From Dechloromonas sp. (GTDB taxonomy: Bacteria; Pseudomonadota; Gammaproteobacteria; Burkholderiales; Rhodocyclaceae): a stretch of 54,339 bases of DNA. Position numbers and translations under genes: made by a program. Location of the stretch: contig JAQTXC010000015.1 in assembly GCA_028689015.1 (NCBI GenBank), positions 1 through 54,339 on the forward strand, written 5' to 3'. Within the stretch, counting starts at the first letter, position 1, and each line of letters begins with the position of its first letter. This document shows, piece by piece, positions 1-54,339 of the stretch. Below the pieces are notes generated by a model, which searched no databases, was not told where the DNA came from, and saw nothing but the letters and a program-made list of their open reading frames with translations.

Positions 1-12
1 AGCTTTCTCCAA

Positions 13-657
13 CTACCCGACCTGATTCGCCACCGCCCACACGGCTGCTTCAACGCGCGAGCGGAATTTCAGTTTTTTGAGCAGGTTGCGGATGTGTACC
101 TTGACGGTGCTTTCCATGATGTCGAGTTCGCGGGCGATCAGTTTGTTGGACATGCCGGCGGCTAGGCATTTGAGGATGCTGGTTTCGCGCTCGGTCAACG
201 CGGCATGAGAGCGATTTTCCACCACGCTTTCCTGGCGCAGGGCATGGGCGAGCAGGCTGGTTAATTCAGGGCTGATGGCGGTCTGGCCGTGCATGGCATT
301 GCTGATTAGCGACAGCATGTCGTCCGGGTCATTGTCTTTCAGGATGTAGCCGTCGGCGCCGGCGCGGATGGCGGCAATCAGGTCGTCCGGTGCGTTGGAG
401 ACAGTGAGGATGATGATGCGGCTGTCGATTTCCTGGTCGCGCATCTGGCGCAGGGTTTCGAGGCCGTTCATTCCTTTCATGTTCAGGTCGAGCAGGATCA
501 GGTCGGGTTCCAGTTGGCGGGCCAGCGCGATGCCTTCTTCGCCGCCGGCTGCTTCGCCAATGACCGTGAAGTCCGGCGACAAGGCCAGCAACTGGCCGAC
601 GCCGCGGCGGAACAGGGGGTGGTCATCAATGATCAGGGTGCGGGTCAGGTTGGTCAT
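13..657 (-). CDS. narL: Nitrate/nitrite response regulator NarL
   Basis: LuxR/NarL-family response regulator, 214 aa. An N-terminal receiver domain (about residues 6-120) shows the acidic pair D11-D12, the likely phospho-acceptor D57 in LILLDLNM, and a conserved lysine in GYILKD. A C-terminal LuxR-type helix-turn-helix (about 150-205, LTERETSILKCLAAGMSNK) binds DNA. The start overlaps the narX stop by 4 bp (ATGA), so the two are translationally coupled. From family knowledge NarL is phosphorylated by NarX and binds TACYYMT heptamers; such a site lies upstream of napF in this window. No narG operon is visible, so the nearest evident target is nap. NarP would be the main alternative name. Confidence 0.88.
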   Translation of the reverse strand: MTNLTRTLIIDDHPLFRRGVGQLLALSPDFTVIGEAAGGEEGIALARQLEPDLILLDLNMKGMNGLETLRQMRDQEIDSRIIILTVSNAPDDLIAAIRAGADGYILKDNDPDDMLSLISNAMHGQTAISPELTSLLAHALRQESVVENRSHAALTERETSILKCLAAGMSNKLIARELDIMESTVKVHIRNLLKKLKFRSRVEAAVWAVANQVG

Positions 658-2519
658 GCAGGGCTTTCGGGGGCGATCTGGCGGGTTTTCAGGGGTTGGA
701 AGCGCAGCCGGATGCGCGTGCCGTGGCCGACCCGGCTGTCGATTGTCAGTTGGCCGTCCAGAATATGAGCCCGGTCGCGCATGATGCTGGTGCCAAAGTG
801 ATTGGCGGGAATTTGGTTGGGGTCAAAGCCGCAGCCGTTGTCGCTAATTTCGATTTTGACGCTGTGGTCGTCGTCGACCGCAATGGCGATTTCGGCGGCC
901 GTGGCGCTGGCATGGCGCTCGATATTGCTGAGCGCCTCACGGATGATGCGGATGACGTGCATTTCCTCGTTGGCCGAGAGGACGATGCCGGCCAGGGTGT
1001 TGTGCAGTGCAACCGGGAAATCCAGTTTTTCTGAAAACTCGGTGATGGTTTCCTGCAAGGCGGCATTGAAGCCCCGTTCATCGATGCGCAGCCGGAAGGT
1101 GGTAATCAGTTCGCGCAATTCACGGTAGGCGGTATTCAGCCCGTTCTTCAATTCTTCGGCAATGGTCCGCGCGTCACAGCCTTGGTCGATGCATTTTTCC
1201 AGGCGGGTAACCTGGATTTTCAGGTAACTGAGCGATTGGGCGATTGAGTCGTGCAGTTCGCGGGCGATGACCGAGCGTTCTTCAAGCACGGCCAGACGAT
1301 GTTTTTCTTCGGCGCGCCGCATGTTGCTCAAGGCATTGGAAACGTGGTGACCAACCGTTTCGATAATGCGTGCTTTGTCACGGGGCAGGCCGGCCGGGGA
1401 TTTGAGGAAAATGGGCATGCTGCCGCGCAGGCCCTTGCCGTCACCGATCGGGACGCAGACGACAGGCGATGTCAGGGCTTGCTGGTGGAGCGCTTGCTGC
1501 GAGTTTTCAAAACATTGTCCGCAATCATGTTGACCGCAAAGGGCTTGTGTTTCGTCGCTATCGAGGCTGCTGACGACCGGGTGGGCGGGTAACTGGCCGT
1601 TTTCGCTGATGCAGACCATGCTGTGGCCGAGTTCCAGCGCGTCTTCGATGTCTTTGAGCACGGCCTGCACATTGTCCAGCGTCAGGTCGTTGGCTGAAAG
1701 TTGCTGGCTGGTCCGGTACAGCAGTTCCAGTGATTGGTTGGTGCGCGTTAGTTCGCGGGTTTTTTCATCGACCTTGTCTTCCAGATGGGCATACATGTTG
1801 GCGATTTCGGCCACCATGGTGTTGAAAGCCTGGCCGAGTTGGCCCAGTTCGTCGTCGCTCACATGGCGGACGCGAACGGTGAAACTGCCTTGCGAGACGC
1901 TGTGCGCGGCCTTGAGCAAGTGGGCCAGCGGCTGAACCAGTTGCCGCCGCAGCATCCAGCTGGTGATCAGGCTGAGCAGGATGATGAGGCCAAGCAGGAT
2001 GAATTGGGTAATACGCAACCAGCGCACCTTGCGTTCGAGGTCCTCTTCGATCAGGCGGACGACGTGGTCGATCTGGTCGACAAAGCCGGGAATGTCGTCA
2101 GCCATTTGAATCAGCGCATCGCTATTGCCATCAATCGCCGCCCGCGCCAGCGGGCGAATATGTGCTGTCCAGCGTTCGGTGACGACACGGATGGCATCGG
2201 CCGATGGGCTCGTAGCGTCCGATTTGGCCACGATGAAGCGTTCCAGACCCAGCAGACGCCGTTCAAATTGCTCAATGGTTTCCTGGGCTTGGGTGCGGCG
2301 GTTGATTTGCTGAACTTCGCTCAGGGTGCGAAAGCTCATCATGCGCAGCGAGCCAGAGACATTAATGGCGGCTGCCTTGCCGCTGATGTTTTCAGCGATG
2401 ACCGTTGAAATGACGATGGACAAAAAAGCCAGCAGGGCCAGGGTGCCCATGGCGAGGCCGAGACGGACCAGGACGGATGCGCGCAGGGCACGGGATGCGG
2501 CTTGCAGGAAGGGGGTCAT
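654..2519 (-). CDS. narX: Nitrate sensor histidine kinase NarX
   Basis: Membrane sensor kinase of 621 aa, near the usual NarX length of about 600. The first transmembrane segment (about 15-42) is followed by a periplasmic nitrate-binding P-box, GKAAAINVSGSLRMMSFR, typical of NarX/NarQ. A second transmembrane segment (about 168-190) leads into a HAMP domain. The cytoplasmic linker has a cysteine cluster (CGQHDCGQCFE), as in the NarX central module. Then come a HisKA_3 dimerisation helix with the phospho-histidine in ARELHDSIAQSLSYLK and an HATPase domain (SDNGCGFDP). The gene is divergent from napF and precedes narL with a 4-bp overlap. It should sense nitrate/nitrite and phosphorylate NarL. 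Confidence 0.9.
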   Translation of the reverse strand: MTPFLQAASRALRASVLVRLGLAMGTLALLAFLSIVISTVIAENISGKAAAINVSGSLRMMSFRTLSEVQQINRRTQAQETIEQFERRLLGLERFIVAKSDATSPSADAIRVVTERWTAHIRPLARAAIDGNSDALIQMADDIPGFVDQIDHVVRLIEEDLERKVRWLRITQFILLGLIILLSLITSWMLRRQLVQPLAHLLKAAHSVSQGSFTVRVRHVSDDELGQLGQAFNTMVAEIANMYAHLEDKVDEKTRELTRTNQSLELLYRTSQQLSANDLTLDNVQAVLKDIEDALELGHSMVCISENGQLPAHPVVSSLDSDETQALCGQHDCGQCFENSQQALHQQALTSPVVCVPIGDGKGLRGSMPIFLKSPAGLPRDKARIIETVGHHVSNALSNMRRAEEKHRLAVLEERSVIARELHDSIAQSLSYLKIQVTRLEKCIDQGCDARTIAEELKNGLNTAYRELRELITTFRLRIDERGFNAALQETITEFSEKLDFPVALHNTLAGIVLSANEEMHVIRIIREALSNIERHASATAAEIAIAVDDDHSVKIEISDNGCGFDPNQIPANHFGTSIMRDRAHILDGQLTIDSRVGHGTRIRLRFQPLKTRQIAPESPA

Positions 2520-2643
2520 CGCGAGTCATCCGGGTAAGCCGTCGGGGCATTTGGCGTAGGCCAGGTTAACAGGGTGAGCGGCAGTGTCTTTTCCATCCGA
2601 TTGATTTTACGGCAAAAACTTTTGTCCGTTGCTGGCTTTGGCC

Positions 2644-2659
2644 TACCTATTTGGAGGTA
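2644..2659. promoter_or_regulatory. NarL/NarP 7-2-7 binding site upstream of napF
   Basis: TACCTAT-TT-GGAGGTA is two inverted heptamers separated by 2 bp. The left one matches TACYYMT exactly and the right one (TACCTCC on the other strand) has one mismatch at the last base. A 7-2-7 arrangement is the known high-affinity layout for NarL and NarP. It lies about 90 bp upstream of the napF start and 125 bp from the narX start, so it could control either or both. Confidence 0.7.
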
Positions 2660-2670
2660 GTGGCGATCCT

Positions 2671-2712
2671 TGGGGGTCGTTAGCCCCCTCTGTTGAGCCT
2701 GCCCGAGGGGGC
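2671..2712 (+). promoter_or_regulatory. Alternative hairpins in the napF leader
   Basis: GGGGG at 2672-2676 can pair with CCCCC at 2684-2688. The overlapping GCCCCCTC at 2683-2690 can instead pair perfectly with GAGGGGGC at 2705-2712. The two stems share the C-rich arm and cannot form together. They sit between the NarL-type site and the napF start at 2750, so they are probably in the 5' leader. No U-run follows, so this is not a plain terminator. Any regulatory role is inference. Confidence 0.4.
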
Positions 2713-2749
2713 CTAAGATCAGCGGCAAATCAATCCATGAGAGGCTTTT

Positions 2750-3277
2750 GTGCTCGCTTCACGCCGCGCTTTTTTCGGTATCCGTCATACCCGGCAGGGG
2801 GCGCTGATCCGTCCGCCCTGGGCTTTGCCCGAGGCGGCCTTTGTCGAGGCGTGTACGCGGTGTTCGGCGTGTGTCGAGGTTTGCCCGACGGGTTTGCTGG
2901 TCAATGGGGATGGCGGATATCCCGAGGCTGCTTTCAATCCGGCCCGTGCCAGCCAGATCTGTATCTTGTGTGGTGATTGCGCGCAGCGCTGCCCGGAACC
3001 AGCCTTGCACTATCTGGCCGAGTCTCGCCCCTGGTCGGTCCAGGCGGTCTTTGCCGAGGCCTGCCTTGCCCAGCGCGATGTGGTATGCCGGACCTGCGGC
3101 GAATCCTGCCCGGCCAGCGCTATCCGTTTTCCCCCGCGCCTGGGCGGTGTCGCCCGGCCTGTCCTTGATGAGGCAGCGTGTACCGGTTGCGGTGCCTGCC
3201 TTGCTGATTGTCCGACGGCCGCCATCCAGATGGCGCCCACCCTGTCCACGCCATCTGCCTTGCGAGGTGCCGCATGA
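2750..3277 (+). CDS. napF: Ferredoxin-type protein NapF
   Basis: First gene of the nap operon, 175 aa from a GTG start. Four cysteine clusters for [4Fe-4S] centres are visible: CTRCSACVEVCP (about 36-47), CILCGDCAQRCP (about 73-84), a shorter CRTCGESCP, and CTGCGACLADCP near the C terminus. There is no signal peptide, which fits a cytoplasmic protein. NapF is thought to act in maturation or iron-sulfur loading of NapA before export. The stop overlaps the napD start by 4 bp (ATGA), so coupling is likely. Confidence 0.9.
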   Translation: MLASRRAFFGIRHTRQGALIRPPWALPEAAFVEACTRCSACVEVCPTGLLVNGDGGYPEAAFNPARASQICILCGDCAQRCPEPALHYLAESRPWSVQAVFAEACLAQRDVVCRTCGESCPASAIRFPPRLGGVARPVLDEAACTGCGACLADCPTAAIQMAPTLSTPSALRGAA

Positions 3278-3525
3278 AAATCGTCAGTCTTGTCCTGAAA
3301 TATCTCCCCGAACATTCGGCCTTCATCCAGCAGGCCGTCGAACAGGTGGCCGGGGCCTCGGTTGCTCATGATCAGGGCGACGGGCGAATGCTTGTTTTGA
3401 TCGAGGACGGCGAAGGTTACGCCGTTTCCGATTCCATCATCCAGGTCCATCAGGTGCCCCACATCATGTCGGTCACCCTGGCTTACGAATACAGCGACGA
3501 CGCGCTTGCTATTGAGGAGGTTTGA
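3274..3525 (+). CDS. napD: NapA-specific chaperone NapD
   Basis: Small cytoplasmic protein of 83 aa beginning [15 protein letters not shown]. An upstream in-frame ATG exists but lies inside napF; the start at 3274 overlaps the napF stop by 4 bp and gives the usual NapD length. The NapD family binds the twin-arginine signal peptide of NapA and holds it back until the molybdenum cofactor is inserted. It sits directly before napA, with the napA ribosome site AGGAGG inside its last codons. Confidence 0.9.
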
Positions 3526-3527
3526 CC

Positions 3528-6104
3528 ATGACCATGAATCGACGTGATTTCCTGAAAACCCAGGCCGTGGCTGCTGCCGCCGCGACGGCTGGCATTCCGT
3601 TGGCCGCTGAAGCCGCCAAGGCCCCTGCGCACGGCACGACTGAAATCCGCTGGGACAAGGCGGCCTGTCGTTTCTGCGGCACCGGCTGTTCGGTGCTGGT
3701 CGGTGTCCAGAATGGCCGTATCGTCGCCACCCAGGGCGACCCGGATGCGCCGGTCAACCGCGGTCTGAACTGCATCAAGGGCTATTTCTTGTCGAAGATC
3801 CAGTACGGTGCCGACCGCCTGACCAAGCCGCTGTTGCGCATGAAAAACGGCAAGTTTGACAAGAATGGTGATTTCCAGCCGATTTCCTGGAAGGAAGCCT
3901 TCGACATCATGGAAGAGAAGTGGAAAGCCGCGCTCAAGGCCGATATGAAGGCCAATGCCGGTAAGCCGGTGGATCAGATGGGCTCGTCGATCGGCATGTT
4001 CGGTTCCGGCCAATGGACGATCTGGGAAGGTTACGCGGCGACCAAATTATGGAAGGCCGGTTTCCGTTCCAATAATCTGGATCCCAACGCCCGCCATTGC
4101 ATGGCATCGGCGGTGGCTGGTTTCATGCGCACCTTCGGTATTGATGAGCCGATGGGCTGCTACGACGACATCGAGAATGCTGATGCCTTCGTGCTGTGGG
4201 GGTCGAACATGGCCGAGATGCACCCCATTCTGTGGTCGCGTATTACCGACCGCCGCTTGAGCCATCCGGAATCGGAAGTCCATGTGTTGTCGACTTTCGA
4301 GCATCGCAGTTTTGAACTGGCCGACAACGGCATGATCTTCGTGCCGCAGACCGATCTGGCCATTCTCAATTACATCTGCAACTACATCATCCAGTCCGGC
4401 AAGGTGAACAAGGCCTTTGTCGACAAGCATGTCAATTTCAAGATGGGTGAGACCGACATCGGTTTTGGCCTGCGCCCGGCGCATGCCCTGGAAAAGGATG
4501 CAACCAACAACGGTTATAGCGGCGCCGATGGCAAGCCCAAGGGCAATAGTGGTGCGGCCAAGCCGATTACTTTTGATGAATTCAAGAAGTTCGTTGCCGA
4601 ATACACCCTGGAGAAAGTCGCCAAGCTGTCGGGTGTTCCGGCCGAGCGCTTGAAGAAGATGGCTGAGTTGTATGCCGATCCGAAGAAAAAAGTGGTCAGT
4701 TTCTGGACCATGGGCTTCAACCAGCACACCCGCGGCACCTGGGTGAACAACATGATCTACAACGTCCACCTGCTGGTCGGCAAGATTTCGACGCCGGGTA
4801 GCGGTCCGTTCTCGCTGACGGGTCAGCCGTCGGCTTGCGGTACGGCACGCGAAGTGGGGACGTTTGCCCACCGCCTGCCAGCCGACATGGTGGTGACCAA
4901 TGCCGATCATCGCAAGCACACGGAAGAAATCTGGAAACTGCCGGAAGGAACGCTGAACGGCAAGATCGGTTTTCACGCCGTGCTGCAAAGCCGCATGTTG
5001 AAGGACGGCAAGATGTCCTGTTACTGGACTTCGACCACCAACAACATGCAGGCCGGGCCGAACGTCAATGAAGAAATCTACCCGGGCTGGCGTAATCCGG
5101 CGGCCTTTGTCGTGGTCTCTGATTGCTATCCGACGGTGTCGGCGATGGCGGCTGACTTGGTGCTGCCGTCCGCGATGTGGACTGAGAAGGAGGGGGCTTT
5201 CGGTAACGCCGAGCGCCGCACCCAGTTCTGGCGTCAGCAAGTCGCAGCACCGGGCGAGGCCAAGTCCGATCTGTGGCAATACATCGAGTTTTCCAAGCGC
5301 TTTAAGGTCGAGGATGTCTGGCCGGCTGATTTGATCGCCAAGGCACCGCAATTCAAGGGCAAGACCTTGTTTGATGTGCTGTACAAAAATGGTCAGGTGA
5401 ACAAGTTCCCGCTGGCCGAGGTCGAGAAGGTCAATAGCCACGCCATCAAGAGCTACATGAATGATGAATCCAAGGAACTGGGTTTTTATCTGCAAAAGGG
5501 CTTGTTCGAGGAGTACGCGGCTTTCGGTCGGGGGCATGGTCATGACCTGGCCTCGTTCGAGACTTACCACAAGGCACGCGGCCTGCGCTGGCCGGTGGTC
5601 GATGGCAAGGAAACCTTGTGGCGGTTCCGCGAGGGGTATGACCCGTATGTGCCGAAGGGCGAGGACATCCGCTTCTACGGCCACAAGGATGGCAAGGCCG
5701 TCATCTTCGCCCTGCCTTACCAGGATCCTCCGGAAAAGCCGGATAACGAATTTGACCTCTGGTTGTGTACCGGCCGCGTGCTTGAGCATTGGCATACCGG
5801 CTCGATGACCCGGCGCGTACCGGAATTGCATCGTGCCGTACCGGAAGCCGTGGTCTTTATGCATCCTGACGATGCCAAGAAACGCAACCTGCAGCGCGGC
5901 ATGAAGGTCAAGGTCGCCTCACGGCGTGGCGAGATCCAGTTGCGGGTCGAAACCAAGGGCCGTAACAAGCCGCCGATGGGCCTGGTTTTCATTCCCTTTT
6001 TCGATGAGGGCAAGTTGGTCAACAAACTGACGCTGGATGCCACCTGCCCGATCTCGAAAGAGACTGACTACAAGAAGTGCGCTGTGAAGATCGTCAAGGC
6101 CTGA
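3528..6104 (+). CDS. napA: Periplasmic nitrate reductase catalytic subunit NapA
   Basis: Reduces nitrate to nitrite in the periplasm using bis-MGD molybdenum and one [4Fe-4S] centre; 858 aa, normal for NapA. The start is the ATG at 3528, 7 nt after AGGAGG (a second ATG at 3534 is possible; a TTG at 3522 is less likely). The signal peptide carries the twin-arginine motif [19 protein letters not shown] plus the cysteine in LNCIKGYF bind the cluster. The cysteine of NARHCMASA is the expected Mo ligand. The C-terminal molybdopterin dinucleotide domain includes [19 protein letters not shown]. It is flanked by its chaperone napD and the electron-transfer genes napGHBC. Confidence 0.97.
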
Positions 6105-6130
6105 TTTTTGCCAAGAAACGAGCGTCGACC

Positions 6131-6979
6131 GTGACCACCAACCCCACCGCCAAGCCGCAAGGAAAAACCGGCGCGTTGCCCGCATCAACGGCGCGCCGGA
6201 AATTCCTGAACGGGATTGCCGCCGCGGCCGGTGGCGGCGCCCTGCTGACGCTGGCGTCGCTCCTGGTGGCCCGGCCCGCCGCTGCGCAGCCAGCCCAGGC
6301 TTTGCGGCCCCCGGGGGCGATGGCTGAGCAGGATTTTCTCGGCGCCTGTATTCGTTGCGGGTTGTGTGTGCGCGATTGTCCCTACGACACCTTGCAACTG
6401 GCACCTGCCGGTAGCGCAGTGGCCGGGGGGACGCCATTTTTCAATGCCCGTGCGGTGCCTTGCGAAATGTGCGACGACATTCCCTGTGTCAAGGCCTGTC
6501 CGACCGGTGCGCTCGACCCGCAGTTGACTGACATCCACGAGGCCCGGATGGGGCTGGCCGTCTTGTCCGACCACGAAACCTGCCTCAATTTCCTTGGCTT
6601 GCGCTGCGACGTCTGCTATCGCGTTTGCCCGGTCATTGACCAGGCGATCACTTTGGAAAATATCCACAACCCTCGCTCGGATCGGCATGCCATGTTGTTG
6701 CCGACCGTGCATTCGGATCATTGCACTGGCTGTGGTAAATGCGAGAAGGCTTGCGTGTTGCCTGAGGCTGCGATCAAGGTCATGCCGTTGAAACTGGCGC
6801 AGGGTCGTTTGCCGGAGCATTACCGCAAGGGTTGGGAAGAAAAAGCGCGGCACGGCGGCTCGCTGATCGGTGATCAGATCGAGATGCCGGTGCGCGGTCT
6901 GGAGGACAAAGCCTATGGCGATGTCCGCTTGAATGGCGAGGCGGCGCCGAACAGTCTGAACTCGGGGTGGAAGCCATGA
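6131..6979 (+). CDS. napG: Ferredoxin-type protein NapG
   Basis: Periplasmic iron-sulfur protein of 282 aa taking electrons from quinol via NapH toward NapC/NapB. A GTG at 6131 is chosen, 26 bp after napA; earlier in-frame codons run back into napA. The N terminus has a twin-arginine-like RRKFLNG followed by a hydrophobic stretch and an AAAQPAQA-like cleavage region. Four cysteine clusters follow: [43 protein letters not shown] and [11 protein letters not shown]. The stop overlaps napH by 4 bp. The Shine-Dalgarno sequence is weak, so the exact start is less certain than the identity. Confidence 0.9.
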
Positions 6980-7827
6980 CGATCGGTCAGGACGCTATCC
7001 GTACCAAGGGGTGGTTGGGCGCGCATCGTTTTCTCGTTTTACGTCGCTTGAGCCAGTCGACCGTGTTGCTCGCCTTTTTGATCGGGCCGTGGTTTGGCCT
7101 GTGGTGGGTCAAGGGCAACCTGGCGTCGTCGTTGACTTTCGGCGTCTTGCCGCTGACGGATCCCTATCTGTTTGTCCAGACGCTGGCCGCCGGTTTCATG
7201 CCTGCCTCGGCCGCCCTGATTGGGGCCGCCGTGGTGCTTGGTTTTTACGCCTTGCTCGGTGGCCGCTTGTATTGCGCTTGGGTGTGCCCAGTCAATCCGC
7301 TGACTGATCTGGCCGCCTGGTTACGCCGTCGCTGGGGGCTCAAATCGGGGCGTGTGCCGGATTCGGCGACGCGTTACTGGGTGCTGGCGGGTTCCTTGCT
7401 GACCGCTGCTGCAACCGGCACCTTGGTTTGGGAGTGGGTTAATCCGGTGTCTATTTTGCAGCGCAGCCTGATTTTTGGTTTGTCCGGCAGTGTGCTGGTG
7501 GTCGGCGCCGTTTTTTTCTACGACTTGCTGGTGGCCAGCCGGGGCTGGTGCGGTCACCTGTGCCCGATGGGGGCTTTTTATGGCCTGCTGGGGCAGAAGT
7601 CCTTGCTACGGGTGACGGCTCGTCAGCGCTCGGCCTGCGATGACTGCATGGATTGTTTTGCCATTTGCCCGGAGCCGCAGGTGATCCGGCCGGCCCTGAA
7701 AAAAGTAGGTCAGGAGAGCCCGCTCATCCTGGACCGTGACTGTACCAATTGCGGCCGCTGCATTGATATTTGCGGCCGGGATGTTTTCCACTTTACCCAT
7801 CGGTTCGACCAAAGGAGCGATCTATGA
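6976..7827 (+). CDS. napH: Membrane quinol dehydrogenase NapH
   Basis: Integral membrane protein of 283 aa with about four transmembrane segments (near residues 30-50, 75-100, 130-155 and 165-190). Two CxxxCP motifs at membrane edges are seen, [11 protein letters not shown] and GHLCPMGAF. Two C-terminal cytoplasmic [4Fe-4S] clusters are [12 protein letters not shown] and [11 protein letters not shown]. NapH with NapG forms a quinol oxidation branch, usually ubiquinol, though menaquinol is possible given menBC nearby. The ATG at 6976 overlaps the napG stop (ATGA) and is preferred over GTG 6967. The 3' end overlaps napB in the same way. Confidence 0.92.
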
Positions 7828-8288
7828 AAAATACGAGCCGCCTGTTTTCTACCGCCTTGGCAGCGGTTTTTCTGGGATTGTCGCTGGTGCTGACGCCCGT
7901 TGGCCATGCTGCCGATGGTGGCCTGAAATCCTTGCGGGGTGCTGAAATTCAAGCCCCGGATACGGAGTCGGCCGATCCCTTCAAAAATGCGAAGGACAGC
8001 GCGCCGATCGAGCGGAATTATGTGCAGCAACCGCCGCTGATCCCGCACAAGAGCGATGGCTACACGGTGACCAAAAACTTCAACAAGTGCATGGATTGCC
8101 ACGCCTGGAATCGCTACAAGGAAACCGGGGCGACCAAGGTTTCGCTGACCCATTTCAAGACGCGTGACGGCCAGGAATTGTCGAATATTTCACCGCGTCG
8201 TTATTTCTGTCAGCAATGTCACGTGTCGCAAGCCGATGCTAAGCCACTGGTGGCCAATCAGTTTGCCCCAGCGCAAGGAATGCGTTGA
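7824..8288 (+). CDS. napB: Diheme cytochrome NapB, small subunit of nitrate reductase
   Basis: Periplasmic electron-transfer subunit that delivers electrons to NapA; 154 aa. A Sec signal peptide (about residues 1-30, ending near VGHAA) precedes two c-type heme sites, CMDCH and CQQCH. The start at 7824 overlaps the napH stop by 4 bp and follows GGAGCG; a longer upstream reading would be read-through of napH. The length and two-heme layout are typical of NapB. Cytochrome c maturation genes are not in this window and must be elsewhere. Confidence 0.95.
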   Translation: MKNTSRLFSTALAAVFLGLSLVLTPVGHAADGGLKSLRGAEIQAPDTESADPFKNAKDSAPIERNYVQQPPLIPHKSDGYTVTKNFNKCMDCHAWNRYKETGATKVSLTHFKTRDGQELSNISPRRYFCQQCHVSQADAKPLVANQFAPAQGMR

Positions 8289-8311
8289 TTCGGCGATGAC
8301 GGAGAAAAACC

Positions 8312-8950
8312 ATGGATAACAAAAACACGCAGGGCGGCGGGTTGACCGCAAAATTGATCGGCTGGGTGAAAACCGTCGGTCCATTGACGGTGGTTGGCCT
8401 GTTTGTCGCCGGCATCGTCTTCTGGGGCGGTTTCAATACGGCCATGGAATGGACCAACCGCGAGGCCTTCTGTATTTCGTGTCACGAAATGAAGGACAAC
8501 GTGTACGAGGAGTATCGCAACACGGTGCATTACTCGAATCGCTCAGGCGTGCGGGCAACCTGTCCGGACTGTCATGTGCCGAAAGAGTGGGGGCCGAAGA
8601 TCTGGCGCAAGATTCAAGCCTCGAACGAGGTGCTGCACAAAGTGCTGGGCAGTATCGATACGCCGGAAAAGTTCAACGCCAAACGCTTGATCCTGGCCGA
8701 GCATGAATGGGAGCGGATGAAGAAGACCGATTCCCGCGAGTGTCGTAATTGCCACAATTACGAGTCCTTTGATTACGGTGTGCAGGGTCGTCGTTCGTCC
8801 AGCATGCACCAGGCCGGTTTTGCCGAAGGCAAGACGTGTATCGATTGCCACAAGGGCATTGCCCACAAGTTGCCGGAAGTGGATCAGTCGATTGGTGCGG
8901 TTAACCAGGACGGTGCAGCGCCTAAGGAATTCCATCCGCCCAGTAAGTAA
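8312..8950 (+). CDS. napC: Tetraheme quinol dehydrogenase NapC
   Basis: NapC/NirT-family membrane-anchored cytochrome c, 212 aa. One N-terminal membrane anchor (about residues 25-48) is followed by four heme-binding motifs: CISCH, CPDCH, CRNCH and CIDCH. It oxidises membrane quinol and passes electrons to NapB. It is last in the operon, so the gene order is F-D-A-G-H-B-C as in Escherichia coli, but without trailing ccm genes. A clear terminator follows. The ribosome site GGAG lies 9-12 nt before the ATG. Confidence 0.95.
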
Positions 8951-8970
8951 AACGCGGTGGGTTTTAAGTC

Positions 8971-9005
8971 AAAAGGCCGCCGGCGACCTTGCCTGGCGGC
9001 CTTTT
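8971..9005. terminator. Bidirectional intrinsic terminator after napC
   Basis: Perfect inverted repeat AAAAGGCCGCC / GGCGGCCTTTT with a 13-nt loop, ending in T on both strands. It lies between convergent napC and the minus-strand gene ending at 9028, so it probably serves both. Confidence 0.85.
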
Positions 9006-9027
9006 GATTATGGGGTGCCGGGTGGAC

Positions 9028-10482
9028 TTAGGGCTTGATCGCTTCGACGACGCTTTGGTTAAAGGCTTGCAAACCTTGCATTGCCATCCGGCTGGTATTC
9101 GGGCCGTCGAGATCGACTTCCATCTCGACGGTTCGCGATTTGTTGGCGGCGACACCGGCCAGGTTGCCGGCGATTTGCAAGGCACGAACGGCGGCGTTGT
9201 CTTGGGTATTAAAGCCACCAACGGTGCGGAAACGGGCAAAGTTGCCGGGGATGGCGATGGGTTTACTCAGGCGGACCATGCGTGTGTCGGCATGGGTATT
9301 GGCCACAATGCCGCCGGGCGGCGTCGACAGCGTCATGCCGGGGCTGGCGCCCGTGTTGGCCCCATCGGGATTGAGGATCGATGAGCCCGAGCCGGTCGTT
9401 TCCAAGGCGGCAATATGGATGGCGACGCTGAGGGCCAGTCCCTCGTATTTGTTCTTGACCCAACTGATTCGGGTGCCGATGTTGCCGGCGCCCAGACCGG
9501 CGATGCCGCGCGAATGCAGTTTCATGCCGGTCGGTGCCAGGACGAGGTATTTTCGTTCGGTGTGGCCAAGATTTTCATCGATATAGACCGGGGCTTGTGG
9601 CGTCGATGCGGCTTCGGTGGCCGGATAAACTGCGCCATTGGCCGCTGTGAAACTGGCGGCATCTTCAACGCTAATGCCGCGGGCGGCCAATTGTTCCTTG
9701 AGATTCGCCCAGGCCTGATCAGTCAGCCGTTGCAGAGCGGCGATATCCGGTTGAGCGACCTTGTATTTGATCCGCGAATTGGTGGCGCCATAGCTGGTGC
9801 CGCCGGGCATGTAACCGGCGCGGGTACGGGCAGACACTTCGCCGCCGACCTCGAACAACACCCGGAACTCACTGATGTAGAAGCGCTTGTCGGCTAGCTG
9901 CAGGTCACCGTCGAACATCGGTCGGCTGACCAACGGCACAAGGGGCTGCTGCAGGGCCGCGTTGACAGTGGCCACGGTCATCGGTTGAATTTCGCCGGCA
10001 GCCGGGCCTGTGGTCAGGGTCTTGAATTCTTCAGCGGACAAGGCCTTGCCGGCATGTGCCGGATTGTCGGCCAGGCAGCCCTTGGCGTTGGCCAGTCGGT
10101 CGAGAAACTGATCACGATCACGCGCTTCACCGGCCGCCGCTTGCGCTGCGGCATCCGGTGCCATGCGTTCTTCCACTTGCTGCTGGGCGGTAGAGCCGGC
10201 CAGTTTACCGGCCAGCCCCCCCAGCGCACCAAATAGCCCGGAGGCCTGAGTGACGACTGAACTGCCGACATTGGCCGCGGTGCCGGCGGCGGCTTTGCCC
10301 ATGCTGGGGGTGTTGGGGTCACCCGCGGCGATGGTGGTGGCCAGTTGCTGGCGCTGCTCGGTGATGGCGGTGCAATTGAGCGTTTCATCACCCGCTTTGA
10401 CAGGTGATGTGGCCCAGGCGCTGACCAGCGGCAGCAGGCCGCACAGGGGGATGAAGTGTCGCGGAAAAAGTTTCTGGGACAT
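9028..10482 (-). CDS. Unrecognised secreted protein
   Basis: 484 aa protein that I do not recognise. It begins with a Sec-type signal peptide (basic start, hydrophobic stretch to about residue 22, likely cut after SAWA). An alanine/glycine-rich zipper-like stretch follows at about 65-100 (SGLFGALGGLAGKLAGS), which could insert in or contact a membrane. A charged linker comes next. The C-terminal half is soluble-looking and ends in EMEVDLDGPNTSRMAMQGL. No metal-binding or catalytic motif is obvious. It lies alone between the nap and nif terminators, so it is probably a single-gene transcript. A periplasmic or envelope protein is the only supported statement. Confidence 0.6.
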   Translation of the reverse strand: MSQKLFPRHFIPLCGLLPLVSAWATSPVKAGDETLNCTAITEQRQQLATTIAAGDPNTPSMGKAAAGTAANVGSSVVTQASGLFGALGGLAGKLAGSTAQQQVEERMAPDAAAQAAAGEARDRDQFLDRLANAKGCLADNPAHAGKALSAEEFKTLTTGPAAGEIQPMTVATVNAALQQPLVPLVSRPMFDGDLQLADKRFYISEFRVLFEVGGEVSARTRAGYMPGGTSYGATNSRIKYKVAQPDIAALQRLTDQAWANLKEQLAARGISVEDAASFTAANGAVYPATEAASTPQAPVYIDENLGHTERKYLVLAPTGMKLHSRGIAGLGAGNIGTRISWVKNKYEGLALSVAIHIAALETTGSGSSILNPDGANTGASPGMTLSTPPGGIVANTHADTRMVRLSKPIAIPGNFARFRTVGGFNTQDNAAVRALQIAGNLAGVAANKSRTVEMEVDLDGPNTSRMAMQGLQAFNQSVVEAIKP

Positions 10483-10553
10483 GGTAGACCTCGCAGGCAG
10501 GGACAGGTGCGTTTGATTCTAAGCTGCGTACTGATCTGAAATAAAGCTGGTTT

Positions 10554-10590
10554 GCAGCAAAAAATAGGCCCCGGAACGAATTCCGGGGCC
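10554..10590 (-). terminator. Intrinsic terminator of the iscA-nifU-nifS operon
   Basis: GGCCCCGGAA-CGAA-TTCCGGGGCC is a perfect 10-bp stem with a four-base loop. Read on the minus strand it is followed by TATTTTTT, the expected U-run. It lies about 40 bp after the nifS stop. Confidence 0.85.
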
Positions 10591-10628
10591 GAATGCAGCA
10601 TGCTGCAGAGAGAGATTGATGCAAAAAC

Positions 10629-11837
10629 TCAGGCGTAGGTCGGGGCGAAAGCAGCCTCCGGGTTGCTGACCGGGGCGCCGTCTTTCCAGTAGGGCGACAA
10701 TTTGCGCAGCTGGGCGACGATGGGCGGTACTGCTTCGATCACCCGGTCGACCTCGGCTTCGGTGTTGTAGACCGACAGCGAGAAACGGATGGTGCCGTGC
10801 GCTGCGGTGTAGGGAATGCCCATGGCGCGCATGACGTGCGACGGTTCGAGCGAGCCAGAGGTGCAGGCCGAACCAGAGCTGGCGGCAATGCCCATCTTGT
10901 TGAGCAGCAACAAAATCGCTTCACCTTCAATGTATTCGAAGGCGATATTGCTGGTGTTAGGCAGGCGGTTGCTGACATCGCCAGTCGGGAAGCAGTGACT
11001 GATCTGCGCCAGGATGCCGCGCTCCAACTTGTCGCGCAGGCGCTTAACCTCGGTATTCTCGATCGCCATCTTGTTCATGGCCAATTCGCAGGCCATGCCG
11101 AGGCCGACGATGGACGCAGAATTCTCCGTCCCAGCCCGTCGACCGCGTTCCTGGTGACCACCGCGCAGCAGTGGCCGGAAGCGGCAACCGCGACGCAGGT
11201 AGAGCACGCCGATCCCCTTGGGGGCATGCAGTTTGTGGCCGGACAGCGACAGCATGTCGATCTTGGTGTTCTTCAGGTCGATGGGAATCTTGCCGACAGC
11301 CTGCACCGCATCGGTATGGAACATGATGCCCTTGGCCGAAGCGAGGGCTGCCATTTCCTCGACCGGGAAAATCGTTCCGGTCTCGTTGTTGGCCCACATC
11401 ACCGAGACGATGGCGACCCGGTCGTGCAACAGGGACTTGTATTCGTCCAGGTCGATGCGCCCCTTCTTGTCCACCTTCAATTTGTGGACGATGTAGCCTT
11501 CCTTTTCCAGCCATTCGCAGAGCGTCAGGATGGCCGGGTGCTCGACGTTGGTGGTGATGACCGTGTTGCGATCGGGTTGCGCCTTGAGTGCCGACAAGAT
11601 GGCGGTCGAGTCGGATTCGGTGCCGCAGGAGGTGAAGATGATTTCCGAATCATGCTCGGCACCAATCAACGCCTGCACCTGACTGCGCGCCTTTTTCAGC
11701 GCTTTGCCGACTTCACTGCCAAACGCATGGATCGATGACGCATTGCCAAAATGTTCGGTAAAGAAGGGCAGCATGGCCTCGACCACGGCAGCGTCGCAGC
11801 GCGTGGTGGCGTTATTGTCTAGATAGATCGGTTCCAT
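10629..11837 (-). CDS. nifS: Nitrogenase cysteine desulfurase NifS
   Basis: PLP-dependent enzyme that takes sulfur from cysteine for nitrogenase iron-sulfur cluster assembly on NifU; 402 aa. The N terminus is MEPIYLDNNATT. The PLP lysine is in LSLSGHKLHAPKG and the persulfide cysteine is in SSGSACTSGSLEPSHVM. The start at 11835-11837 follows AAAGGA; longer in-frame extensions run antisense-like through the nifU region and are not real. It is last in the iscA-nifU-nifS operon and is followed by a strong terminator. The NifS rather than IscS assignment rests on the nif context. Confidence 0.93.
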   Translation of the reverse strand: MEPIYLDNNATTRCDAAVVEAMLPFFTEHFGNASSIHAFGSEVGKALKKARSQVQALIGAEHDSEIIFTSCGTESDSTAILSALKAQPDRNTVITTNVEHPAILTLCEWLEKEGYIVHKLKVDKKGRIDLDEYKSLLHDRVAIVSVMWANNETGTIFPVEEMAALASAKGIMFHTDAVQAVGKIPIDLKNTKIDMLSLSGHKLHAPKGIGVLYLRRGCRFRPLLRGGHQERGRRAGTENSASIVGLGMACELAMNKMAIENTEVKRLRDKLERGILAQISHCFPTGDVSNRLPNTSNIAFEYIEGEAILLLLNKMGIAASSGSACTSGSLEPSHVMRAMGIPYTAAHGTIRFSLSVYNTEAEVDRVIEAVPPIVAQLRKLSPYWKDGAPVSNPEAAFAPTYA

Positions 11838-11858
11838 GGGGATTCCTTTAGCTGTTAG

Positions 11859-11907
11859 CCAGTAGGATCGAGGATCGAGTAACCCCGGCCTACTGGATCC
11901 TCGATCC
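11859..11907. repeat. Overlapping inverted repeats between nifU and nifS
   Basis: Two inverted repeat pairs overlap here: CCAGTAGG (11859-11866) with CCTACTGG (11889-11896), and GGATCGAGGAT (11865-11875) with ATCCTCGATCC (11897-11907). The left side also has tandem GATCGAG. It fills most of the 89-bp nifU-nifS spacer. The second arm is offset, so the pairs form alternative folds in the operon mRNA. It may be a processing or stability element, or a small dispersed repeat. Confidence 0.6.
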
Positions 11908-11926
11908 TGATAACTTGATCCTGAAC

Positions 11927-12823
11927 TCAGGCTTCGAGGGGCATGTGCGACGATGGCAGGACCTGCACCAGCTCGCCCAGCGCTTCGATCATCTTTTGCT
12001 GGATACCACCGAGGGTGGCCGCTTCCATCATGCAGCCGGAGCAGGCACCCTTCAGGTGCACGTAGATTTTCTTGCCCTGGACGTCGGCCAGTTCGACATC
12101 GCCGTGGTCGCGCTGCAGCATCGGGCGAACCGATTCCAGCACTTCCTGGATCTTGGCGATCTTTTCGACGATCGACAGCTTCTTGCTCGGCGGCTTGGGC
12201 GCTTCCGGCGTGGCCGGGCAAGCGGGCGGCGGCGAGACTTCGCCGGGGCCGGCACGTTCGGCCATGACCTTGGCCAGGATTTCCTCGATGCCTTCGTGAC
12301 ACGCGGCGCAGCCACCGCCGGCCTTGGTGTAGAAGGTGACTTGTTCAACCGTGTTCAGGTTGTTGGCCTTGACCACATCCTCGATCATCACGGCGTCGAT
12401 GGCGAAACACTTGCAGATCAGGGCGCCTTCTTCGTGGTCATCGGACCACTCTTCGCCGCGGTAGTTGGCAATGGCGGCTTGCAGGGCTTCGCGACCCATG
12501 ACCGAGCAGTGCATTTTTTCCGGTGGCAGGCCATCGAGGAAATCGGCGATGTCCTGGTTGGAGACTTTCAGTGCTTCATCCAGCGTCATGCCCTTGACCA
12601 TTTCGGTCAGCGCCGACGACGAGGCAATGGCCGAGCCGCAGCCAAAGGTCTGGAAGTGCGCATCGAGGATTACTTCCGTGTCTGGCTCGACCTTGAGCAT
12701 CAGGCGCAGCGCATCGCCGCACTGGATCGAGCCGACGTCGCCAATGCCGTTGGCTTCTTCCAGCGGGCCGGAATTACGCGGGTTGAAGAAGTGTTCGCGA
12801 ACCTTGTCAGAATATTCCCACAT
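11927..12823 (-). CDS. nifU: Nitrogenase iron-sulfur scaffold NifU
   Basis: Modular scaffold of 298 aa that assembles clusters for nitrogenase with NifS. An IscU-like N-terminal domain has the three expected cysteines ([23 protein letters not shown]). The central permanent [2Fe-2S] domain shows ICKCF and [11 protein letters not shown] proline-rich linker leads to a C-terminal Nfu domain with [13 protein letters not shown]. The ATG at 12821-12823 begins [15 protein letters not shown], the family N terminus; upstream in-frame sequence crosses iscA. The gene is 11 bp after iscA. All three modules are intact. Confidence 0.95.
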
Positions 12824-12834
12824 GATTGATTCCC

Positions 12835-13158
12835 TCAGACCGAAAACGACGAGCCGCAGGAGCACTGGGCGCTGGCGTTCGGGTTGTCGAATTTGAAACC
12901 GGTGTGGGTCAGGGTGTCGATGAAATCGACGGTGACGTTGTCGATCATCGGCATGGTCATCGGGTCGACCAGCAACTTGACGCCGTCGACTTCGATTTCC
13001 CAATCATCTTCAGCCTTGTCGGCTTCCAGTTTCATGCCGTATTGCAGGCCGGAGCAGCCACCGCCCGAGATCATCAGGCGCAGGCCGGCAACCGGCGTTT
13101 CGGAACCACGGATAAAGCGTTGAACGGCTTTGACGGCGGCGGGGGTCAGATTGATCAT
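12835..13158 (-). CDS. iscA: Nif-associated A-type iron-sulfur carrier IscA
   Basis: HesB/IscA family protein of 107 aa (the nif-linked version often called iscAnif). The three conserved cysteines are in [11 protein letters not shown] and near the C terminus in QCSCGSSF. It carries or delivers Fe-S clusters. It is first in the iscA-nifU-nifS operon, directly behind a textbook sigma-54 promoter and a NifA site. A GGGAGA ribosome site precedes the ATG. Confidence 0.92.
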
Positions 13159-13190
13159 GGCGGTTCTCCCAGTTTGGATGGTGGAACCAT

Positions 13191-13206
13191 TGCAAGCCGC
13201 GTGCCA
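13191..13206 (-). promoter_or_regulatory. Sigma-54 (-24/-12) promoter of iscA-nifU-nifS
   Basis: On the minus strand the sequence reads TGGCACGCGGCTTGCA, matching the sigma-54 consensus TGGCAC-N5-TTGCW at every defined position. The -12 element lies about 33 bp upstream of the iscA start. With the NifA-type site at 13263-13278 this is a complete nif promoter. Confidence 0.92.
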
Positions 13207-13262
13207 TGCGGTTGTCTTGCTTTAAATAACTGAATTTATTGGGTTGTTGTACGGAGCGGCCT

Positions 13263-13278
13263 TGTCGTGTTTCTAACA
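13263..13278. promoter_or_regulatory. NifA upstream activator site of iscA-nifU-nifS
   Basis: TGT-N10-ACA (TGTCGTGTTTCTAACA), the NifA enhancer consensus. It lies about 60-85 bp upstream of the -24/-12 element, a usual distance. It ends one base before the stop of the preceding gene. Confidence 0.82.
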
Positions 13279-13279
13279 A

Positions 13280-13696
13280 TCAACCCAGAACGTGCTCATA
13301 GGCCCGACGTAACAGGTTGCGTTCGACGTCGCTGAGCGAGCGGGCTTCGGTCAGCGCGATGAAGCGGGCCTGCTGACGCTCGGCGACGACGAAGGGCGGG
13401 TCGATATCGGTGAAGGCGGCGAGTAGGACAGGAATATCCCCGGCCGGGGTGTCGACCCAGGCCGCGAAATCTACTAGGGCTTCGATCGCCGCTTCAGGCA
13501 AGCCCAGCCGCGTTTCTGCCTCGCGCACCAGGGCGGTCGGGTGGATGTGCACGGTTGGCGAGTAGTCTTCGTCGCGCAGGGCTGCCATCGCCGGCAGCGG
13601 CGAGAAGGCCAGGATGCCGTCGGCGAAGCAGAGAAAGCGGAGGCGACCGCTGGACTTCTGTTTGTGCAACAGAATAAGGCGCGGGGCAGGGGGCAT
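13280..13696 (-). CDS. Unrecognised nif-operon protein, last gene of nifN operon
   Basis: 138 aa protein I do not recognise. The N-terminal third is beta-strand-like (RLILLHKQKSSGRLRFLCFADGIL). The rest is acidic and helical, with a conserved-looking PFVVAERQQARFIALTEARSL and a C-terminal helix ending YEHVLG. There are no cysteines suited to a cluster and no signal peptide. It starts 3 bp after the previous small gene in what appears to be the NifA-driven nifN operon. A nitrogenase accessory role is inferred only from position. Confidence 0.65.
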   Translation of the reverse strand: MPPAPRLILLHKQKSSGRLRFLCFADGILAFSPLPAMAALRDEDYSPTVHIHPTALVREAETRLGLPEAAIEALVDFAAWVDTPAGDIPVLLAAFTDIDPPFVVAERQQARFIALTEARSLSDVERNLLRRAYEHVLG

Positions 13697-13699
13697 GAC

Positions 13700-14044
13700 T
13701 TAGCTCATGAATTCGGCCAGCACGGCCTCGCCACGCAATTTTTGCGGTCGACCCCAGATTTGTACCGAATCGACATACTTGTTGGTCAGGTCGGGATGGG
13801 GCAGCAGCACCTGGTATTCGGCAAAAATTCGACCATCGGGAAAAAAGGTGGCCTTGCCAAAGCGCGCCTGGCCGCGCCAATAGGCGACGATACTGATTTC
13901 CTGTGAAAAGGGATCGGTCGCTTCCTCGAAGCTTGCCTCGCTCCAGATCGGCTCCAGGCCGATCGACAGACCCAGTTTTTCCACCTGGCCGCGCAGGGCG
14001 GCACAGACTGCTTCGCCGTGCGCGGGGTCGGGGGGACGTTGCAT
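13700..14044 (-). CDS. Unrecognised nif-operon protein downstream of fdxB
   Basis: 114 aa cytoplasmic protein I do not recognise. A short amphipathic helical N terminus is followed by a beta-rich segment (EISIVAYWRGQARFGKATFFPDGRIFAEYQVLLPHP) and the tail VQIWGRPQKLRGEAVLAEFMS. It has one cysteine, no obvious metal site and no membrane segment. The start lies 2 bp after the fdxB stop. Its fixed place in the nifN operon suggests a nitrogenase-related task, but nothing in the sequence states which. Confidence 0.65.
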   Translation of the reverse strand: MQRPPDPAHGEAVCAALRGQVEKLGLSIGLEPIWSEASFEEATDPFSQEISIVAYWRGQARFGKATFFPDGRIFAEYQVLLPHPDLTNKYVDSVQIWGRPQKLRGEAVLAEFMS

Positions 14045-14046
14045 GC

Positions 14047-14316
14047 TCAGGCCGGGGCGTAGGTGTAGCAGTCTTTGGGGCAGACGCGTCCGCAGGAGCC
14101 GCAGCCGATGCAGTCGAGCGGATTGGCCAGCGACATGACCATCATGTTGTCGTCCTCATCGTCATTGTCATCGTCCAGTTCGCGTTCGACCAGGTCGAGT
14201 ACGTTGCGTGGGCAGACCTTGTAGCAACGGCCACAGCCAATGCATTTGGCTTGGTCGAGTTCGACCGCGAATTGGGGCGTCCATTCGGTGCCGCCCTTGG
14301 TCAGTCCGGTAATCAT
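14047..14316 (-). CDS. fdxB: Nif-specific ferredoxin III (FdxB type)
   Basis: 89 aa two-cluster ferredoxin, likely an electron donor in nitrogenase function or cofactor assembly. The motifs CIGCGRCYKVCP and CIGCGSCGRVCP bind two [4Fe-4S] centres. They are separated by an unusually acidic spacer (ELDDDNDDEDDN). The real start MITGLTKGG at 14316 overlaps the preceding gene's stop by 4 bp; a longer frame is read-through. Place and length match the nif-specific ferredoxin III family. Confidence 0.9.
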   Translation of the reverse strand: MITGLTKGGTEWTPQFAVELDQAKCIGCGRCYKVCPRNVLDLVERELDDDNDDEDDNMMVMSLANPLDCIGCGSCGRVCPKDCYTYAPA

Positions 14317-14531
14317 GCGGGTTGTCCTTTCTGAGCAGCCTGCAGGCGGGCGTGGGCTACGGCCCAAGTCTGGCAGGCATCATAGGTGGATTGGGCGATG
14401 CCCGGAATCTCCTGGTAAGCCGCTGGCAGGCGGTCTTCCACGAGGTCGTGCATCTGGGAGGCCCATTCGGAAGCGATGCGTTTGAGTTTTTTCACTTCCT
14501 TGTCGAGGGCGGCGATTTCTTCGTCAGACAT
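14313..14531 (-). CDS. DUF683 (CCE_0567-type) nif-associated small protein
   Basis: 72 aa all-helical protein, MSDEEIAALDKEVKKLKRIASEW onward, of the DUF683 family that almost always lies next to nifX and the DUF269 gene. The first part is heptad-like and could form a coiled coil. The start at 14531 follows GGGAGGC with good spacing. It sits between the DUF269 gene and fdxB, overlapping fdxB by 4 bp. Function is not established; nif association is well known. Confidence 0.85.
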   Translation of the reverse strand: MSDEEIAALDKEVKKLKRIASEWASQMHDLVEDRLPAAYQEIPGIAQSTYDACQTWAVAHARLQAAQKGQPA

Positions 14532-14547
14532 GTTGCCTCCCGGGGGC

Positions 14548-15009
14548 TTAAAGACCGGCGACAGCCGGGTGCTGGCCGATGCGTTCGAGAGCCACACCGA
14601 GCAACTTGTCGGCCTCATCCTTCATTTTTGACAGGCTGGGAAAGCCGAAACGGTGGACATCGCGCAGCGTTTTGTCGACAACGACCAATTTGCCGACGGT
14701 AATCAGGGCGCGGCCAAAGCCTTCATGCGTCAGGTGGATGAGTGGCACGGCGAGCAACTTGCACTCCTTCTCGATCAGCACGGCAATGGCGTTATAGAAC
14801 GCCTTGACGCGGGCGATGGTGATGTCGTCCGGGTCGCCGATCAGCGGAATCTCGGCCTTGCGCTCCTTGGTCATGATGAAGGGATCGAGCACCTGTTCGG
14901 TGGTCCAGCCGGCGTAGGTGCCATAGGTGTCGAGGGCGCGCATCTGGCGCGACATTTCCTTGATGAAATCGGTGCCGAGAATCGGATCGGTGGCGACGGC
15001 GTCGGTCAT
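14548..15009 (-). CDS. NifX-associated DUF269 protein
   Basis: 153 aa cytoplasmic protein of the DUF269 / NifX-associated family. Recognisable segments are FIKEMSRQMRALDTYGTYAGW near the N terminus and LIHLTHEGFGRALITVGKLVVVDKTLRDVHRFGF in the middle. It has no transmembrane segment. A GGAG ribosome site precedes the ATG. Its family is confined to nif clusters and is thought to help FeMo-cofactor handling; the exact role is unknown. It lies 4 bp after rseC in the nifN operon. Confidence 0.9.
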   Translation of the reverse strand: MTDAVATDPILGTDFIKEMSRQMRALDTYGTYAGWTTEQVLDPFIMTKERKAEIPLIGDPDDITIARVKAFYNAIAVLIEKECKLLAVPLIHLTHEGFGRALITVGKLVVVDKTLRDVHRFGFPSLSKMKDEADKLLGVALERIGQHPAVAGL

Positions 15010-15013
15010 GGTC

Positions 15014-15475
15014 TTACTCCTGATGGGAAAGTTGGGAAGTCGGGGCCAGTGGGGCTGTGGTCAGCAATTGCGGGGCGGGCATCAAACCGGGCAGGTGGCT
15101 GATGGCCAGTCGGGCGATGACCAGGGCCGCCAGAAAACCAATGATGGCGCCCAGGGCCGTACCGCCATCGCTGCCTTGCAGCGAAGAACCCAGAGCCGCG
15201 CCGAGCAGCATGGCCAGGGCTGGAAACAGGTAGCCCAACAGGGCAGAGAGGGTCAGCTTGCTGGCCGGCAAGCCAATGCGGACCGCATCGCCGGCTTGTA
15301 GTCCTGCTGGGGCGGGCACGGTGATCAGGGTGGCTGCACGCCCTTCGGCCAACTGACCGATGCTGCAATGACTGCCGTGGCCGCAGCTGCCGCAGCTGCT
15401 GGTTTCCATGGCAATGGTCGCCCGGCCATTCATCACCTGATGCACGATGCCGCGATGTTCGATCATGCCGTTCAT
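15014..15475 (-). CDS. rseC: RseC/MucC-family membrane protein in the nif operon
   Basis: About 153 aa. The cytoplasmic N-terminal part has the cysteine cluster CGSCGHGSHC, followed by two transmembrane segments (about 90-110 and 115-135). RseC family members belong to the SoxR-reducing or Rnf-linked membrane systems. Of four ATGs near the start (15481, 15478, 15475 and the codon before IEHRG) the third is chosen because it lies 7 nt after GGAGG. Its place between nifX and the DUF269 gene suggests a redox role for nitrogenase maturation or for an Rnf complex elsewhere; that is inference. Confidence 0.8.
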   Translation of the reverse strand: MNGMIEHRGIVHQVMNGRATIAMETSSCGSCGHGSHCSIGQLAEGRAATLITVPAPAGLQAGDAVRIGLPASKLTLSALLGYLFPALAMLLGAALGSSLQGSDGGTALGAIIGFLAALVIARLAISHLPGLMPAPQLLTTAPLAPTSQLSHQE

Positions 15476-15477
15476 CA

Positions 15478-15957
15478 TCATCCCTCCCAGCCTTCGGCTT
15501 CCATGTTTGAAAAACGGTCGGCAGCCTGTGCCTTTTCCTGGGCGGCCAGGGCGCGGTCGATCCAGGTCACGCCGCCTTCGCGCATGGCGCGTGACACTTC
15601 TCCCAGCAAGGCGTCGATTTCATCCACCGTGTCGACACGGATCGGCTGGATGCCCTGGGCGAGCAGTTTCTTGATTGCCGAGGCGCCGATGGCCATGACA
15701 TAGACTGCGGCACAGCCGGCCAGGAACTCAACTTTGGCGCTTAGCTTGTCTTCGTTGCCATCCATCGCTTCTTCGGCAAACTCGGCCACGCCGACCAGCG
15801 TCGCCTTGTCCGGCGTCACTTCGTAAATCGAGAAGCCTTCGGCGGCGCCAAAGTGCTGGTTGACCCGGCTGCGGTCGGTGGAGGCGAAAGCGACCTTGAT
15901 CATGGCGGCCGGCGCCTGCTTAATGGACCAGACCAGTTGCAGGCGACGTGATGACAT
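15478..15957 (-). CDS. nifX: FeMo-cofactor carrier NifX
   Basis: 159 aa protein of the NifX/NafY/dinitrogenase cofactor-binding family. It binds NifB-co or a FeMo-co precursor during assembly on NifEN. The core is [20 protein letters not shown] and [20 protein letters not shown], as in NifX. The start at 15957 gives a normal N terminus ([11 protein letters not shown]) and overlaps the nifN end by 38 bp. An internal ATG at 15903 (MIKVAF) is an alternative. Neither has a strong Shine-Dalgarno sequence, consistent with coupling to nifN. Confidence 0.92.
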
Positions 15958-17323
15958 GGGGGTGCTGCTGGGGGTCGCGGTCGTCGGACCAGTACAGGGA
16001 TCGATAGGGTGCGAGTTCATGGTGTTGTCCCAACATCAGATTGGCGAGATCGAATAGGGCTTGCCGCGAGCCGCGGTAGCCCACCCAGGGGCGGGCATAG
16101 CCGCCGACGTGGTCGTATTGCGGAAAACCGGCCCGGAGCAGGGGCAATTCGAGGCGGCGGGCGGTGTCGACCGCGTGCGAATTGGCCATGACCAGTTGCG
16201 CTCCCTGGGCCCGGGCCTGTTTTTCCATGTCTTCCAGGTCGCCGACGATGACGGTCGGGATCGGCAGGGTCGTCAGACTGTCATGCTTGTGCGGACTGAC
16301 GGCGGCGGCGATCTCGGCGCCCATGCCGGTCAGGAAGCGAACTTGCATGCCGAGCAGGTCGGGGTCGGCAGCCAGCGCGAGGCGGGCAAAGCCAATCATG
16401 AAATGGCAGTCGACCATCGCATCCTGCAACTGGGCGCGCTGGCGTTCGATTTTCTCCGGCACCGGTTTGCCGGAAATGTCAGCCAGGGCCTGGGTGAAGG
16501 CATCGCAATCGTCCAGCCCCATCAGCCCGGCAAAGCGGTAGTCGGGCACCGCGCTGCGCCGGCGCAGCAGGTCGGCTGCCTTGTAAAGCGAGGGGCCGAT
16601 GACCAGGGTCGCGGTCGACTCGCCCATGATCTCGATTTCCGAGCGCGGCGTGCCGCCGAGGGTCAGTGACGAGGTTTCAGCCTCGACCAGATGGCCATCG
16701 AGCGAATCGCCGATGTCCGGGACGACGATGGGGCGCAGGCCGAAGGCTTCAACCCAGTCCTTGATCGTTTCGATATCGCCCGGCGTCAGCATGGCCGAGG
16801 CCAGTATATTGACCTGCTTGGGCCGTTTTCCGACGCTCTGACTCTCCGGCACCAGCGTTTCGATCAGCGCTTCGATGGCCAGCGCGTAGCCGCTTTCCAG
16901 ACAGCCGACGTAGTCCGGGGTGTTGACCGGCACAACGGCAACATGGGCGAATTCGGGATGGGCGGTGCGAAAATTCTTGACCGCCCGCTGGATGTCGGTG
17001 CCCTGGGTTTCAGAGAGTCCGGTGGTGACCAGGCCGATGATGTCCGGTGTGCTTTTGTCCGATAGGGTACGCAGAGCTTCAACGATATTGTCGTCGGCGC
17101 CCATGATGGTCGACACTTGGTCCATCGCTGTCGTCTGCAGCGGAATCGGCTCGCGGAAGTGACGGACGAAAAAGACCTTGCCGAACGCAGTGCAACCTTG
17201 CGAACCATGCATCAGCGGCAGGCTGCGTGCCAGGCCGAGAAAGGCGAGCGAGGCGCCGATCGGCTGACTGACCTTCAGCGGATTGACCGCCAGGGCCTTC
17301 TTGGATTGAATGATTTCGGCCAT
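15920..17323 (-). CDS. nifN: Nitrogenase cofactor scaffold subunit NifN
   Basis: Beta-like subunit of the NifEN scaffold on which FeMo-cofactor is finished; 467 aa. The N terminus ([22 protein letters not shown]) and [32 protein letters not shown] are typical of NifN, and the cluster-ligand cysteine of GSQGC is present. Unusually, nifE is not adjacent: the upstream genes are menC and menB. The gene has its own NifA/sigma-54 promoter and leads an eight-gene operon. Confidence 0.95.
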
Positions 17324-17358
17324 TTTGCTCGGCTTGGAAAGGGTGACGTCTTTCCATT

Positions 17359-17374
17359 AGCAAGGAGCGAGCCA
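17359..17374 (-). promoter_or_regulatory. Sigma-54 (-24/-12) promoter of nifN operon
   Basis: On the minus strand this reads TGGCTCGCTCCTTGCT, matching TGGCAC-N5-TTGCW with one change in the -24 box; the invariant GG and GC are kept. The -12 element is about 36 bp upstream of the nifN start. Confidence 0.85.
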
Positions 17375-17393
17375 AATAAAAATTTCTTTTAAT

Positions 17394-18365
17394 TCAATTG
17401 CTTGTGTTTTGTTGTTTTGTCGTTTGTCCGACAATCGGGCCTTGCCAACCGAGGCCGGGTGGGCTGGGTAAGGACAATTGACCGGCCGTGATCAGTGGAA
17501 AGTCGGCGTTTTCGACAAATAACGCGCCGCTGGCCAGACCATGTACGGCCTGCGGGGCGACCGCAGCGGCCAAATGGGCGGCAGCCAACAAGCCGCAGGC
17601 GCTTTCCAGTGCCGAGGTGACGATCACCTCGCAACCAGCGGCCCGGCTCTGCCAGGCCAGCGCCAGGCTGGCCAGCAGGCCGTGGCGGGCGGGTTTGAGA
17701 ATCACACGGTCGACCGCTCTCTGGGCAAAAAAATGCGCGTCCAGCAAATCGATCGATTCATCAATGGCCAGCGCAAAGGCTGCTTCTGCCTGCAATTCCG
17801 CCAGTTTTGCCTGCGTGGGCGTGGCCAGCGGCTCTTCCAGGCCGTCGATCGGCAAGCCCTTGCTGCCGGCGATGAATCGTCGCGCCTCGGCTATCGACCA
17901 GGCGCCGTTGGCATCCAGGCGAAAGCGTTGGCCGGGTGCCAGGTGGCGGGCCAGGTCGTCGAGTTGGCGCAGTTCGCGGTCTACGTCCTGCAGGCCCACT
18001 TTGAGTTTGATGATGTGAAAGCCGGCTGCGCTGCTGCGGCTTAGCTGGTCGCGGTCAACCGTGGAAATAGCCCCTAAAACATCGTTGACCGCGATGCTCG
18101 GGCACGGTGGCGCACCGCTCAAAAAGCTGTTGAGCGGCACGCCAGCACGTTGGGCAGCCAGGTCGAGGCGGGCGCATTCTTCGGCAAAGGCCTGGGCGGC
18201 AGCCGGATCGATACCGAATTCGGGTAACGGCGCATAGTCGCCCCAGCCGGTCAGGCCATCGGCGCCGTGCTGGCAGAACCATTGGCCGTCGCGCTGGGTG
18301 CAGCGGCCGCGTGCCGTTTGCCATGGCTGGCGAAGGTTGAGGGTGTAGGGCCGCCAGTCGCTCAC
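17394..18365 (-). CDS. menC: o-Succinylbenzoate synthase MenC
   Basis: Enolase-superfamily enzyme converting SHCHC to o-succinylbenzoate in menaquinone synthesis; 323 aa. Superfamily residues are visible: KLKVG (catalytic K-x-K), [15 protein letters not shown] and AIDES (metal ligands) and VILKPARHG (second catalytic lysine). The GTG start at 18365 overlaps the menB stop as GTGA; a longer frame is menB shadow. The last residues (TTKQQNTSN) form a tail containing the nifN activator site. An N-acylamino acid racemase is the alternative, but the menB overlap favours MenC. Confidence 0.85.
17418..17433. promoter_or_regulatory. NifA upstream activator site of nifN operon, inside menC
   Basis: TGTCGTTTGTCCGACA fits TGT-N10-ACA exactly. 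It is about 75 bp from the predicted transcription start of nifN. It lies within the last codons of menC, so the enhancer is embedded in coding sequence of a different pathway. Confidence 0.78.
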
Positions 18366-19204
18366 GGCCGCTGACGATATTTTTTGAAATCGGGGGGGCG
18401 GCGTTCCAGCCAGGCGTTGCGCCCTTCCTGGCCTTCCTCGGTCATGTAGAACAGGCCGGTGGCATTGCCGGCCAGTTCCTGGATGCCGGCCAGGCCGTCG
18501 GTGTCGGCATTGAAGCCAGCCTTGATCATCCGCAGCGCCATCGGTGATAACTGCAGCATCTGGCGGCACCAGGCGACCGTTTCTTCCTCCAGCCGGTCGA
18601 GTGGCACGACGGCATTGACCAGGCCCCAGTCGAGTGCCGTCGCTGCATCGTACTGGCGACAGAGCAGCCAGATCTCCTTGGCCCGCTTGAGGCCGATGGT
18701 GCGCGCCATCAAGCCGGCGCCGAGGCCGGCGTCAAAGCTGCCGACGCGCGGCCCGGTTTGCCCGAAACGGGCGTTATCGGCGGCAATGCTCAGGTCGCAG
18801 ACCAGGTGCAGGACGTGGCCGCCACCGATGGCAAAACCGGCGATCATCGCCACCACCGGTTTGGGCAGCCGGCGAATCTGCATTTGCAAATCGAGGACAT
18901 TCAGATGCGGCGTGCCGTCTTCAGCGATATAACCGGCATCGCCGCGGACTTTCTGGTCGCCGCCGGCGCAAAAGGCGGCGTCGCCGGCCCCGGTCAGGAT
19001 GATGGCACCGATTGTGCGGTCATGCTGGGCGCGGTGAAAGGCGTCAATCAGCTCGCTGATTGTTTCCGGGCGAAAGGCGTTGCGCCGCGCCGGTCGGTTG
19101 ATGGTAATGCGGGCAATCCCTTCGGCCGTGTCGTAAAGGATGTCGTGGTAGGGGTGGGCGCTTTGCCAGTCGATGGATGAGGTAGACATGAAAAGATTGT
19201 GCAT
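18362..19204 (-). CDS. menB: 1,4-Dihydroxy-2-naphthoyl-CoA synthase MenB
   Basis: Crotonase-fold enzyme that closes the naphthoquinone ring in menaquinone synthesis; 280 aa from the ATG at 19204 (275 aa if the second ATG at 19189 is used; neither has a good Shine-Dalgarno). MenB hallmarks are [11 protein letters not shown], the oxyanion-hole region [12 protein letters not shown], and [13 protein letters not shown], with the C-terminal [19 protein letters not shown]. It forms a two-gene unit with menC by a 4-bp overlap. Other men genes are not in the window. Confidence 0.92.
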
Positions 19205-19302
19205 GCAGGGAGGGCAAAGTATAGCGGCAAGGCACGGGCAGCCCTTGGTTGTTAAGCGATGACTATGGGAGAATCAAAGTCTCTGTTCGATGGGCTATTT
19301 CA

Positions 19303-19641
19303 GTGAAAGAACGTCGTCGTGCCAATCGCTTGCACCTGACCGGCAAGGTCAGTGTTTATCTCGGCGGACAGGCGTTGACCGTGCCGGTGGCCGATATTTC
19401 GGTGACCGGGATCGGGGTGATGCTGGACATGGCCGTGCTCGGTGCCAAGCCCAGTGGCGAAGTGGGCTTGTGCACCATTGAATCGCCAGCCCTGGGTCAA
19501 ACCATTGAGGCCTATGTGAGCGTTATGCGCATCCGTCGTGTCGGGCAGCAATATCTGGTGGGGCTACGTTTTGAGTCCATTGCCGACGAGCAGTTGGCGC
19601 TGATTCTCGATTTGCAGCATCGCCAAACGTCGCCGGTTTGA
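19303..19641 (+). CDS. PilZ-domain protein
   Basis: About 112 aa, almost entirely one PilZ domain. The c-di-GMP binding signature is present: arginines in ERRRANR followed about 27 residues later by DISVTGIG (the D/NxSxxG motif). A GTG at 19303 is used as start; a TTG at 19249 is the only longer choice. No ribosome site is convincing. It lies 1 bp before the PhnD-like gene on the same strand, so it may be in one unit with the binding protein and the histidine kinase. Confidence 0.75.
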   Translation: MKERRRANRLHLTGKVSVYLGGQALTVPVADISVTGIGVMLDMAVLGAKPSGEVGLCTIESPALGQTIEAYVSVMRIRRVGQQYLVGLRFESIADEQLALILDLQHRQTSPV

Positions 19642-19642
19642 C

Positions 19643-20554
19643 ATGGTGTCTCTTGAACGTCGTCAGCTTCTGAAATGCGGACTGCTGTTGCTGGGCGCCG
19701 GGTGTGATGCGCCGCCCAGACACGTCCTGTCCTATCAAGCCACGCCCGAGCAAGACCAGCGGCCGGTTTTTGAGTTCGCAGTCCACCCGCTGCACAACCC
19801 GGGAAAGTTGATCGAGGCGTATCAGCCGCTCATTGCGCATCTCAACCAGCAGCTACCCGACATCGAGTTTCGCCTTGAGGCCTCACGAGATTATGCTGCG
19901 TACGAGCAGAAAATTCGTGATCGCCGGCCGGCTTTCCTGCTACCGAACCCTTGGCAGACTTTGCTGGCTCAGAAATTTGGTTATCACGTTCTGGCCGAAG
20001 CGGGAGATCGAGCTGATTTTCGCGGTATTTTCATTGTCCGGCGTGATAGTCAGGTGCGTCAGCCGGGTGATCTGGACGATCGAACCATTGCTTATCCTTC
20101 CCCGACGGCACTGGCCGCCGCCATCATGCCGCAGTTTTTTCTCCATCAGCACGGGCTGTCGGTGACCCGGGATGTGCGCAATATTTATGTCGGCTCACAA
20201 GAGTCGGCAATCATGAATGTTTTCTTGGGCCAGGCCGATGCCGGCGCCACTTGGCCGCCACCGTGGCGCCAGTTTCAACTGGACCATCCCGAGAAAGCGG
20301 CACAGTTGAAAGTGATCTGGGAAACGCCACCCTTAATCAATAATTCGGTGATGGTGCGTGATGATGTGCCGGCCAAAATTTTCAGCAAGGTGCAGCAGTT
20401 GCTGATCGATCTAACTCACCACCCTGCGGGGTCGCAGGTGCTGGCGCCGATGCAGACCGCAGGTTTTGCTGCGGCGGATGATTCGACCTATGCCATCGTT
20501 GCCGATTATGTAGCCCGCTTCGAACGTGAGGTTCGACCGGTGGAGGACAAGTGA
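19643..20554 (+). CDS. PhnD-like periplasmic substrate-binding protein
   Basis: 303 aa phosphate/phosphonate-type (PhnD family) binding protein. The N terminus has a hydrophobic export stretch with a near-lipobox (LLLLGAGC), so it may be a lipoprotein. Family features include [26 protein letters not shown], the pocket region [13 protein letters not shown] and [22 protein letters not shown]. No ABC permease or ATPase is nearby. It is followed, with a 1-bp overlap, by a hybrid histidine kinase. The protein may therefore present a ligand to the kinase rather than feed a transporter. Confidence 0.85.
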
Positions 20555-22893
20555 TGAAAGGCTTCAGGCATCTCTTGCTGGGCTCTTTGCAGCGTCAATT
20601 GGTGGTCGGACTGACCGTGTTGATTGCCTTGATGACGATTGGCCTGGTTTGGGACATGATTCATCGGCAGACGCAGCTGATCGCTCGCCAGCAAGTTGAA
20701 GAGGCGAATGCGCTGGCGCGCACTCTCTCGGGCTCATCCGCTGTCTGGTTGGTTGCTCGTGATTACAGTGGTTTGCAGGACATCGTGAGTGGGCTGATCG
20801 AATACCCGCACCTGGCCTACGCCATGCTGCTCGATACCCGTGGCCAGGTCTTGGCGCACAGTGAGCCGGTTCGCCTGGGGAGTTACCTGCCGGATCTGCC
20901 GGCTGAGCCGCAGTTGCGGGTCGATACCTTGCCCGGGAGTGTTGATGTGATCAGTCCGGTGCTGCTGGCCGGCGAGCACGTCGGCTGGGTGCGTTTGGGG
21001 TTGTCCCTTGATGGTTTGCACGATGATCGCTTGCGCCAGATTGTATGGCGTGGCGCCTTGTTTGGTGTGGGTGGGTTACTGGTTGGCATTGGTCTGGCGG
21101 TGTTTGCGGGACGCTATCTGACTCGCCGTTTGAACCGAATCGAGCAAGTTGTCGATGCCGTTGATAACGGACAAGCCAGCGAACGGATCGACTTGCAAGG
21201 AGATGACGAGGCGGCACGACTGGCGCGGCGGGTCAACACCATGCTGGATAGTCTGGCCGAACGTGAGCAAGCCCTGAAAGCCAGCGAATTTCGCTGGAAA
21301 TTCGCCATCGAGGGGGCGGGTGATGGCCTGTGGGACTGGAATATGGCCGATGGAACGGTGTTCTATTCCACGCTTTGGAAACGGATGCTGGGTTATGCCG
21401 ACGATGAGGTCGGCTGCGGAGTGGGTGAATGGGAAAGCCGGGTTCATCCCGACGATATGCCGAAAACCCGTGCGGCCATCATGCGCTGTCTGGCTGACCA
21501 AAACTCACATTACATCGACGAACATCGGGTGCGTTGCAAGGATGGTCGGTACAAGTGGATTCTGGATCGTGGCATCGTCGTTGAACGCGATACCGCCGGG
21601 CAACCGCTACGGATGATCGGTACGCACAGCGATGTGACGGCCCGCAAGTTGGCTGAAGTCGAGTTGCAGAACCATCGTGACCATCTGGAAGACTTGGTGG
21701 CGGCCCGTACGCAGGATCTGATCACGGCCAGGGATGCCGCCGAAGCAGCCAACAAGGCCAAGAGCACCTTTCTGGCAAACATGAGCCACGAATTGCGCAC
21801 GCCGATGAATGCCATCATGGGCATGACCGATCTGGCCTTGCGCCGGGCCAGTGATCCGGATCAGCAGTCGCAGTTGCAGAAGGTTCGTCAGGCCTCCCGT
21901 CATTTGCTGGGCGTGATCAACGATATTCTGGACATTTCGCGCATCGAAGCCGAAAAACTCGTATTGCAACAGGGCAGCTTTACCTTGCCTGAAATACGCC
22001 AGGAATTAAGCGACCTGCTTGAGACGCGGGCGGTCGACAAAGGTATCCAGCTGCATGTCACGCTACCCGAGGAACTGTGTGATTTGCACTTTCTGGGTGA
22101 TCGTCTTCGCCTGCAGCAGGTCTTGATCAACTTGCTGGGTAATGCGATCAAATTTACGTCCGAAGGCAGCATCGACGTTCGTTTCAGTGCCGTGTCACTC
22201 ACCCCGCAGCAACTTGAGCTACGTTGCGAAGTGCAGGATTCCGGGATTGGCATTCCTGCTGATGTGCTGCCCCGGCTGTTTGAACCCTTCTCGCAAGGGG
22301 ATGACTCAATGACCCGGGCGTATGGTGGCACCGGACTGGGTCTGGCGATCAGTAAGCATCTGGTGCGGCTGATGGGTGGGCAAATTGGCGTGAGCAGCAC
22401 GGTGGGGTTGGGGAGTACGTTCTGGTTTACCGTGACCTTGCCATGTACCGGCGATGTCTCGATGCAGGCTGCGGCGCTTGTGTCGACGGTCGAGGCACGC
22501 TTGCGGGCCGCCCATGCCGGGCAACGCGTGCTCCTGGTCGAGGATGAACCGATCAATCGCGAAGTGGCGCAGGCTTTGCTGCTTGAGGTAGGCTTGCGGG
22601 TTGATTTGGCGGAGGATGGCCTGCAGGCGCTTGAACTGGTGAGCAGAAATCACTACGACCTGATCTTGATGGATATTCAGATGCCAGGGATGAATGGCCT
22701 GGAGGCCAGCCGGCAAATTCGTGCGCTGCCAGCCGGGGAAAAGTTGCCGATTCTGGCGTTGACCGCGAACGCCTTTGCCGAAGACCGTGCTGCTTGTTTG
22801 GCGGCGGGTATGAATGCACATATCGACAAACCGGTTGATCCTGAGAAATTGTTTGCCATCCTGTTGGCTTGGTTGCCGCTTCGCTCTAATTGA
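20554..22893 (+). CDS. Hybrid sensor histidine kinase (HAMP-PAS-HisKA-HATPase-REC)
   Basis: 779 aa membrane sensor. Transmembrane segments lie at about 15-37 and 168-188, with a periplasmic domain of about 130 residues between. Then come HAMP, one PAS/PAC ([19 protein letters not shown]), HisKA with the phospho-histidine in [16 protein letters not shown], HATPase ([32 protein letters not shown]) and a C-terminal receiver with the acceptor aspartate in [13 protein letters not shown]. The ATG at 20554 is 7 nt after GGAGG and touches the stop of the binding-protein gene, so they are coupled. No Hpt or output regulator is adjacent. Confidence 0.9.
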
Positions 22894-23004
22894 CGGGGTC
22901 ACGGCGAGGCGATTGTGGCTCTGTTGCTGCGGTGCGTTTGTTAAACTCACCGCCCGCGCCATCCTTTGGCTTGTTAAAAATAATCAAAAATCTGGAGAGA
23001 TGAC

Positions 23005-24126
23005 ATGTTCTGGGGAAATAGTGCCCGTATAGCGGCGCTTGAGCGTGACTTACAGCAGGCGCACCAGCGTGAATCCGAACTGAACAGCGAACTTGATCGT
23101 GTTCGACACGCTTTGAGTGCGCAGCGCCAGGCTGATCACGAAAAATCGGCAGAGTGCGATATGTTGCGGCAGGTGTTGGCCAACCTGGCGCTGTTTGGCC
23201 AGTCACTGGGTAGTTCGCAAGCCAGCCTGGGGCAGATGGCCAATCTGCTCAAAGAAGAAAAGCAGCAAGCCGTCGAGGCGGCCGAGGTGTCGACGTCCAG
23301 TGGTCAGACCACGACCGAGATTGCTTCAAACCTGCATCGTCTGGCCGAGGATTCGGGGCAGGCGGCACGCGAAGTCGATCAATTGGCCCAGCAGGCCACT
23401 CAGATTGGCGCCATTGTTCAGTTGATCCATGAAATTGCCGACCAGACCAACCTGCTGGCGCTCAATGCAGCCATTGAGGCAGCACGGGCAGGTGAAGCCG
23501 GGCGGGGGTTTGCAGTGGTGGCCGATGAGGTCCGTAAACTGGCTGAGCGCACCGCCAAGGCGACTCAGGATATCGATGGCCTGGTCACCGGCATCCGCCA
23601 TGATTCGGCGCAGGCCAAACAGGCCATGGAATCGCTGGCCCAAACCGCCGATGATTACAGCGCACGTGGCCGTGGGGCGACCGAGGACATGAAGCGCCTG
23701 ATCGGTTTATCACACAAGATGGAGCAGGTGATTGCCGGCAGCGCATTGACCAGCTTTGTCGAAGTGGCCAAGGTCGACCATTTGGTATTCAAGTTCCGCA
23801 TTTATCTAGGGCTGTTTGGTCTTGAGCAGATGTCGTCGGATCAGGTGGCATCGCACACCAGTTGCCGCCTGGGCAAATGGTATTACGAAGGTGAAGGGCG
23901 CGAATGTTTCAGCCGTCTCAATGGCTATCGCGAGATTGAAGCGCCGCACATCGATGTCCATCGGCATGGCATCGACGCATTACGGGCGAGCCAGAGCGGC
24001 GACAGCACGGCGATGCTGCGCAGCGTTGAGGCAATGGAAAAAGCCAGCATGCAGGTGCTCGACAACCTGCAGCGCATGTCGGCGGGGGCCATCTCCAATC
24101 CTTCGGCGCTGTGTATGTCACACTGA
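23005..24126 (+). CDS. Soluble methyl-accepting chemoreceptor with CZB domain
   Basis: 373 aa without a transmembrane segment. An N-terminal coiled coil (about 7-55) leads into a short MCP signalling hairpin with the conserved tip [38 protein letters not shown]. The C-terminal part is a CZB (chemoreceptor zinc-binding) domain, with [11 protein letters not shown] and [15 protein letters not shown] containing the zinc-ligand histidines and cysteine. CZB receptors sense zinc or oxidants such as HOCl. It follows the hybrid kinase by 111 bp and ends at a terminator; a direct link to the kinase is not shown. Confidence 0.9.
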
Positions 24127-24150
24127 AACAGGGTGGAAGCGCCCATCAAG

Positions 24151-24180
24151 GAACCCGGCCGAGGCCGGGTTCTTCGTTTT
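24151..24180 (+). terminator. Intrinsic terminator after the CZB chemoreceptor
   Basis: GAACCCGGCC-GA-GGCCGGGTTC is a perfect 10-bp stem followed by TTCGTTTT. It lies between the chemoreceptor and the convergent ilvN. Confidence 0.8.
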
Positions 24181-24183
24181 GGG

Positions 24184-24495
24184 TCAAGGACGGAAGAAAT
24201 CTTCCAGCTCGGTAAAGACCGCGTGTTCGGCATGATGGCGACGGACGGCGATAACGTCTTCCAGCTTTTCGACTTGGCGGATCATCTGGGCCAGGCGGGT
24301 GTCTTCATTGACCAGCAACCAGATGCGGCTTTGCCGGCCATCACCGACCGGCAGGCAGAGAATGCCTTCGACGTTGTAGGCGCGGCGTGAGAACAGGCCG
24401 ACGACGTGCGACATCACCCCGGGGTGATTGGCGACGTCGATTTCCAGTACGGCACGGGCCAGCGCCTGTTGTTCTTCACGATGAATGGCGTTCAT
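24184..24495 (-). CDS. ilvN: Acetolactate synthase small (regulatory) subunit IlvN
   Basis: 103 aa ACT-domain protein, the short type found with IlvB of AHAS I. ARAVLEIDVANHPGVMSHVVGLFSRRAYNVEGI is the ACT core that binds valine for feedback inhibition. The start is just 1 bp from the ilvB stop. Short length (E. coli IlvN is 96 aa) and the valine-rich leader upstream favour AHAS I over the longer IlvH type. Confidence 0.9.
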   Translation of the reverse strand: MNAIHREEQQALARAVLEIDVANHPGVMSHVVGLFSRRAYNVEGILCLPVGDGRQSRIWLLVNEDTRLAQMIRQVEKLEDVIAVRRHHAEHAVFTELEDFFRP

Positions 24496-24496
24496 T

Positions 24497-26167
24497 TCAG
24501 GCTCCGATCATGTCACGGTTGGCGGCGCCCGGTGGCACCATGGGATAGACCTTTTCCTCGGCCTTGATGCCGGCATGGATCAGGCAGGGACCGGGCCGGG
24601 TCAGGGCATCCTTGAGGGCAGCCAGCGGGTCGCTGGCCTGGTCGAGGTCGACGGCGCCAATGCCCAGCGCCCTGGCGACGCCGACAAAATCCGGCATGGC
24701 CTGGAATTCCGAGGCAAACAGGCGTTGACCGTAAAACAGCGTCTGCTGCTGATGTACCAGGCCCAGGACGGCATTGTTCATCAACACGATCTTGATATTG
24801 ACCTGTTGTTCGGCAGCGGTGACCAGTTCCTGGATGTTCATCAGGATGGAGCCGTCGCCAGTGAAGCAGACGACCGTACGCTGCGGTTCGGCCAGTGCGG
24901 CACCGATGGCCGCCGGCACGCCGAAGCCCATGGTGCCGAGGCCGCCGGAAGTCAGCCACTGGCGTGGCCGGCGCAGCGGGTAGGCTTGCGCGGCCCACAT
25001 CTGGTGCTGGCCGACATCGGTGGCGATGGCCGCTTCGTCATCCAGGCAGGCGGCAATGGCTGCGATCAGGCCGAAATGCGAGCGCGGGTTATCCAGCCCC
25101 GGCAGCGGTTGCGGGTGCGCGGTTTTCAGGGCCTGGATGCGGTCGACCCAGGTTTCTCGGGCATTTTCCGGCACCCGGGGCAGCAGTTGTGCCAGCGCAT
25201 CGCCGACATCGGCGACGATGCCGACGTGGGCGGTCTTGATCTTGTCGAGTTCGGCCGGATCGATGTCGATGTGGATGATCTTCGCTTGCGGGCAGAAGGC
25301 GGCGACCTTGCCGGTGGCGCGGTCATCGAAGCGGGCGCCGACGGCGATCAGCAGGTCGCACTCGTCCAGCGCCAGGTTGGTATAGGGGGCGCCATGCATG
25401 CCCAGCATGCCGATCGACAAGGGGTGGTCGACCGGCAGTGCGCCCAGGGCCATCAGTGTGCTGACGGTCGGCAAATGCGCCTTTTCAGCTAGGTCGACCG
25501 CGAGGCGGGAGGCTCCCGAGTGGATGACGCCCCCCCCGAGGTAGAGAATGGGACGTTGCGCGTCAGCGATCATCGCCGCAGCCTGGGCAATCTGCCCGGC
25601 AGCCGCTGCCGGCGCGGGCAGGGCGTGCCCGGGGGCGGGCCAGGTGTCGACGTCGATGGCGCGGCTCTGCACGTCTTTCGGGATGTCGATCAGCACTGGG
25701 CCGGGGCGGCCGGAGGCGGCAATCTCGAAGGCGCGCGGGATGACCTCGAGCAATTCCTCGGTTGAGGAGACCAGAAAGTTGTGCTTGGTGATCGGGATCG
25801 ACAGACCGTAGGTGTCAACTTCCTGGAAGGCATCGGTGCCGATCATCGATTTCGGCACCTGGCCAGTGATGGCGACCAGCGGGATGGAATCGAGCTTGGC
25901 GTCGGCAATGGCAGTCAGCAGGTTGGTGGCGCCCGGACCGGAGGACGCCATGCAGACGGCCACCTCGCCGGTCGCCCGGGCCATGCCCTGGGCGATGAAG
26001 CCGGCGCCTTGTTCGTGACGGGCGAGGACGTGGCGGATTGCGGTCGACTGACTCAGCGCATCATAAATCGGCAGGATGGCGCCGCCCGGGTAACCGGTGA
26101 CTAGGCGAATGCCCTGGCGTTCGAGAAGGCGCACGGTGATCTGCGCGCCGGAGAGGGTTTCTGTCAT
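24497..26167 (-). CDS. ilvB: Acetolactate synthase large subunit IlvB
   Basis: ThDP-dependent enzyme making acetolactate or acetohydroxybutyrate for valine, leucine and isoleucine; 556 aa. The N terminus is TGYPGGAILPIYDAL with the catalytic glutamate region LARHEQGAGFIAQGMAR. The ThDP-binding motif is GDGSILMNIQEL-TAAEQQVNIKIVLMNN. The ATG at 26165-26167 follows AAGGAGC; a 14-residue longer frame is unlikely. It is expressed from a promoter with an attenuating leader (separate entries). Confidence 0.95.
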   Translation of the reverse strand: MTETLSGAQITVRLLERQGIRLVTGYPGGAILPIYDALSQSTAIRHVLARHEQGAGFIAQGMARATGEVAVCMASSGPGATNLLTAIADAKLDSIPLVAITGQVPKSMIGTDAFQEVDTYGLSIPITKHNFLVSSTEELLEVIPRAFEIAASGRPGPVLIDIPKDVQSRAIDVDTWPAPGHALPAPAAAAGQIAQAAAMIADAQRPILYLGGGVIHSGASRLAVDLAEKAHLPTVSTLMALGALPVDHPLSIGMLGMHGAPYTNLALDECDLLIAVGARFDDRATGKVAAFCPQAKIIHIDIDPAELDKIKTAHVGIVADVGDALAQLLPRVPENARETWVDRIQALKTAHPQPLPGLDNPRSHFGLIAAIAACLDDEAAIATDVGQHQMWAAQAYPLRRPRQWLTSGGLGTMGFGVPAAIGAALAEPQRTVVCFTGDGSILMNIQELVTAAEQQVNIKIVLMNNAVLGLVHQQQTLFYGQRLFASEFQAMPDFVGVARALGIGAVDLDQASDPLAALKDALTRPGPCLIHAGIKAEEKVYPMVPPGAANRDMIGA

Positions 26168-26210
26168 CAAAAGCTCCTTCTGAGGTTCTGGCGAATCCGG
26201 CAGGGCCACA

Positions 26211-26246
26211 AAATAAAACCCCCGCCGGTTTGCGCCGGCGGGGGTT
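26211..26246 (-). terminator. ilvB attenuator (leader terminator)
   Basis: AACCCCCGCCGG / CCGGCGGGGGTT is a perfect 12-bp stem with a 6-nt loop. On the minus strand it is followed by TTTTATTTTG. It sits 44 bp before ilvB and 25 bp after the stop of a valine-rich leader peptide, the classic attenuator position. Confidence 0.9.
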
Positions 26247-26271
26247 GGGAAAAGTGTTTGCTGTTTGTTGC

Positions 26272-26385
26272 TTACCCGGTCCGCGACGGCGCGTGCATAA
26301 CGACGCTGACGACACGTACGACGACCGATACCGCGACACGCTGGGCGGTGCGGTGTGTCAGGTCATCGTGCGGCTGGCGGTTCAT
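26272..26385 (-). CDS. ivbL: Valine-rich ilvB leader peptide (IvbL-like)
   Basis: 37-aa reading frame too short for usual gene callers. It starts MNRQPHDD, and residues 17-29 read VAVSVVVRVVSVV, giving nine valines in 13 residues, then MHAPSRTG and stop. The run closely resembles E. coli IvbL, whose valine run is likewise interrupted by arginine and followed by an alanine-proline. It lies between a sigma-70-like promoter and a strong terminator ahead of ilvB. Ribosome stalling at valine codons when Val-tRNA is scarce should prevent terminator formation. The Shine-Dalgarno sequence is weak. Confidence 0.9.
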   Translation of the reverse strand: MNRQPHDDLTHRTAQRVAVSVVVRVVSVVMHAPSRTG

Positions 26386-26421
26386 GGCGGCCTGGAATCC
26401 GAGCTAAAAATTTGAACCCGA

Positions 26422-26450
26422 ACTATTCACGAAATGAAAAAAAATATCAA
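26422..26450 (-). promoter_or_regulatory. Candidate sigma-70 promoter of ilvBN
   Basis: On the minus strand TTGATA is followed after 17 bp by AATAGT, an acceptable -35/-10 pair. Transcription would start near 26415, about 30 nt before the leader peptide start. Confidence 0.5.
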
Positions 26451-26486
26451 CGCTGTCGCCGGTAGGGTTATTGACAGGAGGCGGCG

Positions 26487-26516
26487 ATGATCTTGTCACG
26501 GCCGCGTAACGCGTAG
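26487..26516 (+). CDS. Possible nine-codon leader reading frame upstream of btaA
   Basis: ATG with an excellent GGAGG five bases upstream opens a nine-codon frame (MILSRPRNA, stop TAG), 43 bp before btaA. The ribosome site is better than that of btaA itself. It may be a translated leader or chance; no residue bias hints at attenuation. Confidence 0.3.
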   Translation: MILSRPRNA

Positions 26517-26559
26517 CGCTTACTTTTGAAAAATTCGCCCAACGCAAGGTTCTTTTCGA

Positions 26560-27795
26560 ATGAACGCTCCAGCACCTGCCAATCTGGCCATTCCCGCTGT
26601 CAGTCTGACCCTGAAGGACCGGCTTGATCAGAAGCTTTTTAACGCCTTGTACGCTCGTTCGCTGGTGTACAACACGTGCTGGGAAGACCCGGCAGTGGAC
26701 CGACAGGCCTTGCAACTGGGGGCGGACGATCATGTGCTGGTGATTACCAGTGCTGGCTGCAATGCGCTCGACTACGCTTTGCAGGGGCCCGCCCGGGTGG
26801 ACGCGGTCGACGCCAATCCACGGCAAAATGCCTTGCTTGAATTAAAGATGGCAGCGATTCGCGGCTTGGAGTTCGACGAATTTTTTGCCATGTTTGGCGA
26901 AGGCTGGCAGCCCCAGATCAAGACCATTTATCGCCACCGCCTGCGCGAGCAGTTGTCGCCCTTTGCCCGTCATTACTGGGATCAGCACTACAAATGGTTT
27001 GCCAGTCGGCATGGCAGTTTTTATTTCCATGGTCTGGCCGGTTTTGTCGCCCGGGGTTTTCGCAGCTATTTCCGTTTGCGGCCGGCCTTGGCGGCTGATA
27101 TCGAGCAATTGTTTGCCGCTCCTGATCTCGCCACGCAACGGACTATCTACGACCAGCGTATCGCCCCGGCGCTGTGGACGCCGAGCATCAAATGGGTGCT
27201 GGGCCGGCAATTGACGATGAGCCTGCTGGGCGTGCCGCACCCGCAGCGTCGTCTGGTGCAGAAGCAACATCCGGATGGCATCGCCGGGTTCATCCGCGAA
27301 GCGATTGAGTATGTCTTTCGCGAATTGCCCGTGCGTGACAATTATTTCTGGCGGGTCTATCTGACGGGGCGCTACAGCCGCGATTGCTGCCCATCGTATT
27401 TGCAGGAAGACAATTTTCTGGCGTTGAAGGCGGGCTTGGTCGATCGCATTGTCTGTCATGACGCGACCGTGACTGATTTTCTGCTGGCAGGGGAATCGCC
27501 AATCAGTCGATTTGTCTTGCTTGATCACATGGATTGGATGAGCAGTTACTACCCGGCCGCCTTGCATGAAGAGTGGGCGGCGATTTTTAAGCGTGCTGCG
27601 CCCGGGGCCAGAATCCTGCTACGGAGTGCGCATGCCCAGCCGCCTTTTCTTGAGTGGCTGACGGTTGGCCCGGAACGGCAGCCTTTGACGGCGCGCCTGC
27701 ATTACCACACGGCGCTGGCGGCACACCTGCAACAGCAGGATCGGGTGCATACCTACCCCGGCTTTGTGATCGGGGAGGTGACGGCGGATGACTGA
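26560..27795 (+). CDS. btaA: SAM:diacylglycerol 3-amino-3-carboxypropyltransferase BtaA
   Basis: 411 aa protein of the BtaA (DUF3419) family. It moves the aminocarboxypropyl group of SAM to diacylglycerol, the first step to betaine lipid DGTS. Typical segments are LVYNTCWEDPAVDRQAL, VITSAGCNALDYAL and VDAVDANPRQNALLELK near the N terminus, and YSRDCCPSYLQEDNF and LLDHMDWMSSYYP toward the C terminus. It overlaps btaB by 8 bp. Divergent to ilvBN, so its promoter lies in 26390-26560. A loose PhoB-like pair (TTGTCAC, then GCGTAAC after 4 bp) is seen at about 26492-26510. Confidence 0.9.
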   Translation: MNAPAPANLAIPAVSLTLKDRLDQKLFNALYARSLVYNTCWEDPAVDRQALQLGADDHVLVITSAGCNALDYALQGPARVDAVDANPRQNALLELKMAAIRGLEFDEFFAMFGEGWQPQIKTIYRHRLREQLSPFARHYWDQHYKWFASRHGSFYFHGLAGFVARGFRSYFRLRPALAADIEQLFAAPDLATQRTIYDQRIAPALWTPSIKWVLGRQLTMSLLGVPHPQRRLVQKQHPDGIAGFIREAIEYVFRELPVRDNYFWRVYLTGRYSRDCCPSYLQEDNFLALKAGLVDRIVCHDATVTDFLLAGESPISRFVLLDHMDWMSSYYPAALHEEWAAIFKRAAPGARILLRSAHAQPPFLEWLTVGPERQPLTARLHYHTALAAHLQQQDRVHTYPGFVIGEVTADD

Positions 27796-28492
27796 ACGGG
27801 TGTCTGAGGCACGCATTTTGTGGCGACTGCTGCTGGGCCAGCCCCGACAGGGAACGCACGCCGAGCGTTTGCAGGCTTTTTATGCCCCGCAGGCCAGTCG
27901 CTACGATCGTTTTCGCGCCCGTTTGTTGCAAGGGCGCGAAGACCTGCTGGTGCACCTGGCCCCGGCGCCAGGTGAACATCTGGTCGAACTCGGTTGTGGT
28001 ACAGGGAGTAGCCTGGAGCGGCTGGGTCCGATGGTCAATCAACTGGCCTGTTTTGATTTGGTCGATCTGTGCCCGGCTTTGCTGGTGCTTGCCCGGCAGC
28101 GTGCCACCGGCTGTCCGGTCGCACGGGTTAGCGAAGCGGATGCCCGGCATTGGCAGCCGGCAAAGCCGGTCGATGCTGTTTTCTTGTCCTACGCCCTGAG
28201 CATGATGCCGGACTGGCCCTTGGTGCTGGCTAACGCCTACGCCATGTTGCGGCCGGGGGGGCGGATCGGGCTGGTGGATTTTTATTTGCCGGGTAGCGGC
28301 TCGCCGTGGGCCAACGCCCTGTGGCGCCGATGGTTTGCGCACGATGGGGTTCATTTGTCGGCTGAACAACTGCCGGCTTTGCGGGCTCATTTTGTTGAAA
28401 TCTACTGCGCCGAGCGGCGCGCTCGCTTGCCTTATTTGCCCGGGGTCCAGGCTCCGTACTATCTCTTTGTTGGCCGCAAGCCGGCAGGCTGA
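27788..28492 (+). CDS. btaB: Betaine-lipid N-methyltransferase BtaB
   Basis: 234 aa class I SAM methyltransferase. Motif I is LVELGCGTGSSLERLG, with DLVDLCPALL and the post-motif LRPGGRIGLVDFYLPG. BtaB trimethylates the homoserine headgroup made by BtaA, giving DGTS. The pairing with btaA by overlap supports this name over a general methyltransferase. The stop is 1 bp from the stop of convergent creA, with no terminator between them. Confidence 0.87.
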   Translation: MTERVSEARILWRLLLGQPRQGTHAERLQAFYAPQASRYDRFRARLLQGREDLLVHLAPAPGEHLVELGCGTGSSLERLGPMVNQLACFDLVDLCPALLVLARQRATGCPVARVSEADARHWQPAKPVDAVFLSYALSMMPDWPLVLANAYAMLRPGGRIGLVDFYLPGSGSPWANALWRRWFAHDGVHLSAEQLPALRAHFVEIYCAERRARLPYLPGVQAPYYLFVGRKPAG

Positions 28493-28493
28493 C

Positions 28494-28967
28494 TCAGTGT
28501 TTGCCCCAGGGCTGGATGGGCACGCTGGAAATGGCATTGCTCGGCGCACCCTCGATCAGCTTGCGGCTGATCGCCAGATAGATCAGCACATTGCGCTTGC
28601 GGTCGACGAAACGGCTGATCTTGGTTTCCTTGAAAATCAGCGAGGTGTTGTCGGTGAACACCACCTCGTCGTCCGGCAAATTGGCCGGCAGGCTGATCGG
28701 GCCGATTTGCCGGCAGGCGATGGAAAATTGCGATGGGTCTTCGGCCAGGCCGAAGCTGCCTTTGATCCCGCCGGTACGCGCCTGGCTGACGTGACAGGTG
28801 ACACCGCTAACCTTGGGATCGTCGAAGGCGGAGATGCACACGCGATGGTTGGCGCCGATCAACTTCCATGCGGTGGTCAGGCAGCCGACTTCTTCGGCCT
28901 GGGCGACAGGCAGGCCGCTGCTCAGCAGCAGAGCAAGGATGGCGAAAGGGCGGGCAAAGGTCGGCAT
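28494..28967 (-). CDS. creA: CreA-family exported protein
   Basis: 157 aa protein with a Sec signal peptide (MPTFARPFAILALLLSSGLPVAQA). The mature part has CreA-family features: ICI/CISAFDDPKVSGVTCHVSQARTGGIKGSFGLAEDPS and FKETKISRFVDRKRNVLIYLAISRKLIEGAPSNAISSVP. Two cysteines may form a disulfide. CreA is widespread and periplasmic but has no firm biochemical role. The start at 28967 is chosen because it opens the signal peptide; a longer frame adds 25 proline-rich residues that look non-coding. Confidence 0.87.
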   Translation of the reverse strand: MPTFARPFAILALLLSSGLPVAQAEEVGCLTTAWKLIGANHRVCISAFDDPKVSGVTCHVSQARTGGIKGSFGLAEDPSQFSIACRQIGPISLPANLPDDEVVFTDNTSLIFKETKISRFVDRKRNVLIYLAISRKLIEGAPSNAISSVPIQPWGKH

Positions 28968-28975
28968 GACGAGGC

Positions 28976-29842
28976 TCAATTTGAACGGGGTGGGCGGTTG
29001 TAGGCTGGGCGCAACTGGCGGAGCAGGGTGTTTTCCTGCCACTGCGCCTGGCTATTGTCGGTAATTTCCTGCCATTCGATGCGGCGCACGGCGCGGGCCA
29101 GACGGGCCTTGCGCTCGCTACCGGGCTGGGCAACGAAATGGCTGAGCACGTGCTGCCGGATATCGCGGCAGCGACCGACATACAGCGGCTGATCGACCTG
29201 GCCAAGATGTTCGCCGTAGAACAGGTAGACCCCGGCGGCCTCCGGCAATTGATCAAGTACGCGCGCGTCGATTTCGGGGGGCAGGCAGGGTGTGGCGTGT
29301 TGCTGATCGAGCGCTGCGGCAATCGCCTCGGCGCTGCGGTCGACCTGAATTTTTTGCCAAAATTGATGAATCAGTTGGGCATCGGCCAAGGCGCGGTGGC
29401 GCGCTGCGGCACGTAATTGATGGCGTTCGATCAGGGCATCGAGACTGTGCCGTTTGTGCTCCGGGTAGAGCTCACGCGACAACTTGACGGTGCAGATGGT
29501 GGTGGCCCGGAAGGGTGGGGCCGCGTGTTCAGCGACGCGGGCGAATTCGGCTTTGAGAAAGCCATAGTCGAAGCGTGCATTGTGGGCCAGGAAAATTCGC
29601 CCGGCCAAGCGGGCGCGAACTTCGGCGGCGACGGCGGCAAAGGGCGGGGCCTGGGCTACCATGGCATTGCTGATCCCGGTCAGCTGGGCGATGAATGGCG
29701 AAATCGTCACGCCCGGATTGACCAGTTGCTGCCATTCCCGCACGCTGCCGTCAGCATCGACTTCGACAATGCCGATTTCAGTAATGCGGTCCGCGCCAGC
29801 GGTGGCGCCTGTGGTTTCAAGGTCGACAAAAGCGAGTTGCAT
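28976..29842 (-). CDS. DEDDh exonuclease fused to a GIY-YIG domain
   Basis: 288 aa. Residues 1-165 form a DnaQ-like 3'-5' exonuclease with FVDLETTG, AHNARFDYGFL and a late HRALADAQ (DEDDh residues). Residues 200-285 are a UvrC/Cho-type GIY-YIG nuclease domain (LPEAAGVYLFYGE, LYVGRCRDIRQHVLSHF, WQENTLLRQLRPAYN). Such fusions are known and are often over 450 aa with another C-terminal region; this one stops right after the GIY-YIG module. The probable role is nucleotide-excision or replication-linked repair. It is 8 bp upstream of creA on the same strand. Confidence 0.85.
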   Translation of the reverse strand: MQLAFVDLETTGATAGADRITEIGIVEVDADGSVREWQQLVNPGVTISPFIAQLTGISNAMVAQAPPFAAVAAEVRARLAGRIFLAHNARFDYGFLKAEFARVAEHAAPPFRATTICTVKLSRELYPEHKRHSLDALIERHQLRAAARHRALADAQLIHQFWQKIQVDRSAEAIAAALDQQHATPCLPPEIDARVLDQLPEAAGVYLFYGEHLGQVDQPLYVGRCRDIRQHVLSHFVAQPGSERKARLARAVRRIEWQEITDNSQAQWQENTLLRQLRPAYNRPPRSN

Positions 29843-29923
29843 GTGGCGGATTTTCGCACGACTTTACGGTCGACCGCCTGAACCAAGGTTTTTTCAGCAC
29901 TAGCCCATCGGATGCAAATAAAA

Positions 29924-29963
29924 TTGCTGCAGTGCACAATTTGCTAAAAGTTTAGGTTATACT
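29924..29963 (+). promoter_or_regulatory. Phasin promoter with PhaR-like TGC box
   Basis: A clear -10 TATACT lies at 29958-29963. The -35 region carries TTGCTGCAGTGCACAA (29924-29939), which resembles the TGC/GCA-rich operators of the polymer-sensing repressor PhaR in related bacteria. The PhaR reading is inference from family knowledge. Confidence 0.5.
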
Positions 29964-30010
29964 CCGCTTCGTACACTTCTTCTTCACCAACATAAATCAG
30001 GAGCCACACC

Positions 30011-30523
30011 ATGACGATCAATACCGAACAATTCGCCGCCGCCAACAAAGCCACGGTTGATTCCCTGCTGTCCGTCGCCAACACCGCCCTGGCTTCTGCC
30101 GAGCGCATCGCTGCCCTCAACCTGAATACCGCCCGTGCTGCCCTGGAAGACACCGCCTCTGGCGTCAAGTCTGTCCTCGAAGCCAAGGGCCCGCAAGAAG
30201 CGCTGGCCGCCCAGACCGCGCTGACCCAGCCGGCTGTCGAAAAGGCAGTTGCTTACAGCCGTTCGGTTTACGAAATCACCTCCGAAGCCCAGCAGGAAAT
30301 GGCCAAGATGGTTGAAGCCCAGTTCGGCGAATTCCAGAAGTCGGTCAGCAACATGATGGCCATGGCTGCCAAGTCGGCACCGGCTGGTTCCGAAGGTGCT
30401 GTCGCCGCCATCCAGAACGCCATCGCCGCTGCCAACTCGGCTTTCGGCAACATGAACGCTGTCGCCAAGCAGTTTTCTGACGCTGCACAAGCCAACATGA
30501 CGGCTGTCACCAAAAAGAAGTAA
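30011..30523 (+). CDS. phaP: Phasin (PHA granule-associated protein)
   Basis: 170 aa, helical and rich in alanine, glutamine and lysine, with no signal peptide and no cysteine. It belongs to the betaproteobacterial phasin family (FAAANKATVDSLLSVANTALASAERIAALNLN onward) that coats polyhydroxyalkanoate granules. A likely amphipathic surface helix occupies most of the middle. It stands alone, with its own promoter, a good GGAG ribosome site and a strong terminator. Synthesis genes phaABC are elsewhere. Confidence 0.92.
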   Translation: MTINTEQFAAANKATVDSLLSVANTALASAERIAALNLNTARAALEDTASGVKSVLEAKGPQEALAAQTALTQPAVEKAVAYSRSVYEITSEAQQEMAKMVEAQFGEFQKSVSNMMAMAAKSAPAGSEGAVAAIQNAIAAANSAFGNMNAVAKQFSDAAQANMTAVTKKK

Positions 30524-30548
30524 GCATTCTCCGGCGTCACGCCAAGCT

Positions 30549-30578
30549 AAAAACCCCGCGCTGGTCGCGGGGTTTTTT
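30549..30578 (+). terminator. Intrinsic terminator after phasin
   Basis: AAACCCCGCG / CGCGGGGTTT with a 5-nt loop, followed by TTTTTT. The group II intron remnant begins a few bases after the T-run. Confidence 0.9.
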
Positions 30579-30581
30579 ATG

Positions 30582-30950
30582 GGTGCGCCCAGCATGGGCG
30601 CACGCCTGCGGGTGCAAATCCCGTCGTAAGTTGATCACGACGAACGAAGTGAAGCGCAACTGCATGAGGGTGACCGAGTGTGGGAAGGAAGCGTGGATCG
30701 TAATCTGTGAGCCGATGAACAAGAACTGGATAGAAGGCGCTGCCGAGCAGGGCGAGCGGGCCAATGACCGCGAAGCTCTTGTGATCAAGGCGAAGTGGCG
30801 TAAATCCGGCGGTTGTGCAGAGAAGGAGTGCGTTCTTACCTGGGGAGATCTCGCCTCATGGCTGAAAGGCCGACGCTGTGAAGCGGAGCGAGAAGTCAGC
30901 AGCGGCCCCGTAGTAGCTGCGGGGCGTACCGTCACCGTGGAAAAGTCTAT
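30582..30950 (+). mobile_element. Truncated group II intron (5' domains only)
   Basis: Starts with GTGCGCCCAGCATGGGCGC, a group II 5' end (GTGCG) plus its first helix. It continues with GCGGGTGCAAATCCCGTCG, a frequent domain I signature, and later GAGAAGTCAGCAGCGGCCC and CCGTAGTAG, typical of sequence ahead of the intron-encoded protein. No reverse transcriptase/maturase frame and no domain V hairpin follow before the sulP gene at 31024. It is therefore a dead remnant. It is inserted directly after the phasin terminator. A 174-aa frame across it is structural RNA, not protein. The subclass is not resolved and the 3' edge is approximate. Confidence 0.75.
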
Positions 30951-31023
30951 TCACGCCTCACACACAGAAATTCTGATACTCCCGGGCAAGTCCTCCACTC
31001 AATGCATCCCCCCGCAGCGTGCG

Positions 31024-32772
31024 CTACTGGCAAGTGTCGCTGTTTTCCCGGTTCGGCAAAAAGGCCTCGTAGGCGTCGTTGACCGCAAGAAAGACCTGGC
31101 CGCTTAACGCCGGCCAAAGTGGCGAGCGGCTCAGTCGGTCCTGGACTGGGCCTTTGACCTCGGCCAGGTGCAGGTGGATTTGGCGGTTTGCCAGTTCCCG
31201 GTTGAGGTCGGTGAGCACGGCCATGGCGGTGGTATCCACCCGGTTGACCGCACTCATGATCAGGACCACGTCGCGGATTGCTGGCTGGCGCTGCAGTTCG
31301 ATGTCGAGTCGACTTTCGACCGCGCTCAGGTTGCCAAAAAACAGGTTCTCATCAATGCGCAGCAGCAGAACACCGGGAATGGTGTCGACCTCATGGCGAT
31401 CGACATTGCGGAAATGCTCGCTATCCGGGATGCGGCCAATCACCGCAATGTGCGGCGTGCTGGCGCGAAAGAGCAAGGTGGCGAGCGATAGCAGGATGCC
31501 CAGGGCAATGCCTTGCTCCAGGCCGAGCAGCATGACGCCGCCTGCTGTGCCTAACCAGGCAAGGGCATCAGCCCGGTCGTAATGCCAGGCTTGGCGCAGG
31601 CTGTTGAGGTCCACCATGCTGGCTGCTGCGATGATGATGCTGGCGGCTAATACGGTTAAGGGCAGACGGGCGAACCATTCGGCGGCCCCGCTGATGATGC
31701 CGATCATCAGCAGTGCGGCGACCACGCTGGCCAGCGGCGTTTGTGCGCCGGCGGTGACGTTGACCGCAGAACGCGATAAACCGGCACCGACCGGCATGCC
31801 GCCATAGAAAGCAGCGACGATATTGGCGGCCCCCAGACCGCGCAATTCGGCATTGGCGTCGATGCGCTCCTGACGTTTGATGGCCAGGGCCTGGGCGATG
31901 GAAATGCCTTGCACCATGCCGATCAAGGTCATCAATACGGCGGGCAGCCACAGTTGGCGCACGGTGTCGACCGTGGGCAGAAAGACGACAAAATCGGGAA
32001 GCCCTTCGGTGATTGGACCGACGACCGCCACGCCGTGCTGTCGGTCAAGATCAAGTGCGATGACCGTTGCGGTTGCCAGCAGGACGACCAGCAATGGCAT
32101 CAGGCGGCCAATGAAGGCGGTCGCGCTGCTGGAGAGCCCCAGACGGCCGAGTAGTGCCGGCAGCAAACTGCGGTTGCTGCTGAGGATCAGCAGGGCCAGG
32201 CCGCCGATGCTGGCGGTCGCGATGGCAATGTCCGGCCATTGCGTCAGCAGGGCCCGGATGATTGTCGCGAGGTCGTTGCTGCTGGGCTGCAGGCCGAGCA
32301 GATATTTCAACTGGCTGAAAATGATCAGGATGGCGGCACCGGAAATGAAACCACTGATCACCGGTCGACTCAGCAACTGGGCCAAAAAGCCCAGACGCAG
32401 CATGCCGCAGGCCAGCAGCAACAAGCCTGACAACAGGGCCAGGCTGGCTGCTAGCAAGAGATAAGAGGCACTGCCCGGGGTGGCCAGTGGGCTGAGCACG
32501 GCAAAGGTCATGATCGAGGTAATCGCCACTGGCCCCAGCGCCTGAACGCGGCTGCTGCCGAGCAGCGCGTAGGCTATGACCGGGAAAATGCTGACATACA
32601 GCCCGGCCTGGGGCGGCAAGCCGGCCAGCAAGGCATAGGCCAAGCTTTGTGGAATGACCAGAATGCAGACGATGAGGCCAGCCGCCAAGTCTGCCGTCAG
32701 ATGCTGGCGCGGGTAGTCGGTTAGCCAGGCGGGGAAAAAACGGGAGAAAGAAGACATCCGGATCATGGGCAT
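31024..32772 (-). CDS. SulP-family anion transporter with STAS domain
   Basis: 582 aa SLC26/SulP carrier. About eleven membrane segments run from residue 20 to 430, with LTADLAAGLIVCILVIPQSLAYALLAGLPPQAGLYVSIFP matching the SulP signature. A C-terminal STAS domain (about 455-560) includes LLRIDENLFFGNL and DVVLIMSAVNRVDTTAMAVL. The substrate could be sulfate, bicarbonate or another anion; the sequence does not decide. Three nearby in-frame ATGs (32772, 32766, 32757) lack a good ribosome site, so the start is uncertain by 5 residues. The intron remnant abuts its 3' end. Confidence 0.9.
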   Translation of the reverse strand: MPMIRMSSFSRFFPAWLTDYPRQHLTADLAAGLIVCILVIPQSLAYALLAGLPPQAGLYVSIFPVIAYALLGSSRVQALGPVAITSIMTFAVLSPLATPGSASYLLLAASLALLSGLLLLACGMLRLGFLAQLLSRPVISGFISGAAILIIFSQLKYLLGLQPSSNDLATIIRALLTQWPDIAIATASIGGLALLILSSNRSLLPALLGRLGLSSSATAFIGRLMPLLVVLLATATVIALDLDRQHGVAVVGPITEGLPDFVVFLPTVDTVRQLWLPAVLMTLIGMVQGISIAQALAIKRQERIDANAELRGLGAANIVAAFYGGMPVGAGLSRSAVNVTAGAQTPLASVVAALLMIGIISGAAEWFARLPLTVLAASIIIAAASMVDLNSLRQAWHYDRADALAWLGTAGGVMLLGLEQGIALGILLSLATLLFRASTPHIAVIGRIPDSEHFRNVDRHEVDTIPGVLLLRIDENLFFGNLSAVESRLDIELQRQPAIRDVVLIMSAVNRVDTTAMAVLTDLNRELANRQIHLHLAEVKGPVQDRLSRSPLWPALSGQVFLAVNDAYEAFLPNRENSDTCQ

Positions 32773-32825
32773 AGAAACATGTGCTGATGTAGCGCTGGCA
32801 TCTTAGCCGAAATTGCCACCCACTC

Positions 32826-32837
32826 GCGGTCGACCGC
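32826..32837. repeat. Intergenic palindromic copy of the GCGGTCGAC motif
   Basis: GCGGTCGACCGC, the palindromic form of a motif (core GCGGTCGAC, often TTGCGGTCGAC) seen about 23 times here. The core or its complement also starts at 873, 11138, 13744, 16166, 16611, 17709, 22030, 25139, 25493, 26040, 26803, 28599, 29336, 29869, 36503, 36586, 42483, 43720, 43831, 44732, 52203 and 52952. Copies fall in all reading frames and both orientations. This one lies between sulP and fabI. Confidence 0.75.
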
Positions 32838-32858
32838 GAACGCGGGTCGGTTAACGAC

Positions 32859-32896
32859 CAAACGCCGGCCTGTCAGAGACAGCACCGGCGTTTTTC
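32859..32896. terminator. Intrinsic terminator between sulP and fabI
   Basis: AACGCCGG / CCGGCGTT with a 16-nt loop, flanked by TTTTT on the plus side and a weaker T-rich tract on the minus side. It lies 22 bp after the fabI stop and most likely ends fabI transcripts. Confidence 0.65.
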
Positions 32897-32913
32897 GCTA
32901 AGCGTGATAGCGC

Positions 32914-33711
32914 TTAAACCGGTAACGGATCGGCGTTACCCAGAGCGACGGTATTCATGCCGCCGTCGACATACATGATTTCACCGGTGATGCCGCTGGC
33001 CAGATCAGACAGCATGAAGGCTGCGGCATTGCCGACTTCGTCGATGGTCACATTGCGACGCAGCGGGGCATTGTGCGAGTTGTAGGCGAGCAGCTTACCG
33101 AAGTTGCCAATGCCGGAGGCGGCCAGGGTCTTGATCGGGCCGGCCGAAATGGCGTTGGCGCGGATGCCTTCAGGGCCGAGGCAGAAAGCCAGGTAGCGCG
33201 TGGCCGCTTCCAGGCTGGCCTTGGCCAGGCCCATGGTGTTGTAGTTGGGCATGGTGCGTTCGGCACCGAGGTAGGACAGCGCCAGTGCGGCACTCTTGCG
33301 GCCCTTCATCATCGGTCGGGCGCCTTTGACCAGCGCCGGATAGCTGTAGGACGAAATTTCGTGGGCAATACGGAAGGCATCGCGGGTAATGCCGTCGAGA
33401 AAATCGCCTTCGATGGATTCGGTTGGTGCGTAGGCAATCGAGTGGACCAGACCATCCAGACCATCCCAGCGCTTGCCGAGTTCGGCAAACAGTTGGGTGA
33501 TTTGTTCGTCGCTAGCGACGTCCAGCGGGATGGTGATGTCGCTGCCGAATTCAGTAGCGAATTTCTTGATCCGGTCTTCAAAGCGCTCGTTCTGGTAGGT
33601 GAAGGCCAGTTCGGCACCTTCACGGTGGCAGGCCTTGGCAATGCCATAGGCGATGGAGTGTTTGGACAGCAGACCAGTAATCAGAATCTTTTTGTCGGCG
33701 AGAAAGCCCAT
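32914..33711 (-). CDS. fabI: Enoyl-[acyl-carrier-protein] reductase FabI (NADH)
   Basis: Short-chain dehydrogenase of 265 aa that completes each fatty acid elongation cycle. It has the FabI variant of the nucleotide motif ([19 protein letters not shown]) and the catalytic tyrosine and lysine in YNTMGLAK (Y-x6-K). The C-terminal [17 protein letters not shown] fits FabI. It is 43 bp downstream of the ETF-QO gene on the same strand, so co-transcription is possible. It is triclosan-type FabI, not FabV or FabK. Confidence 0.95.
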
Positions 33712-33754
33712 GTTTTTTTCTCCCTAAGGGGTTAAGCCGCCGGATTATAAAGCA

Positions 33755-35398
33755 TCACATGTTCGGATAGGTTGGTCCTTCGCCACCTTGCGGGCTGACC
33801 CAGTGGATGTTCTGGGTCGGATCCTTGATGTCGCAGGTCTTGCAATGCACGCAATTCTGGGCGTTGATCTGCAAGCGGGGCTGGCCTTGGTCATTGTCGA
33901 TCATTTCGTACACCCCGGCCGGGCAGAAGCGCTGTTCCGGGGCATCGTAGATCGCCAGATTGATCTGAACCGGGACGCTGGCATCCTTGAGTTGCAGATG
34001 ACAGGGCTGTTCTTCCTCGTGATTGGTTGACGACAGAAAAACCGACGACAGGCGGTCGAAGCTGAATACGCCATCCGGTTTGGGGTAGACAATTTTCGGG
34101 CAGTCGGCGGCGGGCTTGAGCTTGGCGTGGTCAGGCGTTGTGTGGTGCAGGGTCCACGGCGCCTTGCCGCCAAAAATCATCTGGTCGATACCGAACATCA
34201 GTGAGCCCAGCTTCAAGCCCTTGGCCATCCATGGTTTGAAATTGCGTGCGGTGTACAACTCGTCGTATAACCAGCTATTCCGGAATGCTTCGGGATAGGC
34301 GCTCAGTTCATCGCGCTGCCGTTCTGCCGCGAGCGCCGCAAAGCAGGCTTCGGCTGCTAGCGCGCCGGACTTGATGGCGCAATGCGAGCCCTTGATGCGG
34401 GCGGCGTTGAGGAAACCAGCGTCGTCGCCGAGCAGGGCGCCGCCCGGGAAAACGAATTGTGGTAATGATTGCAGGCCGCCGGCAGTCAGTGCACGGGCGC
34501 CGTAGGCGATGCGTTTGCCGCCCGTCAGGAATTTGCGGATTTCCGGATGCGTCTTGAAACGCTGGAATTCTTCGTAGGGTGACAGGTGCGGGTTTTCATA
34601 ACCGAGGCCAACGACGAAGCCGATGGCGACCTGATTGTTTTCCAGGTGATAGAGAAATCCGCCGCCGTAGGTATCGGCGGTCATCGGCCAACCCGCGCTG
34701 TGAACGACCAAACCAAGTTGGTGTTGTTCAGCCTGGATTTCCCACAGTTCCTTGAGGCCAATGCCATAGGTTTGCGGATCGGCGTCACGGTTCAGGTCGA
34801 AATGTGCCATCAAGGTTTTGCCCAGATGACCGCGGCAACCTTCGGCAAAAAAGGTGTATTTACCGTGCAAGGCCATGCCGAGTTGGAAGTTGGGGCCTTC
34901 GCTGCCATCGCGCAGGCGCCCCATGTCACCCGTGGCGACGCCTTTAACCGCCCCGGTGTCGTCAAACAGCACTTCAGCACCGGCAAACCCCGGGTAAAGT
35001 TCGACCCCCAGCGCTTCGGCCTGTTCGCCCAGCCAGCGACAGACGTTGCCTAGCGAAATGACGTAGTTGCCTTCGTTATGAAAGCAGGTGGGCAGCAGAC
35101 CATTCGGAATGCGGGTGGCGCCGGTTTCAGAAAAAATGAAAAAACGGTCTTCCGAAACCGGTGCGTTGAGCGGTGCCCCGTCAGCCTGCCAGTGGGGTAG
35201 CAATTCGGTCAGGGCACGCGGGTCCATGACCGCGCCGGACAAAATATGGGCGCCGATTTCGGCGCCTTTTTCAATCAGGCAGACAGAAACGTCGTTACCT
35301 TGTTCCGTCGCCAGTTGTTTCAGGCGAATGGCGGCGGCCAGTCCAGCCGGACCGCCGCCGACGATGACGACGTCGAATTCCATTGCTTCGCGTTCCAT
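33755..35398 (-). CDS. Electron transfer flavoprotein-ubiquinone oxidoreductase
   Basis: 547 aa FAD and [4Fe-4S] enzyme linking acyl-CoA and other dehydrogenases, through ETF, to the quinone pool. An N-terminal FAD motif DVVIVGGGPAGLAAA is followed by the membrane-associated quinone domain. The C-terminal ferredoxin domain has CPAGVYE and NAQNCVHCKTCDIKDPTQNIHW. The start is the ATG at 35396-35398, behind GAGGAG; a 36-codon longer frame crosses the divergent promoter region and is rejected. Confidence 0.95.
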   Translation of the reverse strand: MEREAMEFDVVIVGGGPAGLAAAIRLKQLATEQGNDVSVCLIEKGAEIGAHILSGAVMDPRALTELLPHWQADGAPLNAPVSEDRFFIFSETGATRIPNGLLPTCFHNEGNYVISLGNVCRWLGEQAEALGVELYPGFAGAEVLFDDTGAVKGVATGDMGRLRDGSEGPNFQLGMALHGKYTFFAEGCRGHLGKTLMAHFDLNRDADPQTYGIGLKELWEIQAEQHQLGLVVHSAGWPMTADTYGGGFLYHLENNQVAIGFVVGLGYENPHLSPYEEFQRFKTHPEIRKFLTGGKRIAYGARALTAGGLQSLPQFVFPGGALLGDDAGFLNAARIKGSHCAIKSGALAAEACFAALAAERQRDELSAYPEAFRNSWLYDELYTARNFKPWMAKGLKLGSLMFGIDQMIFGGKAPWTLHHTTPDHAKLKPAADCPKIVYPKPDGVFSFDRLSSVFLSSTNHEEEQPCHLQLKDASVPVQINLAIYDAPEQRFCPAGVYEMIDNDQGQPRLQINAQNCVHCKTCDIKDPTQNIHWVSPQGGEGPTYPNM

Positions 35399-35492
35399 GG
35401 TGTCTCCTCGATTATCGGTGTAATTTGTGGCGCGATTCACAATACGGTACAGTATGGACCAAGCTAGATCAACCCCCTTTGAATTCAAGATC

Positions 35493-35897
35493 ATGGAACA
35501 TCGCAAGAAACTGATTCACGTCACCCGCATGCCCATTCGCTGGGGCGATATGGATGCCTATGGGCATGTTAACAATACGGTTTATTTTCGCTACATGGAG
35601 CAGGCCCGGGTCGAGTGGATCGAGGCCATGCAGGTGCCGGTGCGTTTGGGCGGCGATGGGCCGGTGATCATTAACGCCAGCTGCACCTTCCTGATCCCGA
35701 TGACCTATCCGGGTGACGTCGAGGTGCGGACCTATGTGGGTGCCATCGGTCGTTCGAGTTGCCAGACCTACGTCGAGATGTGCATTGATGGCACCGTCTA
35801 TGCAGAAGGGGCCGCCAAGGTGGTCTGGATGAATACACGGAGCGGAAAATCGGTGCCCTTGCCCGATCAGGTGCGAGCCTTGCTGGAAGCAGAGTAA
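35493..35897 (+). CDS. 4HBT-family acyl-CoA thioesterase
   Basis: 134 aa single hot-dog domain protein. The catalytic-type segment IRWGDMDAYGHVNNTVYFRYMEQARVEW carries the conserved aspartate and HVNN. The start at 35493 begins MEHRKKLIHVTRMP; a frame 22 codons longer lies in the divergent promoter area. It should hydrolyse acyl-CoA or related thioesters. Divergent from the ETF-QO gene and upstream of the dGTPase gene by 23 bp; the neighbours do not fix its substrate. Confidence 0.85.
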   Translation: MEHRKKLIHVTRMPIRWGDMDAYGHVNNTVYFRYMEQARVEWIEAMQVPVRLGGDGPVIINASCTFLIPMTYPGDVEVRTYVGAIGRSSCQTYVEMCIDGTVYAEGAAKVVWMNTRSGKSVPLPDQVRALLEAE

Positions 35898-35920
35898 ACT
35901 CGCAACCCTTGGAGAATTGA

Positions 35921-37282
35921 TTGGACACCCGCATGGGCAAGCACACCTGGGCGAAACTGCTATCGGCTGAACGCCTGGGCGCCGGCAAGGCCCCGGGCTC
36001 GCCGGAACGTACCGCTTTTCAGCAGGATTACGACCGTATCGTGTTCACCTCGGCGTTTCGCCGCATGAAGGACAAGACGCAGGTTTTTCCGCTGTCAAAA
36101 AGTGATTACGTTCGCACCCGTCTGACGCACAGCCTGGAAGCCAGTTGTGTCGGCCGCTCGCTGGGGGCGGTGGTTGGTCGTGAGATCATCGCCCGCCATG
36201 GTCTGCAACAGGTTGAGTCCGGCGATTTCGGCGCTATTGTTGCCGCCGCCTGCTTGGCACACGATATTGGTAACCCACCTTTCGGCCACGCCGGTGAGGA
36301 TGCCATCCGCGAATGGTTTCTAACGTCCGGCCTACTAGAGCGGCATCCCTTTACGCCCGCCCAGCGCGCTGATTTTGCCCGCTATGAGGGCAATGCCCAA
36401 GGCTTTCGCATCGTGTCGCGCCTGCAAAGTCCGGCCAATCCGGGTGGCCTGCAATTGAGTAGTGCCGTGCTGGCCACCTTTACCAAATATCCACGTCCTT
36501 CCGCGGTCGACGGTGATCTGGATGGAAAAAGCGGCAAGAAATTTGGCTTTTTCCAGCAGGATGCCGACAATTTTGCCCGCGTTGCGCGGTCGACCGGCCT
36601 GGTCGAGCGAATTCCTGGTCAGGCCTGGCGGCGGCATCCGCTGGCTTTCCTGGTTGAAGTGGCCGACGATACCTGTTACCTCATTGTTGATCTGGAAGAT
36701 GCTGCCCGCCTGGGGTTTGTTCCGTATCGCGATGCCGAATGCTTGCTCGCCGATCTGGCCGGTAATACGGTCAGTGGTCACCGACTGGAGCGGTTGCATG
36801 ACCCCAAGGAGCGCCTGGAGTATCTGCGTGCCAAGGCCATTGGTCGGCTGCTGGAAAGTGCAGCCGCGGTGTTTCTCGAGAACGAGACGGCGATCCTGGC
36901 GGGGGATTTCGACGATGCCTTGCTTGATCGTTCGCCGATTGCTCATCCCTTGCAAGCCATCCTCAAGCTCGCCAAGGAAACGATTTACACCGCCCGGCCG
37001 GCGCTGGAAATTGAAACGGCCGGCTTTGAGGTCTTGGGGGCGTTGTTGAGTCTGTTTGCCCATGCGGTCGAAGCGGCAGCCGGTGTACCGGGCACGCGTT
37101 TTTCGACCCGCGAACGCATGTTGCTGGAACTGTTGCCGGCGCAGTTTCTGGGGCATGGCCGGGAACCGGATGCCGACCCTTATGTACGCTTGCTGCAGGT
37201 GGCCGATTTTGTTGCCGGGATGACCGATTCCTACGCTGTTGACATGTACCGCAAGCTTAAGGGTTTTGCGCTGCCCAACTGA
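35921..37282 (+). CDS. dgt: Deoxyguanosinetriphosphate triphosphohydrolase-like protein
   Basis: 453 aa HD-domain enzyme that removes triphosphate from dGTP or other dNTPs. Residues RIVFTSAFRRMKDKTQVFPL, VRTRLTHSLEASCVGRS and AACLAHDIGNPPFGHAGEDAI show the HD metal site. The TTG at 35921 is chosen because GGAG lies 6 bp before it; an ATG at 35933 (4 residues shorter) has poor spacing. Role: dNTP pool balance, DNA quality or defence. Substrate choice is not readable from sequence. Confidence 0.88.
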   Translation: MDTRMGKHTWAKLLSAERLGAGKAPGSPERTAFQQDYDRIVFTSAFRRMKDKTQVFPLSKSDYVRTRLTHSLEASCVGRSLGAVVGREIIARHGLQQVESGDFGAIVAAACLAHDIGNPPFGHAGEDAIREWFLTSGLLERHPFTPAQRADFARYEGNAQGFRIVSRLQSPANPGGLQLSSAVLATFTKYPRPSAVDGDLDGKSGKKFGFFQQDADNFARVARSTGLVERIPGQAWRRHPLAFLVEVADDTCYLIVDLEDAARLGFVPYRDAECLLADLAGNTVSGHRLERLHDPKERLEYLRAKAIGRLLESAAAVFLENETAILAGDFDDALLDRSPIAHPLQAILKLAKETIYTARPALEIETAGFEVLGALLSLFAHAVEAAAGVPGTRFSTRERMLLELLPAQFLGHGREPDADPYVRLLQVADFVAGMTDSYAVDMYRKLKGFALPN

Positions 37283-37312
37283 TCTCCCTTCTCGCTTTGC
37301 TGATTGCCGCCC

Positions 37313-38533
37313 ATGTTCCGAACGCTGAATCGTCCCGATGTGCTGCTTGTCACGCTGGCCGCTGCCGGCATCCTGATGGTGACGATGGGAACTCGCCAGT
37401 CCTTGGGCCTGTTTGTCAGCCCCATGCATCTGTCGACTGGTTTGAGCATTGCCACGATCAGTTTTGCATTGGCTATCGGCCAGTTTGCTTGGGGTGCGAT
37501 CCAGCCGCTGGCTGGGGCTTTTGCTGACCGTTATGGCCCCAAGCCGGTGCTGGTGGCTGGCCTGATTCTGCTGGCACTGGGCAGTGCTGTAACGCCCTTC
37601 ATGGACTCCGGCTTTGGTTTGGTCGTTTCGTTGGGTCTGCTGGCCGCCATCGGTTCGGGTGCCGGGAGTTTCTCGGTGCTGATCGGTGCGGCTGCCCAGC
37701 GCTTGCCGATTGAGTCCCGTGCCACGGCCTCAGGTGTGATTAACGCCGGTGGCTCATTCGGCCAGTTTGTCTTCGCCCCTATCTTACAAAAACTGATCCA
37801 GAGTGTTGGCTGGATGGGGGCTTTGTGGGCGATGGCCATTGCCACGCTGGCTGCCTTGCCGTTGGTTGGCAAGTTGACGTCCAAAGACGCTTCGCCGCAC
37901 GCCCAGGCTGGCAGTGCGGATGAGGCAGGCTTATTGAAAACGATCGGTTCAGCCATGCAGGACCGCAGCTACCTCCTGCTGCATGCCGGGTTTTTCACCT
38001 GTGGTTTTCACATTGCTTTTTTGGTCACCCATCTGCCGGGCGAGGTCAATCTGTGTGGGTTGCCACCGGCGGTGGCGAGTTGGTCGCTGGCCATCATTGG
38101 CCTGGCCAATATTTTTGGCAGTCTGTACGCCGGTTCCTGCATCGCACGCTACCGCAGCAAGTACGTTCTGGCGGCCATGTACGCTTCGCGCGCGGTGCTG
38201 GTCGCGGCCTATTTACTGGCGCCGCGTACGGAATGGACATTCTATCTTTTTGCCGCCGGTCTCGGCTTTACCTGGCTGGCCACGGTGCCGCCCACGGCGG
38301 CCATTGTCGGCAAGTTGTTCGGTATCCGCTATCTGGCTACCCTGTTTGGCCTGACCTTGCTGTCACATCAGATTGGGGGATTCCTTGGGGCCTGGTTGGG
38401 GGGGCTGGCCATCACCCGTTTCGGTGATTTTAGTTGGATGTGGTACGCCGATATTGCCCTGGCTGCACTGGCGGCCATCGCCAATTTGCCAATCCGCGAG
38501 GCGGCCATCACGCGACCCTCTGCGGCGGCCTGA
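37313..38533 (+). CDS. MFS transporter (monocarboxylate/oxalate-formate-like)
   Basis: 406 aa with about twelve membrane segments. An early GTRQSLGLFVSPMHLSTGLSIATISFALAIGQFAWGAIQPLAGAFADRYGPKPV matches MFS group members of the oxalate/formate or monocarboxylate type, including the loop motif FADRYGPK. The central cytoplasmic loop is short. The ATG at 37313 is preferred over a TTG at 37304. Substrate unknown. It follows dgt by 30 bp and converges on an HDOD gene with only a few bases between stops. Confidence 0.85.
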   Translation: MFRTLNRPDVLLVTLAAAGILMVTMGTRQSLGLFVSPMHLSTGLSIATISFALAIGQFAWGAIQPLAGAFADRYGPKPVLVAGLILLALGSAVTPFMDSGFGLVVSLGLLAAIGSGAGSFSVLIGAAAQRLPIESRATASGVINAGGSFGQFVFAPILQKLIQSVGWMGALWAMAIATLAALPLVGKLTSKDASPHAQAGSADEAGLLKTIGSAMQDRSYLLLHAGFFTCGFHIAFLVTHLPGEVNLCGLPPAVASWSLAIIGLANIFGSLYAGSCIARYRSKYVLAAMYASRAVLVAAYLLAPRTEWTFYLFAAGLGFTWLATVPPTAAIVGKLFGIRYLATLFGLTLLSHQIGGFLGAWLGGLAITRFGDFSWMWYADIALAALAAIANLPIREAAITRPSAAA

Positions 38534-39715
38534 TCAGCTTGGTTCAGTGGTGAAATCTGGGTCGGGAAATTGCTTGAGTGCATATTGCAGCCGAGCTTTG
38601 CTACGGCCATAGCAGTCATACATGGCGGGACTGTGCAGGTCCAGATTGAGCTGACTGAGGACTTGCATATTGACCCGATGCTTGTGTTTCCCATCGGAAG
38701 CTTGCGGGGAAAGCGTGTCCGACAGTGACTCAGCCAGGTTGACCACGGCGGCCAGCGGGCTGAGCGTCTTCAGCTGGGCATGGTGTTCACCGATCGCATG
38801 CACAATGGCATCAGGCAAATGCCACTGCTTGGCCAACAAGTGGCCGGCGACACAATGATCCATGCCGAAGTATTGTCTTTCCTGAGCAAGCGGGCAGAGG
38901 TCGCAGTCAGATGAAATCGGCAGATCCCCATGCTCATCGTGTGCTTCGGCCCATAGCATCAATTTGCCGATGTCGTGGAGAATTCCGGCCACGTAAGCCT
39001 CGATCGGTGACAAATTGGCAAGCGCAGCGATTTCCTGGGAGAGCAGGGCAACCGCCAGCAAATGTTCCAGCAGGCCACTCAGCCGAGTTCCCTTGAGAAA
39101 TTCGTTCAAGCCGACCGTGATGATGATGTTCCTGATGCGGTTGAATCCGACAAACGAAATGGCTTGAAAAACATTCGACGAGTCATCGAGCCCATGTTGC
39201 CGGCGAATGATATTGGCTGTTGATAACACCGATCCCGTTAATACCGGGTCATTTTTCATCATGGCTCCGAGCAGGTCGAGCGATGCTTCCTCGTCATCAA
39301 TCAAGGCCAGCAAGGGGGTGATGACCCCTGGGAAAGCGGGTAATTTTCGGGCCAGTTCTGGAACGCTGCGCGTCAGATGCAAGGCTCGTTGGCGCGCATC
39401 CTCCGGCAGGGAACGAGGCAAAGGGAGAGCGTCTGTGAGTCGTGACTGGCGAAGGTTCAACTGCTGCTCGTAGCCGCTGTGTTCGGCTTGATATAACTCG
39501 TCGCTGACCTGAACGGCCAAACATTCAACGTGATGAATGTGAATTTGTGTGAGGAGGGGTGAGGTTAGTTCGGAACCGGCGGCGATTTTCAGGGCAACCC
39601 GATTATGACTGGCGCAGGTCAGTGTTCTGGCAAGAACCATCCCAGGTTCGATCTCATGGATGGGCTTCCATTGACGGGCGATAGCATTGTTTTCGAAGCC
39701 TATTATTTCATTCAT
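38534..39715 (-). CDS. HDOD-domain signalling protein
   Basis: 393 aa. The N terminus (about 15-75) is a beta-rich domain seen before HDOD/HD-GYP outputs (PIHEIEPGMVLARTL). The HDOD domain (about 120-330) has FPGVITPLLALIDDEEASLDLLGAMMKNDPVLTGSVL and a retained HD in GILHDIGKLMLWAEAH, plus EHHAQLKTLSPLAAVVNLAESL. The ATG at 39715 is 8 nt after AAGGA. HDOD proteins act in signalling and motility control without known catalysis, though the HD pair here could allow it. It is 38 bp downstream of the other HDOD gene, likely one operon. Confidence 0.85.
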   Translation of the reverse strand: MNEIIGFENNAIARQWKPIHEIEPGMVLARTLTCASHNRVALKIAAGSELTSPLLTQIHIHHVECLAVQVSDELYQAEHSGYEQQLNLRQSRLTDALPLPRSLPEDARQRALHLTRSVPELARKLPAFPGVITPLLALIDDEEASLDLLGAMMKNDPVLTGSVLSTANIIRRQHGLDDSSNVFQAISFVGFNRIRNIIITVGLNEFLKGTRLSGLLEHLLAVALLSQEIAALANLSPIEAYVAGILHDIGKLMLWAEAHDEHGDLPISSDCDLCPLAQERQYFGMDHCVAGHLLAKQWHLPDAIVHAIGEHHAQLKTLSPLAAVVNLAESLSDTLSPQASDGKHKHRVNMQVLSQLNLDLHSPAMYDCYGRSKARLQYALKQFPDPDFTTEPS

Positions 39716-39753
39716 CTTCAATATCCTTGGGGGAGGTGGGCCTGTCAGGCGCG

Positions 39754-41181
39754 TTATCGACTTGTCGCCTTAAGGTCACCCATTGCCTTGAGATGTGCTT
39801 CGAAGTATTGGGCAGGCCTTATTTTAAGGCGCCGCGAGAGTTCGAGTAAGCGGGGAAAGTCGTCGTCCTCATAAGCAATGACCGATTGCAAAATAGGCCA
39901 TAACGGGTTTGCCGGGTCGGTATAGGCCTGCTGGATGTGCTCGGCAAGCGGCAGGTCGGCCTGCTGCAATTTGGGGAAATGGGCGATGGGCGCCAACAGC
40001 CCGGCCAAGTAGCCTTGTTCGAGTAGGGCAGCCTGCCCCGTTTGCCAAAGAAGATGGTGGACCATGTAGGCCCGTCGGAGCGCCGCCCAGACCACCGGGT
40101 TTGCAGCAATGTTCTGATCAGCGCAATAGAGAGACAGTATCAGCCAACGTCGTAATTCACAGGACCCGGCCAACCGGGCCAGGGTTTCCAGCGAACACTG
40201 CTCGGCGTGTCGGGTCACGGTCAACTGTTGTCCTAGCGCTAAAACCACCTGTTTTAAATCAGGCGTTTTATCCAGCATTCTGACCAGATCCAGCAGACGC
40301 GCTGGTTCGGCAGCTAACTGGCAGAGTGCTGCCAGAGCCTGATTTTGCATGACGGCCGTCACTGGGCGCATGTCTGTGTAGGGGTCAGGATGCAGTGGGC
40401 CCAAGCGATAAAACTTGCCGGGGTGACCCTGGCCGCGATCGTTTTTTTCAACAGCTTTGCTGTTTTTCTCCGGCGATGAGAAAAGCAACTGACCATCGGC
40501 CGCTTCGCTGATTACAAAATCAACATACTGAAGTTTCTCGGGCGGGATCGGCCACGGATAACGACTGCGCAAGGCGATTCGAAAGCCCTGGTTAGTCAGG
40601 TGGGCCAAATCCGCGGGTTCGCTGCCGAACTCGACAGCGCCTTCAGTGAGAATTAGCACGCAGCGCTCGGGCAGGAGAAATTGCTCGGGTTGATGATGTG
40701 CGACATCGTGGGTGATTTCAATAAACAGCCGTTGATCTTCAGTCAGTAGCTGATGGATACAGGATGCGGTGAGGTAGGACTGCAGATCAGCGGCCGCTAG
40801 GGGGATTCCTGAGTCCTCCGGGGTGGCTTCGACCGAGTGCAACGAAAAATAAACGCCCAGGCAAACCGCCGCTGGGTCGACCACGCGCCGCAGGCGAGGT
40901 AGGCCATTCAGGGGGGGGCAGGCGTCGATCAATGTGTTTGCTGATCGTTTGTCGGTCAGCGCTGTGCGTGTTCTATCTCTGATCAGAAAGTCTACCGACT
41001 CCCAACTGATGCGGCGATGTCCGCCTGCCGTTCGCCATGCGCGGAGTAATCCCGCATCCACCCAGTTCTGGATGGTGCCAATTGAGACGCCGAGTTGTTG
41101 AGCGACTTGTCGTGTTGTCCCGCAGTGAGAGGGGAGGGCGCTTTGACTAAGCATCGTGAAATTATTTATCGAATCTATCAT
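39754..41181 (-). CDS. Excisionase-type HTH fused to degenerate EAL and HDOD
   Basis: 475 aa from the ATG at 41181 (a later ATG at 41154 is possible; no ribosome site decides). Residues about 20-70 (TTRQVAQQLGVSIGTIQNWVDAGLLRAWRTAGGHRRISWESV) are a MerR/excisionase helix-turn-helix. Residues about 95-245 resemble a YuxH-like EAL domain with its catalytic residues lost (FIEITHDVAHH, LPERCVLILTEGAVEF, LTNQGFRIALRSRYPWP, VDFVISEA). Residues about 265-465 fit an HDOD-like module. A DNA-binding version of the EAL-HDOD layout is unusual. It is upstream of, and probably co-transcribed with, the HDOD gene at 38534. Confidence 0.75.
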   Translation of the reverse strand: MIDSINNFTMLSQSALPSHCGTTRQVAQQLGVSIGTIQNWVDAGLLRAWRTAGGHRRISWESVDFLIRDRTRTALTDKRSANTLIDACPPLNGLPRLRRVVDPAAVCLGVYFSLHSVEATPEDSGIPLAAADLQSYLTASCIHQLLTEDQRLFIEITHDVAHHQPEQFLLPERCVLILTEGAVEFGSEPADLAHLTNQGFRIALRSRYPWPIPPEKLQYVDFVISEAADGQLLFSSPEKNSKAVEKNDRGQGHPGKFYRLGPLHPDPYTDMRPVTAVMQNQALAALCQLAAEPARLLDLVRMLDKTPDLKQVVLALGQQLTVTRHAEQCSLETLARLAGSCELRRWLILSLYCADQNIAANPVVWAALRRAYMVHHLLWQTGQAALLEQGYLAGLLAPIAHFPKLQQADLPLAEHIQQAYTDPANPLWPILQSVIAYEDDDFPRLLELSRRLKIRPAQYFEAHLKAMGDLKATSR

Positions 41182-41295
41182 GATTGCTATTTTAAAAAAC
41201 AAAAGTGTCAAATACAATCAAAATATAACAAAGATGTTTGATTTATTTTTGTGCTGATTTCTGCTCATGAAGTTTCGAAAGGAAGCGTAGGAAAA

Positions 41296-41451
41296 ATGAA
41301 AAGCGTATTGCTGGTTGATGATTTGGCCGATGTCTTTTGTCGTCGCTCACCGGTTGTTCAGGAGGTGCTTGAACGACGGGCTCGCGAAGAACGTGATTAT
41401 GCGAAACGGTTGGCGGTGCCATCGCAGGAAAAGCGGGTTGAACTGTTCTGA
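41296..41451 (+). CDS. Small unrecognised protein upstream of lexA
   Basis: 51 aa, MKSVLLVDDLADVF then a highly charged helix (VLERRAREERDYAKRLAVPSQEKRVELF). AAGGAAG and AGGA sequences precede the start. The first residues look like the start of a receiver domain but the rest is not. It is followed after about 40 bp by the large inverted repeat with the LexA box, which could end its transcript. No family is recognised; coding status is moderate. Confidence 0.45.
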   Translation: MKSVLLVDDLADVFCRRSPVVQEVLERRAREERDYAKRLAVPSQEKRVELF

Positions 41452-41489
41452 TGGTCCCAGGAAAGCCTGCTCGGCAAAATTCCCTTGTA

Positions 41490-41529
41490 AAAAACCAATG
41501 ACTGTACAAAAATACAGTCATTGGTTTTT
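41490..41529. promoter_or_regulatory. LexA box inside a 17-bp-arm inverted repeat
   Basis: The SOS box CTGT-N8-ACAG (41502-41517) is the centre of a perfect inverted repeat, arms AAAAACCAATGACTGTA (41490-41506) and TACAGTCATTGGTTTTT (41513-41529), spacer CAAAAA. It ends 14 bp before the lexA ATG. As RNA it forms a 17-bp hairpin ending in five U, so it could also terminate the transcript of the upstream small gene. LexA autoregulation is expected. Confidence 0.9.
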
Positions 41530-41543
41530 AGCGGAGTCCACTC

Positions 41544-42146
41544 ATGAAACTCACCCCTCGTCAGCAGGAAATTCTCGACTTCATCAAAAACACGGTTGAA
41601 GTGCTGGGGGCGCCGCCGACGCGGGCCGAAATTGCCACGGCTTTTGGATTTGCCTCGCCGAATGCGGCGGAGGATCACCTCAAGGCGCTGGCGAAAAAAG
41701 GGGCGATCAATCTCGAGCCGGGCTCGGCACGCGGTATTCGCCTGGTCGAACAACTGGGGCTGCCGCTCATTGGCAGCGTGGCGGCTGGTTCGCCAATTCT
41801 GGCGGTGGAAAACGTGCAAGGCCGTTACGCGCTCGACGCAGGCTTGTTCAGTCCACGCGCTGATTTTTTGCTCAAGGTCCGCGGCTTGTCGATGATCGAC
41901 GCCGGTATTCTCGATGGCGACCTGCTCGCCGTGCATAAAACAGAACAGGCGCGGGATGGTCAGATTGTCGTCGCCCGTCTGGACGACGAGGTCACGGTCA
42001 AGCGCTTGGAACGGGCCAACGGCCAAATCCGGCTGATTGCCGAGAATCCGGATTTCAAGCCCATTGTGATCAATTCCGGTGAGGTCGAGTTTGCCATCGA
42101 AGGCATCGCTGTCGGCCTGATTCGCGGCGCTGCTGCCCGGCTTTAA
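41544..42146 (+). CDS. lexA: SOS repressor LexA
   Basis: 200 aa repressor and RecA-stimulated autoprotease. An N-terminal winged helix ([29 protein letters not shown]) is followed by the cleavage site A81-G82 in SVAAGSPI. The catalytic serine is S116 (GLSMIDAG) and the lysine is K153 (VTVKRLE). A GGAG ribosome site is 7 nt from the ATG. The adjacent LexA box points to autorepression. The gene converges on hpnE. Confidence 0.97.
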
Positions 42147-42191
42147 AACGCGACACCCATGCCGCAAGGTCGCGCTGCATGCCAGGGAGAC

Positions 42192-42298
42192 GCTGATTCA
42201 TTCGATAGCGTGATCATTGCGAGCGCAGCGCGGCAATCCAGCGCATTGATCAAGAAAAGATTCCTGGGTCGTCGGGTCGCTTCGCGTTGATGAATCAG
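42192..42298. repeat. Dispersed-repeat-like element with terminal inverted repeats
   Basis: The segment is bounded by GCTGATTCAT (42192-42201) and ATGAATCAG (42290-42298, followed by TCAGC), imperfect inverted ends. Inside is CATTGCGAGCGCAGCGCGGCAA, a type of sequence repeated between genes in many proteobacterial genomes. It lies in the spacer between lexA and hpnE. No second copy is present in this window, so the class is inferred. Confidence 0.5.
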
Positions 42299-42351
42299 TC
42301 AGCATTTCCCCTGAGGGGCGCCCTGGGTTGGTGGGGGCAGGGTCGGCTGCG

Positions 42352-43563
42352 CTAAAAGGATTGTGCTGCTCGCTGGCCACTGCGGACGGCGCCTTCGAGC
42401 GTTGCTGGATAATCGTGCCAGCTTGCATCACCTGCCAGGCGGATGGCGGGTGAGGTGGTTTGCCAGCGTGGGCGAGGCGTTTGCGGTCGACAGGAAAAGG
42501 TGGCCCTTTTTTCCCGAATGCAGCGCTGCCAGTGCACGGGGCCGGTCAGACCCATTTCAGCCTGCAGAGTGGTGGCGAGTTGGTCATCGGTGAGCTTTTC
42601 CCAGTCGCCGTGACCGCTGAGGACACAGGCCAGTAGACCGTTACCACGGTCGACGACCCACTGGCCGACTTTTCCTGAGGCGTTGTAGAGCGGGTAAGGC
42701 AAGGTGGTTTTGGCCGAAAACTGCAGGTAGACCGTGGCAATCGGTTCGTAAGCCGTGGGCAACTCGGTGTCGGGCCATAGGCGTGCCAGGTGCTGTGGTG
42801 CGACGGCCAGAATGGCACCATCGAAGGCCTGTCCATCAATCTGCACGCCGCTGGAATCGCTGCTCAGATGCTGGACGCGGTGGCTAAAATGCAATGTCGC
42901 GCCATGGGCTAGCAGCCAACGACAGGCGGGATCAGGGAGTAGTTCGCTGAGCGTGTCACGCGGTAGCAACAGATCCGTGTCGCTGGCGCGTGTGCTGCCC
43001 AGGCTGTCACGCAGGACATGGGCAAAAAGTTGCGCCGAGGCGTGTTCGGCCGGGGTGTTCAGCGCCGCGAGGCAGAGCGGCTCCCACAGGTGATGACGCA
43101 GTTGGCCGGTCTGGCCTGCGGCATCCAGCCAGGCACTGACCGTCAATTGCGGATCTACCTTGAAACGCCGCCATTTCAGCCCCTGCATCCAGCGGGCTGT
43201 CTTGATTTTTTCCCGTGCCTTAACCGGGTGGGCGCGCAGCAAGCCCCAGGCGACATGCCAAGGGGCCGGCCACTGTGGCAGGGTCAGTTTAAATCCGGTG
43301 CTGTCGCTGATCTGCAAGGGGTGGCGAATGAGCAACTGGTCCGGGTCGGCACCGACTTGGCGCATCAGGGCCAGTGTATTGTGGTAAGCGCCAAGCAGGA
43401 TGTGCTGGCCGTTATCAAGCCGCCGGCCATCGATCTCTACCGCCCGCGCCCGACCACCGGCAACGCGCCCGGCCTCGAATAGCGTGACGCTTGAGCCGCG
43501 CCGAATGAGTTCAACGGCCGCGGCCAGTCCGGCCCAGCCGGCGCCAACCACCGCGATCTGCAT
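42352..43563 (-). CDS. hpnE: Hydroxysqualene dehydroxylase HpnE
   Basis: 403 aa FAD-dependent amine-oxidase-fold protein. The FAD site is QIAVVGAGWAGLAAAVELIRRGSSVTLFEAG, with the family's GRARAVEIDGRRLDNGQHILLGAYHNTL next and a C-terminal AIRLAGDASWHDYPATLEGAVRSG. In the HpnCDE route it reduces hydroxysqualene to squalene. It starts 3 bp after the hpnD stop and ends the operon. Older annotation calls such proteins squalene-associated desaturases or phytoene desaturases. Confidence 0.92.
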   Translation of the reverse strand: MQIAVVGAGWAGLAAAVELIRRGSSVTLFEAGRVAGGRARAVEIDGRRLDNGQHILLGAYHNTLALMRQVGADPDQLLIRHPLQISDSTGFKLTLPQWPAPWHVAWGLLRAHPVKAREKIKTARWMQGLKWRRFKVDPQLTVSAWLDAAGQTGQLRHHLWEPLCLAALNTPAEHASAQLFAHVLRDSLGSTRASDTDLLLPRDTLSELLPDPACRWLLAHGATLHFSHRVQHLSSDSSGVQIDGQAFDGAILAVAPQHLARLWPDTELPTAYEPIATVYLQFSAKTTLPYPLYNASGKVGQWVVDRGNGLLACVLSGHGDWEKLTDDQLATTLQAEMGLTGPVHWQRCIREKRATFSCRPQTPRPRWQTTSPAIRLAGDASWHDYPATLEGAVRSGQRAAQSF

Positions 43564-43566
43564 CGC

Positions 43567-44400
43567 TCAGCCCTTGATCCAGGTTTTGGCGGCGAGCCAG
43601 AGCTTGCGGACCGGGGTGAGCGAAATGCGTTGATGTAGAACCTGGAAATTCTCGGCCTTGATTTCTTCAAGCAGGGTGCGATAAATCGCTGCCATGATCA
43701 GGCCGGGGCGCTGGCTCTTGCGGTCGACGGCCGGCAGCTGGGCAAATGCCTGTTCGTAGTAACGCTGTGCACGTTCGTACTGGAATTGCATCAGCGCCGT
43801 GAAATTGTCCGAATACCTGGCGTTGAGGATGTCGACCGCTGGAACGTTGAATTGCTTCAGTTCGTCCATCGGAATATAGATTCGGCCGCGCCGGGCATCC
43901 TCACCGACATCACGGATGATGTTGGTGAGTTGGAAAGCCATGCCGAGGTCGTGCGCGTATTTCTGGGTTTGCCGGTCTTGGGTACCAAAAATTTCGGCGG
44001 CGAGCAGGCCGACGACGCTGGCGACCCGGTAGCAATACAGCGAGAGTCCCTTGAAGTCGAGGTAGCGCGACTGTTGCAGGTCCATCTCCATGCCGTCGAT
44101 GATCTCGAGTAACTGTTCGCGTGGCAAGCTGATGTTACGGGTAACCCGCATCAGGGCCTGGCCAACCGGGTGCTGCGCTTCCCCTTGCGCTACACGGTCC
44201 ACTTCCTGGCGCCACCAGGCCAGTTTGGTCGAGGCGAGGGCGATATCCTCACATTCGTCGACCACGTCATCGACTTCGCGGCAGAAGGCATACAGGGCCA
44301 TGATGGCCTGCCGGCGTTCCGGTGGCAGGAAAAGGAAGCTGTAATAGAACGAGGAGCCGCTGGCGGCGCACTTCTCCTGGCAGTATTGGTCTGGATTCAT
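43567..44400 (-). CDS. hpnD: Presqualene diphosphate synthase HpnD
   Basis: 277 aa trans-isoprenyl diphosphate synthase of the squalene/phytoene synthase family. The two aspartate-rich motifs are DDVVDECED (about residue 45) and DVGEDARRGRIYIP. It couples two farnesyl diphosphates to presqualene diphosphate. The start MNPDQYCQEKCAASGSSFYYSFLFLP at 44400 is typical of HpnD; a longer frame overlaps hpnC. It lies between hpnC and hpnE in the order C-D-E. Confidence 0.92.
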   Translation of the reverse strand: MNPDQYCQEKCAASGSSFYYSFLFLPPERRQAIMALYAFCREVDDVVDECEDIALASTKLAWWRQEVDRVAQGEAQHPVGQALMRVTRNISLPREQLLEIIDGMEMDLQQSRYLDFKGLSLYCYRVASVVGLLAAEIFGTQDRQTQKYAHDLGMAFQLTNIIRDVGEDARRGRIYIPMDELKQFNVPAVDILNARYSDNFTALMQFQYERAQRYYEQAFAQLPAVDRKSQRPGLIMAAIYRTLLEEIKAENFQVLHQRISLTPVRKLWLAAKTWIKG

Positions 44401-44404
44401 GGGG

Positions 44405-45214
44405 TCACATTGTAAGCGAGCGACCGGCCAGCCGCAGCCAGTCCCACGTGCCCAAGGTCGGGCGATGCCGGAAAACATCGCCGCGGGCGAGGCGGATACG
44501 TTCGAGAATGCGCAGCCCGCCTTGTACGGTCAGGCGAATTTCCCAGCCAATACGGCCGGGCAGGGTATGCACCAGCGGGCTGCCCAGCTGGATCAGTGAG
44601 CGTGCCCGATCGGTCTGAAAATCCATCAGCGCCGCCCATTGGGCCGACGAGCGGCTGCTAGCGATGTCATCCTCGCCGATGCGAAAGCGGGCCAGGTCAG
44701 TTTGCGGCAGATAAATTCGGGCTTTTTGCCAGTCGACCGCAACATCCTGCCAAAAATTGATCAATTGCAAGGCGCTGCAGATGGCATCGGATTGTGCCAG
44801 CTGGCTTGCGCTGGTTTGCCCGCACAGGTGCAAAACGAGGCGACCGACCGGGTTGGCCGAACGCCGGCAGTAGTCGAGTAGCTGAGGATAATCAGCATAG
44901 CGGGTCTGCACTACATCCTGGGCAAAGGCATCGAGCAGATCGTGAAACAGCGCGAGCGGTAAATGATGTTCGGCGATGACGGCTGCCAGATCAACGAACA
45001 GCGCCGTTTGTGGCGGCATGCCAGCGGCAATGCGCTCAAGTTCAGCCTGATAGGCGGCCAGCTCGGCCAGGCGCATCGCCGGATCGGCATCGCCCTCATC
45101 GGCGATATCGTCAGCGCTCCGCGCAAAGCGGTAAATCACCTCGATGGGGTGGCGTAGTCGGGCTGGCAAAAGCAGCGAAGCGACCGGAAAATTTTCGTAA
45201 TGATCGACAGGCAT
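44405..45214 (-). CDS. hpnC: Hydroxysqualene synthase HpnC
   Basis: 269 aa squalene/phytoene synthase family protein. It has FARSADDIADEGDA and INFWQDVAVDWQKARIYLP as the two metal-binding motifs. HpnC turns presqualene diphosphate into hydroxysqualene, which HpnE then reduces. The start MPVDHYENFPVAS at 45214 is the typical HpnC N terminus; a 9-residue longer frame is less likely. It is the first gene of hpnCDE, 53 bp from the divergent tRNA-Leu. A squalene-hopene cyclase gene is not in the window. Confidence 0.9.
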   Translation of the reverse strand: MPVDHYENFPVASLLLPARLRHPIEVIYRFARSADDIADEGDADPAMRLAELAAYQAELERIAAGMPPQTALFVDLAAVIAEHHLPLALFHDLLDAFAQDVVQTRYADYPQLLDYCRRSANPVGRLVLHLCGQTSASQLAQSDAICSALQLINFWQDVAVDWQKARIYLPQTDLARFRIGEDDIASSRSSAQWAALMDFQTDRARSLIQLGSPLVHTLPGRIGWEIRLTVQGGLRILERIRLARGDVFRHRPTLGTWDWLRLAGRSLTM

Positions 45215-45267
45215 GGGGCGGCAAGTATAGGGGGGAAGCAAGGAGAGTGGTAGAATTCACGCCGCTT

Positions 45268-45352
45268 GCCCAGGTGGCGAAATTGGTAGACGCAGCAGGT
45301 TTAGGTCCTGCCGCCGCAAGGTGTGGGGGTTCGAGTCCCTTCCTGGGCACCA
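45268..45352 (+). tRNA. tRNA-Leu (UAG anticodon)
   Basis: 85-nt class II tRNA with encoded CCA. The acceptor stem GCCCAGG pairs with CCTGGGC; the anticodon stem-loop is GCAGG-TTTAGGT-CCTGC, giving UAG. It has a long variable arm and the GGTTCGAGTCC T-arm. It reads CUA-type leucine codons. Confidence 0.97.
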
Positions 45353-45382
45353 CCGCAAGGTGATGCAAGTATGGTCTGGCTA

Positions 45383-45415
45383 CCGCAGTCTTTGGGACTG
45401 GGCGGCTTTTCTTTT
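45383..45415 (+). terminator. Probable terminator after tRNA-Leu
   Basis: CAGTC-TTTGG-GACTG within flanking CCG/CGG forms an imperfect stem followed by CTTTTCTTTT. It lies 30 bp after the tRNA and before convergent DHH gene. Confidence 0.45.
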
Positions 45416-45433
45416 GGGCGCCCGGCAGCGTGT

Positions 45434-46423
45434 TTAACGCAAGCCCAGCACTTCGCGCATGAATTGCGCTTGTGGCAGCCGAAATCCTGCGGCGTTGCGG
45501 TGACCGCCGCCGCCGTAGCGCTGGGCGATGGCGGCCACATCGAAAGGGCCGTTCGAACGGAGCGAGACTTTGATGTCGCCATCTGCGGTCAACTGCCAAA
45601 TCAGGCCAAAAGTCGCCGAGCGCTGTGCTAGTTGATGACCGAGCTCAGACGCAAATAAGGCATTGGCGTTGACGGCCAGGCCGTGGATTGCGTGCCATTG
45701 CAATGCTTCCTGGACGATGTAGTCCTGACCGTGGCGGCGGGCTTGCAGCATATCCAGCGGCTCGCCGCGCAGACGGGCCAACATCGGCAAGGCGCCGTCG
45801 ACCATACGGTCAACCTCGCATTGCAGGAAATTTTCAATCGCCTGGCCACCGAGGATCATCTGGCGGTAGCTGGGCAAGGCGGGGTCGGCTGTCTCGGTGA
45901 GTAAAAGATCCCAGCGGGCAAAATCGAATGCCTGCAGGCGCAATGCCCGGCAAAAGGGCCGAGTGTCTGCCCGGGAGAAGTGCCACAGATCCTGATCTTC
46001 AATATGTGCCAGCAGCAAAGGCAGCGGGAGGAGTGGATGAAAATATTCCCAAGCCAGGCGAGCGCCGGATTTCTGTAGGTTGAAAATCAGGGTCAGCCGC
46101 TGTTCGTGGTCAACCAGTTGCTCAAGGCCGTTGCCATCACATTGCAAACGATCAGCCCACGGCGCGCGGGCGGTGACGTGGTGGTCGATCAGGATGATTT
46201 GCCGGGCAATCGCACTCAGTGCCAGCAGGATGGGCGGTGGAAAAGAGAAATCGAGGATGAAGACTTGGTGGCCGCGAAGTCGGGTGGTGTCCCAGTACTC
46301 GCCATGATGAAGTGGCAGGTAGCTTGCGTTGTCGCCAAATCGCTTCCAAGCAGCAAAAGCGGCGCCGAAGCCATCAAGGCAATCGGCGTGGTAGATCACC
46401 GTGATAGGCGAGGGGCTGGACAT
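45434..46423 (-). CDS. DHH-family phosphoesterase
   Basis: 329 aa. An N-terminal DHH domain has YHADCLDGFGAAFA and ILDFSFP then LIDHHVTARAPW (the DHH motif), all for metal binding. A C-terminal DHHA1 domain ends in YGGGGHRNAAGFRL. It could be a nano-RNase/pAp phosphatase-like or a related phosphoesterase; RecJ is larger, so it is not RecJ. The start overlaps the slyX stop by 1 bp (TGATG), so the two are coupled. Confidence 0.83.
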   Translation of the reverse strand: MSSPSPITVIYHADCLDGFGAAFAAWKRFGDNASYLPLHHGEYWDTTRLRGHQVFILDFSFPPPILLALSAIARQIILIDHHVTARAPWADRLQCDGNGLEQLVDHEQRLTLIFNLQKSGARLAWEYFHPLLPLPLLLAHIEDQDLWHFSRADTRPFCRALRLQAFDFARWDLLLTETADPALPSYRQMILGGQAIENFLQCEVDRMVDGALPMLARLRGEPLDMLQARRHGQDYIVQEALQWHAIHGLAVNANALFASELGHQLAQRSATFGLIWQLTADGDIKVSLRSNGPFDVAAIAQRYGGGGHRNAAGFRLPQAQFMREVLGLR

Positions 46424-46629
46424 CAGTAGTGCGGCGGAATGTCATCACGCAGACTGCGTACTTCGCCAGGTTCGGCGTTGCGAGCCTGCTCGCGCAGAGC
46501 GCAGATTTCTTTGGTCAGCAGGTCAATTTGCTGCTGTTGGCGATAAACCGTCCGGTTGAGATCATCCAGCAGGTCCTCGCTATAGCTGATCTTGATCTCG
46601 AGTTCGGTGAGGCGTTCTTCCAGGCGCAT
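46423..46629 (-). CDS. slyX: SlyX family protein
   Basis: 68 aa coiled-coil protein. The sequence (LEERLTELEIKISYSEDLLDDLNRTVYRQQQQIDLLTKEICALREQ) has heptad repeats through residue 50 and the SlyX C-terminal motif DDIPPHY. Function is unknown in the family. It is upstream of the DHH phosphoesterase gene with a 1-bp overlap. Confidence 0.93.
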   Translation of the reverse strand: MRLEERLTELEIKISYSEDLLDDLNRTVYRQQQQIDLLTKEICALREQARNAEPGEVRSLRDDIPPHY

Positions 46630-46724
46630 CGTGTGAAGCTTTCAAATAAGAGGGTGTTGATCTTACCGCCAGCGGCTGCAGCGGATGGCGATAATGAATG
46701 AATACAAAATTTTTCACAAAAAGC

Positions 46725-46752
46725 TTGACGATTTCACCGAGTGGTCTATAAT
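46725..46752 (+). promoter_or_regulatory. Strong sigma-70 promoter of tRNA-Val
   Basis: TTGACG, 16-bp spacer, then a perfect TATAAT. It ends 12 bp before the tRNA-Val 5' end. It is close to consensus, as expected for stable RNA. Confidence 0.9.
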
Positions 46753-46764
46753 GCGGCCTTCTTC

Positions 46765-46841
46765 AGGCGGTTAGCTCAGTTGGTTAGAGCGCCACGTTGA
46801 CATCGTGGAGGTCGTTGGTTCGATTCCAATACCGCCTACCA
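46765..46841 (+). tRNA. tRNA-Val (GAC anticodon)
   Basis: 77 nt including encoded CCA. The acceptor stem AGGCGGT pairs with ACCGCCT; anticodon stem-loop CCACG-TTGACAT-CGTGG gives GAC (reads GUC/GUU). The D-arm TAGCTCAGTTGGTTAGAGC and T-arm GGTTCGATTCC are standard. Confidence 0.97.
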
Positions 46842-46851
46842 AATACCTGAT

Positions 46852-46913
46852 AAGGCTGATCATGTTGTTCCGAACTTGCACCGGAGTTCAGAGACACTAA
46901 GCGAGTCAGCCTT
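46852..46913 (+). ncRNA. Structured spacer RNA between tRNA-Val and thrS
   Basis: AAGGCTGA (46852-46859) pairs perfectly with TCAGCCTT (46906-46913), enclosing an inner hairpin GAACT-N8-AGTTC (46872-46889). The following terminator at 46921-46952 would release a short RNA processed from the tRNA-Val transcript. A small RNA or thrS leader element are both possible. No family is recognised. Confidence 0.45.
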
Positions 46914-46920
46914 GTTGTTG

Positions 46921-46952
46921 AAAAAAGTGCGGCTCGCCCCGCACTTTTTTTT
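46921..46952 (+). terminator. Intrinsic terminator before thrS
   Basis: AAAAAAGTGCGG / CCGCACTTTTTT with a 6-nt loop and a long T-run. It lies 30 bp upstream of the thrS start, ending the tRNA-Val transcript or attenuating read-through into thrS. Confidence 0.85.
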
Positions 46953-46981
46953 CGTCCAGATTTTTGTCGTGAGAGTTTGCC

Positions 46982-48898
46982 ATGCCTGATATCAAACTGC
47001 CTGATGGTTCCATTCGCTCATTTGCGCAGCCAGTGACCATTACAGAGATCGCCGCCAGCATTGGTGCCGGTCTGGCGCGTGCCGCGCTGGCTGGTAAAGT
47101 GAATGGCAATTTGGTTGATACCTCGTATCTGATCGAGAAGGATGTCGATCTGGCTATTGTGACCGACAAGGATGCTGATGGTCTGGAGGTCATTCGTCAC
47201 TCAACGGCGCATTTGCTGGCATTTGCCGTCAAGTCGCTGTTTCCGGAGGCGCAGGTCACTATTGGTCCTGTCATCGAAAACGGCTTTTACTACGATTTTG
47301 CCTACAAACGGCCGTTTACCCCGGAAGATTTGCTGGCTATCGAGAAGCGCATGGCCGAGTTGGCCAAAAAAGATATTCCGGTCAGTCGCGAAGTCTGGAA
47401 TCGTGATGAAGCTGTCAAGTTCTTCCTCGCTCAAGGCGAGAAATATAAGGCCGAGTTGATTGAGGCCATTCCGTCCGACCAGCAGGTCTCGCTCTATCGC
47501 GAAGGTGATTTTATCGATTTGTGCCGTGGACCGCACGTGCCGACCACAGCCAAACTCAAGGTCTTTAAACTGATGAAGGTGGCCGGTGCCTACTGGCGTG
47601 GTGATCACCGCAACGAGCAGTTGCAACGCATCTACGGTACGGCATGGGCCAAGAAGGAAGATCTGGATGCCTACTTGCATATGCTGGAAGAGGCAGAGAA
47701 GCGCGATCACCGTCGTCTTGGCAAGCAGTTCGACCTGTTTCACATGCAGGACGAAGCGCCAGGTCTCGTGTTTTGGCACCCCAAGGGCTGGGCGGTGTGG
47801 CAGGAAATCGAGCAATACATGCGCGCTGTTTATCGTGACAATGGCTATCAGGAAGTGCGCTGCCCGCAGATCCTCGACAAGAGCCTGTGGGAAAAATCCG
47901 GTCACTGGGATCATTACAAAGACAATATGTTCACAACAGCATCGGAAAACCGTGATTACGCGGTTAAGCCGATGAATTGTCCGGGTCATGTCCAGGTGTT
48001 TAATGCCGGCCTGCGTTCTTATCGCGAATTGCCGCTGCGTTATGGTGAGTTCGGCTCGTGTCACAGGAATGAGCCGGCTGGCGCTTTGCATGGTTTGATG
48101 CGCGTCCGCGGCTTTGTGCAAGATGATGGTCATATTTTCTGCACTGAAGATCAGATCGAAGCGGAAGTTACCGCCTTCAATGCTTTGGTCAAGAAGGTCT
48201 ACGCCGACTTTGGCTTCAATGATGTGGCTGTTAAGCTGGCCTTGCGCCCGGAAGGTCGGGTTGGGTCAGACGAAGTGTGGGACAAGGCTGAGGATGCTTT
48301 GCGCTGTGGCTTGCGCGCTTCTGGCCTGGAGTGGACCGAGTTGCCGGGCGAAGGGGCATTCTACGGCCCGAAAATCGAATTTCACATCAAGGATGCCATT
48401 GGCCGGTCCTGGCAGTGCGGCACGATGCAGGTTGATTTTTCGATGCCGGGCCGCCTGGGTGCTGAATACGTGGCCGCTGACGATACGCGCAAGACCCCGG
48501 TGATGTTGCATCGTGCCATCCTGGGTTCGTTGGAGCGCTTCATTGGCATTCTGATCGAGAACTTTGCCGGTGCCTTGCCGCTATGGTTGGCACCAGTTCA
48601 GCTGGTTGTTTTGAATATTTCGGAGAAGCAGGCTGATTATGCTGCCCAAGTGACGCAAAAGCTTCACCAGGCTGGCTTTAGGGCCGAGTCGGATTTGCGT
48701 AATGAGAAAATTACCTATAAAATCCGCGAACATAGCTTGAACCGGCTGCCTTACCAGCTCGTTGTTGGCGACAAAGAAAAGGCAGACGGATTGGTAGCCG
48801 TGCGTACACGCGGTGGTCAGGATCTCGGACAAATGACGGTCGAGGCACTGATTGATCGACTCCAAGGGGAAGTCGAAGCGCGTAGTGGCACGGCTTAA
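46982..48898 (+). CDS. thrS: Threonyl-tRNA synthetase ThrS
   Basis: 638 aa class II synthetase. An N-terminal TGS domain (about 1-60) is followed by an editing domain with [12 protein letters not shown] and [13 protein letters not shown]. The catalytic core has [46 protein letters not shown] and the C-terminal anticodon-binding domain. GAGAGT precedes the ATG. It begins the translation cluster thrS-infC-rpmI-rplT-pheST-ihfA. The upstream structured RNA may affect its expression. Confidence 0.98.
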
Positions 48899-48923
48899 TT
48901 ATTGATATTTCGGGGGTTTTACC

Positions 48924-49445
48924 ATCGCTCAGAATAAGGCGCATCGTTTAAACGATGAAATCACGGTTTCGGAGATTCGTCTCCAGGGTGTAGAAGGCGA
49001 GCAGCTGGGTATTGTCAATATTCGCGCTGCACTGCAAATGGCTGAGGAAGCAGGCGTCGATCTGGTTGAGATCGCGCCAACCGCCAAGCCGCCTGTTTGC
49101 CGCATCATGGATTACGGTAAGTTCAAGTACCAGGAGCAGAAGCGCGCTCACGAGGCTAAGCTGAAGCAGAAGCAGGTGCAGGTCAAGGAAATCAAGCTGC
49201 GCCCCGGTACCGACGAAAACGATTACCAGATCAAGCTTAGAAATATGACGCGCTTCCTGGAAGAAGGTGACAAGGTCAAAGTGACCCTGCGCTTCCGGGG
49301 CCGCGAAATGGCGCACCAGGAATTCGGGATGCGTCAGCTGGAACGAATCAAGGCCGATGTCGACGCCATTGGTGCAGTCGAGCAGATGCCGAAAATGGAA
49401 GGGCGTCAGATGATCATGATCATCGCGCCAGCCAAAAAGAAATAG
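48924..49445 (+). CDS. infC: Translation initiation factor IF-3
   Basis: About 173 aa using the rare start codon ATC at 48924 (reading [19 protein letters not shown]). Gene finders that need ATG/GTG/TTG would start it 38 codons late at 49038 and lose the N-terminal domain. Non-standard AUU/AUC/AUA starts are conserved in infC because IF-3 rejects them, giving self-limiting translation. Both the N-terminal (to about residue 75) and C-terminal domains are intact. GGGGG lies 5 nt upstream of the start. Confidence 0.93.
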
Positions 49446-49587
49446 TCGTTTGGGTCCTGGTGTCAGGATCTAGTCAGCAGTACTGCTCGTGGCGAATAAC
49501 TCGCTGCGGGCAGCGAAAAGAAGTGCTTTCAGGTAGTAGAAGCGTTCCCGCCGGGAGCCACCTGACGGCAGTCATTAGGAGCAGTCA
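49446..49587 (+). promoter_or_regulatory. infC-rpmI spacer, possible L20 leader
   Basis: 142-bp gap within the operon containing several short inverted repeats (for example CGCTGCGGGCAGCG). In other bacteria L20 (rplT) represses rpmI-rplT by binding such a leader. No clear promoter was seen. The regulatory role is inference from the operon. Confidence 0.35.
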
Positions 49588-49785
49588 ATGCCCAAAATGA
49601 AGACCAAGAGCAGCGCCAAGAAGCGCTTCTCCGTTCGCGCGGGTGGTTCCATCAAGCGCGGCCAAGCCTTCAAACGTCACATCCTGACCAAGAAGACCAC
49701 CAAAGTGAAGCGTCACCTGCGCGGTGCTGTTTCGGTGAACGAGCGTGATGTCGCATCCGTTCGCGCCATGATGCCCTACGCGTAA
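49588..49785 (+). CDS. rpmI: 50S ribosomal protein L35
   Basis: 65 aa, [39 protein letters not shown] onward, highly basic and full length. AGGAG precedes the start. It is followed after 13 bp by rplT as in most bacteria. Confidence 0.98.
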
Positions 49786-49798
49786 GGAGAGATAGAAT

Positions 49799-50158
49799 AT
49801 GTCCCGAGTTAAACGTGGTGTAACAGCGCGCGCGCGTCACAAAAAGGTTCTTGCCCAGGCCAAGGGTTATCGCGGTCGCCGCAAGAACGTTTATCGGATC
49901 GCCAAGCAGGCGGTGATGAAGGCTGGTCAATACCAGTATCGTGACCGTCGTCAGCGGAAGCGTCAGTTCCGTTCCCTGTGGATCGCTCGTATCAATGCGG
50001 CAGCTCGTGAGCTGGGTATGAAGTACAGCACCTTCATGAACGGTCTGAAAAAGGCCAACATCGAAGTTGACCGTAAGGTTCTGGCCGATCTGGCCGTCTT
50101 CGATCAGCCGGCATTTGCCGCGCTGGCCGCCCAGGCCAAGGCACAGCTCGACGCCTGA
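49799..50158 (+). CDS. rplT: 50S ribosomal protein L20
   Basis: 119 aa, [39 protein letters not shown], the normal L20 sequence and length. It builds the 23S rRNA domain I and also represses its own operon in several bacteria. A strong terminator follows. Confidence 0.98.
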
Positions 50159-50174
50159 GCTTAAGCTCTTGACT

Positions 50175-50201
50175 AAAAAGGAGGCGTAAGCCTCCTTTTT
50201 T
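50175..50201 (+). terminator. Intrinsic terminator between rplT and pheS
   Basis: AAAAAGGAGGC-GTAA-GCCTCCTTTTT, perfect 11-bp stem, tetraloop and T-run. In E. coli this spacer holds a pheM attenuator, but no Phe-rich leader peptide is seen here. Confidence 0.9.
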
Positions 50202-50231
50202 GTTGGTGGTTTTTTGATGTTTTGTCGGTAG

Positions 50232-51296
<1,065 letters not shown>

Positions 51297-51317
51297 TCCC
51301 CTTTTCGAGACAAGCCC

Positions 51318-53702
51318 ATGAAATTTTCTGAATCCTGGTTGCGTACCCTCGTCGATCCCAAGCTGACGAGCGAGGAACTCTCTCATTTGCTGACCATGGC
51401 CGGCCTCGAAGTCGAGGATTTGTCGCCGGTTGCTCCCCCGTTCAATCAGGTCGTTGTTGCGCAGGTGCTCGAAGTCGTCAAGCATCCGGATGCCGACCGC
51501 CTCAATGTCTGCCAGGTCGACATCGGCCATGGGGTGGTGCAACAGATCGTTTGCGGGGCGCCGAATGTGGCTGCCGGCCTTAAAGTGCCGTGTGCCTTGC
51601 CTGGTGCTGAATTACCGGGCGATTTCAAGATCAAGATTGCCAAGGTGCGGGGGATTGAGTCCTCTGGCATGTTGTGTTCCGCCAAGGAGCTCGGCATTGC
51701 CGAGGAGGCGGCCGGCCTTCTGGTTCTGCCGGCTGATGCGCCGGTGGGGCAGTCGATTCGACACTACCTCGAACTCGACGACCATGTGTTCGAAATCAAG
51801 CTGACGCCGAATCGTGCCGACTGCCTGTCATTGCAGGGAATTGCCCGCGAAGTCGGTGCCATTACCGGCAGTTCGACCTGTTTGCCGCTGATTGGCGAGG
51901 TGTTGCCAACGACGACCGAGCGTCGGACGGTGCTGCTGGACGCTCCTGAGGCTTGCCCCTTGTATTGTGGTCGCGTCATTCAGGGCGTCGATGCCAAGGC
52001 CGTAACGCCGGAATGGCTGAGGCGGCGTCTTGAGCGCAGCGGCATTCGTTCGATTTCGGCACTGGTCGACATTACGAATTATGTGATGCTCGAGCTGGGT
52101 CAGCCGCTGCATGTTTTTGACAACGCCAAATTGGACGGTGCGGTGCATGCGCGCCTGGCGCGGCCAGATGAGCAACTGCTGTTGCTGAATGCGCAGACGG
52201 TTGCGGTCGACCGCGATATTTTGCTGATTTCCGACGACGTCAAGGCGCTGGCCATGGCCGGCATCATGGGCGGCGAGGAGAGTGCCGTGACGCTGGAAAC
52301 GACAGAGCTCTTCCTGGAGTCGGCCTTCTTCGCACCGAAAGCCATTGCTGGCCGAGCCCGTCGTCATGGGTTTTCATCGGACGCCTCGCATCGCTTCGAA
52401 CGCGGTGTTGATTTTGGCAGCACCCGCCGCGCGATTGAGCGGGCGACGCAACTGATCGTCGATCTGTGCGGTGGTCAGGTCGGCCCTGTGGTTCAAGCAC
52501 AGGCTGATTTACCGAGCCGCCCCGCTGTTCGTTTGCGCACGGCGCGCGCTGAAAAAGTGCTCGGTCTGACGCTTGGCTCAAAGCGCATTGCCGAGTTGTT
52601 CACTGGCCTGGACTTGGCCTTCGAGCAGCAGGGCGACGATTTCCTGGTGACGCCGCCCAGCTGGCGTTTCGATATGGAAATCGAAGAGGACCTGATCGAG
52701 GAAATCGCCCGTCTGTACGGTTACGACAATATTCCTTCGCAGGCACCGCAAGGTCGTCTGGCCATGATGCGCCAGCCGGAGGCACAGCGCCCGGTGTACC
52801 GCATTCGTCAGATGCTGGCGGATCGCGGCTATCAAGAGGTTGTTAATTTCGCTTTTGTCGAAACCGATTGGGAAGCCGACTTTGCCGGTAAAACGACCGA
52901 AAATGACCTCATTCGACTGGCTAATCCCATTGCCAGCCAGATGGCTGTCATGCGGTCGACCTTGTTTGGTGGGCTGATTGCCAATCTAGTCACCAACTTG
53001 AAGCGCAAGCAGAATCGTGTCCGACTCTTTGAAGTAGGCCGCACTTTCCATCGTGATACGGGGGATCAAGCCTTGGCTGGCTTCCGTCAGCCGTGGCGCC
53101 TGGCTGGGCTGGCTTTTGGTGGTGCCTTGCCCGAAAGCTGGGGCAGTGGCGCGCGCAAGGTCGATTTTTACGACCTCAAGGGCGAGATCGAAGCACTCTT
53201 GGCGCCCGCCATCTTGCGTTTTGAAGCCTGTTCGCATCCAGCGCTGCACCCGGGGCGTGCGGCCTGCATCCTGCTGGACGGGCGGGAGATTGGTTGCCTG
53301 GGCGAATTGCATCCGGAATGGATGCAAAAATACGAGTTGACCGCGGCACCCTTGTTGTTTGAACTTGAATTAGAGGCCCTGAAGGCAGCGGTCGTGCCCG
53401 CTTATATTGAAGTTTCGAGGTTTCCGGCTGTCGTGCGCGATCTGGCCGTTGTGGTCGACCGTGACCTGACGCTGCAAGCCCTTTTCGACGGCCTGAAAGA
53501 GGGCTTGCCCCCCTTGGTCAAGGACTTGCAATTGTTCGATGTTTACGCCGGAAAAGGCGTTCCTGAAAACAAAAAAAGTCTTGCGCTACGGATAGTTATG
53601 CAAGATACTCAACGCACTTTGCTAGATTCGGAAGTCGATGCTGCCGTGCAGCAATTGATCGCCAATCTTGAGCAGCAGTTCAGTGCTCAATTGCGAGCCT
53701 GA
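51318..53702 (+). CDS. pheT: Phenylalanyl-tRNA synthetase beta subunit
   Basis: 794 aa, the usual bacterial length. An EMAP-like tRNA-binding domain near residues 40-150 ([18 protein letters not shown]) is followed by the B3/B4 editing region, B5, the catalytic-like core ([18 protein letters not shown]) and a C-terminal anticodon-binding fold ([25 protein letters not shown]). Two copies of the GCGGTCGAC motif are in this gene. Confidence 0.98.
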
Positions 53703-53718
53703 GGAAAGAAAAATCACA

Positions 53719-54021
53719 ATGACGCTGACCAAAGCCGAACTCGCTGACCTGCTGTTTGAAAAGGTTGGTTTGAACAAAAGAGAAGCCAAGGACATGGTCG
53801 AAGCCTTCTTCGAGGAAATCCGCAACTCGCTGGAAACCGGTGATGGCGTCAAGCTGTCCGGTTTTGGTAATTTTCAGTTGCGTGACAAGCCGCAACGTCC
53901 TGGAAGAAACCCCAAAACAGGTGAAGAGATTCCGATCACGGCCCGGCGTGTGGTGACTTTTCACGCCAGTCAGAAGCTGAAGACAGATGTCGAACTCGCA
54001 TTCGATGGACGCACGGCCTAA
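53719..54021 (+). CDS. ihfA: Integration host factor alpha subunit
   Basis: 100 aa DNA-bending protein, [34 protein letters not shown] with the DNA-arm sequence [25 protein letters not shown]. It forms a heterodimer with IhfB and bends DNA, including at sigma-54 promoters such as the nif promoters here. The start is ATG 53719, 16 bp after pheT, in the conserved pheST-ihfA order. Confidence 0.97.
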
Positions 54022-54339
54022 AGCACAGGGCAGTGAAGAACTGCCCCCGATCCCGGCCAAGCGCTATTTCACCATTGGTGAAGTCAGCGAATTATGCGGC
54101 GTTAAGCCGCATGTTTTGCGCTACTGGGAACAGGAATTCAACCAGTTGAAACCGGTCAAGCGGCGGGGCAACCGGCGTTATTACCAGCATCACGAAGTGC
54201 TGCTGGTGCGGCGAATTCGCGAGCTTCTTTACAATCAGGGTTTTACCATCAGTGGCGCGCGTAATCGTCTGGACGAAGGTGGGGTTCAGGCACCGGCGCT
54301 GCCGCAGGAAATCGAAGTGGTTTCGCATGCCCCGAATCT
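54005..54339 (+). CDS. MerR-family regulator, 3' end outside the window
   Basis: Partial gene, 111 codons visible. It begins [45 protein letters not shown] and contains the full MerR winged-helix ([39 protein letters not shown]). The start overlaps the ihfA end by 17 bp. MerR-like genes directly after ihfA are standard in this group and have no known effector. The reading frame is open to the edge. Confidence 0.88.

Follow-up and report, generated by a model that had tools for sequence, protein, structure and literature searches.

What maintains one nine-letter motif throughout a stretch of Dechloromonas DNA, and is the nine-letter word the whole of the feature? The window analysed here (the whole stretch of 54,339 nucleotides; GCA_028689015.1, contig JAQTXC010000015.1) had been described in an earlier note as holding about 23 copies of a 9-mer where chance would give about one; 25 exact copies of GCGGTCGAC are present at 23 places, counting both strands, against a mean of 0.83 and a largest value of 5 in 100 dinucleotide shuffles of the window, and 2.9 expected under an order-3 Markov model built from it. 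The 11-mer TTGCGGTCGAC, put at about eight, occurs in eight exact copies, each at the position named for it, and the two full palindromes reported are present (32826/32829 and 52203/52206, each counted on both strands), the first being intergenic as described, between called-gene ends at 32772 and 32914. The TTGCGGTCGAC copies at 873 and 44732 lie on the minus strand. The over-representation seen by eye is confirmed as real, and was even understated.

As the unit of recurrence, however, the 9-mer is only a part, the tolerance of A or G at positions 1 and 7 and a distant A/T tract having been overlooked. Because both purines occur at these two positions, the core is RCGGTCRAC; in 389 kb of source-genome DNA it comprises GCGGTCGAC (139), its A1 variant (68) and its A7 variant (66), among others, with other single changes close to expectation (largest excess in number C4, 30 vs 14). 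The full unit joins this core to a weak A/T tract at +14 to +17 and a strong one at +25 to +29, two helical turns 3′ of the core. The window holds 49 cores, eight of them outside called genes, listed below as elements with strand, core and the count of A/T letters among the five at +25 to +29.

853–881, minus: core GCGGTCGAC at 873–881; A/T 5/5
1509–1537, minus: core GCGGTCAAC; A/T 4/5
6104–6132, minus: core ACGGTCGAC; A/T 5/5
7036–7064, minus: core ACGGTCGAC; A/T 4/5
8321–8349, minus: core GCGGTCAAC; A/T 5/5
11118–11146, minus: core GCGGTCGAC; A/T 4/5
13744–13772, plus: core GCGGTCGAC; A/T 3/5
16146–16174, minus: core GCGGTCGAC; A/T 4/5
16611–16639, plus: core GCGGTCGAC; A/T 4/5
17706–17734, plus: core ACGGTCGAC; A/T 5/5; opposite core overlapping
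17689–17717, minus: core GCGGTCGAC; A/T 0/5; opposite core overlapping
18051–18079, plus: core GCGGTCAAC; A/T 5/5
18064–18092, minus: core GCGGTCAAC; A/T 4/5
19354–19382, minus: core ACGGTCAAC; A/T 4/5
22030–22058, plus: core GCGGTCGAC; A/T 3/5
22738–22766, minus: core GCGGTCAAC; A/T 4/5
24704–24732, minus: core ACGGTCAAC; A/T 4/5
25139–25167, plus: core GCGGTCGAC; A/T 5/5
25473–25501, minus: core GCGGTCGAC; A/T 4/5
26040–26068, plus: core GCGGTCGAC; A/T 5/5
26803–26831, plus: core GCGGTCGAC; A/T 3/5
28599–28627, plus: core GCGGTCGAC; A/T 3/5
29336–29364, plus: core GCGGTCGAC; A/T 5/5
29866–29894, plus: core ACGGTCGAC; A/T 5/5; opposite core overlapping
29849–29877, minus: core GCGGTCGAC; A/T 4/5; opposite core overlapping
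31058–31086, minus: core GCGGTCAAC; A/T 5/5
31223–31251, minus: core GCGGTCAAC; A/T 2/5
31739–31767, minus: core GCGGTCAAC; A/T 3/5
31946–31974, minus: core ACGGTCGAC; A/T 2/5
32826–32854, plus: palindromic core GCGGTCGACCGC; intergenic; A/T 4/5
32809–32837, minus: second half of the 32826 palindrome; A/T 4/5
36503–36531, plus: core GCGGTCGAC; A/T 4/5
36586–36614, plus: core GCGGTCGAC; A/T 4/5
40217–40245, plus: core ACGGTCAAC; A/T 4/5
42483–42511, plus: core GCGGTCGAC; A/T 5/5
42646–42674, plus: core ACGGTCGAC; A/T 4/5
43720–43748, plus: core GCGGTCGAC; A/T 4/5
43811–43839, minus: core GCGGTCGAC; A/T 4/5
44712–44740, minus: core GCGGTCGAC; A/T 5/5
45585–45613, plus: core GCGGTCAAC; A/T 4/5
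45806–45834, plus: core ACGGTCAAC; A/T 5/5
50046–50074, minus: core ACGGTCAAC; A/T 4/5
50824–50852, plus: core ACGGTCAAC; A/T 4/5
50994–51022, minus: core ACGGTCAAC; A/T 4/5
52203–52231, plus: palindromic core, in pheT; A/T 4/5
52186–52214, minus: second half of the 52203 palindrome; A/T 4/5
52952–52980, plus: in pheT; A/T 3/5; present in 24/35 motif-rich and 2/28 motif-poor genomes
53316–53344, minus: core GCGGTCAAC; A/T 3/5
53434–53462, minus: core ACGGTCGAC; A/T 1/5

Scored as present where at least four of the five letters are A/T, the strong tract accompanies 0.719 of perfect cores (n = 306), 0.122 of one-mismatch cores (n = 680) and 0.106 of two-mismatch cores (n = 5207), and both tracts are clear in the motif-rich genome G206 (242 sites) and in 16 other rich genomes pooled (238 sites). 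Raw counts in the 389 kb lack the excess of perfect copies that marks uptake sequences, one-mismatch cores outnumbering perfect ones (680 vs 306), chance copies being many at such GC content; once the tract is required the order is reversed and that excess appears (220 perfect vs 83 one-mismatch), the 83 lying close to background (a rate of 0.122, where two-mismatch cores give 0.106). Residual tract enrichment among cores altered at positions 1, 2 and 7 (0.27, 0.24 and 0.53, respectively) indicates that the core is not absolute.

For the 9-mer, the earlier note had looked to a genome-wide rate of one per 2–3 kb, and 987 copies of GCGGTCGAC (477 + 510) in 2,870,055 bases amount to one per 2.9 kb; a control, the pattern read backwards, occurs 68 times. 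Core plus tract occurs 1726 times in the source genome, compared with 21 for its control, a density on the scale of one copy per kb throughout the genome and in both orientations, as is characteristic of uptake sequences. A by-product of codon or dipeptide preference can be given almost no credence: the most frequent placement is same-strand frame 0 (111/254) as this would predict, although copies are not restricted to it, the sampled genes hold more sites than their synonymous-codon shuffles in each of the six classes of frame and orientation (254 sites overall vs 45 shuffled, maximum 63 in 200 shuffles), 53 of 306 sites in the 389 kb are intergenic, and the tract, seen in the larger codon-frame classes and at intergenic sites, is independent of frame. 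The claims that copies occupy all codon frames and do not follow from preferred codons accordingly stand.

That copies lie in both orientations is equally borne out (159/147 by strand for the 306 cores), and bears on a role in segregation or recombination. KOPS and Chi are strand-polarised motifs, and an element of this type would suit the dense, genome-wide spread; however, replication-strand bias was absent from 20 stretches of the complete G206 chromosome (G-rich strand 118, C-rich strand 124), source contigs are balanced at 864 vs 862, and the element is scarce in sister species (36/76 of the genus), making such a function exceedingly improbable.

HIP1 of cyanobacteria, GCGATCGC, is a plain palindrome, highly iterated and over-represented, and the present motif resembles it in being short, highly iterated and scattered through coding DNA. 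A comparably over-represented target of an orphan methyltransferase or restriction-modification system would find some agreement in the core centre GGTCGACC, which is palindromic if position 7 is G, and in the double cores at 28 of 278 places. This is nevertheless very unlikely, since 250 of 306 occurrences lie outside double cores (56 inside) and, unlike HIP1, have a direction, the tract lying 16 bases past the core on one side only; bipartite methylase targets are, to our knowledge, shorter than the core-plus-tract element.

Of 76 Azonexus/Dechloromonas genomes, 40 are rich in core plus tract (412–2072 copies) and the remaining 36, nested among the rich, have few (11–183 copies); outside the genus, numbers reach at most 41 in 146 genomes of the family and 35 in 198 of the order. 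Across rich genomes, the fraction of sites having A in first position varies between 0.08 and 0.80 (2 to 306 sites per genome); the preferred core letter varies by species, i.e. there are dialects. The relatives of source-genome pheT are Azonexus and Dechloromonas, not Pasteurellaceae, and at one pheT site an Arg codon is CGG in 25/31 rich vs 2/14 poor genomes (counted by hand, among genomes sharing the M-R-S-T peptide only), a contrast shown to be synonymous, at a single old site. Multiple insertions of a mobile repeat of very small size would explain numerous near-identical copies, yet are highly improbable: the pheT site at 52952 aligns gap-free in 27/28 poor genomes, most with few substitutions (e.g. 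CGC for CGG), indicating point change rather than insertion, and there is no marked conservation past about +31. One motif-poor, metagenome-assembled genome holds a 13.9-kb segment with a motif cluster (13 cores), 97.5% identical to motif-rich A. fungiphilus, to which its conserved pheT region shows 86% identity; the contig may be chimeric, and the segment does not indicate a route of transfer.

A DNA-bending chromosome-organising or nucleoid protein, its binding sites kept in some species by selection on chromosome structure, would be well served by a core with helically spaced A/T tracts, and none of the 20 stretches sampled across the chromosome of G206 lacks copies (range 4–19 per 20 kb). 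This explanation is unlikely, however, given the scarcity in 36/76 congeneric species nested within the rich, an 11-kb source-genome contig with zero copies (lowest among 21 stretches), and a tract that accompanies the exact core and hardly one-mismatch cores; regulatory sites usually show a relaxed consensus, as excerpts of PMC1626085 have it.

Of the roles proposed at the outset, segregation is disfavoured by strand neutrality and patchiness, and methylation by the distant tract, while a DNA-uptake-type sequence is supported by density, strand neutrality, a sharp core, helically spaced A/T tracts, dialects and genus-limited patchiness. The motif probably serves natural transformation as an uptake signal sequence. 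Literature searches found no paper joining ‘uptake sequence’ with Dechloromonas, nor ‘DNA uptake sequence’ with Rhodocyclaceae, and the source excerpts drawn on here name uptake sequences for two families, Pasteurellaceae (USS) and Neisseriaceae (DUS).

USS are the closest in kind, especially the Apl type ACAAGCGGT(C) and the Hin type AAGTGCGGT; in the excerpted literature their dialects differ by subclade (PMC1626085), and the element's layout agrees with the USS features given there (PMC1626085, PMC7811141, PMC12616744). Shared are two 3′ A/T-rich segments at approximately helical spacing, the first weak in the source genome, and, within those excerpts, the letters GCGGT(C) common to the core of the G dialect. 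Unlike USS, with consensus ANNNGCGGT, the core RCGGTCRAC tolerates purines at two positions, the first tract is weaker in the source genome and separated from the core by ∼6 bp more than the excerpted USS positions give, one-mismatch cores exceed perfect ones in raw number, and the host is a GC-rich betaproteobacterium outside the Pasteurellaceae, in which a USS-like uptake function is predicted. DUS share the genome-wide density and between-species dialects, and their hosts are betaproteobacterial, as here. According to excerpts on DUS, these are single continuous motifs, 10 to 13 letters long and built on CTG as core, that lack a flanking motif and are bound by the minor pilin ComP; the present element differs in having distant tracts and a core without CTG.

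The source genome carries the machinery for uptake, comprising ComEC (split over two contig ends that overlap by 127 bp), ComEA (G000:C20) and a type IV pilus minor-pilin cluster (G000:C46). Across the genus, ComEC is found in 71/76 genomes and ComEA above its curated cut-off in 67/76, with none above it in 5/40 rich and 4/36 poor genomes; the rich genomes concerned include G015 and G244, both rated 100% complete. With comEC also broken in 3/38 rich genomes (interrupted in G002, split in G008 and, per table, truncated in G214), machinery is not complete in every rich genome, which tells against an uptake role. Broken comEC is no more than nominally commoner in poor genomes (7/31 vs 3/38, p = 0.10, not significant), the gene being apparently whole in 24/31 classifiable poor genomes, and no gene separating rich from poor was found among the 76.

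Nor was a receptor that tracks the motif found: PF16732 occurs in 138/150 family genomes, and matches to a FimT query in 74/76 genus genomes, in neither case dividing rich from poor. The candidate for this role is a minor pilin of FimT type; that of the source genome has a GspH domain and FimU as best fold match, and alignment across 10 rich and 5 poor genomes yields a C-terminal consensus GGQxRMCDP, of which only G, C, D and P are invariant in the 15. This tail is comparable with GRxR of Legionella FimT, in the FimT/ComN (PpdA)/ComP class, although the source pilin has one arginine where that motif has two, the class is present in rich and poor genomes alike, and DNA binding and sequence preference are putative.

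Under the uptake-signal explanation, a receptor on the cell surface, for which a DNA-binding minor pilin of type IV pili is the likeliest identity, would favour double-stranded DNA bearing T-Y-RCGGTCRAC followed by A/T tracts at one and two helical turns, which may aid bending or opening while the pilus draws a loop across the outer membrane. The motif would thereby raise uptake: tagged fragments would gain entry more frequently and be recombined into the chromosome, so that chance matches would spread and be retained where the protein tolerates them, and biased uptake of this kind could account for nearly one copy per kb in both orientations and all frames. In species losing or altering the preference, marks would decay by mutation, and the poor species may have lost the motif in this way.

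A more specific proposal, advanced tentatively and with some doubt, is that free-living Azonexus/Dechloromonas are a third home of self-DNA recognition, in which, as in Pasteurellaceae, a FimT/ComN-type minor pilin reads a CGG-centred core and two phased A/T tracts 3′ of it allow kinking. If so, one pilin class would have yielded sequence-specific uptake at least twice, and dialect shifts and tag losses within one genus would mark which species swap genes. The element appears to be a third uptake-sequence case, in an environmental genus and with a layout resembling Pasteurellacean USS, where species that carry the mark (40) adjoin others that carry it poorly (36), with several dialects and with named cultured strains in both groups; together these open convergence, the specificity of the receptor and the consequences for gene flow between species to direct test outside animal-associated bacteria, and bear on how biased uptake begins, shifts dialect and disappears.

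The 9-mer GCGGTCGAC and the 11-mer TTGCGGTCGAC, which the earlier note had described as over-represented, occur 25 and 8 times in the window, against 0.83 (dinucleotide shuffles) and 0.05 expected, with copies confirmed where they had been reported. The excess holds across the genome (2,870,055 bases in 86 contigs), where the 9-mer is found 477 times forward and 510 times in reverse, against 37 and 31 for the reversed letters. A sample of 389,340 bases (13.6% of the genome), made up of 20 stretches plus the window, was used for core analysis and contains GCGGTCGAC 139 times, where about 20-24 are expected. Two single-letter variants are likewise in excess, A at position 1 (68) and A at position 7 (66), with about 10 each expected; the remaining changes lie near expectation, with the biggest numerical excess, 30 vs 14, found for C at position 4. 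The core is RCGGTCRAC, with 306 occurrences in the sample (159 and 147 on the two strands) at 278 places, 28 of them double places with overlapping opposite cores, at a mean spacing of 1.27 kb.

Alignment of these sites places a pyrimidine before the core and, well downstream of it, an A/T block at +25 to +29, where 304 sites average 78% A/T; the figure following 1339 control words NCGGTCNNN is 42%. A second, weaker block is present at +14 to +17. The distances from the core centre to the first and second blocks, about 10.5 and 22 bp, put all of these elements on one face of the helix. At least four of the five tract positions are A/T in a fraction of 0.719 of perfect cores, falling to 0.122 at one mismatch and 0.106 at two. 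Tract enrichment partly persists in cores mismatched at positions 1, 2 and 7 (0.27, 0.24 and 0.53), and in raw counts one-mismatch cores outnumber perfect ones (680 vs 306 in the 389-kb sample).

Codon usage as the source of the motif is rejected on the strength of the 254 coding sites (one falling in two overlapping gene calls) observed among 328 called genes, where shuffling of synonymous codons within each gene gives 45 expected and a maximum of 63 in 200 runs. All six frame and orientation classes exceed the shuffled level, bearing out the earlier suggestion that preferred codons would not give this motif; the gene calls are our own, based on open reading frames and codon scores, and do not come from a published annotation. 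The A/T tract, present regardless of frame, also speaks against codon usage, the +25 to +29 block being found in the larger frame classes and at intergenic sites; the latter account for 53 of the 306 sites (17%) where 14% of the DNA is noncoding. A polarised segregation or recombination motif, the former having been among the candidates first proposed, is rejected on account of strand neutrality, with 118 cores on the G-rich strand and 124 on the C-rich strand in 20 stretches across the complete chromosome of a motif-rich relative (G206), at 4 to 19 cores per 20 kb.

The relatives of this genome by pheT belong to Azonexus and Dechloromonas, and the 76 genomes of this genus fall into two groups when the full pattern, core + N16 + WWW, is counted: 40 motif-rich genomes with 412-2072 copies (133-601 per Mb) and 36 motif-poor genomes with 11-183 copies (3-70 per Mb), divided by a cut of 100 per Mb that we chose within the empty gap from 70 to 133. 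The present genome, with 1726 copies against 21 for the control, is rich.

Copies of core + N16 + WWW in named genomes of the genus
A. fungiphilus DSM 23841, rich, 1571 copies
A. hydrophilus ZS02, rich, 1495 copies
Azonexus sp. R2A61, rich, 2072 copies
D. denitrificans ATCC BAA-841, rich, 1169 copies
D. agitata is5, poor, 31 copies
D. hankyongensis, poor, 38 copies
Dechloromonas sp. CZR5, poor, 31 copies

Outside the genus, the maximum is 41 copies in the family (control 12; 146 genomes, 67 genera) and 35 in the order (control 59; 198 genomes). The bare 9-mer is also in excess in some other families, for example in genomes G056 (211 vs 51) and G047 (428 vs 194), where the full pattern with its tract has only 8 and 10 copies. 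Poor species branch within groups of rich ones in a rough pheT tree covering 63 of the 76 genomes, a single-gene tree compatible with gains as well as losses; the trait needs 12 changes against a shuffled mean of 20.9, and at least 6 going by well-supported branches.

Preferred core letters differ between rich species, with A at position 1 in 33% of sites in the present genome; its share is 80% in G206 and 66% in A. fungiphilus, and spans 8-56% over 15 further genomes (2 to 27 sites each); the first A/T block is strong in G206 (A 0.43-0.53 at +14 to +17). Five poor genomes, at 80 kb each, contain 5-13 cores with a tract-position A/T of 0.36-0.51. No comparable 8- to 10-mer that might represent another dialect was found in these five of the 36 poor genomes, a sample in which a sparse motif could escape; their top words, such as CCTGCTCG, look like codon words. 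Within pheT, the rich genomes on the tree (35) have 46 cores altogether and the poor ones (28) have 8, and the site at window position 52952, where our own copy has just 3 of 5 A/T, has a core in 24 of 35 and 2 of 28, respectively. Among genomes with the peptide M-R-S-T at this site, CGG encodes the arginine in 25 of the 31 rich ones and 2 of the 14 poor ones, the others having CGC or CGT (hand count; Fisher p = 4e-5, uncorrected for kinship); a synonymous point substitution, with no insertion, thus separates marked from unmarked genes here.

Two families of uptake sequence provide the closest comparisons. For the uptake signal sequence (USS) of Pasteurellaceae, uptake is described as needing GCGG and as helped by bent A/T tracts (PMC7811141); the Azonexus element has the same anatomy, its G dialect shares GCGGT(C), and the inter-tract distance of 11-12 bp is kept, whereas the gap between core and first tract is longer by about 6 bp. 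Neisseriaceae DNA uptake sequences (DUS) are described as having no flanking motifs (PMC1626085). The element fits neither the Pasteurellacean nor the Neisserial core definition, which places it outside either sequence family. As far as sequence tells, it would work like USS, and we infer that the Azonexus/Dechloromonas motif is probably an uptake-signal-like sequence in a third lineage. Open-licence literature yielded no report of a DNA uptake sequence in Rhodocyclaceae or Dechloromonas; for natural transformation combined with Azonexus, the two papers found deal, by title, with genomes from the snail gut and with a pilus factor of Neisseria. Broader searches gave no report on this genus among the matches listed, which included a review on plastic waste, and the exact 9-mer GCGGTCGAC retrieved, among the matches listed, papers unrelated by title. 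Spaced motifs are reported in PMC5217627, the excerpted text of which carries no mention of Azonexus or Dechloromonas.

Of the candidates first proposed, a DNA-uptake-type sequence is supported by the copy density, the lack of strand bias, the sharpness of the core, A/T tracts at helical spacing, dialects among species and a patchy distribution limited to the genus; no receptor that tracks the motif was found among the ComP_DUS, FimT, ComEA and ComEC genes compared between rich and poor genomes. The present genome has ComEA, a ComEC split over two contig ends with a 127-bp overlap, and a pilin cluster with a ComP_DUS-type pilin, a GspH-type FimT pilin, PilV (below the curated cut-off), PilW, a protein in the place of PilX without a family match, and PilY1. 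The ComP_DUS pilin (PF16732) is present in 138 of 150 family genomes and hence uninformative as a system marker. The predicted structure of FimT (pLDDT 81, 15-row alignment) best matches P. aeruginosa FimU (E 1.3e-5), and its C-terminal consensus GGQxRMCDP, seen in 10 rich and 5 poor genomes with G, C, D and P invariant, is similar in position to the GRxR tail through which Legionella FimT binds DNA (PMC8897410); FimT is also of the same pilin class as ComN/PpdA, the predicted USS receptor (PMC12616744). Presence of FimT, ComEA or ComEC does not divide rich from poor genomes in the genus, ComEA is not recognisable in 5 of 40 rich genomes and comEC is broken in 3 of 38; among the rich genomes with no ComEA match above the cut-off, G015 and G244 are rated complete. 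FimT is thus a proposed receptor, and a complete machinery is not seen in every rich genome.

Broken comEC as the cause of motif poverty gave a trend only (p = 0.10), in a count where half of the ten genomes scored as broken (G005, G028, G035, G214 and G245) were scored from the match table alone, and which left out 7 genomes where the match was absent or truncated at a contig end. The gene is interrupted at an identical place in two genomes (G235:C1:2218844-2220637, L224:3844-5637; G002:C33:109737-111533, L226:4737-6533) by stretches of about 32-34 kb starting with a large serine recombinase (PF00239, PF07508, PF13408), and a comEC fragment in a third, G018, has a match beginning at the same residue as this cut; comEC looks like the attachment site of these stretches. 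A second minor-pilin-like cluster (own contig C66, L221:8819-13128) ends in a 725-aa protein without a Pfam or NCBIfam match, which is found in 0 of the 75 other genus genomes and so cannot serve a shared motif. Separately, own contig C17 starts with a CRISPR array (C17:1-1960, L022:1-1960) whose 28 repeats include GTTTCAATCCACGCCCCC; the small open reading frames after it presumably correspond to cas2, cas1 and cas4.

Copies are clustered in one poor genome, G210, a contig of which is equal to one of MAG HJP_bin19. A 13.9-kb segment (C14:81588-95442) has 97.5% identity to A. fungiphilus C9:75287-89167, with 99% in a search over 6.4 kb, and a second segment (95037-99059, 4.0 kb) has 97.6% identity to a different A. 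fungiphilus place; identity across the conserved pheT region is 86%. The 64 kb examined contain 23 cores, of which 13 fall at 82726-92958 within the 13.9-kb segment, one in the 4.0-kb segment and 9 in the other 46 kb. The apparently transferred segment looks to have brought its marks along, with a chimeric MAG contig possible. More local element clusters occur in this genome at C10 (L259:4614-13502) and C14 (L258:10059-10587), one of which overlies genes resembling those of cobalamin synthesis. In the present genome, an 11-kb contig with CusA/CzcA-family efflux genes (C14, L019:1-10995) has 0 cores against 8.6 expected, the lowest of the 21 stretches; a stretch lacking the tag may thus point to recently acquired DNA.
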